A DNA stretch of 64,000 nucleotides. Origin: Saccharothrix sp. HUAS TT1. Lineage in GTDB: Bacteria; Actinomycetota; Actinomycetes; Mycobacteriales; Pseudonocardiaceae. The translations under genes and the position numbers were made by a program. Location: assembly GCF_040744945.1 (NCBI RefSeq), contig NZ_CP160453.1:7192001-7256000 (forward strand), read 5' to 3'. Below, piece by piece: positions 1 to 64,000 of this stretch. The notes beneath the pieces are model-generated. The model made no database searches. It saw only the letters and a program-made list of their open reading frames with translations, and was not told where the DNA came from. Every line of letters begins with the position of its first letter. Position 1 is the stretch's first letter.

Positions 1-472
1 ACGGCAGAACGAGGCGATCTGGGCCGCGGACTTCACGCCGGACGGCACGATGCTCGCCACGGGTGGAACGAGCGGCCAGGTGCGGCTGTGGGACGTGCGC
101 GACCCGGCGGCCCCGGCCGTCGCGTCCTCGTCGACCCACGATCCGGCGGGGATAAAGTCAATCAAAATCAGCCAGGACTCGCTCATGGCGGTGGGCACGG
201 AATCCGGGCGAATCGAACTCGTGGACATCCGGGACCCCGCGGTGAGTGTGGGGGTGGCGACACTGGTGGGCCATTTCGGTGACGTCCGCACCCTCGAATT
301 CACACCTGACAGCCACACCCTGATCAGCGGCGGCAAGGACCGGAGCGTCCACGCATGGGAGCTGGACGGCGAGCGGGCCGCCAGTCGGCTCTGCGCGGAA
401 CTCCCGCCACCACCGACCGAGACCAACTGGCCTTCCTACATCGCGTCGATGTCCTACGAGAAGTACTGTTGA
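1..472 (+). CDS. WD40 repeat protein, C-terminal part (gene starts before the window)
   Basis: The frame is open from base 2 to the TGA at 470-472, so about 156 C-terminal residues are visible and the start lies outside the window. WD40 blades are recognisable from the strings LATGGTSGQVRLWDVRD and LISGGKDRSVHAWELD, about 90 residues apart, with a partial blade between them. The C-terminal tail, rich in Pro and ending in Tyr-Cys, resembles the short tail that follows the propeller in actinobacterial WD40/NTPase regulators. WD40 propellers are protein-interaction scaffolds; the partner cannot be told from this piece. It is separated from the biosynthetic operon by a decayed insertion sequence and points toward it, so a functional link is not supported. 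Confidence 0.85.
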   Translation, partial: RQNEAIWAADFTPDGTMLATGGTSGQVRLWDVRDPAAPAVASSSTHDPAGIKSIKISQDSLMAVGTESGRIELVDIRDPAVSVGVATLVGHFGDVRTLEFTPDSHTLISGGKDRSVHAWELDGERAASRLCAELPPPPTETNWPSYIASMSYEKYC

Positions 473-558
473 ACGTTGGTTACGAGTACTCGTCGACCTG
501 TTGGCCGTCCACTCGGGCGGCGATGTGCCGAACGGTTGCAGGCGCCGGAATCATCGCG

Positions 559-1497
559 CTGTGCTTGCCGATAACTCCGTCCACCCAGGTAGAGGGCGCA
601 CAAGTCCAAGACCTCGAAACGCTCACAGACGCGGCTGTCATCCACCGCGGCATCGACCAGGACCGCATGATGACCGGCTGTGCTGCTCCGACTGGCTACC
701 TTGGTGTGACCAACGCGTTCGCGCTGCTACGCCTGCTGCCCATGAGCGATCGGGACAAGGACACGGAGATCCTGGCGCTACGCCACCAGCTCACGATCCT
801 GGAACGCCAATCAGCAACACCCGTCCGCGGTTCTCCCCCGGCGACTGGGCATTCCTCGCGGCGCTGCCGCACCGACTCCCGGTCGACGCACTTCGTCGGC
901 TCCGCCTATTGATGCGCGGCGAACTCCTCGTGCTCGGCATCAAGGTCGCCGCATCCTCGGTGTGGCAGATCCTCCAGGGCGCCGGAATCGACCCGGCGCC
1001 GGAACGCACCACGACGACGTGGTCGGCCTTCCTGCACACGCAGGCCGACGCCCTGCCGGCCTGCGACTTCTTCGAGACCTCCACGTTGAGCGGCACCCGC
1101 CTGTACGTGCTCGCGGTGATCGAGCACGCCAGCCGCCGGATCCTGGGCGCCACCGCGCACCCGACCGCATCCTGGGTCACCCAAGCCGCCAGGAACCTCG
1201 TCATGGACCTCGCAGACGAGGGCAGACACGTACGGTTCCTGATCCGAGACCGCACTCTCATCTGGAATCAACAGCATCTTCTCCACGCACTACGCGAGTA
1301 CGAGAAGTTCTACAACACCCACCGACCCCACCAAGGTCATCCACAACACCCGACCACTACGCGCCGTACCACCACCCGTACCGACCAAGCAGCGCTCACC
1401 CACCTCGACATCCGCCAACGACAGCGGCTGGGCGGAATCCTCGACGAGTACCACCACGCCGCCTGACCTGAACGGACGACGTTTTCGGCAGGCACAG
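559..1497 (+). mobile_element. Decayed copy of the insertion sequence present intact at 60128-61378
   Basis: The left end CTGTGCTTGCCGATAAC (559-575) and right end GTTTTCGGCAGGCACAG (1481-1497) form imperfect terminal inverted repeats and match the ends of the intact copy. The internal sequence is homologous throughout but about 310 bases shorter, with two internal deletions in the transposase. Both elements lie in the same orientation. No clear target duplication was found. Confidence 0.75.
680..1466 (+). pseudogene. Broken DDE (rve-type) transposase, remnant
   Basis: This region aligns with the 365-residue transposase at 60250-61347 but cannot be read in one frame. A one-base loss near 698 and a second frame change near 810-830 break the N-terminal part. 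About 55 residues around the segment LLVRPETVLRWHRDLL are missing after codon LRRLRLL, and a second block of about 50 residues, covering the motif RDGKFPTLFDAV and the region carrying the last catalytic acidic residue, is also gone. Both deletions fall at short repeats seen in the intact copy (CGGAGA-like and CGACCG). The C-terminal end GGILDEYHHAA is still present. The protein cannot be active. Confidence 0.85.
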
Positions 1498-1522
1498 GGT
1501 CAGCGCACCTCCACCGACCGCC

Positions 1523-1549
1523 GCTCGCCGGGCACCACACCCGGCGAGC
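1523..1549. terminator. Perfect 10-bp stem hairpin downstream of the biosynthetic operon
   Basis: GCTCGCCGGG (1523-1532) and CCCGGCGAGC (1540-1549) are perfect inverted repeats with a 7-base loop. The hairpin lies 108 bases beyond the last gene of the minus-strand operon (stop at 1657). It lacks a U-tract, which is common in actinomycetes, so it is called on structure and position only. Confidence 0.5.
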
Positions 1550-1656
1550 ACCGACGTCGACATAGCCGCCCGGACCGACGCGGCCTCGGCACCGCACCGC
1601 GCGAGCACTGGTCGCCACCAGGTCGTCCTCAACGGGCGACACGCCGCCCGACCTGC

Positions 1657-2691
1657 TCATCCAGTGCTTCCCCGGCGGACCGGCAGCTCCCGCTCGCCCG
1701 CCGGCGGGCCGATCAAGTCGAGGAGCTCCCGGTAGGTGCGCCGGAATACGATGCTGAACTTGTCAGCCGGCGTGTGGACCTGGCCGTGCAGGTCGAGCGG
1801 CGCCTCGCGCAGGTGCTGGTTCTCCACGACCGGGTGGTCCTCGACGAAGATCTGCCGTTCGTAGTCGAGCGCGTCCTCGATGTCGGCGCCCTGCGCGAGC
1901 GACACCGGGTCGAGCCCCGCCAGCCAGAACTGCGCGACTTCACCGCCGTCCGCCGTGACGGGGGTCGCCAACTGGGCCACGAACCTCCTGCCGCCGCTGG
2001 GCGCGGTCACGCGGATCGAGGCGAACATCGGCAGGGTGATGTGGTAGTCGAGACGATAGGTGTCGTCCTCGACCGGGCCTTCGGGGCCCGCGAACTCCGG
2101 TCCCACGGAAGCCGACCACGTCAACTGCCAGCCGTCGCGCTCGACCCGGTACGGCTCCACCACCTTCGACACCGTTCCCATCGAGTCCGCGTGCACGAAG
2201 GGGAAGTGCGCCTTGTCCCGGAAGTTCTCGGTCAGCTGCCGCATCCCGCACCGCACCCGGAACGGCGTCCCGGCTGCCACGGCCCAATCGGCGTCCACCG
2301 CGGTGGGCAGTCCGGGGCGCGGAAACAGGGGTTCGCCCAGGCAACTCCACACCAGTCCGTAGGCGACGTCGACCGGGTAGACGGTGAGCGAAGTGCGGGG
2401 CGGGGTGCTGCCCGCGGGCAGCGAAGGCACGTGCGCGCAGCGCCCGTCACCCGGTGCGAAGAGCCAGCCGTGGTAAGGGCACCGCAGTCCTCCCTCGTCG
2501 ATGTCGCCCATGTGCAGGGCGGCGCCCCGGTGCGGGCAGAAGGCGCTGGCCACGGTGACCTCGTCGCCCACCCGGTAGACGACGAGCTCCACGCCCAGGA
2601 TGTTGCCCCTGGCGACCCCGTTCTCCAGGTCCGCCAGGCGCGCCACCGGGAACCACGTCCGGTTCAGCAGTTCGCGTTCGATGTCGAGCAT
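1657..2691 (-). CDS. Rieske non-heme iron oxygenase, VioQ-like candidate
   Basis: 344 residues. The N-terminal Rieske [2Fe-2S] domain shows CPHRGA (C52, H54) and CPYHGW (C71, H74). A mononuclear iron site follows with the pattern TENFRDKAHFPFVH (about residues 155-168), giving the two His ligands, and an acidic third ligand probably lies further on. This is the layout of the alpha-subunit-type, single-component oxygenases of about 340 residues. It is the last gene of the operon, 24 bases after the free-standing A domain gene; GGAGAT precedes the ATG. In viomycin biosynthesis a Rieske enzyme, VioQ, hydroxylates the capreomycidine ring after peptide assembly. With VioC- and VioD-like genes in the same operon, a similar hydroxylation is the best inference, and the new OH could be the site of carbamoylation. 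Family call is firm, substrate is inferred. Confidence 0.9.
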   Translation of the reverse strand: MLDIERELLNRTWFPVARLADLENGVARGNILGVELVVYRVGDEVTVASAFCPHRGAALHMGDIDEGGLRCPYHGWLFAPGDGRCAHVPSLPAGSTPPRTSLTVYPVDVAYGLVWSCLGEPLFPRPGLPTAVDADWAVAAGTPFRVRCGMRQLTENFRDKAHFPFVHADSMGTVSKVVEPYRVERDGWQLTWSASVGPEFAGPEGPVEDDTYRLDYHITLPMFASIRVTAPSGGRRFVAQLATPVTADGGEVAQFWLAGLDPVSLAQGADIEDALDYERQIFVEDHPVVENQHLREAPLDLHGQVHTPADKFSIVFRRTYRELLDLIGPPAGERELPVRRGSTG

Positions 2692-2715
2692 GGGATCTCC
2701 GCGTAGAAGGGGTCG

Positions 2716-4212
2716 TCAACGGGTCAGCCGCCGGAACAGGTCGGTGCCGCCGTCGAGGATGCGGGCCACCTCGCGCCGGTCGACCTTTCCGGAAGCGGTG
2801 AGCGGGATGTCGTCCGCGACGTAGACGTGCCGCGGCAGCATGTGCTCGGGGAGCCGGCGGGACAGCACGGCCCTCAGCTCCCGACGGGTGGTGGGTTCAC
2901 CCGTCGAGAGCTTGACCACCAGGTCGAGCACCGTCTCGTGGCCGCGTTCCCGGGCGAGCGCGACAGCGCTCACGACCGCGGGGTGCTGCTGCGCGACGGC
3001 CTCCAGCTCCTCCGGCTCGACGCGCCGGCCCCGGATCTTGACCTGGTTGTCCATCCGCCCGAGGTACTCGAACACCCCGTTCGGAGCCACCCGGCACAGG
3101 TCGCCGGTGTGGTACTCGGTCGTGCCGCCGGCGCCGACCCGGAACTTCGCCGCCGTGAGTTCGCGGTCACCGATGTACCCGTGCGCGAGGCCGGGCCCCC
3201 CGACCAGCAGCTCCCCCGCGGTCCCGGTTGGAACGGCGCCGCCGTCCGGACCGGCGATCCGCACCGCCGCACCCGCCACCGGGAATCCGATCGGCAGCGG
3301 ATCCGCCATGTCGTCCACGACCTTCCACGCCGTCGTGTAGATGGTGGCCTCGGTCGGCCCGTAGAGGTTCCACACCTCCTCGGAGCACTCCCGGAGCCGG
3401 CGCGCCAGGTCGGTGGAGAGCGCTTCGCCTGCCGTGAGCAGGACGGCTCCGCGCAGCGCCGGTCCCACGAAGGGCAGCGCCAACCGCCACCAGGTCGGCG
3501 TCGCCTGCGCCACCGACACTGGCCTGCGCTCCAGCCACGCCGCCAGTCCTTCGAGGTCGAAGTGGGCGCGCGCCGGCGCCATCGCCACCGCCCCGCCCGT
3601 CACGAGGGGCAGGAGCATCTCCAGCAGCGAGACGTCGAACACCGGGGTGGTCAGCGAGAGCACCAGGTGCCCCGGACCGGCGGGCAGCCGGTCGGCGAAG
3701 TCGGTCAGCAGGCCCGCGAGGGACCGGTGGCCCACCTGGACGCCCTTGGGCCGCCCGGAGGAACCCGATGTGAACAGCACGTAGGCCGCTTCGTCGCCGG
3801 ACGGCGGGACGAGGCCCCACCGCTCGCCGCGCGCGACCCCGGCGGCGGCGTCCACGGCGACCCCGTCGCCGCCGCCCCCGGTGAGGGCCGCTCGGCAGCC
3901 CGCCGTGCGGATCTGGTGGACCCGCCGCTCCGCGGGCGCGTCCGGGTCGAGCGGCACCGCGACCGCACCGAGGGTCCACACCGCCAGCAACGCGACCAGG
4001 TACTCCCCCGACCGCGGAAGTTCCAGCGCGACGCGGTCACCCGGCTCGACCCCGAGCCCCCGCAGGGTCGCGGCCCGCTCGCGCACCAGGTCGTGCAGCC
4101 GCCGGTAGCTGCACGTACCGGAGTCGTCCACGAGGGCGGGGGCGTCGGGTCGGACGGACACCTGTTCCGCGAACAGCTCCGGGACGCGCCGCGGCCGGTC
4201 GATCGCGGTCAC
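2716..4212 (-). CDS. Free-standing NRPS adenylation domain
   Basis: 498 residues from a GTG at 4212 that overlaps the TGA of the preceding NRPS gene (GTGA), so the two are translationally coupled. Only an A domain is present: A3 LFTSGSSGRPKG, A4 FDVSLLE, A5 LYGPTE, A7 YHTGDL, A8 QVKIRGRRVE, A10 ASGKVDRR with the catalytic Lys. There is no carrier domain. Reading the substrate pocket by eye gives D-V-L-Q-L-A-L-I-Y-K, close to the code DILQLGLIWK that I recall for glycine, so a small amino acid is the best guess (weak). Two carrier domains in this operon lack a working A domain: the N-terminal PCP of the preceding protein and the last PCP of the protein at 11540-18613. This enzyme is the obvious candidate to load one or both in trans. 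Confidence 0.92.
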   Translation of the reverse strand: MTAIDRPRRVPELFAEQVSVRPDAPALVDDSGTCSYRRLHDLVRERAATLRGLGVEPGDRVALELPRSGEYLVALLAVWTLGAVAVPLDPDAPAERRVHQIRTAGCRAALTGGGGDGVAVDAAAGVARGERWGLVPPSGDEAAYVLFTSGSSGRPKGVQVGHRSLAGLLTDFADRLPAGPGHLVLSLTTPVFDVSLLEMLLPLVTGGAVAMAPARAHFDLEGLAAWLERRPVSVAQATPTWWRLALPFVGPALRGAVLLTAGEALSTDLARRLRECSEEVWNLYGPTEATIYTTAWKVVDDMADPLPIGFPVAGAAVRIAGPDGGAVPTGTAGELLVGGPGLAHGYIGDRELTAAKFRVGAGGTTEYHTGDLCRVAPNGVFEYLGRMDNQVKIRGRRVEPEELEAVAQQHPAVVSAVALARERGHETVLDLVVKLSTGEPTTRRELRAVLSRRLPEHMLPRHVYVADDIPLTASGKVDRREVARILDGGTDLFRRLTR

Positions 4213-7200
4213 CCGGAGACCCCCGCCTCGACCAGCTTGGCCTCGATGACCCCGGTCAGGGAGGCGAAGACGGGCTCGCGGAACACCGACACCACGTCCA
4301 GTTCCACGCCGAACCTCCGGTGGACCGCGCCGACGAGGCGCAACACCTTGATGGACTCGCCGCCCTGCCGGAAGAAGTCCGACTCGGCGCTGACCTCGTC
4401 CACCTCCAGCACCTCCTTCCAGATCGCGCCGAGGGCGAGCGCGATCCAGCCGTTGTCCCGGTCGGACGACGGACCGCCCGCGCCGGCCGGTGCGGTGGTG
4501 GACGCGGCAGCCGCGAGCAGCGCCTCCCGGTCGACCTTGCCGTTGGGGGTCATCGGGAGGGAGCCGACGGACGCCCACCTCGTCGGCACCATGTACTCGG
4601 GCAGGACCTCCGACAGGTGAGCCCGGACGTCCTCGACCGACACCGGCCCGACCACCACGCCGAGGAGTTCCCGGCCGGCGCCGGAGTCGCGCACCAGGAC
4701 GATGCCGTCGGTCACGCCCGGGCACTGGAGCAGCGTCCGCTCGACCTCGCCGACCTCGACCCGGAAGCCGCGGATCTTCACCTGGGCGTCCCGGCGGCCC
4801 CGGAACACCACGCTGCCGCCCGGTTCGACCAGCACGAGGTCACCGGTCCGGTACAGCCGCTGTCCGGGCACGTCCGAGAACGGGTCCGCGACGAACGCGG
4901 CGGCGGTGCGCGCCGGGTCGCCGAGGTACCCGTGCGCCAAGCCCCGACCGCCGACGTACAGCTCGCCGGTCCCCCCGACCGCCACGGGCGCCAGCCGGTC
5001 GTCGAGGACCCGCAGCCAGGTGTCCTCGACGGCCTTCCCGATCGGCACCTGCCCGTCCGCGACGTCCGCCGCGGTCACCGGGTGGTAGGTGCTGAACGTC
5101 GTGTTCTCCGTTGGCCCGTACACGTGCAGGAAGTCGGTGGGCGGTCCGGCGTCCAGCATGCGGCGCAGGGGCTCCACGGCGTGCTGCTCACCGCCGAACA
5201 GCAGGACCCGCAGTTCCGCGAAGATGTCCGGGACCTGTTCCACCAGCGTGTTGAACAAGGCCGTCGTGACGAACGCGACGGTCGCGCCGCGGGACCGCAG
5301 GAACCCGTGGAAGCGGCGGGCCGACAGCACCACGTCACGGGGCACGACGACGAGTGTCGCCCCGGCGGTGAGGGCGCCCCACACCTCGAACGTCGCGGCG
5401 TCGAACGCGGGGTTCGACAGGTGGACGACGACGTCGTCGGGCTGGATGCGGACGTAGTTCGAGCGCGGCACGAGGCGCGCGACGGCGTCGTGCGGCACGG
5501 TCACGCCCTTGGGCACGCCAGTGGACCCCGAGGTGTGCACGACGTAAGCGACGTGCTGCGGCGTCACCCGCGGCAGCTCCCCGCGGAACGGCCCGCGCGC
5601 CGCCAGGTCGGCCGGGTCCGCCAACGGCAGTGCCGGGACGCCCGGCGGGAGGTGCGCGTCCCCACCCGTCCCGAACAACACCAGGCGCACCCCGGCGTCG
5701 GCCAGGACGGTCCGGCTGCGAGCGGGCGGCTGCCCCACGTCAACCGGGACGTACGCGGCTCCGGCGCGCAGGACTCCGAGCTGGGCGACCACCGCCGCCG
5801 CTCCGCGCCCGGCGGCGATCCCGACCCGATCACCCGGTTCGACACCGCTGTTCACCAGTTCGCGCGCCAGGTGACCGGAGGCGGCCTCCAGTTCGCCGTA
5901 GGTCAGCTCCGCGTCACCGTCGCGCAGCGCCACGGCCCGAGGCCGCTCGGCTGCCGTCGCCACGACGAGGTCGTGCACACCCTCGCCCGGCCCGTCGACC
6001 GGCGGGGGACGGGGCTCGTCCCGGAGGAGCACGGATCCCAGCGGCTCGTCCGGCGCGGCGAGCAGAGCGGCCAGGGTCCCGCGGATCCCGGTGTGGAAGT
6101 GCTCGGCCCGTTCAGGGGAGAACAGGTCGGCGCTGTACTCCACTTCCGAGGCGGTGCCGCCGGGTCGACGGGTCAGCGTCCACAGCAACTCGTACTTCGC
6201 GCCCCCGTTGGGCAGGACACGGCGCACCGCCTCGGCGCCTTCCGGGGCCCACGTCCACGCCGACTCGTCGCTGTAGGAGAACGCGGCCTGGACGAGCGGA
6301 TGGTGCCGGAAGCCGGCGCTCACGGCCCAGTCCCGCGCGATCTGCTGGAACCCGATCTGCTGATGCGCCAGGGCGTCGGCCACCACGCGGCGCACCGAGG
6401 AGACGAGGTCGGTGAACGTCCCCCGCGGATCGACCCGGACCCGGATGGGCAGGATGTTGACGAACATGCCCACGGTGGATTCGTCGGCGGGCGTCCGGCC
6501 TGCCGCCGGGACGCCCACCACCACGTCGTCCCCCGAGCAACGGCGCAGGAAGGCGATGTACGCGGCCAGCGCCACCATGAAGGCGCTCGCGCCCGACGAC
6601 CGGGACAGGTCGTCCAGCGCCGCGTCGGACGCCTCGTCCAGCAGCGCCGAGGAGACCCCTCCCGCGACGCCGACGACCCCGGGTCGCGGGCGGTCGTTGG
6701 GCAGGAAGGGCTTCCCGCTCGCGCCGTCCAGTTGGCGCTCCCAGTAGGCGATCGACTCGTCCCGGTGCGGGAGGACGGCCATGCCGTTCCTCGGCGGCGG
6801 CGGCGAGGAGCCCGCTCCGTAGAGCTGTTGCAGCTCCCGGTCGAGCAGATCCAGGGAATGACCGTCGGCGACGGCGTGGTGCACGATCAGCAGGAGCTTC
6901 CACCGGTCTTCGGCGGCGCGGACGATGAGCGCCCGTGCCGCCGGCGCCTCGTCCAGCCGCACCGGTTCCCGCAGCTCCTCGTCCACCAGGGCGTACGCGG
7001 CGTCGCCCGCGGCCTCCACCACCCTGACGGGCAGCACTGCGGTCTTCTCGACCACCCGCAGCCCTTCGGGCGTGAACCGCGTCCGCAACGCCTCGTGGTG
7101 GTCGACCAGCCGCCGGAGGCAGTCCCGCAGGCGGTCGGGGTCGACTTCGCCGGTGAACTCGTAGAGGACCGGCACCGAGTACAGGGGCGAGCGGGGGTGC

Positions 7201-7484
7201 ACCCCCTGCGCCACTAGCAGCCGCTCCTGGGCGGCGGTGAGCGGCGGTAGGGCGTCGGAGACCCGTCCCACCAGGTCGATCTGCGCGGCAGGGGTCCGGT
7301 GCCCGAAGACGGCGTCCGTCGGGATGTCCACGTCGAACTCCCGACGCAGCCGGAGCGCCAGCTCCACCGCCTGGGTGGAACTGCCGCCGAGCTCGAAGAA
7401 GTCGTCGTCCGGCTCGATGTCCTCGACCTCCAGCAGCTCCCGCCACATCGACAGGAGCACCGCCTCGTCGTCACGCGCCGGCAT
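4209..7484 (-). CDS. NRPS, PCP-C-A-PCP
   Basis: 1,091 residues, ATG at 7484 with GGGAGG about 5 bases upstream; it overlaps the end of the carbamoyltransferase gene by 14 bases. Domains in order: a carrier domain (FFELGGSS, about residue 30), a condensation domain with HHAVADG (about 205), an adenylation domain (A3 VHTSGSTGVPKG, A4 FDAATFE, A5 VYGPTE, A10 NGKVDRE, about 500-990) and a second carrier domain (FFRQGGES, about 1045). The pocket reads D-A-F-F-L-G-V-T-F-K, resembling codes for branched aliphatic residues (Ile/Val). The first PCP has no A domain in cis and the next gene encodes a lone A domain, so the pair looks like a split starter module. It could act as the first synthetase of the line although its gene lies near the 3' end of the operon. 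Confidence 0.93.
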   Translation of the reverse strand: MPARDDEAVLLSMWRELLEVEDIEPDDDFFELGGSSTQAVELALRLRREFDVDIPTDAVFGHRTPAAQIDLVGRVSDALPPLTAAQERLLVAQGVHPRSPLYSVPVLYEFTGEVDPDRLRDCLRRLVDHHEALRTRFTPEGLRVVEKTAVLPVRVVEAAGDAAYALVDEELREPVRLDEAPAARALIVRAAEDRWKLLLIVHHAVADGHSLDLLDRELQQLYGAGSSPPPPRNGMAVLPHRDESIAYWERQLDGASGKPFLPNDRPRPGVVGVAGGVSSALLDEASDAALDDLSRSSGASAFMVALAAYIAFLRRCSGDDVVVGVPAAGRTPADESTVGMFVNILPIRVRVDPRGTFTDLVSSVRRVVADALAHQQIGFQQIARDWAVSAGFRHHPLVQAAFSYSDESAWTWAPEGAEAVRRVLPNGGAKYELLWTLTRRPGGTASEVEYSADLFSPERAEHFHTGIRGTLAALLAAPDEPLGSVLLRDEPRPPPVDGPGEGVHDLVVATAAERPRAVALRDGDAELTYGELEAASGHLARELVNSGVEPGDRVGIAAGRGAAAVVAQLGVLRAGAAYVPVDVGQPPARSRTVLADAGVRLVLFGTGGDAHLPPGVPALPLADPADLAARGPFRGELPRVTPQHVAYVVHTSGSTGVPKGVTVPHDAVARLVPRSNYVRIQPDDVVVHLSNPAFDAATFEVWGALTAGATLVVVPRDVVLSARRFHGFLRSRGATVAFVTTALFNTLVEQVPDIFAELRVLLFGGEQHAVEPLRRMLDAGPPTDFLHVYGPTENTTFSTYHPVTAADVADGQVPIGKAVEDTWLRVLDDRLAPVAVGGTGELYVGGRGLAHGYLGDPARTAAAFVADPFSDVPGQRLYRTGDLVLVEPGGSVVFRGRRDAQVKIRGFRVEVGEVERTLLQCPGVTDGIVLVRDSGAGRELLGVVVGPVSVEDVRAHLSEVLPEYMVPTRWASVGSLPMTPNGKVDREALLAAAASTTAPAGAGGPSSDRDNGWIALALGAIWKEVLEVDEVSAESDFFRQGGESIKVLRLVGAVHRRFGVELDVVSVFREPVFASLTGVIEAKLVEAGVSG

Positions 7485-9273
7485 CAGACACCTCCCGCGC
7501 GCCGTCCGGCGCCGTGTCGCGCCGCACCAGGAAGTCGCCGATGACGAGGGCGTCCAGGGTCGACCGCCGGAACGTGGCGACAGCCTCCTCGGGTGTGCGC
7601 ACGATGGGCTGTCCCCTCAGGTTGAACGAGGTGTTGACCAACACGGGGATGCCGCTGCGGTCACCGGTCTCGCGCAGCAGCTCCCAGAACAGCGGGGACT
7701 GCCCCCGCTCGACGGTCTGCACCCGCGCCGAGCCGTCGACGTGGGTCACGGCGGGCAGCACCTCCCGGTACCGCCGTCGCACCGGCACGACGAACAGCAT
7801 GTGGTGGAAGGTCCGCTCCGACCCCTCCGGGATGTCGAAGTAGGTGGACGCGTCCTCGGCGGGAACCGCCGGTGCGAACGGGCGGAACTCCTCCCGCTGC
7901 TTCACCACGGCGTTGAGGTGGGCGCGCATCGACGGCACCGCGGGGTCGGCCAGGATGCTCCGGTTGCCCAGCGCCCGGGGCCCGAACTCCATCGCGCCCT
8001 GGAACAGGGCCACGACCGATCCGGCGCGGATCAGGTCCACCGCGCGCCGTACGAGGTCGGCGCGGTCGAGGCGTTCCCGGGTGAACCCGCCGCCGAGCGA
8101 CCCGAGCGCGCGTTCGACGTCGGCGGCGGGGAACGACTCGCCCCAGTACGGCATCGACATCCGCGCCGGCTTGAGGTCGTGCCGCCGCCGCACCGCCGCC
8201 AGAGCCGCGCCCAGCGCGCTGCCGTCGTCACCCGACGCCGGTTGCACGAACACCTCGTCGAACAGGCCCTCGCGCAGGACCACGCCGTTGGCCGAGCAGT
8301 TCAACGCGACGCCGCCCGCCATGCACAGCTTCCGCAGGCCGGTCCGCTCCCGGTGCTCCCGCAGCACGTGGAGCAGCGCTCGTTCGAGCGAGTCCTGCAA
8401 CGTGGCGGCGATGTCCATGTGGCGCTGCTCGACCTCGTCGCCCGGTCGGCGCGCCGGGCCGAGCGCCTCCTCCAGTCGTCGCACCACGCCCTGGTGGGTC
8501 TCCCGCTCGAACGGCGTCTTGTTCTCGCTCAGCAGCGGCACGGCGATCTTGCCGCCGGGGCGCAGCCGGAGGAACTCGCCGAACTCCGCCCGGTAGCGCC
8601 GGCGGTCGCCGTACGGCGCGAGCCCCATGACCTTGTACTCGTCCATGTTGATGAGGAAGCCGAGGTAGTGCGTGACCACCCCGTAGAGGACTCCCAGCGA
8701 GTTGAGCGCGGAATGGGCGTCGACCAGGTCCAGTCGTCCGCCCCGACCGGTGTAGACGGAGGTCGCCTCGCTCTCCCCCATGCCGTCCGCGACCAGCACC
8801 AGCGCGTCCTCGAAGCCGCTCGGGTAGTAGGTGCTCGCCGCGTGCGCCAAGTGGTGCTTGACGTGCAGGAACTCCTGATCCGACCGGAGCGGGTGGTACG
8901 CGGTGAACGTCTCGCGCTGCACGTCCTGCGCGTAGACCCGCGAGTACCAGCCGCGGAGGTTGTCGTCCAGCTGCCAGAGCGGTGAGTCCTCGTAGCGGAA
9001 GCCGTGCGCCACCACGTCGATGTCGGCCATGGTGACCCCCGCGATGCGCAGGCAGCCCTCGATGGCGTCCCGGGGGAAGGCGCCGGTGGCCTTCACACCG
9101 TCGTGCCGTTCCTGTGCGGACGCGGCCACCACGCCGTTCTCGTCCACCAGGACGGCGGCGGAGTCGAAACCCTGGGCGATGCGCCTCTCACGCGTGAGCC
9201 CGGGTCCCAGGACTTCGGCCTTGAACGTCGCGCTGCGGTCCAGGCCGCTGATGCCGAGTGCTAGCACCGCCAC
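7471..9273 (-). CDS. O-carbamoyltransferase, NodU/CmcH family
   Basis: 600 residues from a GTG at 9273. The family transfers a carbamoyl group from carbamoyl phosphate, through carbamoyl-AMP, to a hydroxyl group; members act in cephamycin, novobiocin, tobramycin and nodulation-factor biosynthesis. Diagnostic strings are KHHLAHAASTYY (about residue 140, metal-binding His residues), GGVALNCSANG (about 320) and FGPRALGNRSIL (about 425). Length matches the family. The gene lies between the capreomycidine-type enzymes and the PCP-C-A-PCP synthetase, so it probably carbamoylates a hydroxyl of the peptide or of one of its residues (hydroxy-capreomycidine or threonine are candidates; inference). Viomycin and capreomycin use a different, ornithine-carbamoyltransferase-like enzyme, so this is a point of difference. 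The start is uncertain because a 9-codon ORF with a better ribosome site overlaps it. Confidence 0.93.
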   Translation of the reverse strand: MAVLALGISGLDRSATFKAEVLGPGLTRERRIAQGFDSAAVLVDENGVVAASAQERHDGVKATGAFPRDAIEGCLRIAGVTMADIDVVAHGFRYEDSPLWQLDDNLRGWYSRVYAQDVQRETFTAYHPLRSDQEFLHVKHHLAHAASTYYPSGFEDALVLVADGMGESEATSVYTGRGGRLDLVDAHSALNSLGVLYGVVTHYLGFLINMDEYKVMGLAPYGDRRRYRAEFGEFLRLRPGGKIAVPLLSENKTPFERETHQGVVRRLEEALGPARRPGDEVEQRHMDIAATLQDSLERALLHVLREHRERTGLRKLCMAGGVALNCSANGVVLREGLFDEVFVQPASGDDGSALGAALAAVRRRHDLKPARMSMPYWGESFPAADVERALGSLGGGFTRERLDRADLVRRAVDLIRAGSVVALFQGAMEFGPRALGNRSILADPAVPSMRAHLNAVVKQREEFRPFAPAVPAEDASTYFDIPEGSERTFHHMLFVVPVRRRYREVLPAVTHVDGSARVQTVERGQSPLFWELLRETGDRSGIPVLVNTSFNLRGQPIVRTPEEAVATFRRSTLDALVIGDFLVRRDTAPDGAREVSDAGA

Positions 9274-9290
9274 TTCCTCTCTAGTGTCAT
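9261..9290 (-). CDS. Nine-codon ORF preceding the carbamoyltransferase gene
   Basis: ATG at 9290 encodes MTLERKWRC and stops at TAG 9263-9261, overlapping the GTG start of the carbamoyltransferase in another frame. A strong ribosome site (CAGGAGGG) sits 6-7 bases before this ATG, whereas the GTG has only AGAGGA almost abutting it. It may be a leader that couples translation, or it may mark a misplaced start or sequencing indel. Confidence 0.35.
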   Translation of the reverse strand: MTLERKWRC

Positions 9291-9319
9291 GTCGGTTCCC
9301 TCCTGTGGGGTGATGGCGG

Positions 9320-10486
9320 CTAGCCCGGCGACAGGATGTCGCGCACGCGCCGGACCCGGTTCGCCCCGCCGGCGCGGATCGCCTCCGCGATCGCGGTGAG
9401 CCCGGCGTCGAACTCGGTCCGGTCGCCGCCGAAACCGATGCGGATGTGGTCGGGGTGACCGAAGCAGCTGCCGGGCACGACGAGCACGCCGCGGTCCACC
9501 GCCAGGTCCTCGCACAGCGCGTCCACGGCCGGCACCCCGAAGAGCTGCGGGAACGCGGACACGCCGCCCTGCGGAGGAGCGCACGCCACGATGTCGGCGT
9601 TCTCGGCCACCCACGTCAGGAACGCCTCGCGGTTCGCGGCCGCCGTCCGCAGCAGGGGACCGATCACCCGGTCCGCGTTCTCGACCACCCGGGTCGCGAT
9701 CAGCTCCGTCAGCGGTGACGTGCTGATGGTGAGGTAATCGCGGATGCGCGCCATCCCGGTCAGCAGCTCCGGCGGGGCGAAGCACCACCCGACCCTCAGC
9801 CCCGGCAGACCGTACGCCTTCGACAGGGTGCCGAAAGACACGCAGCGCTCCAACTCCGTCGTGGGATCCGGCAACGACGGGGCGTCGTAGACGAGATCGC
9901 TGAAGGCCCCGTCCCACAGCAGGTGGCAGCCGTGCGCCGAGACCAGCTCCAGCAGTTCCCGGTAGGCGGGCCGATCGAGCGTGGTCCCGGTCGGGTTGTG
10001 CGGGAAGTTGACGATCACCGCTTTCGTCCGCGCGTCCAGGAGCGCGCGCAGCTCGCGCGGGTCCGGTCGGAAGTCGTTCTCCGGGCGCAGCCGCCAGACC
10101 TTGAGCGTCGCGCCCAGCGCCTCCGCGATCGAGGACAGCGACTGGTAGGCAGGCGCGAGCACCACGACCTCGTCACCGGGTTCCAGCAGCGCCGCCAAGG
10201 CCAGGAAGATCGCCTCGCTCGATCCGTGCGTGACCATGACACGCCCGGCCGCTCCCGGCGCGTACCTGGCCGCCAGGGCTTCCCGCAGCCCTTCGCAGCC
10301 GACGCCGGGGCTGTCCCGGAACACCGTCCGGGACAGCTCCCCGTCGTCCAGCCCGACGAGTTCGGACAGCTCGCCGAGCGAGTAGTTCCGGACGCCCGAG
10401 CTGGAGACGTCGATCGGCACGGTGAAGTAGCGCTCGCGCAACCAGTCCTCCAGCAGGGCCGGCGCCACCGATCCCAGGTTCACCAC
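9320..10486 (-). CDS. PLP-dependent aminotransferase-fold enzyme, capreomycidine synthase (VioD) type
   Basis: 388 residues, GTG start 4 bases after the stop of the VioC-like gene. It is a fold-type I class I/II aminotransferase homologue: NFPHNPTG (about residue 158), an Asp in LLWDGAFSDLVYD, and the PLP lysine in SKAYGLPGLRVGW (about 225). VioD of viomycin biosynthesis has the same fold but acts as a cyclase: it eliminates water from (3S)-3-hydroxyarginine and closes the guanidino ring to L-capreomycidine. Its position directly after a VioC-like hydroxylase, as in the viomycin, capreomycin, streptothricin and muraymycin pathways, is the main reason for the specific call. The sequence alone would also fit a general aminotransferase. 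Confidence 0.82.
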   Translation of the reverse strand: MVNLGSVAPALLEDWLRERYFTVPIDVSSSGVRNYSLGELSELVGLDDGELSRTVFRDSPGVGCEGLREALAARYAPGAAGRVMVTHGSSEAIFLALAALLEPGDEVVVLAPAYQSLSSIAEALGATLKVWRLRPENDFRPDPRELRALLDARTKAVIVNFPHNPTGTTLDRPAYRELLELVSAHGCHLLWDGAFSDLVYDAPSLPDPTTELERCVSFGTLSKAYGLPGLRVGWCFAPPELLTGMARIRDYLTISTSPLTELIATRVVENADRVIGPLLRTAAANREAFLTWVAENADIVACAPPQGGVSAFPQLFGVPAVDALCEDLAVDRGVLVVPGSCFGHPDHIRIGFGGDRTEFDAGLTAIAEAIRAGGANRVRRVRDILSPG

Positions 10487-10490
10487 CGGA

Positions 10491-11453
10491 TCACCCGATC
10501 GCCCTCGACGTGGCGGTGCGCCTGCCCGGTCGGACCCGACGCAGGTCGGCGACCAGGTTGACCCGCTTGAGCCAGCGGTCCTTGCCGTCGTAGCGCGGGC
10601 GGAACGGCCGGCGGCCGTGGACGACGTTGCGGTTGTCGATGAAGCACACGTCCCCGGCGGCGAGCGGAACCTCGTAGAGGTTCTCGTCCAGGTGGGCGAC
10701 GAGGTGGGCCAGCGCCCGCTCGGCCTCGTCGTCGCCCTCGACGCCGGAGGTGAAGTCCCGGTCGATGCACAGGGTCGGCGCGTCGGGGTGGCCGTGCAGC
10801 AACGGCACGCGATCCTGCCCGGCGTCCGCGGACAGCGCGTGCGAGGGGTCGGGCACGATGCGGAAACGCGGCTGGCGCAGCACGTGGTGGACGTCGGGCG
10901 GGAGCGACCCGACGTCCACGTAGGACACCGTGGTGGCCGTGTCCCCCCTCGTGCGCAGGCACAGCAGGCCCACGTAGTCGGCGCGGTAGGGCGAGAACGC
11001 GTCCTCCGTGTGCCAGCCGAGTTCCCTGTGGCTGCTGGAGCTCACCAGGCTCTGCTCCAGCCCGCGCACGGGCAGCACATCCGTGACGAGCCGGCCGTCT
11101 TGTTGGGATGTCCACCCGATCAGGTCACCCAGGAGGCAGGAGTAGAGCGCGAGCAGGAACCCGTGCGCCCGGCTGCCGTCGGTGTCCGCCAGCTTCCAGT
11201 GCTCCGGGGTGTCCTCCAGCCGGGCGTGGCGCGCTTCGTTGCCCGCGATGAGGACCGCGTGCTTCCGGTCGTCGAGCCGCGCGCGGTTCATGAAGCGCTG
11301 CAACGGCTTCGGCAGTTCCGCCGCCACCACGGCGGCTTGTTCGAGGAAGTCGGGTCCCTCGACCGAGTCGTACTCGCGGACGCACCGGTCGGCGAGGGCG
11401 AAGGCCTCCGCCGCCTCCTCCGCGCTCAGTTCGTATCGTCGTATCGGCAGCAA
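10491..11453 (-). CDS. Fe(II)/2-oxoglutarate L-arginine beta-hydroxylase, VioC/OrfP-like
   Basis: About 320 residues from a TTG at 11453 chosen because GGAGG lies 5 bases upstream; no ATG or GTG fits better. It is a member of the clavaminate synthase-like oxygenases. Iron ligands are in GWHTEDAFSPYRADYVG (His and Glu, the HxE variant used by VioC) and VVHGRRPF (second His); the 2-oxoglutarate Arg is in YDGKDRWLKR. The string IDRDF matches the Asp pair that in VioC holds the guanidino group. Similarity to VioC as I know it is strong over these blocks, including VSSSSxxELGWHTEDAFSPY. The expected reaction is L-Arg to (3S)-3-hydroxy-L-Arg, the substrate of the next enzyme. Confidence 0.88.
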   Translation of the reverse strand: MLPIRRYELSAEEAAEAFALADRCVREYDSVEGPDFLEQAAVVAAELPKPLQRFMNRARLDDRKHAVLIAGNEARHARLEDTPEHWKLADTDGSRAHGFLLALYSCLLGDLIGWTSQQDGRLVTDVLPVRGLEQSLVSSSSHRELGWHTEDAFSPYRADYVGLLCLRTRGDTATTVSYVDVGSLPPDVHHVLRQPRFRIVPDPSHALSADAGQDRVPLLHGHPDAPTLCIDRDFTSGVEGDDEAERALAHLVAHLDENLYEVPLAAGDVCFIDNRNVVHGRRPFRPRYDGKDRWLKRVNLVADLRRVRPGRRTATSRAIG

Positions 11454-11539
11454 GCCAACCTCCGAGGTCTGTGTGGTAGCGCCACCCGTTGTCCGAACCC
11501 CCCGGTCCGCGGTGGAGGAGGGCGGGGCAGGAGCGCCGG

Positions 11540-14500
11540 TCAGTGGGTCGACAGCAGGGCGGAGGAGAGCGCTCCGCCGATGGAGCCGACGGGTCCGGGG
11601 AGGACCAGGCCGTCGTGCGTCGTGTCGATGTCGTGGCCCTCGAACGACCCGGTGACGTGCGGCTCCCAGCGCCGCGCCGCCCCGGCCGCGGACCGGCCGT
11701 CCCGCGCGGCCGCGAAGAACAGGACCCTGCCCCGGTACACGCCGGGCTCGTGGGCCGCGAGCAGCCGCACGAGCCGCACGGACGAGGTCAGCAGCCCGGT
11801 CAGGACAACGCGGCCGAAGTACCCGAACCGCTCGTTCTCCATCAGGAGGTCCACGAACCCGGCGACGCCCCGGTGGCCGCGCGGCTCCGAGTCGAGGGTG
11901 CGCGCGACGGACTCCAGCACGTCCTGCTCGAGCGCCTCGGCCGGGTCGTCCAGCCCGAGGCGGGGATAGGAGTCGAGCAGTGCGAGCACCTCGACGCGCT
12001 CGCCGGCGGCCTGGAGCGCCACGGCGATCGCGTGCGCCAGGTTCCCGCCGAGCGACCACCCGAGCAGGTGGTACGGCCCGTGGGGCTGGGCGCGGCGGAT
12101 GTGCGCCACGTACTCGTCCACGACCGCCTCCACCGAGGTCGGTGACCAGCCCGGGGTGAGCAGCCCCGGCGACTGGAGGCCGTGGACCGGCCGGCCCGGG
12201 TCGAGTCGCCGGACCAGGTCGGAGTAGCACCAGCTCAACCCGGAGACGGGGTGCACGCAGAACAGCGGGTGCCCGCTCTCCCCGGACCGCAGCGGCAGCA
12301 GGGCCGCGAGGTCCGCGTCGATCGAGCCCAGGTTCTCCGCCAGGCGGACGAGACCCCTCGGTGTCGGCGCCCGGAACACGTCCCGCACCCCGATGCGCAC
12401 GCCCAGTTCCGACCGGACGGCGCTCACCAGCCTGGTGGCCAGCAGCGAGTGCCCGCCCAGCTCGAAGAAGTCGTCCTGGACACCCACCGCCGGGAGGCCC
12501 AGCACCTCCGCGAACGCCCGGCACAGCAACACCTCCGCGGCGGTCGCCGGTTCGGTGGTGCTCGCGGCCGCCGCGGGGTCGGGGTCCGGCAGGGCGCGGC
12601 GGTCCGGCTCCCCGTTCGGCAGCACGGGCAGTTCGTCCAGCGGCAGGAACACCGCGGGCACCGCGTGGTCCGGCAGGACCGCGGAGAGGGCTTCGCGGAT
12701 CTCCGCGAAGTCCGGCTCGCCGCCGTGCGCGGGCACGACGTAGGCGACCAGGCGACCGTCGCGCGGCGCGACGGCGGCCTCCCCTAGCGAAGGCAGCGCA
12801 CGCAGCGCGGACTCCACCTCCGCGAGTTCCAGGCGGGAACCCCGCACCTCGACCCGGTCGTCGGCGCGGCCGACGAACTCCACGCCACCCGCGCCCCAGC
12901 GCACCACGTCACCGGTGCGGCACATCCGTGAACCGGCCGGCCCGAACGGGTCGGCGACGAAGCACCCGGCGGTCGTCGCGGGACGTCCGAGGTAACCCCT
13001 GGCCAGGCCCGCGCCCGCCAGGTACAGCTCGCCCGGCACGCCGAGCGGCACCGGCCGCAGCCGGTCGTCCAGCACGTACACCCGCGTGTTGGCGATCGGT
13101 GTGCCGATCGGTGCGCCCGGCCCGCCGATCTCCGCGGTCAGCCCGCCCCCGCCGACCTCCGGGGGGCCGTAGAGGTTGAGCAGGACCGCCCCGGGCAGCA
13201 GTTCCCGGAACCGGGCGACCACCCACGCCGGCAGGACCTCGCCGCCGCTCACCCAGAACCGGCAGGACCGCAGCGCCGCCACGTCGTCCGCCGGCGGGCT
13301 CTCCAGCAGGCTCGGCACCAGGGTCGACCGTCCCGCGCCGGAGGTGCGCACCAACCCGGCGACGTCGACGAAGTCGCCCTCGGTGTGGACGGGCAACGCC
13401 GCCGTGCCACCGAACAGCAGGGCGCCCAGCAGCTCGGCCGTGCCTTCGACGAAGTCCAACGTCCGCACCGCCACCACCTGGTCCCGCTGCCCCGGGTGGG
13501 CGCGGGCGAACCACTCCAGCCGGTTCACCAGGCCGCGGTGCGGGCCCAGAACGCCCTTGGGCCGCGCGGTCGATCCCGGTGGGTAGACCACGTAGGCCGT
13601 GTTGGCGGCTGTCACGGGCGGCGGCGAGGGCCCGTCGCCCGGGTTGTGGTCGGGCCGGTCCGCCAGCGCCGCCACGACCGCGGGGTCGTCCAGCGCCAAC
13701 CAGCCGCCGGACGGCTCCGGCAGCGCACCGGCGAGCGCCCGGGTGGTCAAGCCGACCAGGGGTCGGGCGTCGGCGAGCACGAAGGCGGTGCGGCGCGCCG
13801 GGTGCGCCGGGTCGACCGGCAGGTACGCCGCGCCCGCCTTCAACACGCCCAGCAGCGCCGCCACCGCGTCCGGCGACGTCGGCAGGGCCAGCGCGACCAG
13901 CGTCTCCGCCCCCACCCCCGATCCGCGCAGGAGGTGCGCGATCCGGTTCGCCCGCGCGTTCAGCTCCGCGTAGCTCCACCGCACCGCGCCGGCGACCACC
14001 GCCACGCCGTCGGGCGTGCGACGCGCCTGCTCCTCGAACAGCTGGTGGGCGCACCGGTCCGAGCCGGTGTCCGTCGCGGTCGCGTTGCGTTCCACGACCA
14101 GCTCACGCCACTCGTCGTCGGTCAGCAGCCGGATGTCGTCCAACGGGGTGTCCGGCTTGGCGGCGACCTGGTCCAGGAGACGCACCAACCGGTCCGCCAT
14201 CGCCTCGACGGTATCGAGGTCGAACATGTCGGCCGAGTACTCGAACGAGCCCGTGATCCCACCGGGCGCGCCACCGTGCTCGTGCTGCTCCAGGCTCAGG
14301 GTGAGGTCGAACTTCGCGACGTCCGCCTCCACCGGCACCGGGCTGGTGTCGAGGCCCGGCAGCTGCCACCCCTCCGACGTCATGCCACCCGCGAACGCGA
14401 ACATCACCTGGAACAGCGGGGGCCGCGCGGCCGACCGCGGCGGGTTCAGCGCCTCCACCAGCCGGTCGAACGGAACGTCCTGGTTCGCGTAGGCCGCGAG

Positions 14501-17500
14501 GTCCCGCTCCCTGGTCCGCGCCACCAGTTCGCGGAACGTCGGACCGCCGGACAGGTCCGTGCGCAGGACCAGGGTGTTCACGAAGAACCCGACGAGGTCG
14601 TTGAGCGCCTCGTCACCGCGTCCCGCCACGGGGGTGCCGATGGTGATGTCGGTTCCCGCGCCGAGCCGGCACAACAGGGCGGAGAACGCCGCGTGCAGCA
14701 CCATGAACAGGGTGGCGTCGCACTCCGTGGCCAGGTCGAGCAGGCGGCGGTGCAGCGACTCGTCGACCTCCAGCCGCACGACCCCGCCGCGGTGGCCGCC
14801 ACCGGCGGGCCGGGGGCGGTCCGCGGGCAGCGCCAGCTCCTCGGGCGCGTCCCGGAGCGCCTCCCGCCACCAGGCGACCTGGCGGGCGAACGAGCTGCCC
14901 GGCTGGGTCGCGTCGCCGAGCGTCCGACGCTGCCACACCGCGAAGTCCGCGTACTGCACGGGCAGCGGTTGCCAGGCAGGCGCCTCGCCGCGGCGCCTCG
15001 CCGCGTAGGCGTCCGCGAGGTCGCGGAACAGGGGCGCCAGCGACCAGCCGTCGCAGGCGATGTGGTGGACCACGAGCGACAGCACGTGCTCCTGCTCGCC
15101 GAGCGCGTGCAGGTGAACGCGGAGCGGGGCCGTGGCCAGGTCGAACGGGGTGTTCGCCGCCTCCGCGAGCACGCCCGGCAACCGGTCGGCCGTGATCCCG
15201 GCACGCGTCAGCCGCACCGGGCTCGTGTCGGTGACGACCTGGTGGGGCACGCCGTTCAGTTCGGCGAACACGGTGCGCAGGCTCTCGTGCCGCCGGACGA
15301 CGTCGTCCACGGCGGCGCTCAGCGCGGGCACGTCCAAGGCTCCTCGCAGGCGCACCGCGAGCGGGATGTTGTAGGTCGCGGCGCTGCCCTCGAACTCGTT
15401 GAGGAACCACAGCCGCTGCTGGGCGAACGACAGCGCCGTGCGGTCCGCGCGCGGCGCCGGGCGCAGCGGGTCCCGGTCGGGGGACAGGTCGTCCAGCGTG
15501 GCCGCCAGGGCCGCTGCCGTCGAGTGCCGGAACACCGTGCCGGCGTCCAGCACCACGCCGAACACCGAGCGGATCCGGCTGATCAGGCGGATCACCAGGA
15601 GCGAGTGCCCGCCCAGCGAGAAGAAGCTCTCGTCCGGCCCGACGCCGCCCACGCCCAGCACGTCGGCGAACAGACCGCACATCGCGGCCTCCGCCGCCGT
15701 GCGCGGTTGTCGTGCGGTGCCGTCCGTCGCACGCGGGTCCGGCGCGGGGAGGGCCCTCCGGTCGACCTTGCCGGTCGGGTTCAGCGGCAGCCGTTCCAGC
15801 TCCACGAACGCCGACGGCGCCAGGTAGGCGGGCAGGGTGTCGGCCAGGTGCGCCCGGACCGGGTCAAGCCCCGCCGCACCGGGTCGCAGCACCACGTAGG
15901 CGACCAGCGCCTTCTCGCCCGGTCGGTCCTCGCGCACCACGACGACCACGTCCTGGACGTCAGGGTGGCGGGTGATCGCGACCTCGACCTCACCGGGTTC
16001 GATGCGGAACCCCCGGATCTTGACCTGGTGATCGGCCCGACCCGCGTACTCGACTTCGCCACGGCCGTTCCAGCGCCCCAGGTCGCCCGTGCGGTACATG
16101 CGGGAGCCGGCGGGTCCGTACGGGTCTGCGACGAACCGGGTCGAGGTCAGGGCAGGCCGTTTCGCGTAACCGCGCGCCACCCCGGTACCGGCGATGTGGA
16201 TCTCGCCCATCGCGCCGGGCGGCACCGGGCGCAGCGCCTGGTCGAGGACGTAGACGCGCGTGTTGTCCAGCGGGCGGCCGATGGGTGGCGCGTCCGGGAC
16301 GCCGTCAGGCGCCCTGAACGGCATCGCGGTGGCGAACGTGGTCGTCTCGGTCGGCCCGTAGGCGTCGACCACGAGCGTGTCCGGGCAGTGCGCGAGGACG
16401 CGCGCCACCGCCTCACCGGACAGGGCCTCGCCACCCGCCCACACCTCGTGCGTCCCGGCGAACGTCCACGGCGCCTCCTCCGCGACGACGGCGAACAGCC
16501 GCGCGGTGAGGAAGAGCGCGGTTGCGGAGTGCTCGCTCAACAGCCGCCCGAGCAGCGGCACGTCCAGCGGCCCCGGCGGGGCCAGCACCGCGCACCCGCC
16601 CCGCGTGAGCGGTGTCCAGATCTCGTAGGTCGACGCGTCGAACGCGAGCGGCGAGTGCACCAGCACCCGGCGGTGCGCCGGTGTCGCGAACCGGCGGTCC
16701 GACACCAGGCCGAGCACGTCGCGCCGCGTGACCGCCACCGCCTTCGGCTCCCCGGTCGACCCGGAGGTGTAGGCGAGGTAGGCGAGGTTGGCCGGCGCGG
16801 CCGGGTCGCCGTGCTCCAGCAGGCGGTCGACGGCCGACGTCGCCGGGAGTTCCGCCTCCTCCGGGCCGTCGAGCGCCCACAGGTCGACACCGAGTTCTTC
16901 CAGCACGGGGACGTGCGCGCCCGTGGTCAGCACGACGACCGGTCGGGCGTCGTGGACGATGAAGCGCAGGCGCGACACCGGGTGGTCGGGATCGATCGCC
17001 AGGTACGCGCCGCCGGCCTTGAGCACACCGAGCAGCGCGATGATCATGTCGGGTGAGCGCGGCACGGCCACGCCCACCACGACCTCCGGCCCCACACCGC
17101 GTGCGCGCAGCCGGTGTGCTGTGCGGTTGGCCAGCCGATCCAGTTCCCCGTAGGACAGCACGGAGTTCCCGAACACGACCGCCGGGGCGTCGGGCGTCGT
17201 TGCGGCGCAGTGCTCGACCAGTCCGACCACGGTGGTGAGCGGCGGCTCGACGCGGGTGTCGTTCCACCGGACCAGGACCCGGTCGCGTTCGTCGGGGGAC
17301 AGCACGTCGATCTGGCTCAACCGCAGGTCCGGTGCGTGCGCGACCGCGGTCAGCAGTCGCACCAGCCGCTCGGCCAGCCGCTGGGCGCCCTCTCGGTCGA
17401 AGAGGTCCTCGGCGTACTCGAGCCCGAGGTCGATCCCGCGGTGATCGCCGTTCTCCGCCACGTGCTCGATCGCGCTCAGCGCGAGGTCGAACTTCGCGGT

Positions 17501-18613
17501 GCCCGGGTGCAGCGGCATGAACGCGGCGGCCAGGCCCGGGACCGGTGGCACGTCCGGGTCGACCCGCTCGAGCGAGAGCACCACCTGGAAAAGCGGGTGG
17601 CGCGCAAGCGAGCGGGTCGGGCTGATCGCCTCCACCAACCGTTCGAACGGCACGTCCTGGTGGTCGTAGGCCGCGAGGTCGACCTCCCGCGCCCGCTCGA
17701 CCAGTTCGCGGAACGTCGGGTCGCCCGAGGTGTCCAGCCTGAGCACGAGCGTGTTCACGAACAACCCGACCAGGTCGTCCAGCCCGTCCTGCGACCGGTT
17801 CGACATGACCGTGCCGATCGGCACGTCGGAGCCCGCGCCGAGCTTGGTCAGCAGGGCTGCGAACGCGGCGTGCAGGACCATGAACGGCGTGGCGGGCGAC
17901 TCAGCCGCGATCCGGATCAGCAGCGCGTGCGGACCGGCGCCCAGCCGCGCCGACACGAGCCCGCCCCGGTGCGACGACACCGCCGGGCGCGGGCGGTCGA
18001 CCGGCAGGACGAGCTGTTCCGGGACGTCCGTCAGGGCGGCGCGCCAGAACGCGAGCTGCGCAACGAGCGGGCTGTCGGGGTCGTCCTCCTCCCCCAGCAC
18101 CTCCCGCTGCCACACCGAGTAGTCGATGTAGCTCACCGGGAGCGGGCTCCAGCCCGGCGCGGTCCCCGCGTGGCGTGCCCGGTAGGCGTGGCCGAGGTCC
18201 CGCAGCAACACGCCGGAGGACCAGCCGTCGGTGGCGATGTGGTGCACGACCAGGAGCAGGACGGGGTCCTCCTCGGCCACGTCGAAGAACACCGCCCGCA
18301 ACGGCGGCTCCCCGGTGAGGTCGAAGCGGTACGCCGCCTCCTCGGCCAGCAGGTCGTCCAGGAGCCCGGCGGTGGTCCGCACGACGCGCAGGTCCGGTTC
18401 CGCGTCCAACAGCACCTGGTGCGGCTCGCCCTCGGCGGAGGGGAACACGGTGCGCAGGCTCTCATGCCGGGCCACCACGTCCCGTACGGCGGCGGTCAGC
18501 GCGACCAGGTCGACGACGCCCGACAGCCGCAACGCCAACGGCACGTTGTAGGTGGCGCCCTCGACCTGGCTGAGGAACCACAGGCGCCGCTGGGCGAACG
18601 ACAGCGGGTTCAC
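11540..18613 (-). CDS. NRPS, C-A-PCP-C-A*-PCP-TE (terminating synthetase)
   Basis: 2,357 residues from a GTG at 18613 overlapping the previous stop (GTGA). Module 1: C (HHIATDGW), A (A3 [13 protein letters not shown]4 FDASTYE, A5 AYGPTE, A10 TGKVDRR, about residues 455-950), PCP (FFSLGGHSL, about 998). Its pocket reads D-A-Y-F-W-G-A-T-F-K, closest to Val-type codes (weak). Module 2: C (HHIACDGW), a degenerate A domain (separate entry, about 1522-2000), PCP (FFELGGHSL, about 2051). A type I thioesterase closes the protein with GWSLGG (about 2186), LLDSYPR and a late His in DTTHDG. The TE identifies this as the last synthetase and would release the chain by hydrolysis or cyclisation. Confidence 0.94.
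12600..14060 (-). other. Degenerate adenylation domain in the terminal NRPS module
   Basis: The frame is intact but core motifs have decayed. A3 reads [11 protein letters not shown] where TSGSTGxPKG is expected; A4 reads LDFVEGTAE, so the Asp that binds the substrate amino group is replaced; A5 reads LYGPPE for YGPTE; A8 reads [10 protein letters not shown] for QVKIRG; A10 reads NGEPDR, replacing the catalytic Lys by Glu. The surrounding C and PCP domains look intact. Confidence 0.85.
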
Positions 18614-21600
18614 GACCGGGCCCCCTTCACCGGCAGCGGCCGCGCGGGGCGCGCGCGCCGGGCCTCGGGCAGGTGCTCGGCGAGCCGCGCGGGCGTGGGG
18701 TGCCCGAACAGGTCGCGCACGCTCAGCTCGGCGCCCAGCTCGGCCCGGATCCGACCGACCAGGCGGGTCGCGAGCAGCGAGTGCCCGCCGAGGGCGAAGA
18801 AACTGTCGTCCACGCCGACGCCCGGCACGCCGAGCAGGTCGGCGAACAGGGCGCACAGCACACCCTCCTCGGGGGAGCGGGGTGCGCGCTCGGCTGGCGC
18901 GGGGCGGAAGTCCGGGTCGGGCAGCGCCCGCCGGTCGACCTTGCCGTTGGTGTTGAGCGGGAAGGCGTCCAGCACGGAGAACGCGGCGGGCACCATGTAG
19001 TCGGGCAGCACGGCTTCGACGTGGGCCCGCAGCACGGCCACGTCCAGTTCCCCGGGCACCGCGGGAACGACGTGCGCCACCAGCACCCGCTCACCGGGCT
19101 GCCGCTCCCTCGCCTCTGCCACCACGTGGGCGACGGACGGGTGCCGGGCCACCACGGATTCGACCTCGCCCAGCTCGATGCGGAACCCCCGGACCTTCAC
19201 CTGGGCGTCTCGGCGGCCCACGAACTCCAGGTCCCCGGCGGCACTCCACCGCGCCACGTCCCCGGTCCGGTACATCCGGCTGCCGAGAGCGCCGAAGGGG
19301 TCGGCGACGAACCTGCCCGCGGTGCGGCGGGGCTGTCCCCGGTATCCGCGGGCCAGGCCGTCCCCGCCGACGTACAGCTCCCCCTCCACTCCCGGCGGCA
19401 CGGGCCGCAGGTTGGCGTCGAGGAGGTACACCCGCGCGTTCCGGATGGCCCGGCCGATGGGGACCTCCCCGGTGGCCGGCGAGGTCTGCCCGGATCGCAG
19501 GCGCCACGTCGTGGACGTCACGGTCGCCTCGGTCAGGCCGTAGACGTGCACCAGGTCCGCGCCGACCCCCTCCCAGGCAGCGAGCCGGTCGGGCAGCACC
19601 CGTTCGCCGCCCATGGCGACGAACCGCAGGCACGGGGGTGTGGTGCGGCCGGCGGCTCCGAGGTCGCCGACCCACTCGTGCCAGTAGGCCGTGGTCAGCT
19701 CCAGCGCCGTGATGCCGTGCCGCTCGACGTGGTCGGCCAGGTCCGTTCCCGCGAGCAGGACGCGGTCCTCCGGCACCACGACGGCGGCGCCGCAGGCGAG
19801 GGCGGGCAGCAGTTCCTCCAGCAGCACGTCGAAACCGGGCGAGGCGACCTGGAGGAACCGGTCGTCCGGGCCGAGTCCGAAGGCGTCGACCATCGCCGCG
19901 GTGTAGTCGGCCACGGCGGCTTGGACGAACATGACGCCCTTGGGCTCGTTGGTGGTGCCGGAGGTGTAGAAGAGGCAGGCGAGCCCGGCGGGGTGCGGCG
20001 CGCGCACCGGACCGGTCAGCTCGGGCACCTCGTCGGGGGTGACGAGCGGGAGGCCGCTCACCGCGGCCACCGTGGCGCGGTCCGCGGGCCGGGTGATCAC
20101 CGACCGCGCACCCGCGTCAGCCCAGGTGCGCGCCAGCCGATCCGCGGGGAGGTGAACGTCGGTGATCGCGAACGCGACCCCGGCCTTCAGCGCGCCGACG
20201 ACCGCGACGACCAGGTCCGCGCAGGGCTCCATCGCGATGGCCACCACGGGTTCCGGCTCCGGCGACGCCTGGAGGTACCGCGCCAGGTTCGTCGCCCGTC
20301 TGTCGAGTTCCGCGTAGCTGAGGTGGGTCGTCCCGTGCTCCACGGCGAGCGCGTCGGGCGTGCGGGCGACCTGTCGGTCGAACAGCTCGGCGAAGGTGTC
20401 CGCCGCGCGCGGCGCGGTCTCCCCCAGCCCGAGCTCCAGGACCGCCCCGCGGTCGCCCGGTTCGCGGGTGTCGATCCGCCCCACGGGCGCCGACGGGTCG
20501 GCCACCAGCGCTCCCAGCAGGCGGGTGAACCGATCGAGCAGGTTCCGGGCGGCGTCGCGGTCGAACAGCTCGGGGAGGTGTTCGAGCCTGAGGTGCAGCC
20601 GCGAGCCCATACCCGCCGTGAGGCTCAACGGGTAGTGCGTCGCGTCGGCGCCGTCGACCGACACCTCCAGCTCGCCGCCCGGTCCCCGGTGCGACGCCGC
20701 CGCGCCGGAGTGGTTCTCGAACAGCAGGTGCGTGTCGAACAGCTCGCCCACCCCGGCGGCGGCTTGGATCTCCGCGAGTCCCAGGTGTTGGTGCTCCAGC
20801 AGCGCCGCCTGCTCCCGGTGCACTCGCGCCAGCAGGGCCGCCGCGGACTCCTCCGGGCGCAGCGCGACCCGCACGGGCACCGTGTTGATCAGCAGGCCGA
20901 CCATGTCCTCCACGCCCGGCACGTCGGCCGAGCGGCCGGAAGTGGTGATGCCGAAGACGACGTCGGAACCACCGGTCAGTTCGCCGAGCAGGAGCGCCCA
21001 GGCGCACTGGATCGCGGTGTGGGCGGTGACACCGGCCCGACTCGCCAGGGCGGCGAGCGCGGCGGTCAGGTCTTCCGGCACATCGGTGGTGACCGCCTCG
21101 GGCCAGCGCGGTGGACGGGTCGGGTCCACCGGGGCGACGTGGGCGGAGTGGTCGACGTCCCGCAACGCCTCGCGCCACGCGGAGACCGCCGCTTCGCGGT
21201 CCTGGCGCGCGAGCCAGTCCAGGAAGTCCCGGTAGGCCGGCGCCGGGGGCAGCGCGGAGTCGTCGCCGCCGCGCTCGTACAAGGTGAACAACTCGTCGAC
21301 GAGCAGGCGCACCGACCAGCCGTCGAGCACGATGTGGTGGTAGGTCAGGACCAGCACGTGCCTGTCCGGCGCCTGCGCGTGGAGCGCGAACCGCAGCAGC
21401 GGGGCCTTGTCGAGGTCGAACCGCCGTGCCCGTTCCCCGGCGATCGAGCGCTCCAGCGCGCCCGCCGGCGCCCCGAGGAGGTCGACCACCGTCCACAGCG
21501 GGTCGACCTGGCGTTGGACGACCTGCACCGGTTCCTGGTTCTTCCGCCTGCGGATGGCGGTGCGCAGCGGCGGGTGCCTGCGGACGACAGCCGCCGCGGC

Positions 21601-21756
21601 CTTCCGCAGCACGGCGACGTCGAGCGGTCCGTGGAGGTGCAGCACCAGCTGCGGCGTGTACACGTCCGGACCGGACGGGTCGTACGCGGCGTGGAACACC
21701 ATTCCGTGCTGCAAGGGGGACAGCGGTAGGACGTCCTCCAACGGCGACTGCTTCAT
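18610..21756 (-). CDS. NRPS, single module C-A-PCP, probable basic amino acid
   Basis: 1,048 residues, ATG at 21756 overlapping the previous stop (ATGA). The condensation domain starts [10 protein letters not shown] and carries HHIVLDGW; the PLSPLQ start is typical of domains that accept a D-configured donor, consistent with the E domain ending the previous protein. The A domain (about residues 470-950) has A3 [12 protein letters not shown] (an unusual Asn-Glu in the loop), A5 VYGLTE and A10 [19 protein letters not shown] near 985. The pocket reads D-V-E-E-A-G-V-V-T-K. Two acidic residues in the pocket are a hallmark of A domains taking Lys, Orn, Arg or similar, so this module is the best candidate for capreomycidine or hydroxyarginine (inference). 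Confidence 0.93.
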
Positions 21757-24700
21757 CGTGAGCCCTCCCGCTCGGCTGCCAACTGCTCCTCGAACTCGTC
21801 GACCTCGTCCTGGGACAACGTGGTCAGGGTCAGGTCGGACGGGGTGTGCCCGCCCGCACCGGCCTTCCCGGCGTGCGCGACCAGTCCGTCCAGCACGCGC
21901 CGCCAGGTGTCGGACAGATCCGCGACGTCCGCTTCGTCGAGCACACCGCCGGGCCACGTCCACAGCACCGTCATGCGCGGTCCGCCGGTCTCGTCCGACG
22001 TGATCGCGGCGACCTCCAGGACGTGCGGCAGCGGCGTGTCCGGTGCCGAGAGCCCTCTCAGGGCGGTGCTCCCCGGCGCCGCGGCCCAGTCGGCCCCGGT
22101 CCCGGCGGCGAACCGCCCGAGGTAGTTGAACCCGACCTGGGCCTGCGGGCAGCGGGCCAGGACAGCACCCGTGTCGTGGTTCAGGTAGCGGAGCAAGCCG
22201 TAGTCGAACCCGTTGTTCGGCACCGCCCGCAACTGCTCCTTGACGAGCTTCACGGCGCGGCCGAGCGCGGCGCCGCCGTCCTCGACCGCCCGTCGGTCGA
22301 CCTGCCCGGCATCGAGCCGCACCGGGTGCAGGCTGGTGAACCACCCGACCGTGCGGGACAGGTCGACGTCGCCCTCCACCGCCTCCCGGCCGTGCCGCTC
22401 CACGTCCACCAGGAGGGAGGTGCCCGCGTCCGCGCCTCTCCGGTCCCGCCACTCCGCCACGGCGACGGCGAGTGCGGCCAGCATGAGGTCGTCCACACCC
22501 GCGTGGAAAGCACCGGCGACGGTGGTGAGCAGGGGTTCGACCAGGTCGGGGGGCAACTCCTGCGCGATCGTGCGGCTGCTGCCCTCCACGTCGACGCGGG
22601 GGTCGAGCGGGCGTCGCCCCAACGAGGTCTCAGCCCGGTCGAGCACACCGGTCCAGGTGTTCAGCTGGTGCACGGCATCGGGGGCGTGCGCACGTTCCAC
22701 CAGCCTCCTCGCCCAGGTCCGGAACGAGGTGGCCACCGGTTCCAGGGCCGGGGCGCGCCCCGCCCCCACCTCCGCCCACGCGGCGGCCAGGTCGGACATG
22801 AGGATGCGCCACGAGACGCCGTCCACAGCCAGGTGGTGCACCACCAGGAGGAGGCGGTGCGGCGCGGTCGGACCGCCGTCCAACCACACCGCGCGGAACA
22901 CCACGCCCTTCGCCGGGTCCAGCTCACCGACTGCGAGTTCCAACTGCTCCTCGGCCACCGCCGGCAGCGCTTCCTCGCGCGTCCCGCTGACGTCCACCCG
23001 CACCAGGTGGTCGCCGGCTCGGACCGCGTCGGGCGGTGCGATGTCCAACCCCGACGTGCGGGCGGCGTCGACCACGGCCCGGGCCCGCAGCACGTCGTGC
23101 CGGTCCAGGACCGCCTGGAGCACGGTGGTCAGCGCGTCCTCGGTGAGTTCGCCCGGGACCTTGAGTAGCACGGACTGGGCGAAGCGCCGGACAGGACCGG
23201 CGAAGGACTCGACCCAGTGCATGATCGGGGTCAGCGGCACGTGTCCCAGGCCGTCGTCGGGTGCGTCCGGCGTGCCGGGCCGTGCGCGCCCCGACAGGTG
23301 CGCCAGTGCGGCGGGTGTCGGGTTCTGGTGCACGTCGCGCGGTGTGAGGGGAATGCCCGCCTTGCGCGCCCGGCCGACGAGCTGGATGGAGACGATGCTG
23401 TCCCCGCCCAGTTCGAAGAAGTTGTCGTCGGCGCCGACCTCGGGCTTGCCGAGCAGTTCGGCGAACAGCCCGCACAGCAGCTCCTCCTCGGGGGTGCGGG
23501 GTTCGCGGCGGAGGGGTTCGACGGCGTGTTCCGGTTCCGGGTTCGGCAGGCGGTCCTTGTCGACCTTGCCGGTGGGGGTGCGCGGGAGCTCGGGCACCAC
23601 GCGCAGCCAGGAGGGGACCATGTGCTCGGGGAGGCGCTCCCTGAGCCACTTGCGGACACCGCGGGCGTCGACGTCCTCGGCGCCGTCCTTCGGCACGACG
23701 TAGCCGGCGAGGGCCGGGCCGCCGGCTGCGTCGTGGCGCAGCACCACCACCGCACCGGCCACGGCGGGGTGCCCGGCGAGGGTCGCCTCGATCTCACCGG
23801 GTTCGATCCGGAAACCGCGCAGGTTGACCATGTCGTCGGCGCGGCCGACGTACTCCAGGGCGCCGTCCGGTCGTTGCACGACCAGGTCACCGCTGCGGTA
23901 GAGCCGGGCTCCGGAGGTCGCCGCGACGAACCGCTGCGCGGTCAGCGCCGGGCGACCCAGGTATCCCCTGGCCAGGCGCTCGCCGCCGACGTGGAGTTCA
24001 CCGGTCGCCCCCAGCGCGACGGGTATCCCCGCCGGGTCGAGCACACGGCCCTCCAGTCCCGCGACGGGCCTGCCGATGCGGGTGAAGCGTCCGCCGATCG
24101 CGCTGTCGTCGAGCACCTGGGCGGTGACGTGGACGGTGGTCTCGGTGATGCCGTACATGTCGACCAACCGCGGCCGGTCCCACCCGCGGCGGTCCGCCCA
24201 GTCGCGGACGGAAGCCCGGTCGAGGGCCTCTCCGCCGAAGACGACGAGGCGCAGCGCCAAGTCCGCGCGAGCCCTGGCGTCCACGGTGTTGAACTGGACG
24301 AAGGCCGTGGGGGTCTGGCTCAGGACCGTGACCCCCTCACGCACCACCAACTCGTAGAACTCGTCCGGGTCCCGGGACTCCCAGAACGGGACCACCACCA
24401 GACGCCCACCCGTCGCCAACGCACCCCACATCTCCCACACCGAGAAGTCGAACGAGTAGCTGTGGAACAGCGACCACACGTCGCCCTCGTCCAGCGCGTA
24501 TTCCGATCGGGCCCAGTCGATGAGCCGGGTGACGTTGTGGTGGCTCACCACCACACCCTTCGGCCGCCCCGTCGAACCAGACGTGTAAATCACATACGCC
24601 GCATTACCCGGAACCACCACAACACCCGGATCAACAACCGGCTGATCCCTGAAAACCGGACCACCCAAATCCGCCTCCAACACCTCCCACGACCCCTCCG

Positions 24701-27700
24701 GAACCACCCCACCCGGCTCCACCAACACCAACGAAACACCAGAATCCGCCAACAAATAACCCACACGATCAACCGGATAACCCGGATCGACAGGAACATA
24801 CGCCGCCCCCGCCTTCAACACCCCCAACAACAACACAACCAGGTCCAACGACCGACGCGCACTCACACCGACCAACGACTCCACACCCACACCACGACCA
24901 CGCAACACCCACGCCACACGATTCGCACGCGCATTCAACTCCGCATACGACAACCCCACACCACCACACACCACCGCCACCGCGGACGGCGACACCACCG
25001 CCCACCGCTCAACCCACTCATGAACACACCCACCACCAACACCACCCGAAACACCCGACCACAACCCCACCACCCCCACCTCACCGGCGGAGGACAGGGA
25101 CTTGTGGAGATAGCGCTGGGACGGCTCGGCGACCATCGCGCTCAGGGCCTTGAGCAGGTACCCGCGGAAGAGGACGACCTGGTCCTCCCGGAGCACGTCG
25201 AGGTGGTAGTCGATGCCGAGCAGCAGGCCGTTGGCGGCCGGGTTCCGCAGGAATCCCACGTTGAGCGGGAAGTCGGTGGGCTCGGCGCGCTGGGTCGTGA
25301 AGCTGTCGATCTTCCCGTCGATGAACTTCACACCCCGCTCGAAGATGCCGCTCACGACGTGGAAGTGGTTGTAGACGAAGTTGGCCTCGATCAGCCGGCC
25401 GCCGCCCAACTTCCGCTGGAGAGCCGCGAGGGGGAACCGGCGGTGGGGGAGCATCTCCTGCTCGGCCGCGGAGACCGCCCGGATCAGGTCTTCCCAGGTG
25501 CCGTCCGGCAGGGTGAGCCGCAGCGGCAGCGTGTTCAGGAACAGCCCGCGGACCTCCTCACCCCCGACCTCCTCCACCCGCCCGTTGGCGGTGACGCCCA
25601 CCACCACTTCGTGGGAGGCCGTCAGGTGGCTGACGGCTCGCAGGTAGGCGGCCAGCAGCACGACCTTCACCTGGACACCGCACCGGCGCGCGAGCTCCTC
25701 CAAGCCGTCACCGAGCTCCTGCGTCAGCAGCGTCTCCACCGCGCCGTACTTCTGCTCCGGGCTGGCGTAGCGCCATTCACCGCCGACGGCGATCTCCTCG
25801 GGGAAGGTGACGGTCTCGGTGTCGGCCCACCTCGGCAGCTGGGTGACCGGCTTCCCGCTGAGGCGCCGGAGCCAGAACTCCTCGCTCTCGGACGACTTCA
25901 CCGCCTGCTGCTCCAACGCGATGAAGTCGCGGTACAGCGATCGTTGCGGCTGCGGGACCGGCTCCTCACCCGCGAGGATCGCCAGGTAGACCTCGAAGAT
26001 CTCCGCGATGGTCGAGTGCAGGCTCCAGCCGTCGAACACGGCGTGGTGCTCGGTGAGCGTCCACTGGAACACCGCGTCGGAACGCCGGTGGACGGCCATC
26101 CGGAACAGCGGCGGACGAGCGTGGTCGAACGGGCTCCGGCGCTGGCGCTCCAGGTAGGCGCGGACCACCTCGTCCTGGGCGGCGCGGCCCTGGTCACGCA
26201 GGTCCTCCACGTGCAGGGGCATTTCGGCGTGCGGGTGGACGAGCTGCATCGGCACGCTGTAGTCGGCGAGCGCGAACGACGTGCGCAGGATGGGGTGCCG
26301 CAGCACGACGTGCTCCAGCGCCCGGCGGAACGCCCCTTCCTCGAAGACCGCCTCCACCTCGAAGCTGTCGACGTTGTGGTAGGGCAGGCGGTCCGGGTCC
26401 CGCTCCATCTCGTACACCATCCCGACCTGCAACGCGGCCATCGGGTAGGCGTCCACCAGGTCGTCCGGCAGCAGTGCGGCGTCGACCTCGGCGACCAGGT
26501 CGAAGGGAACCGCACCGGGGCGGGCGGTCGGGGCCGCGGCCGATGTCGCCACTTCGGCCAGGCCGGCGACCGTCGGGCGGCGGAACAGGTCCTGGAGCGT
26601 GAAGGCGATGCCCTCGTCCGCGGCGAGCCCCATCACCTTGATGCTGCGGATCGAATCGCCGCCCAGCTCGAAGAAGTTGTCCCAGCGGCCCACCGCGTCC
26701 AGGCCCAGCGCCCGTTCCCACACGGTCGCCAACCGCCGTTCCACCTCGCCGACAGGGGGGTCGAAGCCCTGTGCGATGCCGGGGCGATCGGCGCCCGGCA
26801 CGGGCAGCAGCTTGCGGTCCACCTTGCCGGTGGGCGTGACCGGCACGGCGTCCAGCACCAGGAAACGCGCGGGGACCATGTAGTCGGGCAGTTCCGCGGC
26901 GACCCAGCGGCGCAGTTCCGTCTCCGTGAGCGCGGTCCCGGCGGGCGCGACGTAGCCGACCAGCAGTGGCCGGCCCTCGTCGTCCTCGTGCAGGGCGACC
27001 GCCGCGCCCGTGACACCGGGGTGATCGCCGAGCACCGCTTCGATCTCCCCGAGCTCCACCCGGAAACCGCGGATCTTGATCATGTCGTCGGCCCGCCCGA
27101 CGTACTCCAGCCGTCCGTCCGACCTCATCCGCGCGAGGTCACCGCTGCGGTACAACCGCGCGCCGGGCGTGCCCGTGACGCTGTCGGGCACGAAGCGCTG
27201 CGCGGTCAGGGCGGATCGGCCGAGGTAGCCCCGCGCCACGCCCGCGCCGCTGACGTAGATCTCGCCCACGACACCCAGCGGGCTGGGTCGCAGGTTCTCG
27301 TCGAGGAGGTGGATGCCGGTGTCGACCAGCGGCCGACCCACCTGCGTCAGCGCCCTGGTCAGGTCGTCGGCGTCGAGTCGGCGGAAGGTGGTGTGGACGG
27401 TGGTCTCGGTGATCCCGTACATGTTGACCAACCGCGGCCGGTCCCACCCGCGGCGGTCCGCCCATCGCCGCACCGAGCCGTGGTCCAGCGCCTCACCCGC
27501 GAAGATGACGTAGCGGAGCGCGAGGTCGGCGCGGCGCTTCGCGTCGACGGCCTCGAACTGGACGAAGGCCGTGGGGGTCTGGCTCAGGACCGTGACCCCC
27601 TCACGCACCACCAACTCGTAGAACTCGTCCGGGTCCCGGGACTCCCAGAACGGGACCACCACCAGACGCCCACCCGTCGTCAACGCACCCCACATCTCCC

Positions 27701-29723
27701 ACACGGACACGTCGAAGGAGTAGCTGTGGAACAGCGACCAGACGTCATCGGTGGAGAACGAGAAGTTCTCCTTGGCGGCTTCGACGAGTCGGGTGACGTT
27801 GTGGTGGCTCACCACCACACCCTTCGGCCGCCCCGTCGAACCAGACGTGTAAATCACATACGCCGCATTACCCGGAACCACCACAACACCCGGATCAACA
27901 ACCGGCTGATCCCTGAAAACCGGACCACCCAAATCCGCCTCCAACACCTCCCACGACCCCTCCGGAACCACCCCACCCGGCTCCACCAACACCAACGAAA
28001 CACCAGAATCCGCCAACAAATAACCCACACGATCAACCGGATAACCCGGATCGACAGGAACATACGCCGCCCCCGCCTTCAACACCCCCAACAACAACAC
28101 AACCAGGTCCAACGACCGACGCGCACTCACACCGACCAACGACTCCACACCCACACCACGACCACGCAACACCCACGCCACACGATTCGCACGCGCATTC
28201 AACTCCGCATACGACAACCCCACACCACCACACACCACCGCCACCGCGGACGGCGACACCACCGCCCACCGCTCAACCCACTCATGAACACACCCACCAC
28301 CAACACCACCCGAAACACCCGACCACAACCCCACCACCCCCACCTCACCGGCGGGAGCCATGGGCAGTGACCCGATCGCGGTCCCGGGTTCGCGCAGACC
28401 GCTGCGGAGGATCTCGCCGAAGTGGGAGGAGAACCGCTCGGCGGATTCGCGGTCGAACAGGTCGACGCAGTACTCGACCTCCACGTCGTAGCCGGACGCC
28501 CCGGAGTGGACGGAAAGGGTGAGGTCGAACTTGGCGGTGCCCGTCGAACCGATCCGGTGGTCGAGCCGGAGCCCTTCCCCCACCTGCACCGGCGGAGTCG
28601 TCTCGTGGAACGCGAACAGCACCTGGACGACCGCGCCGTAGCTCGGATCGCGGTTCGAGCCCAGGTTGTCGACCAGGAAGTCGAAGGGCGCCTTGAGGTT
28701 CTGCAGCGCGTCCAGCACGGTCGCCCGCGTGGCGGCCACGTGCTCCTCGAACGACCGGGACGGCGAGACCCGGGACCTCAGCACCAGGGTGTTGACGAAC
28801 AGGCCGACCACGTCGGCGAACCGCCCGTCGGACCGCCCCGCCACCGGTGAGCCCACCACGAAGTCCCGCTGACCGCCCTCCCGGGACACGAAGGCCGTGA
28901 AAGCCGCCAGGAGCACGATGTAGGGCGTGACCCCGAACCGCTGGGCGGCGGCGCGCACCGAGTCGCGGACATCCGGTCCCAGCGAGAACTCCAGCGTCTC
29001 GCCGCGATGGGTGAACTCGCGCGGTCGCGGGCGGTCCCGGCCGAGTTCGACGACGTCCGGCACGCCCTCCAGCGCGGACCTCCAGAAGTCGATCGACCGC
29101 TTCGCCTCGTCCGTCGCCAGCCATTCGCGTTGCCCGTGCGAGTAGTCGCCGTAGTCCCCGATCGCCGGCGCCACGACGGCGCCGGGATCGCGGTACGCCT
29201 CGACGAGGTCGCGTTGGAACACCTCCAACGACCAGCTGTCGAACACGATGTGGTGGAACGTCAGGTGGACCACGCACTCGTCGGGGCGAACCAGGTACAC
29301 GGCCGCACGCACCAGCGGCCCTTCGCCGAGGTCGAAAGGCCGGCGCGATTCGGCCGCGATCCCCTCGTCCACGAGCGCGCGGGCCTCGTCCGGGTCCCGC
29401 GCCGTCAGGTCGACGAGGGCGCAGGTCAGCTCCCGGTCCGACCGCACCACCTGCACCGGTTCGCCGTCGACCTCGTCGAACGACGAGAGGAGGACGGGGT
29501 GGCGCGCCACGGCGGCGCGCACCGCGTCCACCACCCGGTGGCCATCGACCGTCCCGGTGAACCGCCACGTGACCGGGGAGTTGTAGGTGGCCTTCTCCGA
29601 CGTCCACCGGTCCAGGAACCACAGCCGGCGCTGCTCGCGGGTCGCGGGCCAGGTCCTCCGCGCGACCCGCTCCCCACCGGCCCGAGCCGCGGTCGCGGCA
29701 TTCCACTCCGCCCTGCCGACCAT
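21753..29723 (-). CDS. NRPS, C-A-PCP-C-A-PCP-E
   Basis: 2,656 residues; ATG at 29723 starts MVGRAEWN. Module 1: C (HHIVFDSW), A (about 478-960), PCP (FFELGGDSI, about 1021). Module 2: a divergent C domain beginning [10 protein letters not shown] with [10 protein letters not shown] (about 1565-2060), PCP (FFELGGDSI, about 2107), then an epimerization domain with [29 protein letters not shown] and FNYLGRF. Both A domains carry A5 as MYGITE. Pockets read D-V-W-S-I-A-M-V-H-K and D-F-W-S-V-G-M-V-H-K; the second matches Thr-type codes well, the first less so. The E domain implies a D residue (D-Thr or D-allo-Thr) handed to the next protein. The N-terminal halves of the two A domains are encoded by an identical 565-base stretch (separate entries). 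Confidence 0.94.
24526..25090. repeat. 565-bp exact repeat, copy 1 (second A domain)
   Basis: Base-for-base identical, on reading, to 27790-28354, with a constant offset of 3,264 bases, one module length. It encodes the end of the C-A linker and A1 to A3 of the second adenylation domain. Codon choice changes abruptly inside it: many coding-strand codons end in T or G (GTT, GGT, GTG, TTG) in contrast to the C-ending codons around it. A second shared block of about 145 bases lies at 24291-24443. Confidence 0.9.
27790..28354. repeat. 565-bp exact repeat, copy 2 (first A domain)
   Basis: Partner of 24526-25090. Identity breaks off sharply at both ends (a C/T difference at 24525/27789 and divergence after 25090/28354), and substrate-pocket residues downstream differ between the two domains. 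The matching second block is at 27555-27707. Confidence 0.9.
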
Positions 29724-29808
29724 GTCCCCACAACCTCCAGATAGCGAACGAACAAAAGCGCCGACAGTCGGACAGGAAATGCGGAACGGTGCTCCCGACG
29801 AAGCCCGA

Positions 29809-30021
29809 CTACGCCTGGCCCATGCTTTCGACCAGGCTGCGCGGACGCATGTCGACCCAGTTCCGCTCGATGTGGTCCAGGCACGCGGAGCGCGCGTCCG
29901 GACCGAAGTCGACGCTCCAACCTGCTGGAACGTCCAGGAACGAGGGCCACAGCGAGTACTGCGCCTCGTCGTTGACGAGCACCAGGAAAACCCCGTTCTC
30001 GTCGTCGAAGACATTGCTCAC
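29809..30021 (-). CDS. mbtH: MbtH-like protein
   Basis: 70 residues from a GTG at 30021, chosen because GGGAGA sits 6-7 bases upstream and because it gives the standard family N-terminus SNVFDDENG. Family signatures are present: [20 protein letters not shown], and [10 protein letters not shown]. MbtH proteins bind A domains and are often needed for their folding or activity. It is the first gene of the operon, 85 bases before the first synthetase, and is the only MbtH gene seen, so it probably serves several of the A domains encoded downstream. Confidence 0.96.
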
Positions 30022-30252
30022 GATCGCTTCTCCCGTTCTCCCGAACACGTCCCGATGCTTGCCGAAAGCCTCTACCGGGAATCTAGGTCACCTGGTCGGC
30101 AATACGGGGAACTTCTACCGGCAACAACGCGCGAAAAGACGGCAGTTCGCGTGCCGGGACTGCCGCCACCCCACCCCTGACGCGCCCGGGGCGCCCGAGG
30201 CCGCCCTGGGCGACCCCTTGAAAAGACTTCTTTCGAAGGATATCTTTCCATC
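30022..30252. promoter_or_regulatory. Divergent control region between the NRPS operon and the arsR-MFS operon
   Basis: 231 bases separate two divergent start codons. It contains a promoter for the right-hand operon (separate entry) and a direct repeat TCTACCGG at 30071-30078 and 30114-30121, 43 bases apart (about four helical turns), each followed by GAA or CAA, upstream of mbtH. The repeats could be sites for an activator of the NRPS operon. No confident -10/-35 pair was found for the leftward transcript. Confidence 0.55.
30218..30246 (+). promoter_or_regulatory. Promoter of the arsR-MFS operon with overlapping dyad; leaderless transcript predicted
   Basis: TTGAAA (30218-30223), 17-base spacer, TATCTT (30241-30246). 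The expected start point, about 7 bases on, falls at the ATG (30253), so the mRNA would have no leader. An imperfect dyad centred between 30235 and 30236 around TTCGAA fills the spacer and the -10, a typical place for an ArsR-type autorepressor. Confidence 0.6.
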
Positions 30253-30873
30253 ATGCACGTGCCCCGCCGCAGCCTCGACGACCCCAAGGCGTTGCGCGCC
30301 CTCGCCCATCCGACGCGCCTGCGGATCCTGGAGCTGCTGCAGCTCAACGGCCCGCTGACCGCGACGGAGGCGGCCGAACTCGTCGGTGAGAGCCCGGCGA
30401 ACTGCTCGTGGCACCTGCGACAACTCGCCCACTACGGCTTCGTCGAGGAGTCGCCCGGGGGTGCCGGGCGGCGGCGTCCGTGGCGGGTGCGGGTGGAGGT
30501 CCAGAACTTCGACGCGGCGCACGGGGAAGCCGGCCGTGCCGGGGTCGCCGCGAGCACGGCGATCCACCAACGGGAACTGGACGCGTTGCAGGAGTGGCAG
30601 AACGCGCGCCACGACGAGCTTCCGCGATGGCGGGACGCCGGGTTCGACCTGAGGGCCATCGCCTGGCTCACGCCCGACGAACTCGCCGTGCTGCGCGACA
30701 CGATCACCACCTTGATCACGCAGGTCGCCCACCGCGGGGAGGCGCCGGCGTCCCGGCCGGCCGACGCCCGTCCCGTGCGGCTCGTCGCCTGGGGCGTCCC
30801 GGGCGCGGCGGGTGCGTCGGAGAAGACCGGGACCACGTCCGAGCAGTCCGACCGCGGAGGGGGAACACCATGA
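30253..30873 (+). CDS. ArsR-type winged-helix transcriptional regulator
   Basis: 206 residues. The N-terminal winged helix is clear: PKALRALAHPTRLRILELL, then TATEAAELVGESPANCSWHLRQL as recognition region (about residues 30-60) and a wing at about 65-80. No metal-binding Cys cluster of the classical arsenic sensors is seen. The C-terminal 120 residues resemble the helical extension found in ArsR-like regulators paired with MFS exporters. The stop overlaps the start of the MFS gene (ATGA), so the two are co-translated. Likely a local repressor of its own operon, and perhaps a sensor of the peptide product; the ligand is unknown. Confidence 0.88.
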   Translation: MHVPRRSLDDPKALRALAHPTRLRILELLQLNGPLTATEAAELVGESPANCSWHLRQLAHYGFVEESPGGAGRRRPWRVRVEVQNFDAAHGEAGRAGVAASTAIHQRELDALQEWQNARHDELPRWRDAGFDLRAIAWLTPDELAVLRDTITTLITQVAHRGEAPASRPADARPVRLVAWGVPGAAGASEKTGTTSEQSDRGGGTP

Positions 30874-32135
30874 GGACAGCACTGCGGCACGCGGACTTCC
30901 GGGTGCTGCTCGCCGCCCTGACGTTCGGCATGGCCGGGGAGTCCGTCCTCCTGCTGGTCCTGGCGATCTGGGCGAACGAGCTCACGGGGAGCGCGACGGC
31001 CGCGGCGGTCGCGCTGCTGTTCGTGGCGGTCCCCTACTTGCTCGCCCCGGTCGGCGGCTGGCTCGTGGACCGCGTCGGCGCGAAGAAGGTCCTGGTGGCG
31101 ACCTACGCCGGGACCGCGTTGTCCGTGCTGTCGCTCCTCACCGTCCGCGACCCCGGGGACCTCTGGGTGATCTACGCGGTGGGCGTGGTCTACGGGATCT
31201 CGGTCATCCTCGTGGACGCCGCGCTGACCCGGCTGGTCGTGCTCGTCATCCCCGAGGACCTGCTGGCCGGCGCGAACGGCGCCTCGCAGACGGTCAAGCA
31301 GGGCCTCCGCCTGTTCGGCCCGCTCGCGGGCGCCGGGCTCTACGCGGCCCTGGGCGGCACGACCGTCGCGCTGATCACCACCGGGCTCCTGGCGGTCGCG
31401 ACGACGGCGGCCCTCGCCCTCCGCGTCGACGACCCCGGAACCCCGTCCACGGGTGGCGGGTGGCGTCGGGAGGTCGGAGAGGGCGCGACCGTCATCTTCC
31501 GCGACCCGGCGCTGCGGTCCGTCGTCATCGGCACCGCGATCGCGATCCTCGCGCTCCAGATGGCCGACGCCGCGGTCTTCGCCCTCGTCGGGTCCGGGCT
31601 GCACCGGCCGCCCGAGTTCGTCGGGGTGCTGGTGAGCACCCAGGCGGTGGGCGGGATCGCCGGCGGCTTCGCGGCGCCGTGGGTGCTGAACCGGCTCGGC
31701 GAGGTGCGCGGCCTCGTCGCGGGGTGCGCCTTCCTGGCCGCCGGGATCGGGTTGTTGGCGGTGCCGGTGGTGGCCGTCTCGTTCATCGGGATGGCCATCA
31801 TGGGCCTGGGTGTCCCGCTGGTGTCCGTGTCGTTCATGACCCAGGTCCAGCGCCGGTCACCACGCGGGCTGGTCGGCCGGGTCGCCGCGACGGCGAGCAG
31901 CATCACCTCGCTGGCCCAGGTCGTCTCGCTCGCCGTGGGCGCCACCCTGGTCGCGTGGATCGACTACCGCGGCGTGATGGCGACGATGGTCGCGGGCCTG
32001 CTGGTGGCCGCGGCCTACCTCTGGTCCGGCCGCCACGCCGGCGAGTCCCGCCCCCTCGCCGGGACCGACCGGGAGGACGAGGGGGTGCCGGCCGAACCCC
32101 GTCGTCAACAGACCGGGGTGGACGTCGAGGCGTGA
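30870..32135 (+). CDS. MFS transporter, probable drug or product exporter
   Basis: 421 residues, ATG at 30870 overlapping the regulator stop, with GGAGGGGG upstream. The sequence is hydrophobic with about 12 predicted membrane spans (for example LLLVLAIWANEL, AAAVALLFVAVPYLLAP, LLAVPVVAVSFIGMAIMGLG). The loop after span 2 carries the MFS signature WLVDRVGAKKVLV. The family expels drugs by proton antiport. Being co-translated with an ArsR regulator and divergent from the NRPS operon, it is the best candidate for export of, and self-protection against, the peptide. No other obvious resistance gene is visible near the cluster. The last 31 bases overlap the convergent regulator gene. Confidence 0.88.
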   Translation: MRTALRHADFRVLLAALTFGMAGESVLLLVLAIWANELTGSATAAAVALLFVAVPYLLAPVGGWLVDRVGAKKVLVATYAGTALSVLSLLTVRDPGDLWVIYAVGVVYGISVILVDAALTRLVVLVIPEDLLAGANGASQTVKQGLRLFGPLAGAGLYAALGGTTVALITTGLLAVATTAALALRVDDPGTPSTGGGWRREVGEGATVIFRDPALRSVVIGTAIAILALQMADAAVFALVGSGLHRPPEFVGVLVSTQAVGGIAGGFAAPWVLNRLGEVRGLVAGCAFLAAGIGLLAVPVVAVSFIGMAIMGLGVPLVSVSFMTQVQRRSPRGLVGRVAATASSITSLAQVVSLAVGATLVAWIDYRGVMATMVAGLLVAAAYLWSGRHAGESRPLAGTDREDEGVPAEPRRQQTGVDVEA

Positions 32136-33394
32136 TCGCGCGGGGTCGCGTCGTGCGCCGTGCGCACCAGCTTCAGCAACGAGAACCGCGGCTCGTCCGC
32201 CTGCCGGTCGTGCCGGACGAGGCCGCGGCGGACCAGCAGCTCCATGTGCTCGACCGCGTCGGCGCCGGCCAGCTCGGCCACCGCGGCGGCCTCGTCGACG
32301 GACCAGTCGCCGTCGGACGAGGCCAACGAGTTCAGCAGGATCCGCTCCGCCCTGCGGAGCGGGTTCAGGCTCTCGCCCAGGGAGGACAGCAGCAGCTCGC
32401 CGGACCCGGCGCTCGACCGCCAGTCCCGGATGGCCGCCGGTCGGTCGATCAGCTGGTCGACCAACCGCTGCGGAGAGCGCACGGTGCACATGGCGGCGCC
32501 GAGTTCGAGCGCTCCCGGCAACCCGTCCAGGAGCCGGCAGAGCCGCGCCACCGCCGCGGCGTTGTCGCCGCGGAGCTGGAACGAGGGGTACACGCGGCGC
32601 ACGTGCCACAGCAGCAGCCGCACCGACGGGTTGCCGACGAGGTCCTGGATGCCCTCGTACGACGTGGGAACCGGCAGCGGACCCACCGGGAACACCAGTT
32701 CCCCCGGCAACCCCGGCGGGTTGCGAGCGGTGATCAGCAGGTGCGGCCGGGGCGTGTGCCTCAGCAGTTCGGCGAGGACCTGGGCGGAGGCGCGGGAGGC
32801 GCCGTCGAACACCACCAGCACCTTGGACAGGTCGACACCGGGGGACGTCCCGCCGTCCAGCGGCGGGAACCCGGAAGGGTCGTGCGGCTCGCGGATGTCC
32901 GAGCGGGGCGCGACCACCTCGTTGCCCGAGTACCACAGCACCCGCCAGTCGGGCCGGCCCAGGACCGCCTTGGACACCTCCGACGCCAGCCGCGTCTTGC
33001 CGGCCCCGGCGACTCCCGCGATCGAGATCACCTGCTGGGTGTCGGTGGTCAGCAACTCGGTGAGGATGGCGAGTTCCGCTTCCCGACCGATGAACGGCCC
33101 GGAGAAGACCGGCGGGCCGTTCCCGCCGGCGTCCGGAGCCCCGCCGTGACCAGGAGGGTCCTGGCCGGTTCCCCGAGCGGCCCTCTCGAAGGCGGCGCGC
33201 TGCGACCCGGTGAGCTGCAACCCGTCGGCGAGCAGCCGCACCGTCTGCTCCCGGGGCCGCTGAACCCGACCGACCTCCAGGTCCCGGATGGCGCGCACGC
33301 TCAAGGCCGCCCGATCACCCAACATCTTCTGGCTGAGCCGCTTGCGCTGCCGGAGTTCGCGGAGTCTGCGCCCGAACACCGAGTCGTCACGCAC
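32105..33394 (-). CDS. XRE-family regulator with P-loop NTPase domain
   Basis: About 429 residues from a GTG at 33394 (start VRDDSVFGRRLRELR). An XRE helix-turn-helix fills residues 5-65 (LSQKMLGDRAALSVRAIRDLE). After a Gly/Pro-rich linker comes an NB-ARC/AfsR-like NTPase: IGREAELAIL, Walker A GVAGAGKTRLA (about 130), a Walker B-like VLVVFDGA (about 200), a LLITARNP sensor and a GLPGALELGA motif. No C-terminal TPR block is present, so it is shorter than full STAND regulators. The frame stays open upstream but that part is Cys-rich and unlike the family. Proteins of this design often control secondary-metabolite clusters; the place beside the NRPS exporter supports but does not prove that role. 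Confidence 0.85.
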   Translation of the reverse strand: MRDDSVFGRRLRELRQRKRLSQKMLGDRAALSVRAIRDLEVGRVQRPREQTVRLLADGLQLTGSQRAAFERAARGTGQDPPGHGGAPDAGGNGPPVFSGPFIGREAELAILTELLTTDTQQVISIAGVAGAGKTRLASEVSKAVLGRPDWRVLWYSGNEVVAPRSDIREPHDPSGFPPLDGGTSPGVDLSKVLVVFDGASRASAQVLAELLRHTPRPHLLITARNPPGLPGELVFPVGPLPVPTSYEGIQDLVGNPSVRLLLWHVRRVYPSFQLRGDNAAAVARLCRLLDGLPGALELGAAMCTVRSPQRLVDQLIDRPAAIRDWRSSAGSGELLLSSLGESLNPLRRAERILLNSLASSDGDWSVDEAAAVAELAGADAVEHMELLVRRGLVRHDRQADEPRFSLLKLVRTAHDATPRDHASTSTPVC

Positions 33395-34101
33395 AGCCCA
33401 CCACCACGCGGTTCCGAACACATCGAACAGAAACCGACATCCCGCGGAACGAGCCAAAGAACAGCGGAAAAACCCTCGACACGAGTCCCCCACACGGAAA
33501 TCAACTGAGCAACCCAAGGCAGTGTCACCGAACAGTGATGGACAGAACGCACCCCCTCCGCACCGCACGAGTTCGGATCACCGGTGGACAAGTCCGAAAC
33601 ATCGACACGCCAAAAGGCGGAGAAAGATGCCGAACAGGCTGATCCCTCCGAGGAGGAACATTTCCACCACCATAGCCGAAGCGCAACGAACCAGCTACAC
33701 AGCGATCCGCTCGCCGCGGATGGACAGTCCACGGCAACATTACCCGTCCCCGAGGGACCCGACCTACCAGACCGATGCGACCGAGGAGGAGATGCCGAAC
33801 GATCGGACATCAGGTGAACAGCAGAAACCTCTCCGGCACAACCCGAACAACCCTGGCCACCACGGCATCCCTCCGTCGCCCCCGGTCCTTCCGGCGGGAC
33901 ACGGCGCGGAAAGACCGCGCCCGTTGAGGCACCTCCGGTTCACCCAGCGCGAACGCGCCCGACTATCGCCTGTCCCGCGCACGTCAGCAGCTCAACTGTG
34001 GATACGCGCAGTCGGACACCGGAACCACGCGCACCGCGACTAGTCCGAGCCGTCACCCGCATGGGATTGACCCGTTTGACGAACAGGGTCGATGAGTGTG
34101 G
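33395..34101. other. Non-coding stretch, no gene supported
   Basis: About 700 bases without a convincing coding frame. Base composition is less GC-rich than the neighbours, with frequent GAA and ACA runs. It probably holds the promoter of the XRE regulator on its left side and the junction with transposon debris on its right. A 77-codon frame at 33584-33817 has no family features and unnatural codon use. Confidence 0.5.
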
Positions 34102-34612
34102 TCAGGCTACTCGCTCCACCGGATGGTGTCGGGTGGCTTCGTAGGCGGCGGGGCTGAGGTAGCCGAGGCTGGAGTGCAGGCGACGGGTGTTGTACCAGCC
34201 TTCGATGTGTTCGAAGGTCGCTTTGTGTGCCCTGGTCCTGGTGGGCCAGGGCTGCCGGTCGAGCAGTTCGGTCTTGATGGTGGCGAAGAACGACTCGGTG
34301 ACGGCGTTGTCCACGCGTTGGCCCTTGCGGCCGACCGACAATCGGATGCCCAGGTCGGCGGCGAGGGTGGCGAGCCGGTCGGATGTGCGTTGACAGCCCC
34401 TGTCGACGTGGAAGATCACTCCGGGCTCGGGGCGTCGTTGGCGCACTGCGTTGTCCAGGGCTTGGGTGACGAGGTCGGTGCGCAGGTGGTCGGCGGTGGC
34501 CCAGCGGACGACGCGCCGGGAGGCGATGTCGATCACGGTGGCCAGATAGAGCCACCCTTCCCAGGTGCGGATGTAGGTGATGTCCCCGCACCACCGTGTG
34601 TCGATATCCGTT
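34102..34612 (-). pseudogene. IS3-type transposase (OrfB), C-terminal remnant
   Basis: About 170 residues of an IS3-family DDE transposase are readable from TRWCGDITYIRTW (near 34610) to the natural C-terminus YLSPAAYEATRHHP at 34102. Catalytic Asp regions GDITYI and VIFHVDRGCQ and the Glu region VTESFFATIKTELL are present, but the N-terminal third and OrfA are missing. The gene cannot make a complete enzyme. Confidence 0.85.
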
Positions 34613-35078
34613 GGTCAAGAGTGATGTCGAGGGTGAGCGTGCGGGGCCCGTCGCCCAGCACGCCTATGGCTCCACGAGCGACGGTGACACCGGCGAGGGC
34701 GACTGCTGCGCCAGCGCGCGGAGCAGCATGTAGGCGGTGGACGGCCCCGCCACACTCCGCCCACCGCCTAGCCACTCAGTGCGGCGGCTGGAGCACGAAT
34801 CGACACTCGATCACCAGGCTGCCGCTATAAGCTGCTGCTCAGTCCTGTTCCATCCCTTGGTACTCCCGCCCAAAGGATGGCCCTGCGCACAACGATCCCG
34901 CGCAGGTTGGCGCCCTCCCCAAAGTCCGGCCAGGGCGGCGGCACGTACCTAGATCACCAACCGACTGACGAAATGCCGCCACTGGCCTCTTGACATGACT
35001 CGAAGCTCACCTCGGCGGTAATTCCGCGATCAAGGCGGTTGTCTCGTTGTTCCAAGACTCCGCTCCGCACTGACCGCG
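34613..35078. other. Non-coding transposon debris
   Basis: No gene can be supported. The sequence changes character at about 34612, where homology to the IS3 transposase stops, and again toward 34960, so it is probably a patchwork of insertion-sequence scars. Confidence 0.45.
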
Positions 35079-35873
35079 TCAGGTGACGCGAAAGACCGGC
35101 CAGCCGATCTCGGTGCGCCACGCGGCGGGATCGGGTGTGTCACGGGGACCGACGACGTAGACCTCCCGCACCGGCCCGGCCACCGACATCGCGTTCTCCA
35201 CCACCCAGGTCCCGAGTGCGCCGTACGTGACCTCGATGCCGTCGTGCTCGCCGACGTGGGTAGTGACGGCCAGTTCCGAGGCCGGAAGGGTTGCGGGGTG
35301 CACGCGTCCGGTGCGAGGTGGCTCAGCGGTCGGCAGGTAGACGAGCGCGTGACCGCGCTCCTGCTCGAAAAGGGCGTTGTCGTAACAGCCGCCCGGCGGT
35401 CCGGCCGCGGCGGCGCCGACGGCCGACTCCAATTCGGCCATCGCGCCTGCGTACCAGGTCGCGATGTCGCGACCTCTGACTACGGCCTCCACCGCCGCGA
35501 CCGTCCGGGCGGACTGCGCGCGCAACTCGACGTCGATCGGCGCGGGGTCGGGCCGGAGCAGGCGCCGCAGCGACACGACCGCGGCCCGGGTGCGGTCGAG
35601 CACGTCCTCGAGGCGTTGCAGGTGGTCCGCGACCAGGGCCGCCCGGACACCGGGGTCGGGGGTCCGCAGGATTCGCTGTACATCGCTCAGGGGGACGTCG
35701 AGTTCGCGGAGCCGGTGGATGACCTGCGCGGTAGGGATCTGGTCGACGCCGTAGTAGCGGTAACCGGTGATCTCGTCCACCACGGCGGGTTCCAGCAGGG
35801 TCGCCTCGTGATATCGACGCAGTGTCCGCACGCTCAAGTGGGTCAGCCGCGAGAACTCCCCGATGGTCAGCAC
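35079..35873 (-). CDS. MerR-family regulator with GyrI-like C-terminal domain
   Basis: 264 residues when started at the GTG at 35873; an in-frame GTG at 35879 adds two residues. The lower start is preferred because the promoter -10 box ends at 35880, placing the transcript start near 35873. The N-terminal MerR domain is standard: LTIGEFSRLTHLSVRTLRRY then GYRYYGVDQI. A coiled-coil dimerisation helix follows (about 75-120). The C-terminal 150 residues resemble GyrI/BmrR-type effector domains that bind organic, often cationic, compounds. Likely activator of itself and perhaps of the divergent NTF2-like and SDR genes. Confidence 0.9.
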   Translation of the reverse strand: MLTIGEFSRLTHLSVRTLRRYHEATLLEPAVVDEITGYRYYGVDQIPTAQVIHRLRELDVPLSDVQRILRTPDPGVRAALVADHLQRLEDVLDRTRAAVVSLRRLLRPDPAPIDVELRAQSARTVAAVEAVVRGRDIATWYAGAMAELESAVGAAAAGPPGGCYDNALFEQERGHALVYLPTAEPPRTGRVHPATLPASELAVTTHVGEHDGIEVTYGALGTWVVENAMSVAGPVREVYVVGPRDTPDPAAWRTEIGWPVFRVT

Positions 35874-35879
35874 CCCCAC

Positions 35880-35910
35880 ATTCTGGACTCTCTCCCAGGG
35901 GGAGAGTCCA
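35880..35910 (-). promoter_or_regulatory. MerR-type promoter with operator dyad in a 19-base spacer
   Basis: On the minus strand: -35 TGGACT (35910-35905), a 19-base spacer, -10 CAGAAT (35885-35880). The spacer carries most of a 25-base near-perfect dyad (35885-35909, arms GGACTCTCTCCC and GGGGGAGAGTCC, one mismatch). Overlong spacers with a central dyad are the hallmark of MerR-activated promoters. The start point would coincide with the GTG at 35873, predicting a leaderless merR message. Confidence 0.7.
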
Positions 35911-35951
35911 CGGCTTGACCCTCCCGCGCAGTGAGGTCACACGCTGGGCTC

Positions 35952-36314
35952 ATGACACAGCACACCGATCTCCCGTCCGATCTGCTCCCGGCGACCGTGC
36001 GCGAGTTCTTCGCCGCCCACGTCGTCCACGACGCCGACACCGCCTCGTCGTTCCTCACCGAGGACGCGGTGATCGTCGACCAGGACGAGACCTTCAGCGG
36101 TCGACAGGAGGCCCACGCGTTCCTGCGGGACGCCGGATCCGAGTTCGAGCACACGACCGAACAGGTCGGCGCTCACCGAATCGACGACAACCACTGGGTG
36201 GTGACCGTGCGGCTCGAGGGCACCTTCCCGGGCGGCGTCGCCGAACTCGACTACCGGTTCACGCTGCGCGATGGCCTCATCGCCGACCTCGTCATCGCCA
36301 ACCACACGGCCTGA
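35952..36314 (+). CDS. NTF2/SnoaL-like small protein
   Basis: 120 residues from the ATG at 35952. The pattern of an N-terminal helix ([20 protein letters not shown]), the segment [17 protein letters not shown] and late strands ([26 protein letters not shown]) matches the cone-shaped NTF2/SnoaL fold, which serves as enzyme or binding protein for small molecules. The gene is divergent from merR and 40 bases before an SDR gene in the same direction, so the three probably form a small detoxification or metabolic unit. The reaction is not predictable. Confidence 0.75.
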
Positions 36315-36354
36315 CCGAACCCACGTCACACCAACCATCAAGGAGAAGAGAGAA

Positions 36355-37140
36355 ATGCCTGGTTCGGATCGCGATCGTCTCGACGGTCGCCGGGTACTGG
36401 TCACGGGCGGCTCGAAGGGCGCGGGCAAGGCCGTCGTGCAGAGGCTCCGGGAGCTGGGGGCCGACGTGTACGTGACGGCCCGGACGATGCCCGACGGGTA
36501 CGAGTACCCGGACCGGTTCATCGAAGCGGACACGACGACGGTCGAGGGCACCGACGCGGTGGTCGCTCGTATCGCCGAGGGCGGCGCGCTCGACATCCTG
36601 GTGCATGTCGTCGGGGGCGCGTCGACGCCGGCCGGCGGGTTCGCGGTCATCACCGATGACCAGTGGCTCACCGAGCTGAACCTCAACTTCCTCGGTGCGG
36701 TGCGGCTCGACCGGGCCCTGCTCCCGGCGATGATCGAGGTCGGGGCGGGCGTGGTGCTGCACTTCACCTCGATCCAGCGTGAAATGCCCCTGCACGACGC
36801 GTCCCTGGCCTACGCGTCGGCGAAGGCCGCTCTGCGCACGTACAGCAAGGGACTCGCCAACGAGCTCGCACCGCGCGGCGTGCGGGTCAACGCGATCAGC
36901 CCCGGCGGCATCGAGACCGAGGCCTACGAGCAGTTCGTCGACCGGATCGCCGAGGGCAACGGACTGACCCGCGAAGAAGCGAAGCAGACCATCTTCGACT
37001 CACTCGGCGGAGTGCCGCTGGGCCGGTTCGCGAACCCCGCGGAAATCGCGGACCTGGTCGGATTCCTGGTCTCCGACCGCGCCTCGGCAATCGTAGGCGC
37101 CGAGTACGTGATCGACGGTGGGACCGTCCCGACCGTTTGA
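36355..37140 (+). CDS. Short-chain dehydrogenase/reductase (SDR)
   Basis: 261 residues from ATG 36355 ([11 protein letters not shown]), with AAGGAG about 8 bases upstream. Classical SDR features are present: cofactor loop [12 protein letters not shown] (about residue 15), a NNAG-region variant HVVGGAS, catalytic Ser in FTSIQ, Tyr-Lys in YASAKAA (about 162), and the C-terminal [11 protein letters not shown]. The Arg in VTARTMPD after the second strand fits NADP(H) better than NAD(H). Substrate unknown. It is probably co-transcribed with the NTF2-like gene. Confidence 0.9.
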
Positions 37141-37215
37141 GCCAGGAGCCGGTCGCGAGCGGCGGCTCGCCGAACAGTTCGACCGGCAGGTGGTGGACAG
37201 CATCAGCCACTGATG

Positions 37216-37790
37216 TTCATCGATCACTCGTGACCTGCGGCAGGCAGACGTCCCGTCGCCTGCCGCGTTCGGGGCCGGGTCGTTGCAGGTGAGCCGGAGG
37301 ACTTCTCCGAAGCTGGAGTAGCCGGTCGCACCGACGTAGACACCGAGGTTCGAACTGGTCGACTCCAGCACCCCGTTGGTCGAGTTGTGGTAGGAGGTCA
37401 CCACTTCTTGCGCGTGGTGGACAGGATTTGGCTCGCGGCGTCGTAGGTGACGGTGCTGTGGCCGGTGTCGGGGTCGTCGGTGCGACCAGTCGGCCACGCA
37501 GGTCATAGGTGTAGCGCCACTGGTTGCCCGCCGGGTCCGTCAGCACGCCGAGCATGCCGGCGGCGTTGTAGGTGTACGTCGTCGTGTCGAAGGGGCTGTC
37601 GACGCCGGCGGTGTGCCGGCGCTTCTCGACCGTGCGGCCTTGAGCGTCGTTGATCAGCGTGGTAGCGGTGCCGCCCAGGGGCGGGGTGGTCTTGACGCGG
37701 TCGCCGCCGTAGGAGGTGGTGGTGCGCCACTGCTCGACGCCGAACTTGCGCTGGATCGCGGTGGTCGGGCGGCCCATGCCGTCCTACGCG
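37216..37790 (-). pseudogene. RHS/YD-repeat protein fragment with frameshifts
   Basis: Two to three YD-type repeats are readable on the minus strand: DGMGRPTTAIQRKFGVEQW at about 37780, TTYTYNAAGMLGVLTDPAGN and YTYDLRGRLVA near 37500. A one-base loss after LRGRLVA and another frame change near 37400 (continuing as TSYHNSTNGVLESTSSN) break it. No N-terminus or toxin end is present. It is a relic of an RHS toxin different from the large one at 42213-52019. Confidence 0.8.
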
Positions 37791-37869
37791 CAACCCGATT
37801 GGCTCTTACCTCCGGTGACGGCACGTCGTTCGATGTAGGGATACGGCGACACAACCGGACAGGAGCATC

Positions 37870-38376
37870 GTGCCCAGGATCGGAAGAAGAACGCTCACGG
37901 TATCAGCGGTCTCTATTGGTATCGCCATGACGGTGGTGGCACCGGCCTCCGCGGCGTCATACGACCCGTACACCAGCACGAACCCATTGACGACCGGGTG
38001 CGGGGCGGATGCGATTACGATCGCAACCAGGCCGATCAGAAGTCCGCAGGCGTTATACGGGACGATGGAAGTGCGCTATTCACCTTCATGCGGAACCAAC
38101 TGGGTTCGCGCCGTCATCAACGCCTCCAGCAGTACGAACACGGTCACTAAAGGTATCCGACGCCCATCAAGTCAACCGGACGGTCAAGGCGGCTGGTTAG
38201 GATTCTATGAGGACCTCGAGAGCGACCCTGCCGTTGGGAGTTCTTTCGGCATGCAGGTGTACGCTCCTGGAAGCACCTGCATCTATGCGATGAGCGTCGT
38301 GCACACGGATTCTGGACAGATCGCAGCCTTTACGGGGGCCGGGGATCCCAATAACCCCTGGGTGGCTTTCTGCTGA
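37870..38376 (+). CDS. Secreted DUF2690-type protein
   Basis: 168 residues from a GTG at 37870 (AGGAG 4-5 bases upstream). A signal peptide is clear: RRTLTVSAVSIGIAMTVVAPASA, cut after ASA at about residue 28. The mature part has the DUF2690 pattern TGCGADA, then YGTMEVRYSPSCGTNWVRAV and a closing Cys, three to four Cys likely in disulfides. Function of the family is unknown; members are exported by actinomycetes. Codon use is less GC3-rich than most genes here, suggesting recent acquisition. It stands alone between an RHS relic and a transposase remnant. Confidence 0.85.
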   Translation: MPRIGRRTLTVSAVSIGIAMTVVAPASAASYDPYTSTNPLTTGCGADAITIATRPIRSPQALYGTMEVRYSPSCGTNWVRAVINASSSTNTVTKGIRRPSSQPDGQGGWLGFYEDLESDPAVGSSFGMQVYAPGSTCIYAMSVVHTDSGQIAAFTGAGDPNNPWVAFC

Positions 38377-38586
38377 GCGCCCCGCGATTTGGTGCTGGCC
38401 CGCCTACCACTCGGCACCTGTGCACCGTCCCGAGCTGCTGTGCTGCCGCGCATGAACGGCGACCCACACGCAGCACTGGCTGCATGCCGTGACGTCACCA
38501 GCACCTGTGGGGCGCCAGAACTCTGCACTGGCATGCTGAGCTGCGACGATCGCGCACGCTGGACCTCCTGGGCATGATCGTGAGGT

Positions 38587-39576
<990 letters not shown>

Positions 39577-39823
39577 AGCCGAACTGCACGTCGATACATC
39601 GCCGTCCAGTCCTCGCCGGCCTGATCAACGACTACGAACGCAGCCGCCTAACCGCAGGTCAGACCGCGTAGCCGACTATTGGCACCCCACACGAGCACGC
39701 CTCGACCACATTGCAGCCCTACACCCGCCGCACACTAGACCACGAGAGGATCTTGAAGGCGCTTGATGACGACGATGACGGCCTGTGTCAGCCCATCCGC
39801 TGACTGGGTGCTGACAATCTAAA
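39577..39823. other. Transposon debris with a 43-bp repeat shared with 41456-41498
   Basis: The frame LINDYERSRLTAGQTA near 39625-39672 is a typical transposase C-terminus, detached from its gene. Bases 39649-39691 recur at 41456-41498 with about four differences, where the same C-terminus (LTAGQAM) abuts the right end of the IS701-type element. No intact gene is present. Confidence 0.55.
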
Positions 39824-39863
39824 GATCAGGCCCCGTCCAATTCAACTTGGACGGGGCCTGATC
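39824..39863. terminator. Perfect 17-bp stem hairpin beside the tRNA-derived repeat
   Basis: Arms at 39824-39840 and 39847-39863 are perfect inverted repeats (GATCAGGCCCCGTCCAA and its complement) with a 6-base loop. On the minus strand the hairpin follows the tRNA 3'-half by 3 bases and is followed by TTT, as expected for a transcription terminator. Confidence 0.7.
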
Positions 39864-39866
39864 TGC

Positions 39867-39915
39867 GTGGGCGATACTGGGATCGAACCAGTGACCTCTT
39901 CGGTGTGAATGAAGC
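39867..39915. repeat. Attachment-site copy: 3' half of tRNA-Val
   Basis: Bases 39867-39909 are identical to 61800-61842, and after one T/C difference five more bases match (48 of 49). The sequence is the anticodon stem to the 3' end of tRNA-Val(CAC) on the minus strand, without the D arm, so it is not a tRNA gene. A tRNA 3'-half duplicated about 22 kb away is the signature of integration by a tyrosine recombinase. Confidence 0.85.
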
Positions 39916-40079
39916 CAATATAAAGCCTCTACCAGCACGAATAGAATTAGCGCAGGAAAAACGCGGCTATTGGGTGCCGTTGAATGCGGTTCGACGCTGT
40001 TGAACGCGTCCGACGGCTCCCATTTTGCTCCCACCGCCCGCTCCTACACGCTCCTCAAGACCCCGAACCGCCAATCGGA

Positions 40080-41407
40080 CTAGTACTCCAGCCGCACTTC
40101 GTTGTATATGGCATGTCTTCGCTGGTAGTGGGCTTGTTTGGCGCGGTGTTGGTGGCGCCTGCGCCAGTGGGACCAGGCCCAGGTGGTGGCACGCTCGGGG
40201 ATGGTGGTGATCAGGTGTGCCAGGAGACGCCTGACCTCGCCGAGGGTGACCGGGATGAGGCCGCTGCCAGGGCTTTTGGGGCGATGGCGGCGGTAACGGC
40301 GAGGTAGGTGTGGGCGAGCATCGCGAGGGTGATGTGGCGGTACCAGGCGTCGTAACGGCGGACCTGGTACTGGTCCAGGCCGACCTCGGTTTTGGCGGTC
40401 TGGAAACAATCCTCGACAGCCCAGCGGGCTCCGGCCACCCGGATCAGGTCGTCGTCGGTGGTTCCCATTGGGGCGCAACACAAGTAATAGGCCAGTTCGT
40501 GCTCACCACGACGGTTCGCGGTCAGGGAGCGGCGGATCAGCAGCCATCGTCGCCACCCGGCAGGTGTGGTGTCGTCGTAGACGGGTAATGAGGCCACCGC
40601 CCAGTCGAACAGACGTGGCCCTTTCGCACCCTGGCCGCAACTGCGGCGCTTCCATGCCGCTTCCGGGGCGTCGGCGGTCAGATGGTCGGCGCGTGTGGCG
40701 CCCGCGGTGGCGGGAATGGTCTGACTGCTCGGCACGGCTACCACATAGGCGATACGTCGATCTTCAAGCCAGGCCCGGAATTTCGAGTCGCCGCCATATG
40801 CCTCGTCCGCGGTCACCCAACGGGCCGGCACACCGGCGTCCAACGCCCGGGCCAGCATCGCGCGGGCGAGCACGGGCTTGGTCGCGAACTCCACGGTGTC
40901 GGGCACCGCCGCCTCCCGACACCGCTCCCGGTCGGCGACCCAGGACTTGGGCAGGTACAGCTCCCGGTCGATCAGCGTGCGACCTTTGCCCGTGGTGTAA
41001 GCGAGAAACACGCCCAGTTGGCAGTTCTCGATCCGACCGGCGGTACCGGAGTACTGCCGCTGCACCCCGGCCGACTTGTCGCCCTTCTTCAGGAACCCGG
41101 TCTCGTCCACCACCAGCACGCCATCGCCGTCGGCCAGGTGCTCCACGGCATAGTCGCGGGCGTCGTCGCGGACCCCGTCGACGTCCCATGTCGCGGCGTT
41201 GAGCAACCGCTGCATCCCGTCCGGCGTCGTCTCACCAGCCACTTCGGCCAACGTCCAGCCGTTCTTGCCCGCGATCGGAGCCAACAGACCTCGAACATAC
41301 GCCCGAGCCCGACGCCGCGGCTCCGCCCGCAGAAACCGTCCTGCCACCCGCCCGAACAACTCGTCCAAGCCGCTCACCCAAGCCTGGATGTCCTCATCAA
41401 CCAACAC
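40080..41407 (-). CDS. IS701-family transposase, possibly made by -1 frameshift
   Basis: The first frame, from 41407, gives 398 residues with the family's VVDETGFLKKGDKSAGVQ (first Asp), WVTADEAYGG (second Asp) and RWAVEDCFQTAKTEVGLDQY (Glu), but ends in an unrelated tail at 40211. The expected C-terminus, GSGLIPVTLGEVRRLLAHL to WSHWRRRHQ, is encoded in the -1 frame and ends at 40080. The switch falls on the heptamer C CCA AAA (40280-40274), which fits the X XXY YYZ rule for programmed -1 slippage. A plain one-base indel is the alternative. All catalytic residues lie before the switch. Confidence 0.75.
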
Positions 41408-41457
41408 AAGATCGACAAGCTACCAGAACATGATCACGAAGTGCGGCTGGAGTACTA
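40081..41457 (-). mobile_element. IS701-type insertion sequence with perfect 22-bp inverted repeats
   Basis: Ends TAGTACTCCAGCCGCACTTC... (40081-40102) and its exact complement (41436-41457) define a 1,377-base element. Flanks read CTAG on the left and CTAA on the right if the repeat is counted from the inside; both fit the YTAR target preference I recall for IS701, but they are not identical. The element sits between an att-like repeat and a truncated transposase tail. Confidence 0.85.
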
Positions 41458-41482
41458 ACCGCAGGTCAGGCCATGTAGCCGA

Positions 41483-41785
41483 CTATTGGCACCTCACAAG
41501 CGCGATCAACCGGGCTTCGACCTCCCTAGTCACCACCGAGGCCACCGGCGGCAGTACGCGCTTCTTGCGCGAAATCCTGGCATGCATATCGCCTCCGGTG
41601 TCGACGAACCGCTTGGCGACCAGCCGCAGCGTCTCGCCCGAGACCCCGAGCCGGGCCGCGACCACCTCCTTCGCATCGACCTCACCCTCCGAGGTGTCCA
41701 ACGCCAGCAACACCCGAGGTGAACATTTCGAGGACGATCTTGGAATCCGTCGATTCCACAGCCCGACGGTCATGCCGCCGAACAC
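41483..41785 (-). pseudogene. IS630-type transposase, N-terminal fragment
   Basis: About 75 residues resemble the helix-turn-helix N-terminus of IS630 transposases (VVAARLGVSGETLRLVAKRFVDTGG, then PPVASVVTREVEARLIAL). Homology ends near 41495, where the 43-bp repeat seen at 39649 begins, and the whole catalytic domain is missing. Confidence 0.65.
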
Positions 41786-41791
41786 GGCTCG

Positions 41792-42154
41792 TCACAGACG
41801 CCACGACTCCACAACCGTGCCGTTGTGAACCGTCCACAGAAGACGTTTTTCCCCCTCGTCATCGTCGACGTAGAAGACACCCTCGATCTCGGGCAGTGCC
41901 GCCGCGATACCGCGCAACTGGTCGAGCAGTAGGTCCTCATTCACGAGTTTTACAGAGCCCCCGTAGAAGGCGTGCGCCACCCAGTTCACCACCTTGGGCT
42001 GGAAGACCCAGCCCGAACAGTAATCGGCGAGAACTTCCTCCGAGAAGACACGGTCCCGATGCTGCGCGGCGACTTCGGCGACGATCTTCCTGATAACGGC
42101 GAAGTCCTCCCAGTCACAGTCGAGAAATCCTCGAATGTTCGCGTACCGCGACAC
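41792..42154 (-). CDS. Candidate immunity protein for the RHS toxin
   Basis: 120 residues from a GTG at 42154, with GGGAGGGG 4-5 bases upstream. It lies 58 bases after the toxin gene in the same direction, the standard place for the cognate immunity gene of a polymorphic toxin. The protein is small, acidic and without signal peptide or membrane span, so it would act in the cytoplasm; it is rich in aromatic residues (VFQPKVVNWVAHAFYGG, VFYVDDDEGEKRLLW). I do not recognise a named immunity family. The function is inferred from position and size. Confidence 0.65.
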   Translation of the reverse strand: MSRYANIRGFLDCDWEDFAVIRKIVAEVAAQHRDRVFSEEVLADYCSGWVFQPKVVNWVAHAFYGGSVKLVNEDLLLDQLRGIAAALPEIEGVFYVDDDEGEKRLLWTVHNGTVVESWRL

Positions 42155-42212
42155 AGCCCCTCCCGATGCCCCAGCTAACGCATGTCGACCGATGCCTTGC
42201 AGGGTAATCGAC

Positions 42213-45200
42213 TCAGTCGCCCAATCCCAGCCGGACCGTTATGTCCTTGCCTTCCAGCTTCGCCCGCACACCAGGGTGCACGCCGTACTTGAACCACATC
42301 TCCGGACGCAGGCCGACTGCCGCCGCATTGTCGACCAGGGCATTGATCTGCTTCCTGGTGCTCTTGGAGAGGAAGTTCTTCGGCTTGTTCAGCGCCGACA
42401 TCGACCGCTTCGCCTCGATGATCGCCTCGTCGGTGACGGAGTCGTACTGGCGTCCGTTGATGTAGCCTTCCCTGCCCCCGGACACCGCACGAACCCGCTC
42501 CTCGTACATCAGGTCGATCGCGCGCGAGTAGTCGCCCCTGTCGTAGTACTTTCGCGCCGCATCGCTCAGGCGCATTCCGCCCTGTCCAGACGGGCATTCG
42601 GTATCCTCGTTGTGAGTCAGTACCGATACTGCACCCACGAAGTACGTGTGCAGGCCGTCGACCGTGAGGTTGTAGACCTCGCGGTCCGGGGAGAACGGAC
42701 GGGCGCTGGTGACGGTGGCCGGGCGGTGGTCTGCCGTTTCAAAGGTGTAGCCCGGCTTCAGGCCTTCGGCTTCGACCCACTTCTGGATCGACTCGACCCA
42801 GAACGGGTGTTCGTCGGTCGCGACGATGTCACCTTCGCCGCCGTCCACCGCAATCGAGATCTTGTACAGCAGGCGCTCGGCCTGGTGAGAACGGGTGTCG
42901 GTGACGGTTCGCGGACCGGTTTCGCCGGTGGTCGGGTCGGTGGCCAGGACCGAGTCGCCGACGCGCACGTCGCGAATCGGCTTGCGTGATCCGTCCGCCA
43001 TCAGGACCGGGGTGTCGCCGGAGAAGCTGTTGCGGTCGAGAGACATCGGGCAGCTGCCGTTGGCCTCGCCGCGCGAGTTGTCACCCGCGTCGCGGGCGGC
43101 GCCGTTGCCGCGCTTGCGACCTGGCCCGAGCAGCGAGAGCACGTCGCCGAGGCCGGGTACCTGGCTGTTGGTGAAGTCGGAGACGGCCTGTTCGCCGACG
43201 GACTGGATGATGTTGACGCCAGGTTTGACGATAGTGGCCTTGACGGTTTCCCAAACCTTGTTGACGTCCTGCACGTTGGCCGTGACGGAGGAGACCTTGC
43301 TCGCTGGCAAGTTGGCCGCCGAGGACACCAGGTCCTTCGTGGCGATTTTCGGCTTCAGTGCCGCTTGCAGGACCGGCATCGGGTTGTTCTTGGCGGCCTC
43401 GGCGATCGCGGCCTGGGCGCGTCTGGTCACCGCTTCCATCGCGGCACGGCGGGCTGCCGCAGCGGCTGCTGCGGCAGCGGCTGCGGCTCGTTTAGCGGCG
43501 GCTTGGGCTGCTTCACGGGCTGCGGTCGAGGAGTAGCCGCCTACATTGCGTCGTGACCAGCTTGCCGCCTCGTCGCCGTAGCGGTGTCTTCCTGAGGCGG
43601 CTTCGTCGCCGTAACGGCGGGCGTTGGATCCCGACCTGCTTCCGCGACGACCGCTGGAGGCCACGTCGTCACCGGAGCGTCGCACGGCCGAGCCGCCGCG
43701 TCGACCGGACTTGCGGGCCGCGCCTGCGAAGTCGTCTCCGCGCTTGGCGAGGTGCTTGGCGCCCTTGTAGAGGTACTTCGCGCCCTTGAGGAGTTTGCCG
43801 CCGGGGATGAAGTTGGATGCGACCCACAAGGCGTTGCCCAAGCTGGGGTCGCGGGCGAATCTGACGATGTCGCCGACGGGTGAGGCTTCCTTGACGACCG
43901 TCAGCGCGACGGAGCCGATCTTCTTCCAGCTGGGCCAGTGGCCGTCGGGGTCGATCAGGTCGAGTGGTCGGCCCGCGCCGTACGTGTAGCGGTTGAACAG
44001 GGTGGAGGTGCCGGACGAGGCCGAGACGGTGTCGCGTGAGGCGAACCCGCCGGTGCCCGGCTGGTACCAGCGGGCGCCCATGTTGACTTGTTCGGTGTCC
44101 GGGTCGGTCCAGTCGCCTTGGAACCCGACCTGGCGCGCGGTGCCGGTGGTGGCGGTGGTGGTGCCGAACGGGTCGAACGCGGCGGAGTCGGCCATGCCCG
44201 TGGTGGTCGTCGGATCCATGCCGCCGACGACGTCGCCGTGCTTGTCCGACACGGTCAACCGCTTGGCGCCGCCGGAGGCGATGGAGACCAGTTCGCCGGA
44301 CGCGTCACGGCCGTACGTGCTGTCGCCGTCAGACGCCGGGTCGATGTCGAAACCCGCGTAGCGGAACGACTTCGCGCCCCGGGTCACGAGTCGGTCCGCA
44401 CCGTCGTAGGCGTAGGTCGTGGCACCCACTTGGATCAGTCGGTCGAAGGCGTCGAAGGAGAACTTCTCCTCGAGCCCGGAGCTGGTCCTCGACTGCATCG
44501 AGCCGCGTGCGCTGTACTTGTAGGTGTAGTCGCCATCCGACAGCAGCCGGTTGCGCTCGTCGTAGGTGGCTGTCTTCGCGCCGTTCCGGGTGCGGTTGCC
44601 GGACGCGTCCCACGCGTAGTCGGTGGTTCGCCCGTCGACCGTCCAGGACTTGAGGCGGTTGGTGTGGTCGTAGGTGTAGCTGTTGTCGCCGGCGCCCGCG
44701 TACCCGGAGGTGGTCTTGCGGGTGAGGCGGTCGTTGTTGTCGTAGTCGTAGGCCAGCGACGACAGCGTCACGCCGCCGACGTCCTTGATGACGTCGGACT
44801 TCTCCCGTCCGAGCGGGTCGTAGTCGAACGTGCGCGTCCGTCCAGTGCCGTACTGCACGCTCCGGAGCTGCCCGGCCTCGTTGTAGCCGTAGGTCAGGCC
44901 GACCCCCGTGACGCCGTCGGTGACGGTCTTGAGCCTGCCCTTGTCGTATCCGAACGCGGTGGTCCCGGCGGCGTCGGTGCGGCTGGTGATGCGGCCGTTC
45001 GCGTCGTAGGAATACGACGAGGTGCCGGACGGGCCGGTGGCCGACAGCAGGGCGCCGCGGTCGTTGTAGTCGTAGGCGTTGCGCCCACCCGGCGCGTCGA
45101 TCTCCTTGACCCGCCCGAGTTCGTCGTAGACGCGGACGCGCTCGGCGGTCGCGGTTTCCGCGCCTGCGCCGGTCTCCTTCTTCAACCGGTTCAGCGCGTC

Positions 45201-48200
45201 GTACTCGCGGTCGCGCACCACCCCGCCGGGGGCGGTCAGCTTGGTGTTGTTGCCCGCGGTGTCGTACACAGCGGTCCAGGTGCGGTCGGTGGCGTTCGGG
45301 TGTGCTGCGGTGGACGGTTCGACCACGGACTCGGGCAGTGACCAGGCGTTGTAGGCGGTAATGAACTTGTTGCCACGGCCGTCGGTGTAGCGGGTGCGGT
45401 TGCCGCGTGCGTCGTAGCCGAACGAGGTGGTGATCGATTCGGTGTCGGTGACCGGTTCGACCTGCTGGGTGAGCCTGCTCAGCGCGTCGTAGGTGTAGCG
45501 GGTGGTGTGGTTGAGCGGGTCGGTGCCGGTGAGGGTGTTGCCCGCGGCGTCGTGGGTGTAGGTGGTGCGGCGCTGGATGGCGTTCTGCCCGTCCAGGTTG
45601 AACGAGCCGGTGAGCCGCCCGGCGGCGTCCAGGCGCAGGTAGCCGGTGCGGCCGAGCGGGTCGCGCTGGAAGACCGGGCGGCCCAGGCCGTCGTAGCCGT
45701 ACTGCATGACCACGCCCGCCGGGTCGGTGGCGCTGGTGCGTTGTCCCAGGGTGTCGTAGCCGAAGGTGGTCGCGGCACTCGACGGCGAGGTGGCCTTGAC
45801 CAGTTCGCCCGCTTCGTTGTGCTCCAAGGTCGTCGTGTGGGCCGCGGCGGTGGGTTTGCGCTCCAGCACTGTGCTGGTGACCTGGCGGGCGAGCGCGTCG
45901 TAGGTCGCCTCGCTGCGCGCTCCGGTCGGGTCGGTGATCGACAGCTGTTCACCGGTGTGGGTGTAGGTGTAACGCCACACGCCGCCGGCCGCGGTCGGGG
46001 CGTCGGCCTTGGGGTCCTGCCGTTCGACGAGCCTGCCGAGTTGGTCGTAGCGCAACCGGGTGATCGCGCCCCGTTCGTCGGTGGTCTCGACGGCGTTGCC
46101 GGCCGGGTCGTAGGTGGTCGTGGTGGCGCCCTTGATGGCCTGGGAGGCGCCGGGCGGGGTGTAGTCGGGGCTCTCGGTGCGGACCGGGCGGCCGACCTTG
46201 TCGTAGAACAGCCGGGTGACCTGGCCGTTCTCATCCTTCACGGCGGTCTGGTCGCCGAAGGTGTCGAACCCGATCAGTGTTTCGGGACGTGCCGTGGTCG
46301 GTGTGCCGCCGCCGGTTTCCACCGACACGGCGGGCAGCGTCACGGCGACCTGGCGTTCGCTCTCGTCGTAGCGGTACTCGGTGGTGAACGCCGCGGGGTT
46401 GGCGCCGGTGACGTTGCCGCGCGGGTCGGTCTCGGCGACGAGCAGGCCGCGCTTGTCGTAGCGGCGAGTGGTGGCCAGCGGCGTGGTCCCGAACTGGATG
46501 CTCTCGCTGGTCTGGTTGCCGACGTTGTCGTACCCGTAGTCGACGACCGAGCTCGCCGTGGTCTGCAGGCCGGGCGTGTTGGAGCCCTGTCCGGAGCGGG
46601 CGATCTGGGTGACGTTGCCGTTGGCGTCGTAGCGGTAGGCGGTCCGGCGGGCCAGGCCGGTCGGGTCGGCGAGCTCTTCGGTGATGCGGCCGACCGCGTC
46701 GTACGTGTACTGGGTGATCCTGCCGCCGGGGCCCGTGTGCTTGACGAGGTTCCCCGCGCCGTCGTAAGCGTTCTGCTCCAGCAGGACCTTGCGCGGCGCA
46801 CCGCCGGGCACCGGCACCTCGGCGTGCACGCGGAACACCAGGCCGTTGGGCGTGTATTCGTAGAGGGTCTTGCGGCCCATGGCGTCGACGTGCCGGATGA
46901 GCCTGCCGCCGAGGTCGTAGGTGTTGGCCTCCAGCACCAGCAGCGTGCCGGGATCGGCATGCTCTCCGGTGCCCTGGCCGCCGGAGACCGGTTTGCCGTG
47001 CCAACCGCGCAGCCGCACCTCGGCCACCATGTTGCGGGCGGTGTAGGCGTACTCGATACGGGTGCCCAGCGCGTCGACCGCTTGGGTCCGGTTGCCGAAC
47101 ACGTCGTAGGCGTAGCTGGTCTTGGAGCCCTCGGCGTCGGTGACGGAGTCCTGCCGACCGCGGTCGTCGTAGGTGTAGGTGACGGTGCGCGTCGAGTCAC
47201 CGCCGGCGAGGTCGGAGACCTCGACCTTCTCCGGCAGGCTGTCGGCGTTGTAGGTCGTCTTGGTGAACCTGGTGTGCCGGATCGCGTCGACGACGTTGGT
47301 GACCGGGGCGTCGGTGACCTCGACGAGTCGGTTGAGCTCGTCGTAGCCGTACTTCGTCTCCAAGCCCTGGGGGTGAGTGTCTGAGAACTCGGTCTCCGCG
47401 ACTCTGCGGCCCAGCAGGTCGTAGCGGTACTTGGTGACCAGGCCCTCGGCCTCGGTGTCGGTGCGGCCGGGCTCGGTGGTGGAGGCGAGGTCGCCGTTGG
47501 TGAAGTACCTGTAGGTGGTCTGCTTGCCGCGCGCGTCCTTGGTCCACTTCAGCAGGCTGGCGGGTTCGTTGCCGCCGCCTTCCGCGGCGGTGGTGCCATC
47601 GGTGTAGCCGTGGGTGACGGTGGTGCCGTCGGGCATCGTCTGCTTGAGCAGCTCGCCGCGCGCGTCGTACTCCATCGAGGTCAGGTAGCGGTTGTCGGCG
47701 GGACCGGCGGAACGGCCGTCGCGGACGGTGAGCTGCTTGTCGATGCGCGGGTCGGTGTCGTTGGCCTTGCTCGGCGCGGGCTGGTGGTAGGTGAAGTGCT
47801 CGGTATCGCACACGCCCGGTTCGCGGCAGGTCTTGCGGGAAATCACGTTGCCGCGGGCGTCGTTGCGCAGCTCGACCTGGTGGCCGTTCTCGTCGGTGAT
47901 GGTCTGCTGGAACCCGGAGGCGTCGTAGCCGAAAGTACGCACGCCGACGCCCTGCACCGGGCCGCCCTGCCAGTCCGGGTTGCTCACTCCCGTGCCGCCG
48001 CAGTAGGTGGGTGTGCCGTCCGGATTCGTCGTCGTGTCGGTGCACGGTGGTGCGGTGGACGGGGTGGTCGGCACGACCGACGGGTCGGGGCGGTCCTCCA
48101 GCCGCACACCGGTTCCCAGGGGGGCGACGAATCGGATGATTCGGCCACGTATGGGGTCGTAGTCGAAGAAGTGCGACCGGTCGCCGGGGTCGGTGACCTG

Positions 48201-51200
48201 GACGGTGCGCACCAGGTTGCGGACCGTGCGGCCCTGCGCGTCCTGCTTCTCGGTGCCGCTGACCTGCGGCACACCCAGTTTCCAGTGCCCGCCGTCGACG
48301 TCGGTGTAGTCGCGGACACGGTCGTTGGTGGTGTCGTAGGCCAACTCGGCGGCCACCCTGCCGCTGGGCATGGTGACCTTCGTGAGCTGGTCGGAGTGCT
48401 CACGCGCCTGGTAATGGGCGCGAGTCGCTTCCTCGCCCAGCGGGTGCTGGTAGATCGCGACCTCGTCGATCTCCCCGGCGAAGTGCTTGCGGCCCGCGCC
48501 GGGCCACCAGCCGACCGGTTCCCAGGCGGCCGGGCCGACCGCGTGGGCCGCGCCGATCTGCCCGTGGTTGAACGGGCTGTTGTCGATCTCTCCGTCGGTG
48601 GTGCCGACCTTGGCGCCGTCCAGGTACAGGGTCTGGGTGGCCAGCGAGCCGGACAGCACCACGTGGTGCCACTGACCGTCGTTGACCCTGCCCGTGGTGG
48701 TGATCGGGGCGACGCGGCCGTGCCAGAACTGGCCGCGCAGCTTGCCGTCGCGGTCGACGTACAGCACGGGGATGGCGCCGTTCTGGGCGCGGTCGAACGG
48801 GGCGGTCTGGAAGCCGATCAACGGTCCACCGGTGGTGGTCTTGAACCACAGCTCCACGGACAGGTCACGGGACTTCTTGATCGCACCGTCGGGCAGGGCC
48901 ACGTACGAGCTGCTGCCGTTGAACGTGGTCGCGGTGTCCGGGCTGCCGTCCAGCGGGCCGGGCGCACCGGGCGTGGTACTGCGGTGCGCGCCCCAGTCCT
49001 TGGCGAGGTTCGTAGCGACCTGGCTGACCGCGTCGGCCGAGCCAGCGGGCTCGCCGAGTCGCCAGTACGAGTCGGGGCGGGAGTCCAGCACGGCGGTGCG
49101 GTAGTGGGAGCCGTTGTCGTAGTCGTACTTGGTGCAGCCGCCCTTGGGGTCGCAGACCTCCGTCAGCCGGTCACCGAGGTACTTGTAGGTCCATGTGAAC
49201 GGTGTGCCGCCGGTCGCCGGTGGGTCGGTGCGGACTTGGGTGACGTGGTTGCCGGTCCAGGTGAAGTAGAGCGTCCGGTTGGCGCTCGCGCGGCTGATGG
49301 CGCGCTTGATCTGACCGTTGAGGCCGTAGTCCAGTTCCAGCATGCGACCGGCGTTGTCGTGGATCGTGATGAGTCGGCCGTCGAACTCGCGGAAGGTGTA
49401 GACGGTGTTGGCCTTGTCCACCAGCACGTAGTTGCGGGCGGTGGTCGTGGTGTCCTGGTAGAAGGTGGCGAACCGGCCCGGCGGCGGGTCGAAGGTGCCG
49501 TCGGCGTTGCGGCCGAACCGGACCTGCTGGCCGTCGGGGTAGGTGACCACGACGTTGCCCGAACCGTCCTGGTCGGGCACCACGCGCATGTCGTACCGGG
49601 TGGACCAGCCCGCGCCGAACAGGTTGATCTTGCGAGGGTCGAGGCTATTGTAGGTCCGCGCGACGTTCAGCTCCGGTCCGCTGACGCCGAGCACGGCGTC
49701 GATCGCGGCGGTCGTGTAGTTGCCCACCTGCGGGTCGAAGTCCAGGTCACCCGCACTGTAGGGCGCGCCACCCAGGTGCGAGGTGATCTCCGGCTGCGGC
49801 ACCGCGGTCAGCAGCGCGCTGAACGGCAACGCCTCGCTGCGGGCGCCGCTCGGATCGATCGCGAACGCCCGCCAGTGGTAGGTCTCGCTCCACTGCAACC
49901 GTCCCTTCGGGACGGTCCACGTCTTGCTCGCCACGCGTGGTCCGAGCGTGCAGCTGCCCAGCGCGGGCGTGCCGTCGGCGTTGCTGCCGCAGACCTCGAA
50001 CTCGTAGCGGACCCCGGTGCCCGCGGGCGCGTCGATGTCGACGGCGTCCGCCCACAGCTGCGGGGTCAGCGTCGGCGCGGAGTGCCCCGCGGGCGGGTAC
50101 TGCGCCTTGACGACCGGCGGGAGCTCGAACATCGTCAGCGACAGCCGCGCCGGCGGAATCTGCTCGTCGGTGAAGTAGGTGCTGCCGTGCACCATGCTGA
50201 AGTCGAGCAGGTAGTCGCCGGGGTTGGCGAAGCGATAGACGGTCGCGTCGAGCGTCACCGTGTCGCCGGGTGGCACGTCGCGCGGCAGCACCGCCGACAC
50301 GCGTGAGTCGACCGCGCGGCCCTGGGCGGTGAACGCACGGTAGGCCAGCTTGTACGCCGCGGGCGTCCACGTCTGCGAGCCGCGGTTGGTCACCGCGATG
50401 CGCACCTTGCCGTCCTGCTGCCGGTGCACCGGCGGTTGCGGCACACCCCGTTCGATCCGGTAGGAGGCGTCGTACGGGGTGTGGGTGACGAACAGCCGCG
50501 GCGGGTTCGCGGTGCCGACACCGGTGAACTTCTTCCAACTCCGGGTGGCTTTCACCGCCAGGCCGTTGTTGGTGCCGCCGCGCACCCAGCCCTGCACCAG
50601 GTCACGCCCCGCGGTGCCGAGGTCGACCAGGTCCGGCGCCACCGGGCAGGCCGAGTGCGACTGGCCGAGCGCCACGTAGCCGTGCGCGAACGAGGCGCCG
50701 GCGATCGAGCCACCGGTCGGCGGGTGTCCCGATCCCGACGGGGACCAGGCGCCGGTCACCGGGTGCACCGTGATCGGCTCCGGACGGCACGACGGCGCGC
50801 TGAAGCTGGTCAGGTAGAGCTGCGCGCCGAAGACCCTGTGATCGGCCAGCGCCGGGTTCACCCCGTCGAACTTCAGGTACATCGCGCTGCCGTCGCCCAC
50901 CAGCAGCTCCGAGCCGCCGGTGCGGGTCCCGCCGGAGGTGACCACGGCGGCATTGGCGGACGTGCCCTGCACCGACGGGTCCACCAACACCGGGTAGGTG
51001 CGGCCGGCCTCGCGCAGCCACACCGGGTCCAACGACATCTTCAACGCCTGGCCACCGTTGTGGTCGACGAGTTCGTAGCGCACACCGTGCGAGGTGGACG
51101 GGTTCTCCGGGTGGCTGTCGGTCATGAAGCCCACGGGGATCCGCGACCGCTCGCGACCCGAGGCGTCCACGAAGGACACCTCGCCATCCACGATCCGGGC

Positions 51201-52019
51201 GGTGAGGCCCTTCAGCCGCAACGGGAACACCCAGGCGTGCAGTGTGTCCGGTGAGGCCAGCACGAGCGTTTCCTTGACACCACCGGGCAGGACGTCCAAG
51301 CGCAGGTCCACACCCGTGGCCACGCCGGGGTACGTGATCCGACTGCCCTCGACCCGGGCGGGCGCGGCGGACGTGCCAGCCAGGCCGAACGCCAGCTCGT
51401 GCTCCTCGGACAACTTCATCCGCACGAACGGTGATTCCGACGCCGTCGCGACGAACCGGGTCTCGACCTGGTCCGCGGTATTGCGCCACCCGTCCCCGTC
51501 GGCGACGAGCGTGGTGTCGATCGGGTGCCAGGAACCGTCGGGGCGCTGGTAGTTGACCGCCGCCTGGCTGAACTCGGTGGTCATCGTGCCATCGGCGTTG
51601 CGGAACGTGCGCGAGTCGGCTTGACGCAGTCTGGGGTCCTCGCGGCTGCCGGCCGGGTCGAAACCGGTCAGGCCCGACGGCACCCCGAGTTCGCGGACCA
51701 CGTTGGGCGGCGGCTCCCCGGAGGGGAACTCCGGTTGCGGGTACTTGGCCGATTCGGACTCGGGCAGCGCGCGGTTGACCGTGTCGCCCTCGACCACCTG
51801 GGCCTGTCCCGCGGCGCTCCCCCACGACTGGCCGGGCGCCGGTTCACCGGCGTCGACACCGCTCCGGCCCGCCGCGCCGAACCACGGCAGCGCGTCGACC
51901 ACGCCAGGCGGGACCGTGCCGATGAGCAGCACCAGCACCACGGCGACCGCGACCGTGAGCCGGGTACCTGACGGTGCGACCGGGAATAAGCGGGCACGCC
52001 GAGCACTCCAGGCCACCAT
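42213..52019 (-). CDS. Secreted RHS polymorphic toxin with Hint and C-terminal nuclease-like domain
   Basis: 3,268 residues from ATG 52019 (GGGGGAA 8 bases upstream), with an N-terminal hydrophobic export segment (LTVAVAVVLVLLIGTVPPGVV). Order: a beta-rich and fibronectin-like region (to about 770), a RHS start (about 780-970), a LamG/concanavalin-like insert (about 980-1200, with ATTFNGSSSYVAL and GQWHHVVLSG), then dozens of YD repeats to the RHS core end TLFNRYTYGAGRPLDLIDPDGH (about 2690). A basic, Ala-rich linker follows. A pretoxin-Hint domain (FSGDTPVLMADGS, TDEHPFWVE, VLTHN; about 2990-3140) precedes a 125-residue end with YDSVTDEAIIEAKRS, a D-x(n)-E-x-K pattern of PD-(D/E)xK nucleases. 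The RHS shell would encase the toxin and Hint would release it. Target is presumably nucleic acid of rival cells. Confidence 0.92.
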   Translation of the reverse strand: MVAWSARRARLFPVAPSGTRLTVAVAVVLVLLIGTVPPGVVDALPWFGAAGRSGVDAGEPAPGQSWGSAAGQAQVVEGDTVNRALPESESAKYPQPEFPSGEPPPNVVRELGVPSGLTGFDPAGSREDPRLRQADSRTFRNADGTMTTEFSQAAVNYQRPDGSWHPIDTTLVADGDGWRNTADQVETRFVATASESPFVRMKLSEEHELAFGLAGTSAAPARVEGSRITYPGVATGVDLRLDVLPGGVKETLVLASPDTLHAWVFPLRLKGLTARIVDGEVSFVDASGRERSRIPVGFMTDSHPENPSTSHGVRYELVDHNGGQALKMSLDPVWLREAGRTYPVLVDPSVQGTSANAAVVTSGGTRTGGSELLVGDGSAMYLKFDGVNPALADHRVFGAQLYLTSFSAPSCRPEPITVHPVTGAWSPSGSGHPPTGGSIAGASFAHGYVALGQSHSACPVAPDLVDLGTAGRDLVQGWVRGGTNNGLAVKATRSWKKFTGVGTANPPRLFVTHTPYDASYRIERGVPQPPVHRQQDGKVRIAVTNRGSQTWTPAAYKLAYRAFTAQGRAVDSRVSAVLPRDVPPGDTVTLDATVYRFANPGDYLLDFSMVHGSTYFTDEQIPPARLSLTMFELPPVVKAQYPPAGHSAPTLTPQLWADAVDIDAPAGTGVRYEFEVCGSNADGTPALGSCTLGPRVASKTWTVPKGRLQWSETYHWRAFAIDPSGARSEALPFSALLTAVPQPEITSHLGGAPYSAGDLDFDPQVGNYTTAAIDAVLGVSGPELNVARTYNSLDPRKINLFGAGWSTRYDMRVVPDQDGSGNVVVTYPDGQQVRFGRNADGTFDPPPGRFATFYQDTTTTARNYVLVDKANTVYTFREFDGRLITIHDNAGRMLELDYGLNGQIKRAISRASANRTLYFTWTGNHVTQVRTDPPATGGTPFTWTYKYLGDRLTEVCDPKGGCTKYDYDNGSHYRTAVLDSRPDSYWRLGEPAGSADAVSQVATNLAKDWGAHRSTTPGAPGPLDGSPDTATTFNGSSSYVALPDGAIKKSRDLSVELWFKTTTGGPLIGFQTAPFDRAQNGAIPVLYVDRDGKLRGQFWHGRVAPITTTGRVNDGQWHHVVLSGSLATQTLYLDGAKVGTTDGEIDNSPFNHGQIGAAHAVGPAAWEPVGWWPGAGRKHFAGEIDEVAIYQHPLGEEATRAHYQAREHSDQLTKVTMPSGRVAAELAYDTTNDRVRDYTDVDGGHWKLGVPQVSGTEKQDAQGRTVRNLVRTVQVTDPGDRSHFFDYDPIRGRIIRFVAPLGTGVRLEDRPDPSVVPTTPSTAPPCTDTTTNPDGTPTYCGGTGVSNPDWQGGPVQGVGVRTFGYDASGFQQTITDENGHQVELRNDARGNVISRKTCREPGVCDTEHFTYHQPAPSKANDTDPRIDKQLTVRDGRSAGPADNRYLTSMEYDARGELLKQTMPDGTTVTHGYTDGTTAAEGGGNEPASLLKWTKDARGKQTTYRYFTNGDLASTTEPGRTDTEAEGLVTKYRYDLLGRRVAETEFSDTHPQGLETKYGYDELNRLVEVTDAPVTNVVDAIRHTRFTKTTYNADSLPEKVEVSDLAGGDSTRTVTYTYDDRGRQDSVTDAEGSKTSYAYDVFGNRTQAVDALGTRIEYAYTARNMVAEVRLRGWHGKPVSGGQGTGEHADPGTLLVLEANTYDLGGRLIRHVDAMGRKTLYEYTPNGLVFRVHAEVPVPGGAPRKVLLEQNAYDGAGNLVKHTGPGGRITQYTYDAVGRITEELADPTGLARRTAYRYDANGNVTQIARSGQGSNTPGLQTTASSVVDYGYDNVGNQTSESIQFGTTPLATTRRYDKRGLLVAETDPRGNVTGANPAAFTTEYRYDESERQVAVTLPAVSVETGGGTPTTARPETLIGFDTFGDQTAVKDENGQVTRLFYDKVGRPVRTESPDYTPPGASQAIKGATTTTYDPAGNAVETTDERGAITRLRYDQLGRLVERQDPKADAPTAAGGVWRYTYTHTGEQLSITDPTGARSEATYDALARQVTSTVLERKPTAAAHTTTLEHNEAGELVKATSPSSAATTFGYDTLGQRTSATDPAGVVMQYGYDGLGRPVFQRDPLGRTGYLRLDAAGRLTGSFNLDGQNAIQRRTTYTHDAAGNTLTGTDPLNHTTRYTYDALSRLTQQVEPVTDTESITTSFGYDARGNRTRYTDGRGNKFITAYNAWSLPESVVEPSTAAHPNATDRTWTAVYDTAGNNTKLTAPGGVVRDREYDALNRLKKETGAGAETATAERVRVYDELGRVKEIDAPGGRNAYDYNDRGALLSATGPSGTSSYSYDANGRITSRTDAAGTTAFGYDKGRLKTVTDGVTGVGLTYGYNEAGQLRSVQYGTGRTRTFDYDPLGREKSDVIKDVGGVTLSSLAYDYDNNDRLTRKTTSGYAGAGDNSYTYDHTNRLKSWTVDGRTTDYAWDASGNRTRNGAKTATYDERNRLLSDGDYTYKYSARGSMQSRTSSGLEEKFSFDAFDRLIQVGATTYAYDGADRLVTRGAKSFRYAGFDIDPASDGDSTYGRDASGELVSIASGGAKRLTVSDKHGDVVGGMDPTTTTGMADSAAFDPFGTTTATTGTARQVGFQGDWTDPDTEQVNMGARWYQPGTGGFASRDTVSASSGTSTLFNRYTYGAGRPLDLIDPDGHWPSWKKIGSVALTVVKEASPVGDIVRFARDPSLGNALWVASNFIPGGKLLKGAKYLYKGAKHLAKRGDDFAGAARKSGRRGGSAVRRSGDDVASSGRRGSRSGSNARRYGDEAASGRHRYGDEAASWSRRNVGGYSSTAAREAAQAAAKRAAAAAAAAAAAARRAAMEAVTRRAQAAIAEAAKNNPMPVLQAALKPKIATKDLVSSAANLPASKVSSVTANVQDVNKVWETVKATIVKPGVNIIQSVGEQAVSDFTNSQVPGLGDVLSLLGPGRKRGNGAARDAGDNSRGEANGSCPMSLDRNSFSGDTPVLMADGSRKPIRDVRVGDSVLATDPTTGETGPRTVTDTRSHQAERLLYKISIAVDGGEGDIVATDEHPFWVESIQKWVEAEGLKPGYTFETADHRPATVTSARPFSPDREVYNLTVDGLHTYFVGAVSVLTHNEDTECPSGQGGMRLSDAARKYYDRGDYSRAIDLMYEERVRAVSGGREGYINGRQYDSVTDEAIIEAKRSMSALNKPKNFLSKSTRKQINALVDNAAAVGLRPEMWFKYGVHPGVRAKLEGKDITVRLGLGD

Positions 52020-52290
52020 TGCGCATTCCCCCGGATCGAAATAGCGATACGCGACCACCCCCGTGGTCACATCCGTCCGAAACTTGCATACGCGGTGCGA
52101 CAAGGCAAGGAGTCGACCCAAAAGGCGTAGTCCACCGTTCCCGTGCTAACCGTATGGCCGATAACGGGTACCCGGAGCGACGGGGCACACCGCCACTCGG
52201 CGGGTGTCGGGCCAAAGCACTGACAACCGTCCCACCAGTGTCTACAGTCGTTGACCGTCCGCATGGACAGCGATGAACCGGGGGGACCAC
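52020..52290. promoter_or_regulatory. Divergent intergenic region between the RHS toxin and tachylectin-like genes
   Basis: 271 bases between divergent genes, so promoters for both must lie here. TTGACC at 52251-52256 is a possible -35 for the right-hand gene but no matching -10 is seen at normal spacing. No palindrome stands out. Confidence 0.4.
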
Positions 52291-54234
52291 ATGGCATCGG
52301 TCGGCGCGAGCCTGCGAAGAAGACTGCTCACCACCGTCTTAGCGGGTGCCGTCGCGTCAGCCGTCATGGTCGCGCCGACGCACGCGGCACAAGCCGCCGC
52401 GACGCTCACGTGCAATTCGGCGGTGAACGTCTTTGGGGTGACGACCACAGGCGACGTTTTCCTCTACCCGCACAATGAGCCGGAAACTGGCACGGCGAAC
52501 TGGGGATCGCGGCGCACCATCGGCTCGGGCTGGACCGGCGACCGCACGCTGGCCGGGCCCGACGGGGTGATGTACCGGATGGACGGCACCACCGGAGACC
52601 TGTACCGGTACCGGTGGAACGGCACCGGCTGGGACGTCTGGAACGGTCGGTCCTACAGGAACACGAGCGGCGGCTGGACCCGTTACGCCCAGGCCGCGTA
52701 CCGCAACCACGTCACCGTCGACGGACGGGACAGGCTGTACTCCGTCACCGCCCAAGGGCACCTCCAGGTCCTCGCCTGGACCGGCGACCACGCCACCGGC
52801 ACGTGGGCACCGGCGAAAGTCCTGGACACCGGATGGAACCAGTACAACCTCATCGTCGCCACCGACGACGGCGTGCTGTACGCACGCACACCGGACGGCG
52901 GGTTGTTCCGCTTCCGCTGGAACGCCGCGTCCGAGCGGTTCACCCAGTACCGGACCCAGGTCGGATGGGGTTGGAACACGTTCAACCGGATCTTCTCCCC
53001 CGGCGGCGACGTCCTCTACGCCCCGCGGGCGGACAACGGCGGCGAACTGCTCTGGTACCGCTACTACGAGGACACCGCCACCTGGGCGAACAGCGGCAAG
53101 GGAAAGATCATCGGCACCGGCTGGTACACCGAACCGGACGTCATCGCCGGTACCGACAACTGCCGGCTCTCCGGATACCCCGTACCGTCACGACCCGCGG
53201 TGCCTCAACGATCCGACGCGCCCACGACGCCGGTGCAGGGCACCGACGGACTGGTCACCTTCTTCTACGTCAACTCCGCGGGCGGCCTCACCGCGGGCAA
53301 GCAGCGCTACGCGGGTGACTACGAGATCATCGAGTACCAGGTGATCGCCGACTACCACGAGTTCACCGGCGTACCGGGTGTCGGCGTCCGCGCGGACGGC
53401 AGGTTCGAGGCGGTGGCCAACAGCCACGACGACGCCGACTACCGCGGCCGGGTGCAGAGCGTCGCGAACGGATCCTGGGGCGCGATCACCGACGTCACGG
53501 CGCACCGCGGGTGGATGGCCGGCGACCCGGCGGTGGTCGCCGATGCCAACGGGACGTTGGCCATTCACGCGGTCGACGACGCGGGCGCGCTGTGGCGCCG
53601 CACGCAGATCGCGCCCAACGGCGCCTACACCGCCTGGCGCAAGCTCGGCGGAAGCAGTCTCACCACCGATTTCACCCTGGTGCGCAATGGAACCGCCCTG
53701 GACGTCGTGGCCCGCTTCGGTGACGGCGCGCTGCGCACCGCCCGGTACTCCGGCGGCACGCTCGGCACGTGGCGCACCATCGGCGGCGACGCGACCGGCA
53801 AACCCGCTGCCGTCGCACACGGCAACGGGGACCTCCAGGTGTTCACCCGCACCACCGACGGCACGGTACGCACCCAACGCGAAACCGGCGGGGTGTTCCC
53901 CGGCGCCTGGCAGACCATCGGCGACCTCACCGCCGCCGGCTCCCCCGCCGCAGTGCTGCGCGGCGGAGGTCTGATCGAGCTGGCCGTGCGCGGCACCGAC
54001 AACCTCGTCCACCAATCCAGCCAGGTCGCACCGGCCGGCGGCTTCGGACCGTGGACCGTGCACTACTTCGAGGACGCCGCCACCGACCCCACCGGCCTGC
54101 TCCTCTCCACCGGCAGCCCGATCTTCACCTGGCGCTCGACCGACGGCTCCATCCGCACCGTGTTCATCCCCACCGCCACAAGGCAAACCGGCACGGCTTT
54201 CCTTGCCTACACAGGACGGACGGCACGTCGATAA
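52291..54234 (+). CDS. Secreted tachylectin-like beta-propeller protein, paralogue 1
   Basis: 647 residues from ATG 52291, preferred over 52273 because GGGGGGACC sits just upstream. A signal peptide (RRRLLTTVLAGAVASAVMVA, cut near AQA) is followed by a tachylectin-type propeller of about 290 residues with repeated blades such as LYRYRWNGTGW, LYSVTAQGHLQV, VLYARTPDGGLFRFRWN. A linker (VPSRPAVPQRSDAPTTPVQ) leads to a second propeller-like half with repeats WRTIGGDATGKPAAV, WQTIGDLTAAGSPAAV and ALWRRTQI. Such domains bind glycans. It is a close duplicate of the protein at 54835-56766 and each is followed by a small secreted protein. Role in the island is unknown; carbohydrate binding outside the cell is the inference. 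Confidence 0.85.
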   Translation: MASVGASLRRRLLTTVLAGAVASAVMVAPTHAAQAAATLTCNSAVNVFGVTTTGDVFLYPHNEPETGTANWGSRRTIGSGWTGDRTLAGPDGVMYRMDGTTGDLYRYRWNGTGWDVWNGRSYRNTSGGWTRYAQAAYRNHVTVDGRDRLYSVTAQGHLQVLAWTGDHATGTWAPAKVLDTGWNQYNLIVATDDGVLYARTPDGGLFRFRWNAASERFTQYRTQVGWGWNTFNRIFSPGGDVLYAPRADNGGELLWYRYYEDTATWANSGKGKIIGTGWYTEPDVIAGTDNCRLSGYPVPSRPAVPQRSDAPTTPVQGTDGLVTFFYVNSAGGLTAGKQRYAGDYEIIEYQVIADYHEFTGVPGVGVRADGRFEAVANSHDDADYRGRVQSVANGSWGAITDVTAHRGWMAGDPAVVADANGTLAIHAVDDAGALWRRTQIAPNGAYTAWRKLGGSSLTTDFTLVRNGTALDVVARFGDGALRTARYSGGTLGTWRTIGGDATGKPAAVAHGNGDLQVFTRTTDGTVRTQRETGGVFPGAWQTIGDLTAAGSPAAVLRGGGLIELAVRGTDNLVHQSSQVAPAGGFGPWTVHYFEDAATDPTGLLLSTGSPIFTWRSTDGSIRTVFIPTATRQTGTAFLAYTGRTARR

Positions 54235-54281
54235 CACCACCGAAGGGCAATCGAGCGGGAGCCGACATTGGAGGAACGAGG

Positions 54282-54740
54282 ATGAGGCACATGTTCAGGC
54301 TCTTCATGACCGGGATGCTGCTCAGCGCGGGGCTCATCGCGTTGTCCACACCCGCGTCGGCAGCGGTCGTGGTGCCGCCGGAGCAGGCGGGCAGCGCCTG
54401 TAGCGGCTACAGCCGCGTCACCGGCCACACCGAATGGTACTGGCAGACCTGCGCGTGGGCCGACGACGACGAGGTGTACTTCACCGTCAACCTCGGCAAC
54501 GCCGGCGACGTCGCCTGGTCCGTCGACACGATCTGGGTGGACTACACCCGCAGCGGTACGTCGATCACCTGCGCCGGCGGCGTCTGGAGCAACTTCGTCG
54601 TCCCCGCGCACTCCGTCAAATCCACCCCCACCGCCACGTGCGCCATCCCCCGCAGGAGCGCGGAGTACACCTCCGTCGGCCAAGTCTGGGAATTGAGCTA
54701 CCACGTGGAACAGCACAGCCCCGTTCTCCAAGTCGAATAG
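54282..54740 (+). CDS. Small secreted protein of unknown function, first pair partner
   Basis: 152 residues from ATG 54282, with GGAGGAACGAG immediately upstream. A signal peptide (FRLFMTGMLLSAGLIALSTPASA) precedes a mature part of about 125 residues with four Cys (SACSGYS, WQTCAWADD, SITCAGG, TATCAIP) and many Trp and Tyr, suggesting a disulfide-linked beta-sandwich. It lies 47 bases after the tachylectin-like gene and probably shares its transcript. I do not recognise the family. Confidence 0.75.
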   Translation: MRHMFRLFMTGMLLSAGLIALSTPASAAVVVPPEQAGSACSGYSRVTGHTEWYWQTCAWADDDEVYFTVNLGNAGDVAWSVDTIWVDYTRSGTSITCAGGVWSNFVVPAHSVKSTPTATCAIPRRSAEYTSVGQVWELSYHVEQHSPVLQVE

Positions 54741-54834
54741 ACCATCGACCGAAGCGGAAACCCTGGCAGCCCGAAGAGATACGCGGTCACAGTGCCCCGG
54801 GGCTGTCCACACACCGGACAACGGGGGAGATCAC

Positions 54835-56766
54835 ATGCAAGAGGTCGGCCCGAGCACGCGCAGAAAACGATTCCCCGCCACCATCGTGGCGCTCACCGTC
54901 GCCTTGACCGGCATGACCGTCCCGGTGGCACAGGCCGCCGCGACGCTCGTGTGCAATTCCGCGGCGAACATCTTCGGGGTGACCCAGGCGGGCAGCATGT
55001 TCGTTTACCCGCACAACGAACCGGAAACCGGTGTCGCCAACTGGGGACTGAAGCGCACCATCGGCACGGGGGGCTGGAACGGCGACCGCACGCTGGCGGG
55101 CCCGAACGGGGTGATCTACCGGCTGGACGGCACCACCGGCGACATCCTCCGGTACCACTGGAACGGCACCGGCTGGGACACCTGGAACGGCGAGCAGTTC
55201 AGGGATGTCGGCGGCGGCTGGCGCCGCTACGTGCAGGCCGCTTACCGCAACCACGTCACCGTTGACGGGCGGGACAGGCTGTACTCCGTCACCGCCGAGG
55301 GACACCTCCAGTTCTTCGCCTGGACCGGCGACCACGCCACCGGCTCGTGGGCGCCGGCGAGGGTCCTGGACACCGGCTGGAACCAGTACGATCTCATCGT
55401 CGCCAGCGACGACGGCGTGCTGTACGCACGCAACCCCGGCGGCGACCTGTTCCGGTTCCGCTGGAACGCCGCGTCCGAGCGGTTCACCCAGTACCGCGAA
55501 CGGGTCGGCTCGAACTGGAACACCTTCACCCACGTCTTCTCCGCTGGCGGCGACATCCTCTACGGAACGCGGACCGGCACCCAGGCACTGGTCTGGTACC
55601 GCTACCACGAGGACACCGCCACCTGGTCGGGCGGCAAGATCATCGGATCCGGCTGGGCTGATGAACTGGACGTCGTCGCCGACACCAACGACTGCCGCCT
55701 CACCGGATACCCGGTGCCGACCCGTCCCTCCGTGCCACAACGACTCGACGCGGCCAGCACACCGGTACAGGGCACCGACGGCCTGGTGACGTTCTTCTAC
55801 GTCAACTCCGCGGGCGGCCTCACCGCCGGTAAGCAGCGCTACGCGGGCGATTACGAGATCATCGAGTACCAGGTGATCGCCGACTACCACCAGTTCACCG
55901 GTACGCCGGGGGTGGGCGTGCGCGAGGACGGCAGGCTGGAAGCGCTGGCCAACAGCCACGACGACGCCGCGTACCGAGGCAGGGTGCAGAGCACCGCGAA
56001 CGGCGCATGGGGGGCGATCACCGGTGTCACGGCACATCAGGGGTGGATGCTCAGCGACCCGGTGGTGGTGTCCGAAGCGAACAAGACGCTGACGGTGTAC
56101 GCGGTCGATGACGCAGGCGCACTGTGGCGGCGCACCCAGATCGCGCTCAACGGCGCCTACCTGCCGTGGCGCAAGATCGGCGGCACCGGACTCACCACGG
56201 ACTTCGCGCTGGTGCGCAACGGAACCGCGCTGGACGTCGTGGCCCGCACCGGTGACGGCGCGCTGCGCACCGCCCGGCACTCCGGCGGCACGCTCGGCGC
56301 GTGGCGCACCATCGGCACCGACGTCACCGGCAAACCCGCTGCCGTGGTACACGCCAACGGCGACCTACAGGTGTTCGCCCGCGCGACTGACGGAACCGTT
56401 CGCACCCAACGCGAATCCGGTGGTGTGTTCCCCGGCACCTGGCAGACCATCGGCAACGTCACCACCGCCGGCTCACCCGCCGCGGTACTGCGCGCCGGGG
56501 GCCTGATGGAACTCGCGGTGCGCGGCACCGACGGCCTCATCCACCAGTCCAGTCAGGTCGCACCGGCCGGCGGCTTCGGCCCGTGGACCGTGCACTACTT
56601 CGAGGACGCCGCCACCGACCCCACCGGCCTCCTGCTCACCAGCGGCAGCCCGATCTTCACCTGGCGCTCGACCGACGGCTCCATCCGCACCGTGTTCATC
56701 CCTACGTCCACGCAGCAGACCAGCACCGCTCCCCCGGCATACACCGGTCAGACCACACGTCGATGA
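54835..56766 (+). CDS. Secreted tachylectin-like beta-propeller protein, paralogue 2
   Basis: 643 residues from ATG 54835 (GGGGGAGATCAC upstream). The plan is the same as in the first copy: signal peptide (TIVALTVALTGMTVPVAQA), a tachylectin-type propeller (ILRYHWNGTGW, LYSVTAEGHLQF, LFRFRWNAASERF), a short proline linker, and a second propeller-like half (WRTIGTDVTGKPAAV, WQTIGNVTTAGSPAAV). Identity to the first copy is high through the body and lowest in the signal peptide, as after tandem duplication with continued export. Glycan binding is inferred from the fold. Confidence 0.85.
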   Translation: MQEVGPSTRRKRFPATIVALTVALTGMTVPVAQAAATLVCNSAANIFGVTQAGSMFVYPHNEPETGVANWGLKRTIGTGGWNGDRTLAGPNGVIYRLDGTTGDILRYHWNGTGWDTWNGEQFRDVGGGWRRYVQAAYRNHVTVDGRDRLYSVTAEGHLQFFAWTGDHATGSWAPARVLDTGWNQYDLIVASDDGVLYARNPGGDLFRFRWNAASERFTQYRERVGSNWNTFTHVFSAGGDILYGTRTGTQALVWYRYHEDTATWSGGKIIGSGWADELDVVADTNDCRLTGYPVPTRPSVPQRLDAASTPVQGTDGLVTFFYVNSAGGLTAGKQRYAGDYEIIEYQVIADYHQFTGTPGVGVREDGRLEALANSHDDAAYRGRVQSTANGAWGAITGVTAHQGWMLSDPVVVSEANKTLTVYAVDDAGALWRRTQIALNGAYLPWRKIGGTGLTTDFALVRNGTALDVVARTGDGALRTARHSGGTLGAWRTIGTDVTGKPAAVVHANGDLQVFARATDGTVRTQRESGGVFPGTWQTIGNVTTAGSPAAVLRAGGLMELAVRGTDGLIHQSSQVAPAGGFGPWTVHYFEDAATDPTGLLLTSGSPIFTWRSTDGSIRTVFIPTSTQQTSTAPPAYTGQTTRR

Positions 56767-56800
56767 TCACCGCCGACAGTGCCAACGAGAAGAGGAGTTC

Positions 56801-57298
56801 ATGCTGAAGAAAGCGCTGGCGATCGTGATGGTCGCCTGTGCGACGGCCACGGCGGTCATCTTCGCCGCCGGCACGACGGGCGCAGCCGAGACGAGCCGTC
56901 CGGCACCACTGGTCGCGGTCGATGCGGAAATCCTGGCGTCACCGAAGTGCTCCGGCACCGAGGGACACGGCAAGATCTTCTACCAGGTCTGCGTCCGGTA
57001 CAACTGCGACAGCGACTCCTGCTTCCACCGCGGGTACCTCGGCCTGATCAACAACGCCACGAGCCCTCGTACGGTCACCTGGAGACTTGAGAGGGACATG
57101 GATTCCCAGTGGATCCGCTGGGCCCCCGACGACTTCGGCGTGGCGACATTGGCCGCCGGCGAGCAGCGGACCATCTTCTCCGCCGACACTTACGAATCCA
57201 CGTGCCCCATTACGACGAAGAGGCGGCTGATGATCTCCTACGACAGCTCCGGTTGGAGCCTTCCCATCGAGGTCAGCGACCTTCTGGCGTGCGTGTAG
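56801..57298 (+). CDS. Small secreted protein of unknown function, second pair partner
   Basis: 165 residues from ATG 56801 (AGAGGAG upstream). Signal peptide KKALAIVMVACATATAVIFAAG, cut near TGAAE. The mature chain has six Cys (SPKCSG, YQVCVRYNCDSDSCFH, ESTCPI, LLACV) and ends in Cys-Val. It occupies the same place after the second tachylectin-like gene as the 152-residue protein does after the first, but the two small proteins share little beyond size, export and disulfide-type Cys content. Family not recognised. Confidence 0.75.
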   Translation: MLKKALAIVMVACATATAVIFAAGTTGAAETSRPAPLVAVDAEILASPKCSGTEGHGKIFYQVCVRYNCDSDSCFHRGYLGLINNATSPRTVTWRLERDMDSQWIRWAPDDFGVATLAAGEQRTIFSADTYESTCPITTKRRLMISYDSSGWSLPIEVSDLLACV

Positions 57299-57358
57299 CA
57301 GCATCTGTCACACCTCGCGCATTTGTTTTCGTGACCGAACACTTCGGGAGGTACAGCC

Positions 57359-57427
57359 ATGCACCGATCGCCGGGCCCAACGGCGCCGAGCCCATCCGAG
57401 CCGACGGCTCCGCGGGTCCTCTCGTGA
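57359..57427 (+). CDS. 22-codon Pro/Ser-rich ORF coupled to the SGNH hydrolase gene
   Basis: ATG 57359 has a good ribosome site (GGGAGGTACAGCC) and its TGA overlaps the GTG start of the hydrolase gene (GTGA). It could serve as a translational lead-in. Alternatively the hydrolase frame begins elsewhere. Nothing in its sequence suggests a function. Confidence 0.35.
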   Translation: MHRSPGPTAPSPSEPTAPRVLS

Positions 57428-58149
57428 ACGCGTCGGCGAAGACCACGCGTCGACGGCTGCTCACGGCGGGCGCCGTCGCCGTGGGCTCGACGTTCCTGAC
57501 GACGGGGCAGGCGTCCGCCGACGGCTACGGCTCCGGCGCCCTGGGCCCGTGGGAGGGCATGTCCAAGGCGATCTCGACCCTCACCCAGATCAGGCCGGTC
57601 CTGGACACCGACGGGCTGTTCATGTTCGGGGACAGCATCTCCGTCCAGGACGGTTACACCCTGGCCCAACGACTGCTCAGCCGGACCGGGGACGTCATCG
57701 CCGTGCACAACTGGTCCGGCCGCCCGACCACACCGGCTGTCGACGCGCTGGCCCAGTGGTCCCAGGCGTACGGACTGCCGCGTCGGATCCTGATGGCCAC
57801 CGGGTCGAACGACATCTTCACCCCGCCGGTGTTCGCCGCGCAGGTCGACCGCACGATGACCATCGTCGGCCCGACCCGGACAGGGTACTGGGTTAACACC
57901 CAGGTCTCCCGGACCGGCCAACCCGCCGCCGTCCAGCTGGCCGACCAGCGCAACAGCGCCTGGATCAACCTCCAGCTGGCCGACGCCCAACGTCGTCATC
58001 CGAACCTGCGCGTCATCCGCTGGGCAGAGTTCCTCGCCGCGAAGCCGACCCGGCTCACGGCCTACCTCCGCGACGGCGTCCACACCACCGAGCCGCTGGG
58101 CCAGGACGCCCGCAACGAGCTCATCGTCCAGACCATCGAAGCAGGCTGA
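57424..58149 (+). CDS. Tat-exported SGNH/GDSL-family hydrolase
   Basis: 241 residues from GTG 57424. The N-terminus has a twin-arginine signal (TTRRRLLTAGAVAVGSTF, cut near ASA). SGNH blocks: FGDSISVQDGY (block I nucleophile Ser), ATGSNDIFTP (block III Asn-Asp) and LRDGVHTTEPLG (block V Asp-x-x-His). The family hydrolyses esters of lipids, glycans or peptidoglycan O-acetyl groups. It follows the second small secreted protein in the same direction and may belong to the same exported set. The start is uncertain because the frame is open upstream. Confidence 0.85.
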   Translation: MNASAKTTRRRLLTAGAVAVGSTFLTTGQASADGYGSGALGPWEGMSKAISTLTQIRPVLDTDGLFMFGDSISVQDGYTLAQRLLSRTGDVIAVHNWSGRPTTPAVDALAQWSQAYGLPRRILMATGSNDIFTPPVFAAQVDRTMTIVGPTRTGYWVNTQVSRTGQPAAVQLADQRNSAWINLQLADAQRRHPNLRVIRWAEFLAAKPTRLTAYLRDGVHTTEPLGQDARNELIVQTIEAG

Positions 58150-58154
58150 GACAC

Positions 58155-59546
58155 GTGTGTTGGCACAACAGCGGGTTCGTGTTGAGAACCGCCCTCATCT
58201 CCCTGATGTCAGCCGTGTTTGCCGGGCTTCTCCCCGCGCAGGCAGCCGCAGCGCCCGCGCCTGGGGTGCGTGCGAGCTACGCGAACCCGGTTCGCGTCAA
58301 CGGCCGGGTCGACGCGCAGGCCACGGTCGCGCGACTGCGGGAGATGAACGCGAACACCTATGCGTTCCTGGTCCACAACGAGAACGACTGGAACGACTTC
58401 GAGCCGTTCCTGCGCGAGGCCCAGGCCGCGGGGCTGACCACGTGGGCCTACCTGGTGCCGCCGACCGAGTGCCTCGGCGTCGACGACACGTGCTCGACCT
58501 ACCTGCCCCACAAGAAGGACTACCTGGCCTGGGCGCAGGCCATTGGCGCACTCGCCGACAAGTACGCGGTGCTCAAAGCGTGGGCGATGGACGACTTCTT
58601 CTACAACAAGGCTTTCTTCACGCCGGCCTACACGGGCCAGATCCGCACCGCCGCCGGCATCGACTTCTACCCGGTGGTCTACGTCCACCAGCTCACCGAG
58701 GCGTTCGCAACCTCCTACGCCGGTGTCATGGACAGCCTGATCCTGCCGTACAACGACTCGCCCAACCGCAACACGGTGTGGACGGGATCGTTGCGCGGCC
58801 ATCTCGACACCGCTGTCGCGCTGCTCGCAGCGAAGAGCAAGAAGCTCCTCCTGATGCCGTACGCGGCAACGCTGTCGGCCACCACGGTCACGCCGGACGT
58901 CAACTACGTCCGCACGGTGACCGCGGTCGCCATCGAGTACATGAAGGCCGGCAAGATCGCGGGCGTGGTGCAGTACGCACTGCCGCTCACCCCAGACCTT
59001 CCTCAGGCCGGAGACGTCTCGTTCGCGCACACCGGGCACGGCGGGCTGGTCTTCACCGTGCACAGCAACACGGACACCCAAGCCGGCGACTTCGCGGCAG
59101 CCAGTACCGCAGTACGGCTCAACCCCGGGTCCACATCCTGCTCGATGGTGTTGTGGCACCAGGACAACTGGGGCGACAACACACCTGGCTACCACATGAA
59201 GCAGGCGCTCATCGGGGGCACGAAGGTGTGGGAACGCGACATCGCCAGCGAGGGCACCGACTGGTACACGTCCTCACCACGCGACCTGACGCCATACCTG
59301 ACCAACGGGGTGGGCACGCTGACGTTGCGGCTCTACGAGGCGAAGGGCGTCGCGAACTACCGGGTGCTCGTCCGGTTCGACGACATCCGACTCACGGGGT
59401 GCCACATCGCGAACCCCGACTTCGAAACCACCGGCGGTTGGACGATGACCAGGGGAAACGGACCAGTGTTCGGCGGTATCCACATCTCCGACCCGGTGTA
59501 CTCGACGACGGTGCACAGCACCGTCGCGACTCTCTACGCGACCTGA
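58155..59546 (+). CDS. Secreted protein with TIM-barrel-like N-terminal and lectin-like C-terminal halves
   Basis: 463 residues from GTG 58155, 5 bases after the hydrolase stop; an in-frame GTG at 58179 would give a cleaner signal peptide (LRTALISLMSAVFAGLLPAQA). Residues 40-290 alternate predicted strands and helices as in a glycosidase-type barrel (NTYAFLVHNENDWNDFEPFL, TWAYLVPP, AWAMDDFFYN, DSLILPYNDSP, VQYALPLTP); acidic residues at strand ends in DD and ND would suit catalysis. The last 160 residues look like a beta-sandwich carbohydrate-binding module. I do not assign a glycoside hydrolase family. Confidence 0.7.
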   Translation: MCWHNSGFVLRTALISLMSAVFAGLLPAQAAAAPAPGVRASYANPVRVNGRVDAQATVARLREMNANTYAFLVHNENDWNDFEPFLREAQAAGLTTWAYLVPPTECLGVDDTCSTYLPHKKDYLAWAQAIGALADKYAVLKAWAMDDFFYNKAFFTPAYTGQIRTAAGIDFYPVVYVHQLTEAFATSYAGVMDSLILPYNDSPNRNTVWTGSLRGHLDTAVALLAAKSKKLLLMPYAATLSATTVTPDVNYVRTVTAVAIEYMKAGKIAGVVQYALPLTPDLPQAGDVSFAHTGHGGLVFTVHSNTDTQAGDFAAASTAVRLNPGSTSCSMVLWHQDNWGDNTPGYHMKQALIGGTKVWERDIASEGTDWYTSSPRDLTPYLTNGVGTLTLRLYEAKGVANYRVLVRFDDIRLTGCHIANPDFETTGGWTMTRGNGPVFGGIHISDPVYSTTVHSTVATLYAT

Positions 59547-60127
59547 CACGCCCTGTGCCGCTCGAGATGTCATCGTCGCAGTTCATTAGCCATGACCAGC
59601 GCCCTGGGCGACCGCGAGAGAGCTGATGTAGTCACTGTGCGAGCGCGAGGGCCCGCACGTGATCGGCCTCCGATCCGATGGTGCTGCGCTCCCCGGCGTG
59701 GACTGGCAGATCACCAGCGACGACCGGCAGGAGACCGCCACCGCAGTCGTCCGGCCGCGCGAGGGCGCGCCAATCATGACGGGGATCACGCTGCGGCACC
59801 GACAACCTGTCCGGAGCCGCCCTGGTCGAGGCCGAGCGGCGCGCGGGCCGATGCTCACTGTTCGAACCGAGGTGCCCACGCCGAAGATGCCCACCGTCGG
59901 CCCGGAGCCATTACCGCGCTCCGCACTGACGCTCGAGGGCCTGGTGCACCACAACATCGGCGCAATCATGGCCGCCGCGACTACCGCCCCACCCGAGGAG
60001 TTAGACGACACCCACCACCAGGATCACCAGTGGTGCCAGCCGCACGATGCCGCACCGTGAGCCCTTCAGCCGCCCTCAAAAGCACCTCGAACGGCATCTC
60101 CAAGCAGGGCGATATAGTCATACAGCG
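59547..60127. other. Non-coding stretch upstream of the intact IS
   Basis: About 580 bases with no convincing gene. A 133-codon frame at 59659-60060 is rich in Arg/Pro and has no family features. The sequence may be relics of the integrase gene region interrupted by the IS, but no integrase motif is readable here. Confidence 0.45.
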
Positions 60128-61378
60128 CTGTGCCTGCCGATAACCTCATCCATGCACGTAGAGGACGCGCGGCACCCAAGGCATCGAGGGGCTCAGGGTC
60201 ACGGTTGCCATCCGCCGTGGTGTCGGCCAGCACGGCATGATGCTCGGCTGTGCTGCTCCGACTGGCCTATCTCGGCGTGACCAACACGTTCGCGTTGCTG
60301 CGCCTGCTGCCTATGAGCGACCGGGACAAGGACACGGAGATCCTGGCGCTGCGCCACCAGATCATGGTCCTGCAACGCCAACTCGGATACACCCGACCAC
60401 GGTTCTCCCCCGCCGACCGGGCCTTCCTCGCCGCCCTGCTGCACCGACTCCCGACGCAAGCGCTTCGTCGACTCCGCCTACTGGTACGCCCGGAGACGGT
60501 GCTGCGGTGGCACCGCGACCTCCTCGCACGCCGCCACGCCGCCAGATCCCGCCCCAAACGGCCCGGTCGACCACGGACCATCCGCTCGATCCGACTCCTG
60601 GTACTGCGCCTAACGCGCGAGAACCCCACCTGGGGCTACCGCCGCATCCACGGAGAACTCCTCGTACTCGGCATCACAGTCGCCGCCTCCACCGTCTGGC
60701 AGATCCTCCAGGACGCCGGGATCGACCCGGCACCCGAACGCACCACGACGACCTGGTCGGCCTTCCTCCGCTCCCAAGCCGACGCGATCCTGGCCTGCGA
60801 CTTCTTCGAGACCACCACCCTGACCGGCACCCGCCTGTACGTGCTCGCGGTGATCGAGCACGCCAGCCGCCGGATCCGCATCCTCGGCGCCACCGCGCAC
60901 CCGACCGCCTCCTGGATCACCCAAGCCGCCAGGAACCTCGTCATGGACCTCGAAGAGGCGGGTGGTTCCGCGCGATTCCTGATCCGCGACCGGGATGGAA
61001 AGTTCCCCACCCTGTTCGACGCCGTCCTCGCCGACGCCGGCATCCAGGTCCTCCTCACCGGTGTCCGGATCCCGCGCATGAACGCGATCATGGAACGCTG
61101 GATCCGCAGCTGCCGCCACGAACTCCTCGACCGCACCCCCATCTGGAACCAGCAGCACCTACTCCACGCCCTACACGAGTACGAGAAGTACTACAACACC
61201 CACCGACCCCACCAAGGCATCGACAACGCCCGACCACTACGCGCCCTGCCACCAACCGTTACCGATCAAGCAGCGATCACCAGACTCGACATCCGCCGAC
61301 AGCAACGACTGGGCGGCATCCTCAACGAGTACCACCACGCCGCCTGACCTGCATGGACGACATTTTCGGCAAGCACAG
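60128..61378 (+). mobile_element. Intact insertion sequence with imperfect terminal inverted repeats
   Basis: Left end CTGTGCCTGCCGATAAC (60128-60144) and right end ATTTTCGGCAAGCACAG (61362-61378) are inverted repeats with few mismatches and match the ends of the decayed copy at 559-1497. The element is 1,251 bases and carries one transposase. Its right end abuts the remaining part of an integrase gene, so it probably landed in that gene. No target duplication was recognised. Confidence 0.8.
60250..61347 (+). CDS. DDE (rve-type) transposase
   Basis: 365 residues from GTG 60250. An N-terminal helical region (DKDTEILALRHQIMVLQRQL) and an HTH-type segment (TRENPTWGYRRIHGELL) precede the integrase core with ACDFFETTTL (first Asp at about 180), FLIRDRDGKF (second Asp at about 245) and MNAIMERWIRSCRHELLD (Glu). 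The frame is complete and the C-terminus GGILNEYHHAA is shared with the decayed copy. It resembles the actinobacterial integrase-core transposases also represented at 38587. Confidence 0.9.
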   Translation: MLLRLAYLGVTNTFALLRLLPMSDRDKDTEILALRHQIMVLQRQLGYTRPRFSPADRAFLAALLHRLPTQALRRLRLLVRPETVLRWHRDLLARRHAARSRPKRPGRPRTIRSIRLLVLRLTRENPTWGYRRIHGELLVLGITVAASTVWQILQDAGIDPAPERTTTTWSAFLRSQADAILACDFFETTTLTGTRLYVLAVIEHASRRIRILGATAHPTASWITQAARNLVMDLEEAGGSARFLIRDRDGKFPTLFDAVLADAGIQVLLTGVRIPRMNAIMERWIRSCRHELLDRTPIWNQQHLLHALHEYEKYYNTHRPHQGIDNARPLRALPPTVTDQAAITRLDIRRQQRLGGILNEYHHAA

Positions 61379-61683
61379 GGTTCCACCGCCGCTCCAACTT
61401 CCGCCGCCGCGTCTGGCTACCCGCCCTACGCGGCGACACCGCCACCAACCGACCGCGGATCAACCCCGACATGCACTTCCACGACCTACGCCACACCCAC
61501 AAGACCTGGCTCATCGAACACGGCGTCCCCGAAGTCCTCCAACACAAAAGGATCGGCCACAAGTTCCACGGCGTCATGGGCGTCTACTCCCACGTCACCC
61601 AACCCATGATCGACACCATGCTCGCCGCACTCCACCACCGCTGGGAGCAAACCCGGGAGCAAACGGGGAGCACCAACCCATGA
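61379..61683 (+). pseudogene. Tyrosine site-specific integrase, C-terminal fragment
   Basis: The frame reads from RRSNFRRRVWLPALRGD near 61385 to a TGA at 61681-61683. It includes the catalytic box FHDLRHTHKTWLIEHG (His-x-x-Arg), the IGH motif and the nucleophile Tyr in MGVYSHVT. The N-terminal domain and the first catalytic Arg are missing, replaced by the IS at 60128-61378. Its tail ends 117 bases from the tRNA-Val 3' end, the usual place of the integrase of a tRNA-integrated element. Confidence 0.85.
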
Positions 61684-61744
61684 CCACCTTCGCAAATACA
61701 GAGGTGGTCAAGATCATCCGCTCCCACATTGCTCCCCGCAACGA

Positions 61745-61783
61745 TCAACGGCCCGCAGACGAAGATCGTCTACGAGCCGTTGA
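61745..61783. terminator. Imperfect 18-bp stem hairpin between integrase fragment and tRNA
   Basis: Arms 61745-61762 and 61766-61783 pair at 16 of 18 positions with a 3-base loop. It lies just beyond the 3' end of the tRNA gene (minus strand), mirroring the hairpin next to the other tRNA-derived repeat. It may terminate tRNA or integrase transcription. Confidence 0.5.
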
Positions 61784-61799
61784 CCAGGTAAAACACACT

Positions 61800-61848
61800 G
61801 TGGGCGATACTGGGATCGAACCAGTGACCTCTTCGGTGTGAACGAAGC
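61800..61848. repeat. Attachment-site copy inside tRNA-Val
   Basis: Partner of 39867-39915 (48 of 49 bases identical; single difference at 61843). It covers the tRNA from the anticodon stem to the discriminator base. Confidence 0.85.
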
Positions 61849-61872
61849 GCTCTCCCGCTGAGCTAAACGCCC
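61801..61872 (-). tRNA. tRNA-Val (anticodon CAC)
   Basis: Read on the minus strand: acceptor GGGCGTT, D arm GCTCAGCGGGAGAGC, anticodon stem CTTCG/CGAAG with loop TTCACAC (anticodon CAC), T arm ACTGG-TTCGATC-CCAGT, acceptor ATCGCCC and discriminator A at 61801. CCA is not encoded. The acceptor stem has one T-T mismatch (position 6-67); the other six pairs form. It is the integration target of the island to its left. Confidence 0.93.
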
Positions 61873-61921
61873 TTATTCGGTTCTCACTCCCGCTCTCGCG
61901 GTGTGGTCATAGCTTACAACA

Positions 61922-62347
61922 TCATCCCCGGGAACCAAAAATCGGGCTATCCAACCAGGCCCAGTCGAGCCCGAACCAGCCGCCGACCAGCGAGAACGCG
62001 CCGAGCAGCCAACAGGTCACGGCCACCACGAGGCCGGTCGCCAGCAGCACGAGCCCCTTCACCAAGAGGTTCTGCCGCTTCAGCCACTCCACCCACGCGT
62101 CGTAGTAGCGCTTGGCGAACTTGAGCACGCGGCCGGCCCACTCGAACTCGGTGGCCAGGATCGCCAGACCGGCGAACACGACGAGCCAGCCCGGCCCGGG
62201 GTAAGGGATCATGAGCACGCCCGCCACCAGCACCAACCCGCCGACCACACCGACACCGATGCGGTACGTCATGTTCATCGCCGGGTTGCGACGGAACCGC
62301 GGCCGGTGATCTGCGCCCCTGGTGTCCTCGCGCTGCTCGGTACTCAT
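61922..62347 (-). CDS. PGPGW-type membrane protein (TIGR02611-like)
   Basis: About 141 residues from ATG 62347 (MSTEQREDTRG). Two hydrophobic hairpins span the membrane: YRIGVGVVGGLVLVAGVLM with the signature PYPGPGWLVVFAGLAILATEF, and LLVKGLVLLATGLVVAVTCW. The PGPGW motif and the FEWAGRVL segment identify a small conserved actinobacterial membrane family of unknown role. It is the first gene beyond the tRNA and probably marks the return to the core chromosome. Confidence 0.88.
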   Translation of the reverse strand: MSTEQREDTRGADHRPRFRRNPAMNMTYRIGVGVVGGLVLVAGVLMIPYPGPGWLVVFAGLAILATEFEWAGRVLKFAKRYYDAWVEWLKRQNLLVKGLVLLATGLVVAVTCWLLGAFSLVGGWFGLDWAWLDSPIFGSRG

Positions 62348-62372
62348 GCCCTCATCATCGCTCATTCGCAAC

Positions 62373-63155
62373 TCACGCGGGGCTCACCTGGCCAAATGCC
62401 AGTACGGTGGACGGCTTCGCCGGCGCGGCACGACCGGGTTCCAGCGAGATCCCGAAGCCTTGGTGCGCGTGCGCGTCCGGCGACCACGTGAGCAAGCGCA
62501 CATCGGACCCGTCCGCCGCGACGTCGAACGTGGCCAGCGCCACGGGTTCCTGCGTGCTGGTCCCCCACACCACGTAGACCTGGCTCGCCGCGTCGTTGGA
62601 CGGCAGCTCCACCGGCACGATCGCGGCGGAGTCGGCGCCGGACAGCAGCACGGCCAGGGGGTCGCCCGACGTCGTCCGCAGCACGGCCCGGTCCGCGTCC
62701 GGGTCGGCGACGACCCGCAACGCGCGTTCCAACTGCTCGGCCCGCACCTCCTGCTGCGCGACCTGGTCGCTCAACCGGTCGAACCGCATGCCCGCGATCG
62801 TGATCCCGGTCACGATGATCAGGGCCGCAGCGGCTGCGAGCAGCTTGCGCCCCCACCTCCTGGGCGCCAACGGGATGGGTTCGGCCACGGGCTCCTCGCG
62901 AACGGGCAGCTGCGGCGTTTCCTCGATCGCGGCCATCAGGCGAGCGCGCAGCCGCTCCGGCGGATCGTGCTGGTGGACCGCCGCACCCAGCACGGCGGTC
63001 ACCTCCTGCGTGGTGCCGACCGTCTCCCGGCACCGAGCGCACCCCGGCAGGTGGGCGTGCATCCGCGCTTCCTCGTCGGGTTCGAGCGCGTGCATCGCGA
63101 ACCCGACCGCGAGCTCTTCCTGAGGGCACCGCTCGTCCCTCCGCTCCCCGGTCAC
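62373..63155 (-). CDS. rskA: Anti-sigma factor, RskA family
   Basis: 260 residues from GTG 63155, overlapping the stop of the sigma gene (GTGA). The N-terminal cytoplasmic part has the zinc anti-sigma pattern HAHLPGCARCRET (His-x3-Cys-x2-Cys, about residues 40-50). One membrane span (KLLAAAAALIIVTGITIAG, about 108-126) leads to an extracytoplasmic RskA C-terminal domain ending in the typical AHQGFGISLEPGRAAPAKPS. It should hold the adjacent ECF sigma factor inactive until regulated proteolysis releases it. Confidence 0.92.
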   Translation of the reverse strand: MTGERRDERCPQEELAVGFAMHALEPDEEARMHAHLPGCARCRETVGTTQEVTAVLGAAVHQHDPPERLRARLMAAIEETPQLPVREEPVAEPIPLAPRRWGRKLLAAAAALIIVTGITIAGMRFDRLSDQVAQQEVRAEQLERALRVVADPDADRAVLRTTSGDPLAVLLSGADSAAIVPVELPSNDAASQVYVVWGTSTQEPVALATFDVAADGSDVRLLTWSPDAHAHQGFGISLEPGRAAPAKPSTVLAFGQVSPA

Positions 63156-63817
63156 CGCTGTGCTCCCGTCGTCCTGCCCGGCGTCTCGCCGGTCTCCCCC
63201 GCCCACGCCGAGCGCAACACCGTGCGCAGCCTGCGGATGGCGGCGAACGTGCGCGACTTCACCGTGCCCAGGGGTATGCCGGTCAACGCCGCGACCTCGA
63301 TCTGCGTGTAGCCGCCCAGGTACGCCAGTGCGATCACCTGCCGCTGGTCCTCGGGCAACCGCCGCAGCGCGTCACGGACCTCGGCGCCGACCACACCGGT
63401 CAACGCGGCCTGATCCGCACCGGCCGCGGGCGGCGCGTCGCGCTCCGACACCTCGTCGGTCAGCGGGACGTTTCGTCTACGCTGGGTTTCCTCCCGGCGC
63501 ACCGCGTCGACCGCGCGGTGGTGCACCACGGTCATCAGCCACGTGCCGAAGCCACCGCGTGAGCGGTCGTAGGCCGCGGGGTTGCGCCAGAGGGCCAGGA
63601 AGGCTTCCTGGACCACGTCCTCGGCCAGCTCGGGGTCGACGCAGATCCGCCGGGCCAGGGAGTACGCGGGTCTCGCGTACCGGTCGTAGAGTTCGCCGAA
63701 CGCCGTGCGGTCGCCAGCCGCCACCCGCGCGACGAGCTCCGCGTCCGTGGCACGCGGGTCGGGCTCGAGCGGCGGCGGGGGTGCGTCAGCCACCAGGAAG
63801 GTCCTCACGTCCAACAT
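63152..63817 (-). CDS. sigK: ECF RNA polymerase sigma factor, SigK type
   Basis: 221 residues from ATG 63817 (MLDVRTFLVADAPP), chosen because the upstream open frame is unlike the family. Region 2 (AFGELYDRYARPAYSLARR, ELAEDVVQEAFLALWR) and region 4 (LRRLPEDQRQVIALAYLGGY, TQIEVAALTGIPLGTVKSR) are complete. The linker holds a His-rich VVHHRAVDAVRR segment. The partner gene encodes its RskA-type anti-sigma factor with coupled translation. Target genes are not evident in the window. Confidence 0.93.
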   Translation of the reverse strand: MLDVRTFLVADAPPPPLEPDPRATDAELVARVAAGDRTAFGELYDRYARPAYSLARRICVDPELAEDVVQEAFLALWRNPAAYDRSRGGFGTWLMTVVHHRAVDAVRREETQRRRNVPLTDEVSERDAPPAAGADQAALTGVVGAEVRDALRRLPEDQRQVIALAYLGGYTQIEVAALTGIPLGTVKSRTFAAIRRLRTVLRSAWAGETGETPGRTTGAQR

Positions 63818-64000
63818 TCGCGCAACAGCCGGTACCGGGTTCAGGTTAAACCCAGCAAGATGGGAGCAGCCGGGAGCCGGTGGACACGGAACGCATCGAG
63901 GTGGTCGCCCTGTGGAGCGATATAGCCCCAAACGGGTGATAAACCATCTATAGTCGAGCGTTCCTCGCCACATACACGTCACAAGTGGAGAGCTCGGTCG
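63818..64000. promoter_or_regulatory. Upstream region of the sigK-rskA operon
   Basis: 183 bases to the window edge without a gene. It is locally AT-richer around 63915-63960 (TATAGCCCC, TAAACCATCTATAG), where a promoter for the minus-strand sigma operon is likely, but no convincing -35/-10 pair could be fixed. Confidence 0.35.

Follow-up and report, generated by a model that had tools for sequence, protein, structure and literature searches.

A ten-gene operon predicted to assemble a carbamoylated capreomycidine peptide on a two-lineage NRPS line

We describe an operon of ten genes whose probable product is a carbamoylated, capreomycidine-containing peptide of seven (or six) residues, so far undescribed and built on a chimeric NRPS assembly line. 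Capreomycidine is a rare arginine-derived amino acid of the tuberculosis drugs viomycin and capreomycin. The product predicted here is carbamoyl-Gly-Ile-Dhb-D-Thr-(5-hydroxy)capreomycidine-Val-X. The operon joins a carbamoyltransferase (CT) cassette to capreomycidine genes, and the chemistry is a prediction. If true, this would add a new peptide scaffold to the viomycin and capreomycin chemical space. It would also reveal a new mode of starting an NRPS, with a carbamoyl cap set on a carrier-bound starter, and a natural case of two assembly lines joined within one gene, which could be useful for NRPS engineering. Since a CT followed by PCP-C-A-PCP was found in six other examined clusters, the answer obtained for this operon could explain a wider family.

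The window is the whole stretch of DNA analyzed, 64,000 nucleotides of Saccharothrix sp. HUAS TT1. Its positions 30021 to 1657 (minus strand) are occupied by a single tightly packed, intact operon. The gene and domain content, read directly from the sequence, is given below together with two neighboring genes:

29809..30021, minus strand: MbtH-like protein, gene 1 of the operon, 70 aa, GTG start (PF03621, 94 bits; 91.7 bits in the genome search)
21753..29723, minus strand: N1, NRPS with C-A1 (DVWSIAMVH)-PCP-C2 (CmodAA type)-A2 (DFWSVGMVH, Thr-like)-PCP-E (Pfam, A codes)
25113..26453, minus strand: N1-C2, condensation domain of the CmodAA (dehydrating) type (solved relatives and motif check)
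18610..21756, minus strand: N2, NRPS with C-A (DVEEAGVVT)-PCP, likely the capreomycidine module (domain scan, code comparison)
11540..18613, minus strand: N3, NRPS with C-A (DAYFWGATF, Val-like)-PCP-C-A* (degenerate)-PCP-TE (domain scan, codes)
10491..11453, minus strand: VioC-like Fe(II)/2OG arginine beta-hydroxylase (TIGR03946 match, kept metal-binding motifs)
9320..10486, minus strand: VioD-like capreomycidine synthase, PLP (TIGR03947)
7471..9273, minus strand: NodU/CmcH-type CT of the putative initiation cassette (PF02543/PF16861; cassette; CT-PCP fusions)
4209..7484, minus strand: N4, putative initiation NRPS with PCP-C-A (DAFFLGVTF, Ile-like)-PCP (Pfam, codes)
2716..4212, minus strand: A5, stand-alone A domain (DVLQLALIY, Gly-like; Pfam, code)
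1657..2691, minus strand: VioQ-like Rieske oxygenase (PF00355, viomycin-cluster comparison)
30253..30873, plus strand: ArsR-type winged-helix regulator, divergent from the operon and a putative member of the cluster (PF12840, 54 bits)
30870..32135, plus strand: MFS transporter that may export the product (PF07690, 118 bits)

All ten operon genes are open and lie on the minus strand. The likely starts include ATG 29723 for N1, ATG 21756 for N2, GTG 18613 for N3, TTG 11453 for VioC and GTG 4212 for A5. By start and stop positions, adjacent genes overlap or are separated by at most 90 nt, so a single transcript is likely. The initial annotation had proposed a minus-strand operon with the VioC-like, VioD-like, CT, Rieske and NRPS genes, and all of these are present. 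Its domain strings (PCP-C-A-PCP, C-A-PCP-C-A-PCP-E, C-A-PCP and C-A-PCP-C-A*-PCP-TE) are correct according to the domain scan, which adds the stand-alone A domain, and its estimate of about seven residues is supported. It had overlooked the MbtH gene, the CmodAA domain in N1 and the cassette made up of the CT, PCP-C-A-PCP and the stand-alone A. The scan found no NRPS domains in the window outside 1660-29657 and none in the 20 kb to the left; 20 ORFs chosen on the right are unrelated genes by Pfam. Among the scanned ORFs, a general rather than dedicated search turned up neither a partner for the Rieske enzyme nor a resistance gene.

The operon carries a VioC, VioD and VioQ-type set by similarity, which suggests a supply of capreomycidine. 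VioD scores 516.5 bits on TIGR03947 (516.4 in a repeat), above the curated cut-off of 390.9, and VioC scores 367-371 bits on TIGR03946 (371.2), below the cut-off of 418.6. When aligned with CmnC and VioC, the operon's VioC-like protein keeps the motifs GWHTEDAF, DNRNVVHGR and CIDRDF, which we take to hold the Fe-binding His/Glu/His and the substrate Asp residues. Its lid loop is shortened, as it is in four other loci (L010, L011, L099 and L027). It also passes the GntD model, a match that we set aside as not diagnostic because viomycin VioC and a CmnC-like protein pass it too. The Rieske protein (67 bits on PF00355) is 64% identical to the Rieske protein of the Streptomyces californicus viomycin cluster, taken from the contig whose VioC matches the crystallized viomycin VioC, and 77% identical to that of Nonomuraea thailandensis. 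Three Rieske matches outside VioD regions in the same 13 genomes are 31-34% identical, versus 64% for the viomycin-cluster protein. This comparison supersedes a reading from the PDB alone, in which SxtDIOX/SxtT came out best. The proposed supply of capreomycidine and the VioQ-type Rieske are both supported, with VioC below its own cut-off. Where would the residue be inserted? N2 has the A code DVEEAGVVT, and codes matching D[VTAI]E[ED] were seen in 25 A domains, all belonging to VioD-bearing sources. They make up 25 of the 128 A domains of these sources and 0 of 44 in the nine CT sources that lack VioD (Fisher 3.2e-4). With sources that have any A domain as the unit, the figures are 25 of 54 VioD-bearing and 0 of 8 CT sources lacking VioD (Fisher 0.011). 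The C domain of N2, judged by eye from its N-terminal motif, is presumably DCL-like. These codes make N2 the likely capreomycidine module.

The CT raises a different question: what does it carbamoylate? It has both Pfam domains of the NodU/CmcH family (221 bits on PF16861, 166 bits on PF02543), and its closest relatives with solved structures are NovN, GdmN and TobZ, which we take to be O-carbamoyltransferases. Together with N4 and A5 it forms a cassette that recurs, whole or partial, in NRPS clusters without capreomycidine genes. Among ten other CT sources, one of which (G902) gave no gene context, PCP-C-A-PCP follows the CT in six and a stand-alone A is next in line in only three (G760, G632 and G1129); the cassette is absent in Amycolatopsis vastitatis and G106. 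A second CT cluster in the same genome as the window has a partial cassette, whose stand-alone A is 35% like A5. For both A5 and N4-A, the best counterparts are the corresponding A domains in two of the six sources with CT and PCP-C-A-PCP. Seven CT-PCP fusion proteins were compared, and in every one the attached PCP matches N4-PCP1 better than it does any of the window's other six PCPs, by small margins (1.5 to 10.4 bits) and in fusions that are mutually related. This recurrence and this resemblance are observed directly. They suggest that the CT is better read as an enzyme of the initiation cassette tied to N4-PCP1 than as one that tailors the peptide late by O-carbamoylation. The most likely acceptor of the carbamoyl is then the starter on its carrier, perhaps through the amine, rather than a late hydroxyl. 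Of the earlier designation as a NodU/CmcH O-carbamoyltransferase, the family assignment stands and the late O-tailoring role is disfavored.

The assembly line itself has a mixed ancestry. We compared its NRPS features with 15 capreomycidine loci and 8 CT loci, hand-picked from the fetched ones. Ten of the 20 features, those at the front, match the CT clusters best, and the ten at the back match the capreomycidine clusters best, with a single switch inside N1. Only these 20 were counted, because the placement of CT, VioC, VioD and Rieske largely follows the choice of sets. The front lineage comprises N4, A5, CT and N1 up to A2; the back one comprises N1-PCP2/E, N2, N3, VioC, VioD and Rieske. 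Judged by this pattern, which is seen in the sequences, the line is a chimera of two lineages whose domain matches split inside N1. More tentatively, CT, PCP-C-A-PCP and stand-alone A may be a portable cassette whose NodU-family enzyme N-carbamoylates the amine of the PCP-bound starter to give a terminal urea, and this front end, with a Dhb-forming C domain, may have been spliced onto a capreomycidine back end inside one NRPS gene.

Domain N1-C2 is of the CmodAA type by its closest solved relatives, McyA (295 bits) and AmbE (183 bits), the next scoring 124 bits. According to PMC11342130, the CmodAA motif is [K/R]SVLLAAH plus neighboring T, E and R residues, with the His present in 48 of 50 CmodAA domains and the Thr at the neighboring site in 82%. 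N1-C2 reads KVVLLAAY, with Tyr at the His site and Val at the Thr site; RR is kept, as is the E by our reading of the alignment. The "Thr-like" residue 3 of the initial annotation is retained here, with the change that it is probably dehydrated by N1-C2. The second A domain of N3 is degenerate, lacking Asp at position 235, with YPPGST as its A3 motif and glutamate in place of the A10 lysine. Hence, the last residue would be loaded in trans, as described for an A-less module of capreomycin (PMC12400406).

These elements can be put together into a pathway. The residue identities, read from A codes that we take to mean Gly, Ile, Thr and Val, are inferred, as are their order, the dehydration, the choice of N- over O-carbamoylation and the form of release. 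A5 would adenylate a small starter, probably Gly, and load N4-PCP1 in trans. The CT would then carbamoylate the bound starter, most likely at the alpha-amine, since Gly has no hydroxyl. N4 would add Ile. The Thr-like residue brought in by N1 would be turned into Dhb by the CmodAA domain of N1 as it is joined to the following Thr, which the E domain would epimerize to D-Thr. VioC would hydroxylate arginine and VioD cyclize the resulting 3-hydroxyarginine to capreomycidine, for N2 to insert and the VioQ-like Rieske to hydroxylate at C5. N3 would add Val and the trans-loaded last residue, and its TE would release the peptide. For the predicted residues without the last one, the calculated [M+H]+ is 669.368, or 685.363 if capreomycidine is 5-hydroxylated; a heptapeptide would be heavier by one residue.

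Other readings must be weighed. The CT could act late, on a hydroxyl of the growing or finished peptide such as that of D-Thr or 5-hydroxycapreomycidine. We hold this to be a serious though rather improbable possibility: the solved relatives are presumed O-carbamoyltransferases, a CT lies near VioD in 5 of 80 capreomycidine-type loci and the predicted product has hydroxyls, but the CT also neighbors the initiation NRPS in clusters where VioC and Rieske genes are absent, and in seven of seven fusions the attached PCP looks like that of the starter. It is unlikely that the CT acts on the first PCP but on a starter other than Gly, through a hydroxyl or a side-chain amine. The predicted starter codes do differ across cassettes (DVLQLALIY, DMPYVAGVC, DMPWIGAVV and DVFAIAAVF). 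Yet that of A5 is nearest to the DILQLGLIW type, presumably specific for Gly, and the retention of the CT across differing starters is easier to reconcile with a shared backbone amine.

Quite unlikely, finally, is a partly disabled line that bypasses the last module and releases a hexapeptide, or that makes nothing. The degenerate A3 and A10 motifs in N3-A2 and the motif HHIVFDS of N1-C1, versus HHxxxDG, would fit such decay. Set against them are ten open genes, seven PCPs that all keep their serine, a TE that keeps GWSLG and the capreomycin precedent of an A-less module served in trans (PMC12400406). N-carbamoylation of the bound starter on a working line remains our preferred reading.

Searching by VioD in 25 genomes of the genus and 390 of the family returned no orthologous cluster, the best other VioD being 60% identical. 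The best other CT in 394 class, 392 Streptomyces and 386 family genomes is 62-64% identical. Relatives at 83% exist for both CT and VioD, and metagenome proteins reach this figure (P0002 and P0122); no close relative of A5 was found, the best reaching 48%, versus that 83%.

The open-access literature, searched partly with other points in mind, yielded no described product with this combination, in line with the initial annotation. Its further claim that the line is unlike that of viomycin or capreomycin is borne out. Those systems share with the operon the VioC, VioD and VioQ-type set (by similarity, the operon's VioC being below cut-off), and another genome of the window's genus has a VioC nearly identical to CmnC. 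The operon differs from them in its modules, E, CmodAA and TE domains, NodU-type CT and trans-A initiation cassette. Its ten genes include none for Dap supply, VioJ or VioL and no five-module VioA/I/F/G order, which we take to be traits of tuberactinomycin clusters. Capreomycin also shares an MbtH and a module whose A domain is not functional (PMC12400406). Faulknamycin and cyclofaulknamycin (flk, fau) are likewise NRPS peptides that contain capreomycidine and involve a VioC-type hydroxylase; in the parts of PMC8399532 consulted, their cluster lacks VioD and a terminal TE, has other modules and comes without mention of a CT, and the first three features led us to reject it as a match. Biffamycin A was also set aside: its VioC relative is presumed to act on Lys, and the word "carbamoyl" is absent from the passages of its text examined.

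VioC, VioD and a CT are not unique in themselves as a combination, and it is the full combination for which no product was found. In 5 of 80 loci, VioD has a CT (36-37% identical to ours) no more than 10 kb away, and the same holds for A. vastitatis (45%). We take the five to be streptothricin-type; they unite VioC, VioD and a NodU-type CT in one locus and, unlike the operon, have no such assembly line. The streptothricin-type CT serves a sugar. Further parallels lie on the two sides of the chimera. In G760, G632, G1129, G382, G383 and Amycolatopsis antarctica, a CT 54-63% identical to ours is followed by PCP-C-A-PCP (and in the first three by the stand-alone A), and several of the CT-cassette clusters have CmodAA-type C domains. 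Unlike the operon, their fetched stretches are without VioC, Rieske and a capreomycidine-type A code, and G382 and G383 have only weak aminotransferase matches to VioD (101 and 89 bits). On the other side, N. thailandensis, Wenjunlia tyrosinilytica (L069), Actinacidiphila guanduensis (L009) and NEAU-GS5 (L010) share an NRPS end with TE followed by VioC-VioD, the TE being separate in the capreomycidine cluster of G217. All five differ from the operon in having no CT in the stretches examined, and N. thailandensis, NEAU-GS5 and G217 share with it the DVEExGVVT codes.

The NRPS operon that the initial annotation placed at 1657..30021 is real and intact, running on the minus strand from 30021 down to 1657. 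Adjacent genes overlap or lie at most 90 nt apart, so a single transcript is likely. At the level of genes this reading is solid; the chemical steps discussed below are predictions. The features of this part of the 8.7-Mb genome are as follows.

Features of the operon and the rest of the window
1-1466 and L176:16516-19998: nSTAND1-WD40 protein, ending at the left edge of the window; apparent transposase remnants, seen by eye, come next
30021-1657, minus: operon, in the order MbtH, N1, N2, N3, VioC-like, VioD-like, carbamoyltransferase (CT), N4, stand-alone A domain (A5), Rieske oxygenase
30253-32135, divergent from the operon: ArsR-type regulator and MFS transporter
32105-33568, minus, convergent with the MFS gene: HTH_31/AAA_16 protein, a possible further cluster regulator
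40211-41407: DDE_5 transposase
42213-52121, minus: RHS-repeat protein of 3302 aa that contains a pretoxin HINT domain and has a Tox-REase-3 fold at its C terminus; polymorphic-toxin-like, unrelated to the operon
52273-54234 and 54835-56766, plus: neighbouring pair of tachylectin-domain proteins

The assembly line appears to join two lineages. We compared 24 features with loci carrying CT relatives (CT clusters) or VioD relatives (capreomycidine clusters) and counted 20, since the outcome for CT, VioC, VioD and Rieske was largely predetermined by the choice of sets. CT clusters gave the best match for 10 of the 20 (A5, four N4 domains and five N1 domains through A2) and capreomycidine clusters for the other 10 (N1-PCP2, N1-E, three of N2 and the five non-PCP domains of N3). 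The best-match lineage switches once along the assembly order, within N1 after A2, with narrow margins for the two N4 PCPs (2 bits each), N1-PCP2 (9 bits) and N3-A1 (17 bits). No E domain was found in the CT clusters compared. The two N1 A domains (23556-25016 and 26814-28280) are 84.5% identical at the DNA level across 1415 bases despite different specificity codes, a sign of internal copying that points to recent gene conversion or duplication.

The CT side brings a putative initiation cassette of CT, PCP-C-A-PCP (here N4) and a stand-alone A domain. Among ten other CT sources, picked for CT similarity, CT is followed by PCP-C-A-PCP in six (G760, G632, G1129, G382, G383 and A. antarctica), with a stand-alone A directly next in the first three. 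A second cluster of the same genome has the cassette in part, A. vastitatis and G106 depart from it, and in G902 the contig ends. A5 is 44-46% identical to the stand-alone A domains of G760 and G632 and 35% to that of the own-genome cluster (other compared A domains, <=38%); the N4 A domain is 49-50% identical to cassette A domains (others, <=42%). Three A5 homologues (P0243, P0244, P0248) and three CT homologues (P0129, P0154, P0158) have longest contigs of equal size, as expected of neighbours. Seven CT homologues among the 120 matches listed carry a fused PCP, in all seven nearest to N4-PCP1 among the seven window PCPs (margin, 1.5 to 10.4 bits), which ties CT to a carrier-bound starter. 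The A5 code is nearest to a glycine-type code. Glycine would leave the amine as sole acceptor, and our preferred prediction from these sequences is that CT would N-carbamoylate the starter. Among the matches listed, VioD and CT have an 83% metagenome relative each (P0002, P0122), but the best A5 relative reaches 48% (P0242); the sister cluster might start with a different unit or be fragmented. Several CT-cassette clusters (L184-L187 in G382 and G383, L170-L171, L168-L169, L190) have as many as four A domains in a row with SDLDxGxVD-like codes, in which Ser replaces the amine-binding Asp235. These perhaps serve beta- or other non-alpha-amino acids.

The second C domain of N1, of CmodAA type, matches McyA best among solved C domains (295 bits; AmbE, 183; others, <=124), and its motif class recurs in the CT clusters of G760, G632, G383, G106, A. 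antarctica and the own genome. It keeps in part the motif residues reported in PMC11342130, with Tyr for His and Val for Thr; the dehydration activity of such domains is described for albopeptide in PMC10880069.

On the capreomycidine side, N2 is the likely module for inserting this residue. Its A code, DVEEAGVVT, recurs unchanged in G217, and similar codes are present in N. thailandensis, L010 and A. vastitatis. Across 91 sources, D[VTAI]E[ED] codes occur in 25 A domains, every one of them from a source with a VioD relative: 25/128 A domains against 0/44 from nine CT sources lacking one (Fisher 3.2e-4), or 25/54 against 0/8 sources with any A domain (Fisher 0.011), p-values that are optimistic because the sequences are related. 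The code is absent from half of the VioD-bearing sources in the stretch examined. A. vastitatis contig 85 (L145-L147) combines a CT (45%), DVEEVGVVS, VioC and VioD, without the PCP-C-A-PCP cassette.

How could capreomycidine be supplied? With 516 bits, the VioD-like protein exceeds the 390.9-bit cut-off of the capreomycidine-synthase model. It belongs to a broad family (of 7998 candidates scored, 1959 had E <=1e-40); the 120 matches listed include a single relative of 83% identity, and the rest are at <=64%. The VioC-like protein has CmnC and VioC as nearest solved proteins and is 53% identical to S. californicus VioC, which agrees with the crystallised viomycin enzyme. It falls under the VioC-model cut-off (371 against 418.6). 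Its lid loop is shortened, as in several VioD-linked homologues, and the alignment shows that the motifs for metal and substrate binding are conserved. One of 25 genomes of the genus encodes a VioC almost identical to CmnC of capreomycin. The operon Rieske is 77% identical to an N. thailandensis enzyme encoded ~13 kb away from VioD, 64% to that of the viomycin cluster and 54-55% to one in Kitasatospora MAA4, against 31-34% for three other Rieske matches in the 13 genomes compared. By analogy with VioQ, presumably the C5 hydroxylase of capreomycidine, we infer that it would hydroxylate capreomycidine at C5.

In the open-access papers searched we found no product with this combination, in line with the initial annotation; it may be described elsewhere. 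Identity with faulknamycin and with streptothricin was rejected. A tuberactinomycin cluster is ruled out: those clusters have Dap, VioJ and VioL type genes, the operon has none of these, and its modules differ, bearing out the earlier view of an assembly line unlike viomycin or capreomycin. One parallel with capreomycin stands at the last residue. N3-A2 has neither D235 nor the A10 lysine, and its A3 loop is abnormal; its PCP must therefore receive a residue from another source or be bypassed. For this module with a degenerate A domain, CmnI of capreomycin offers a proven parallel, according to PMC12400406.
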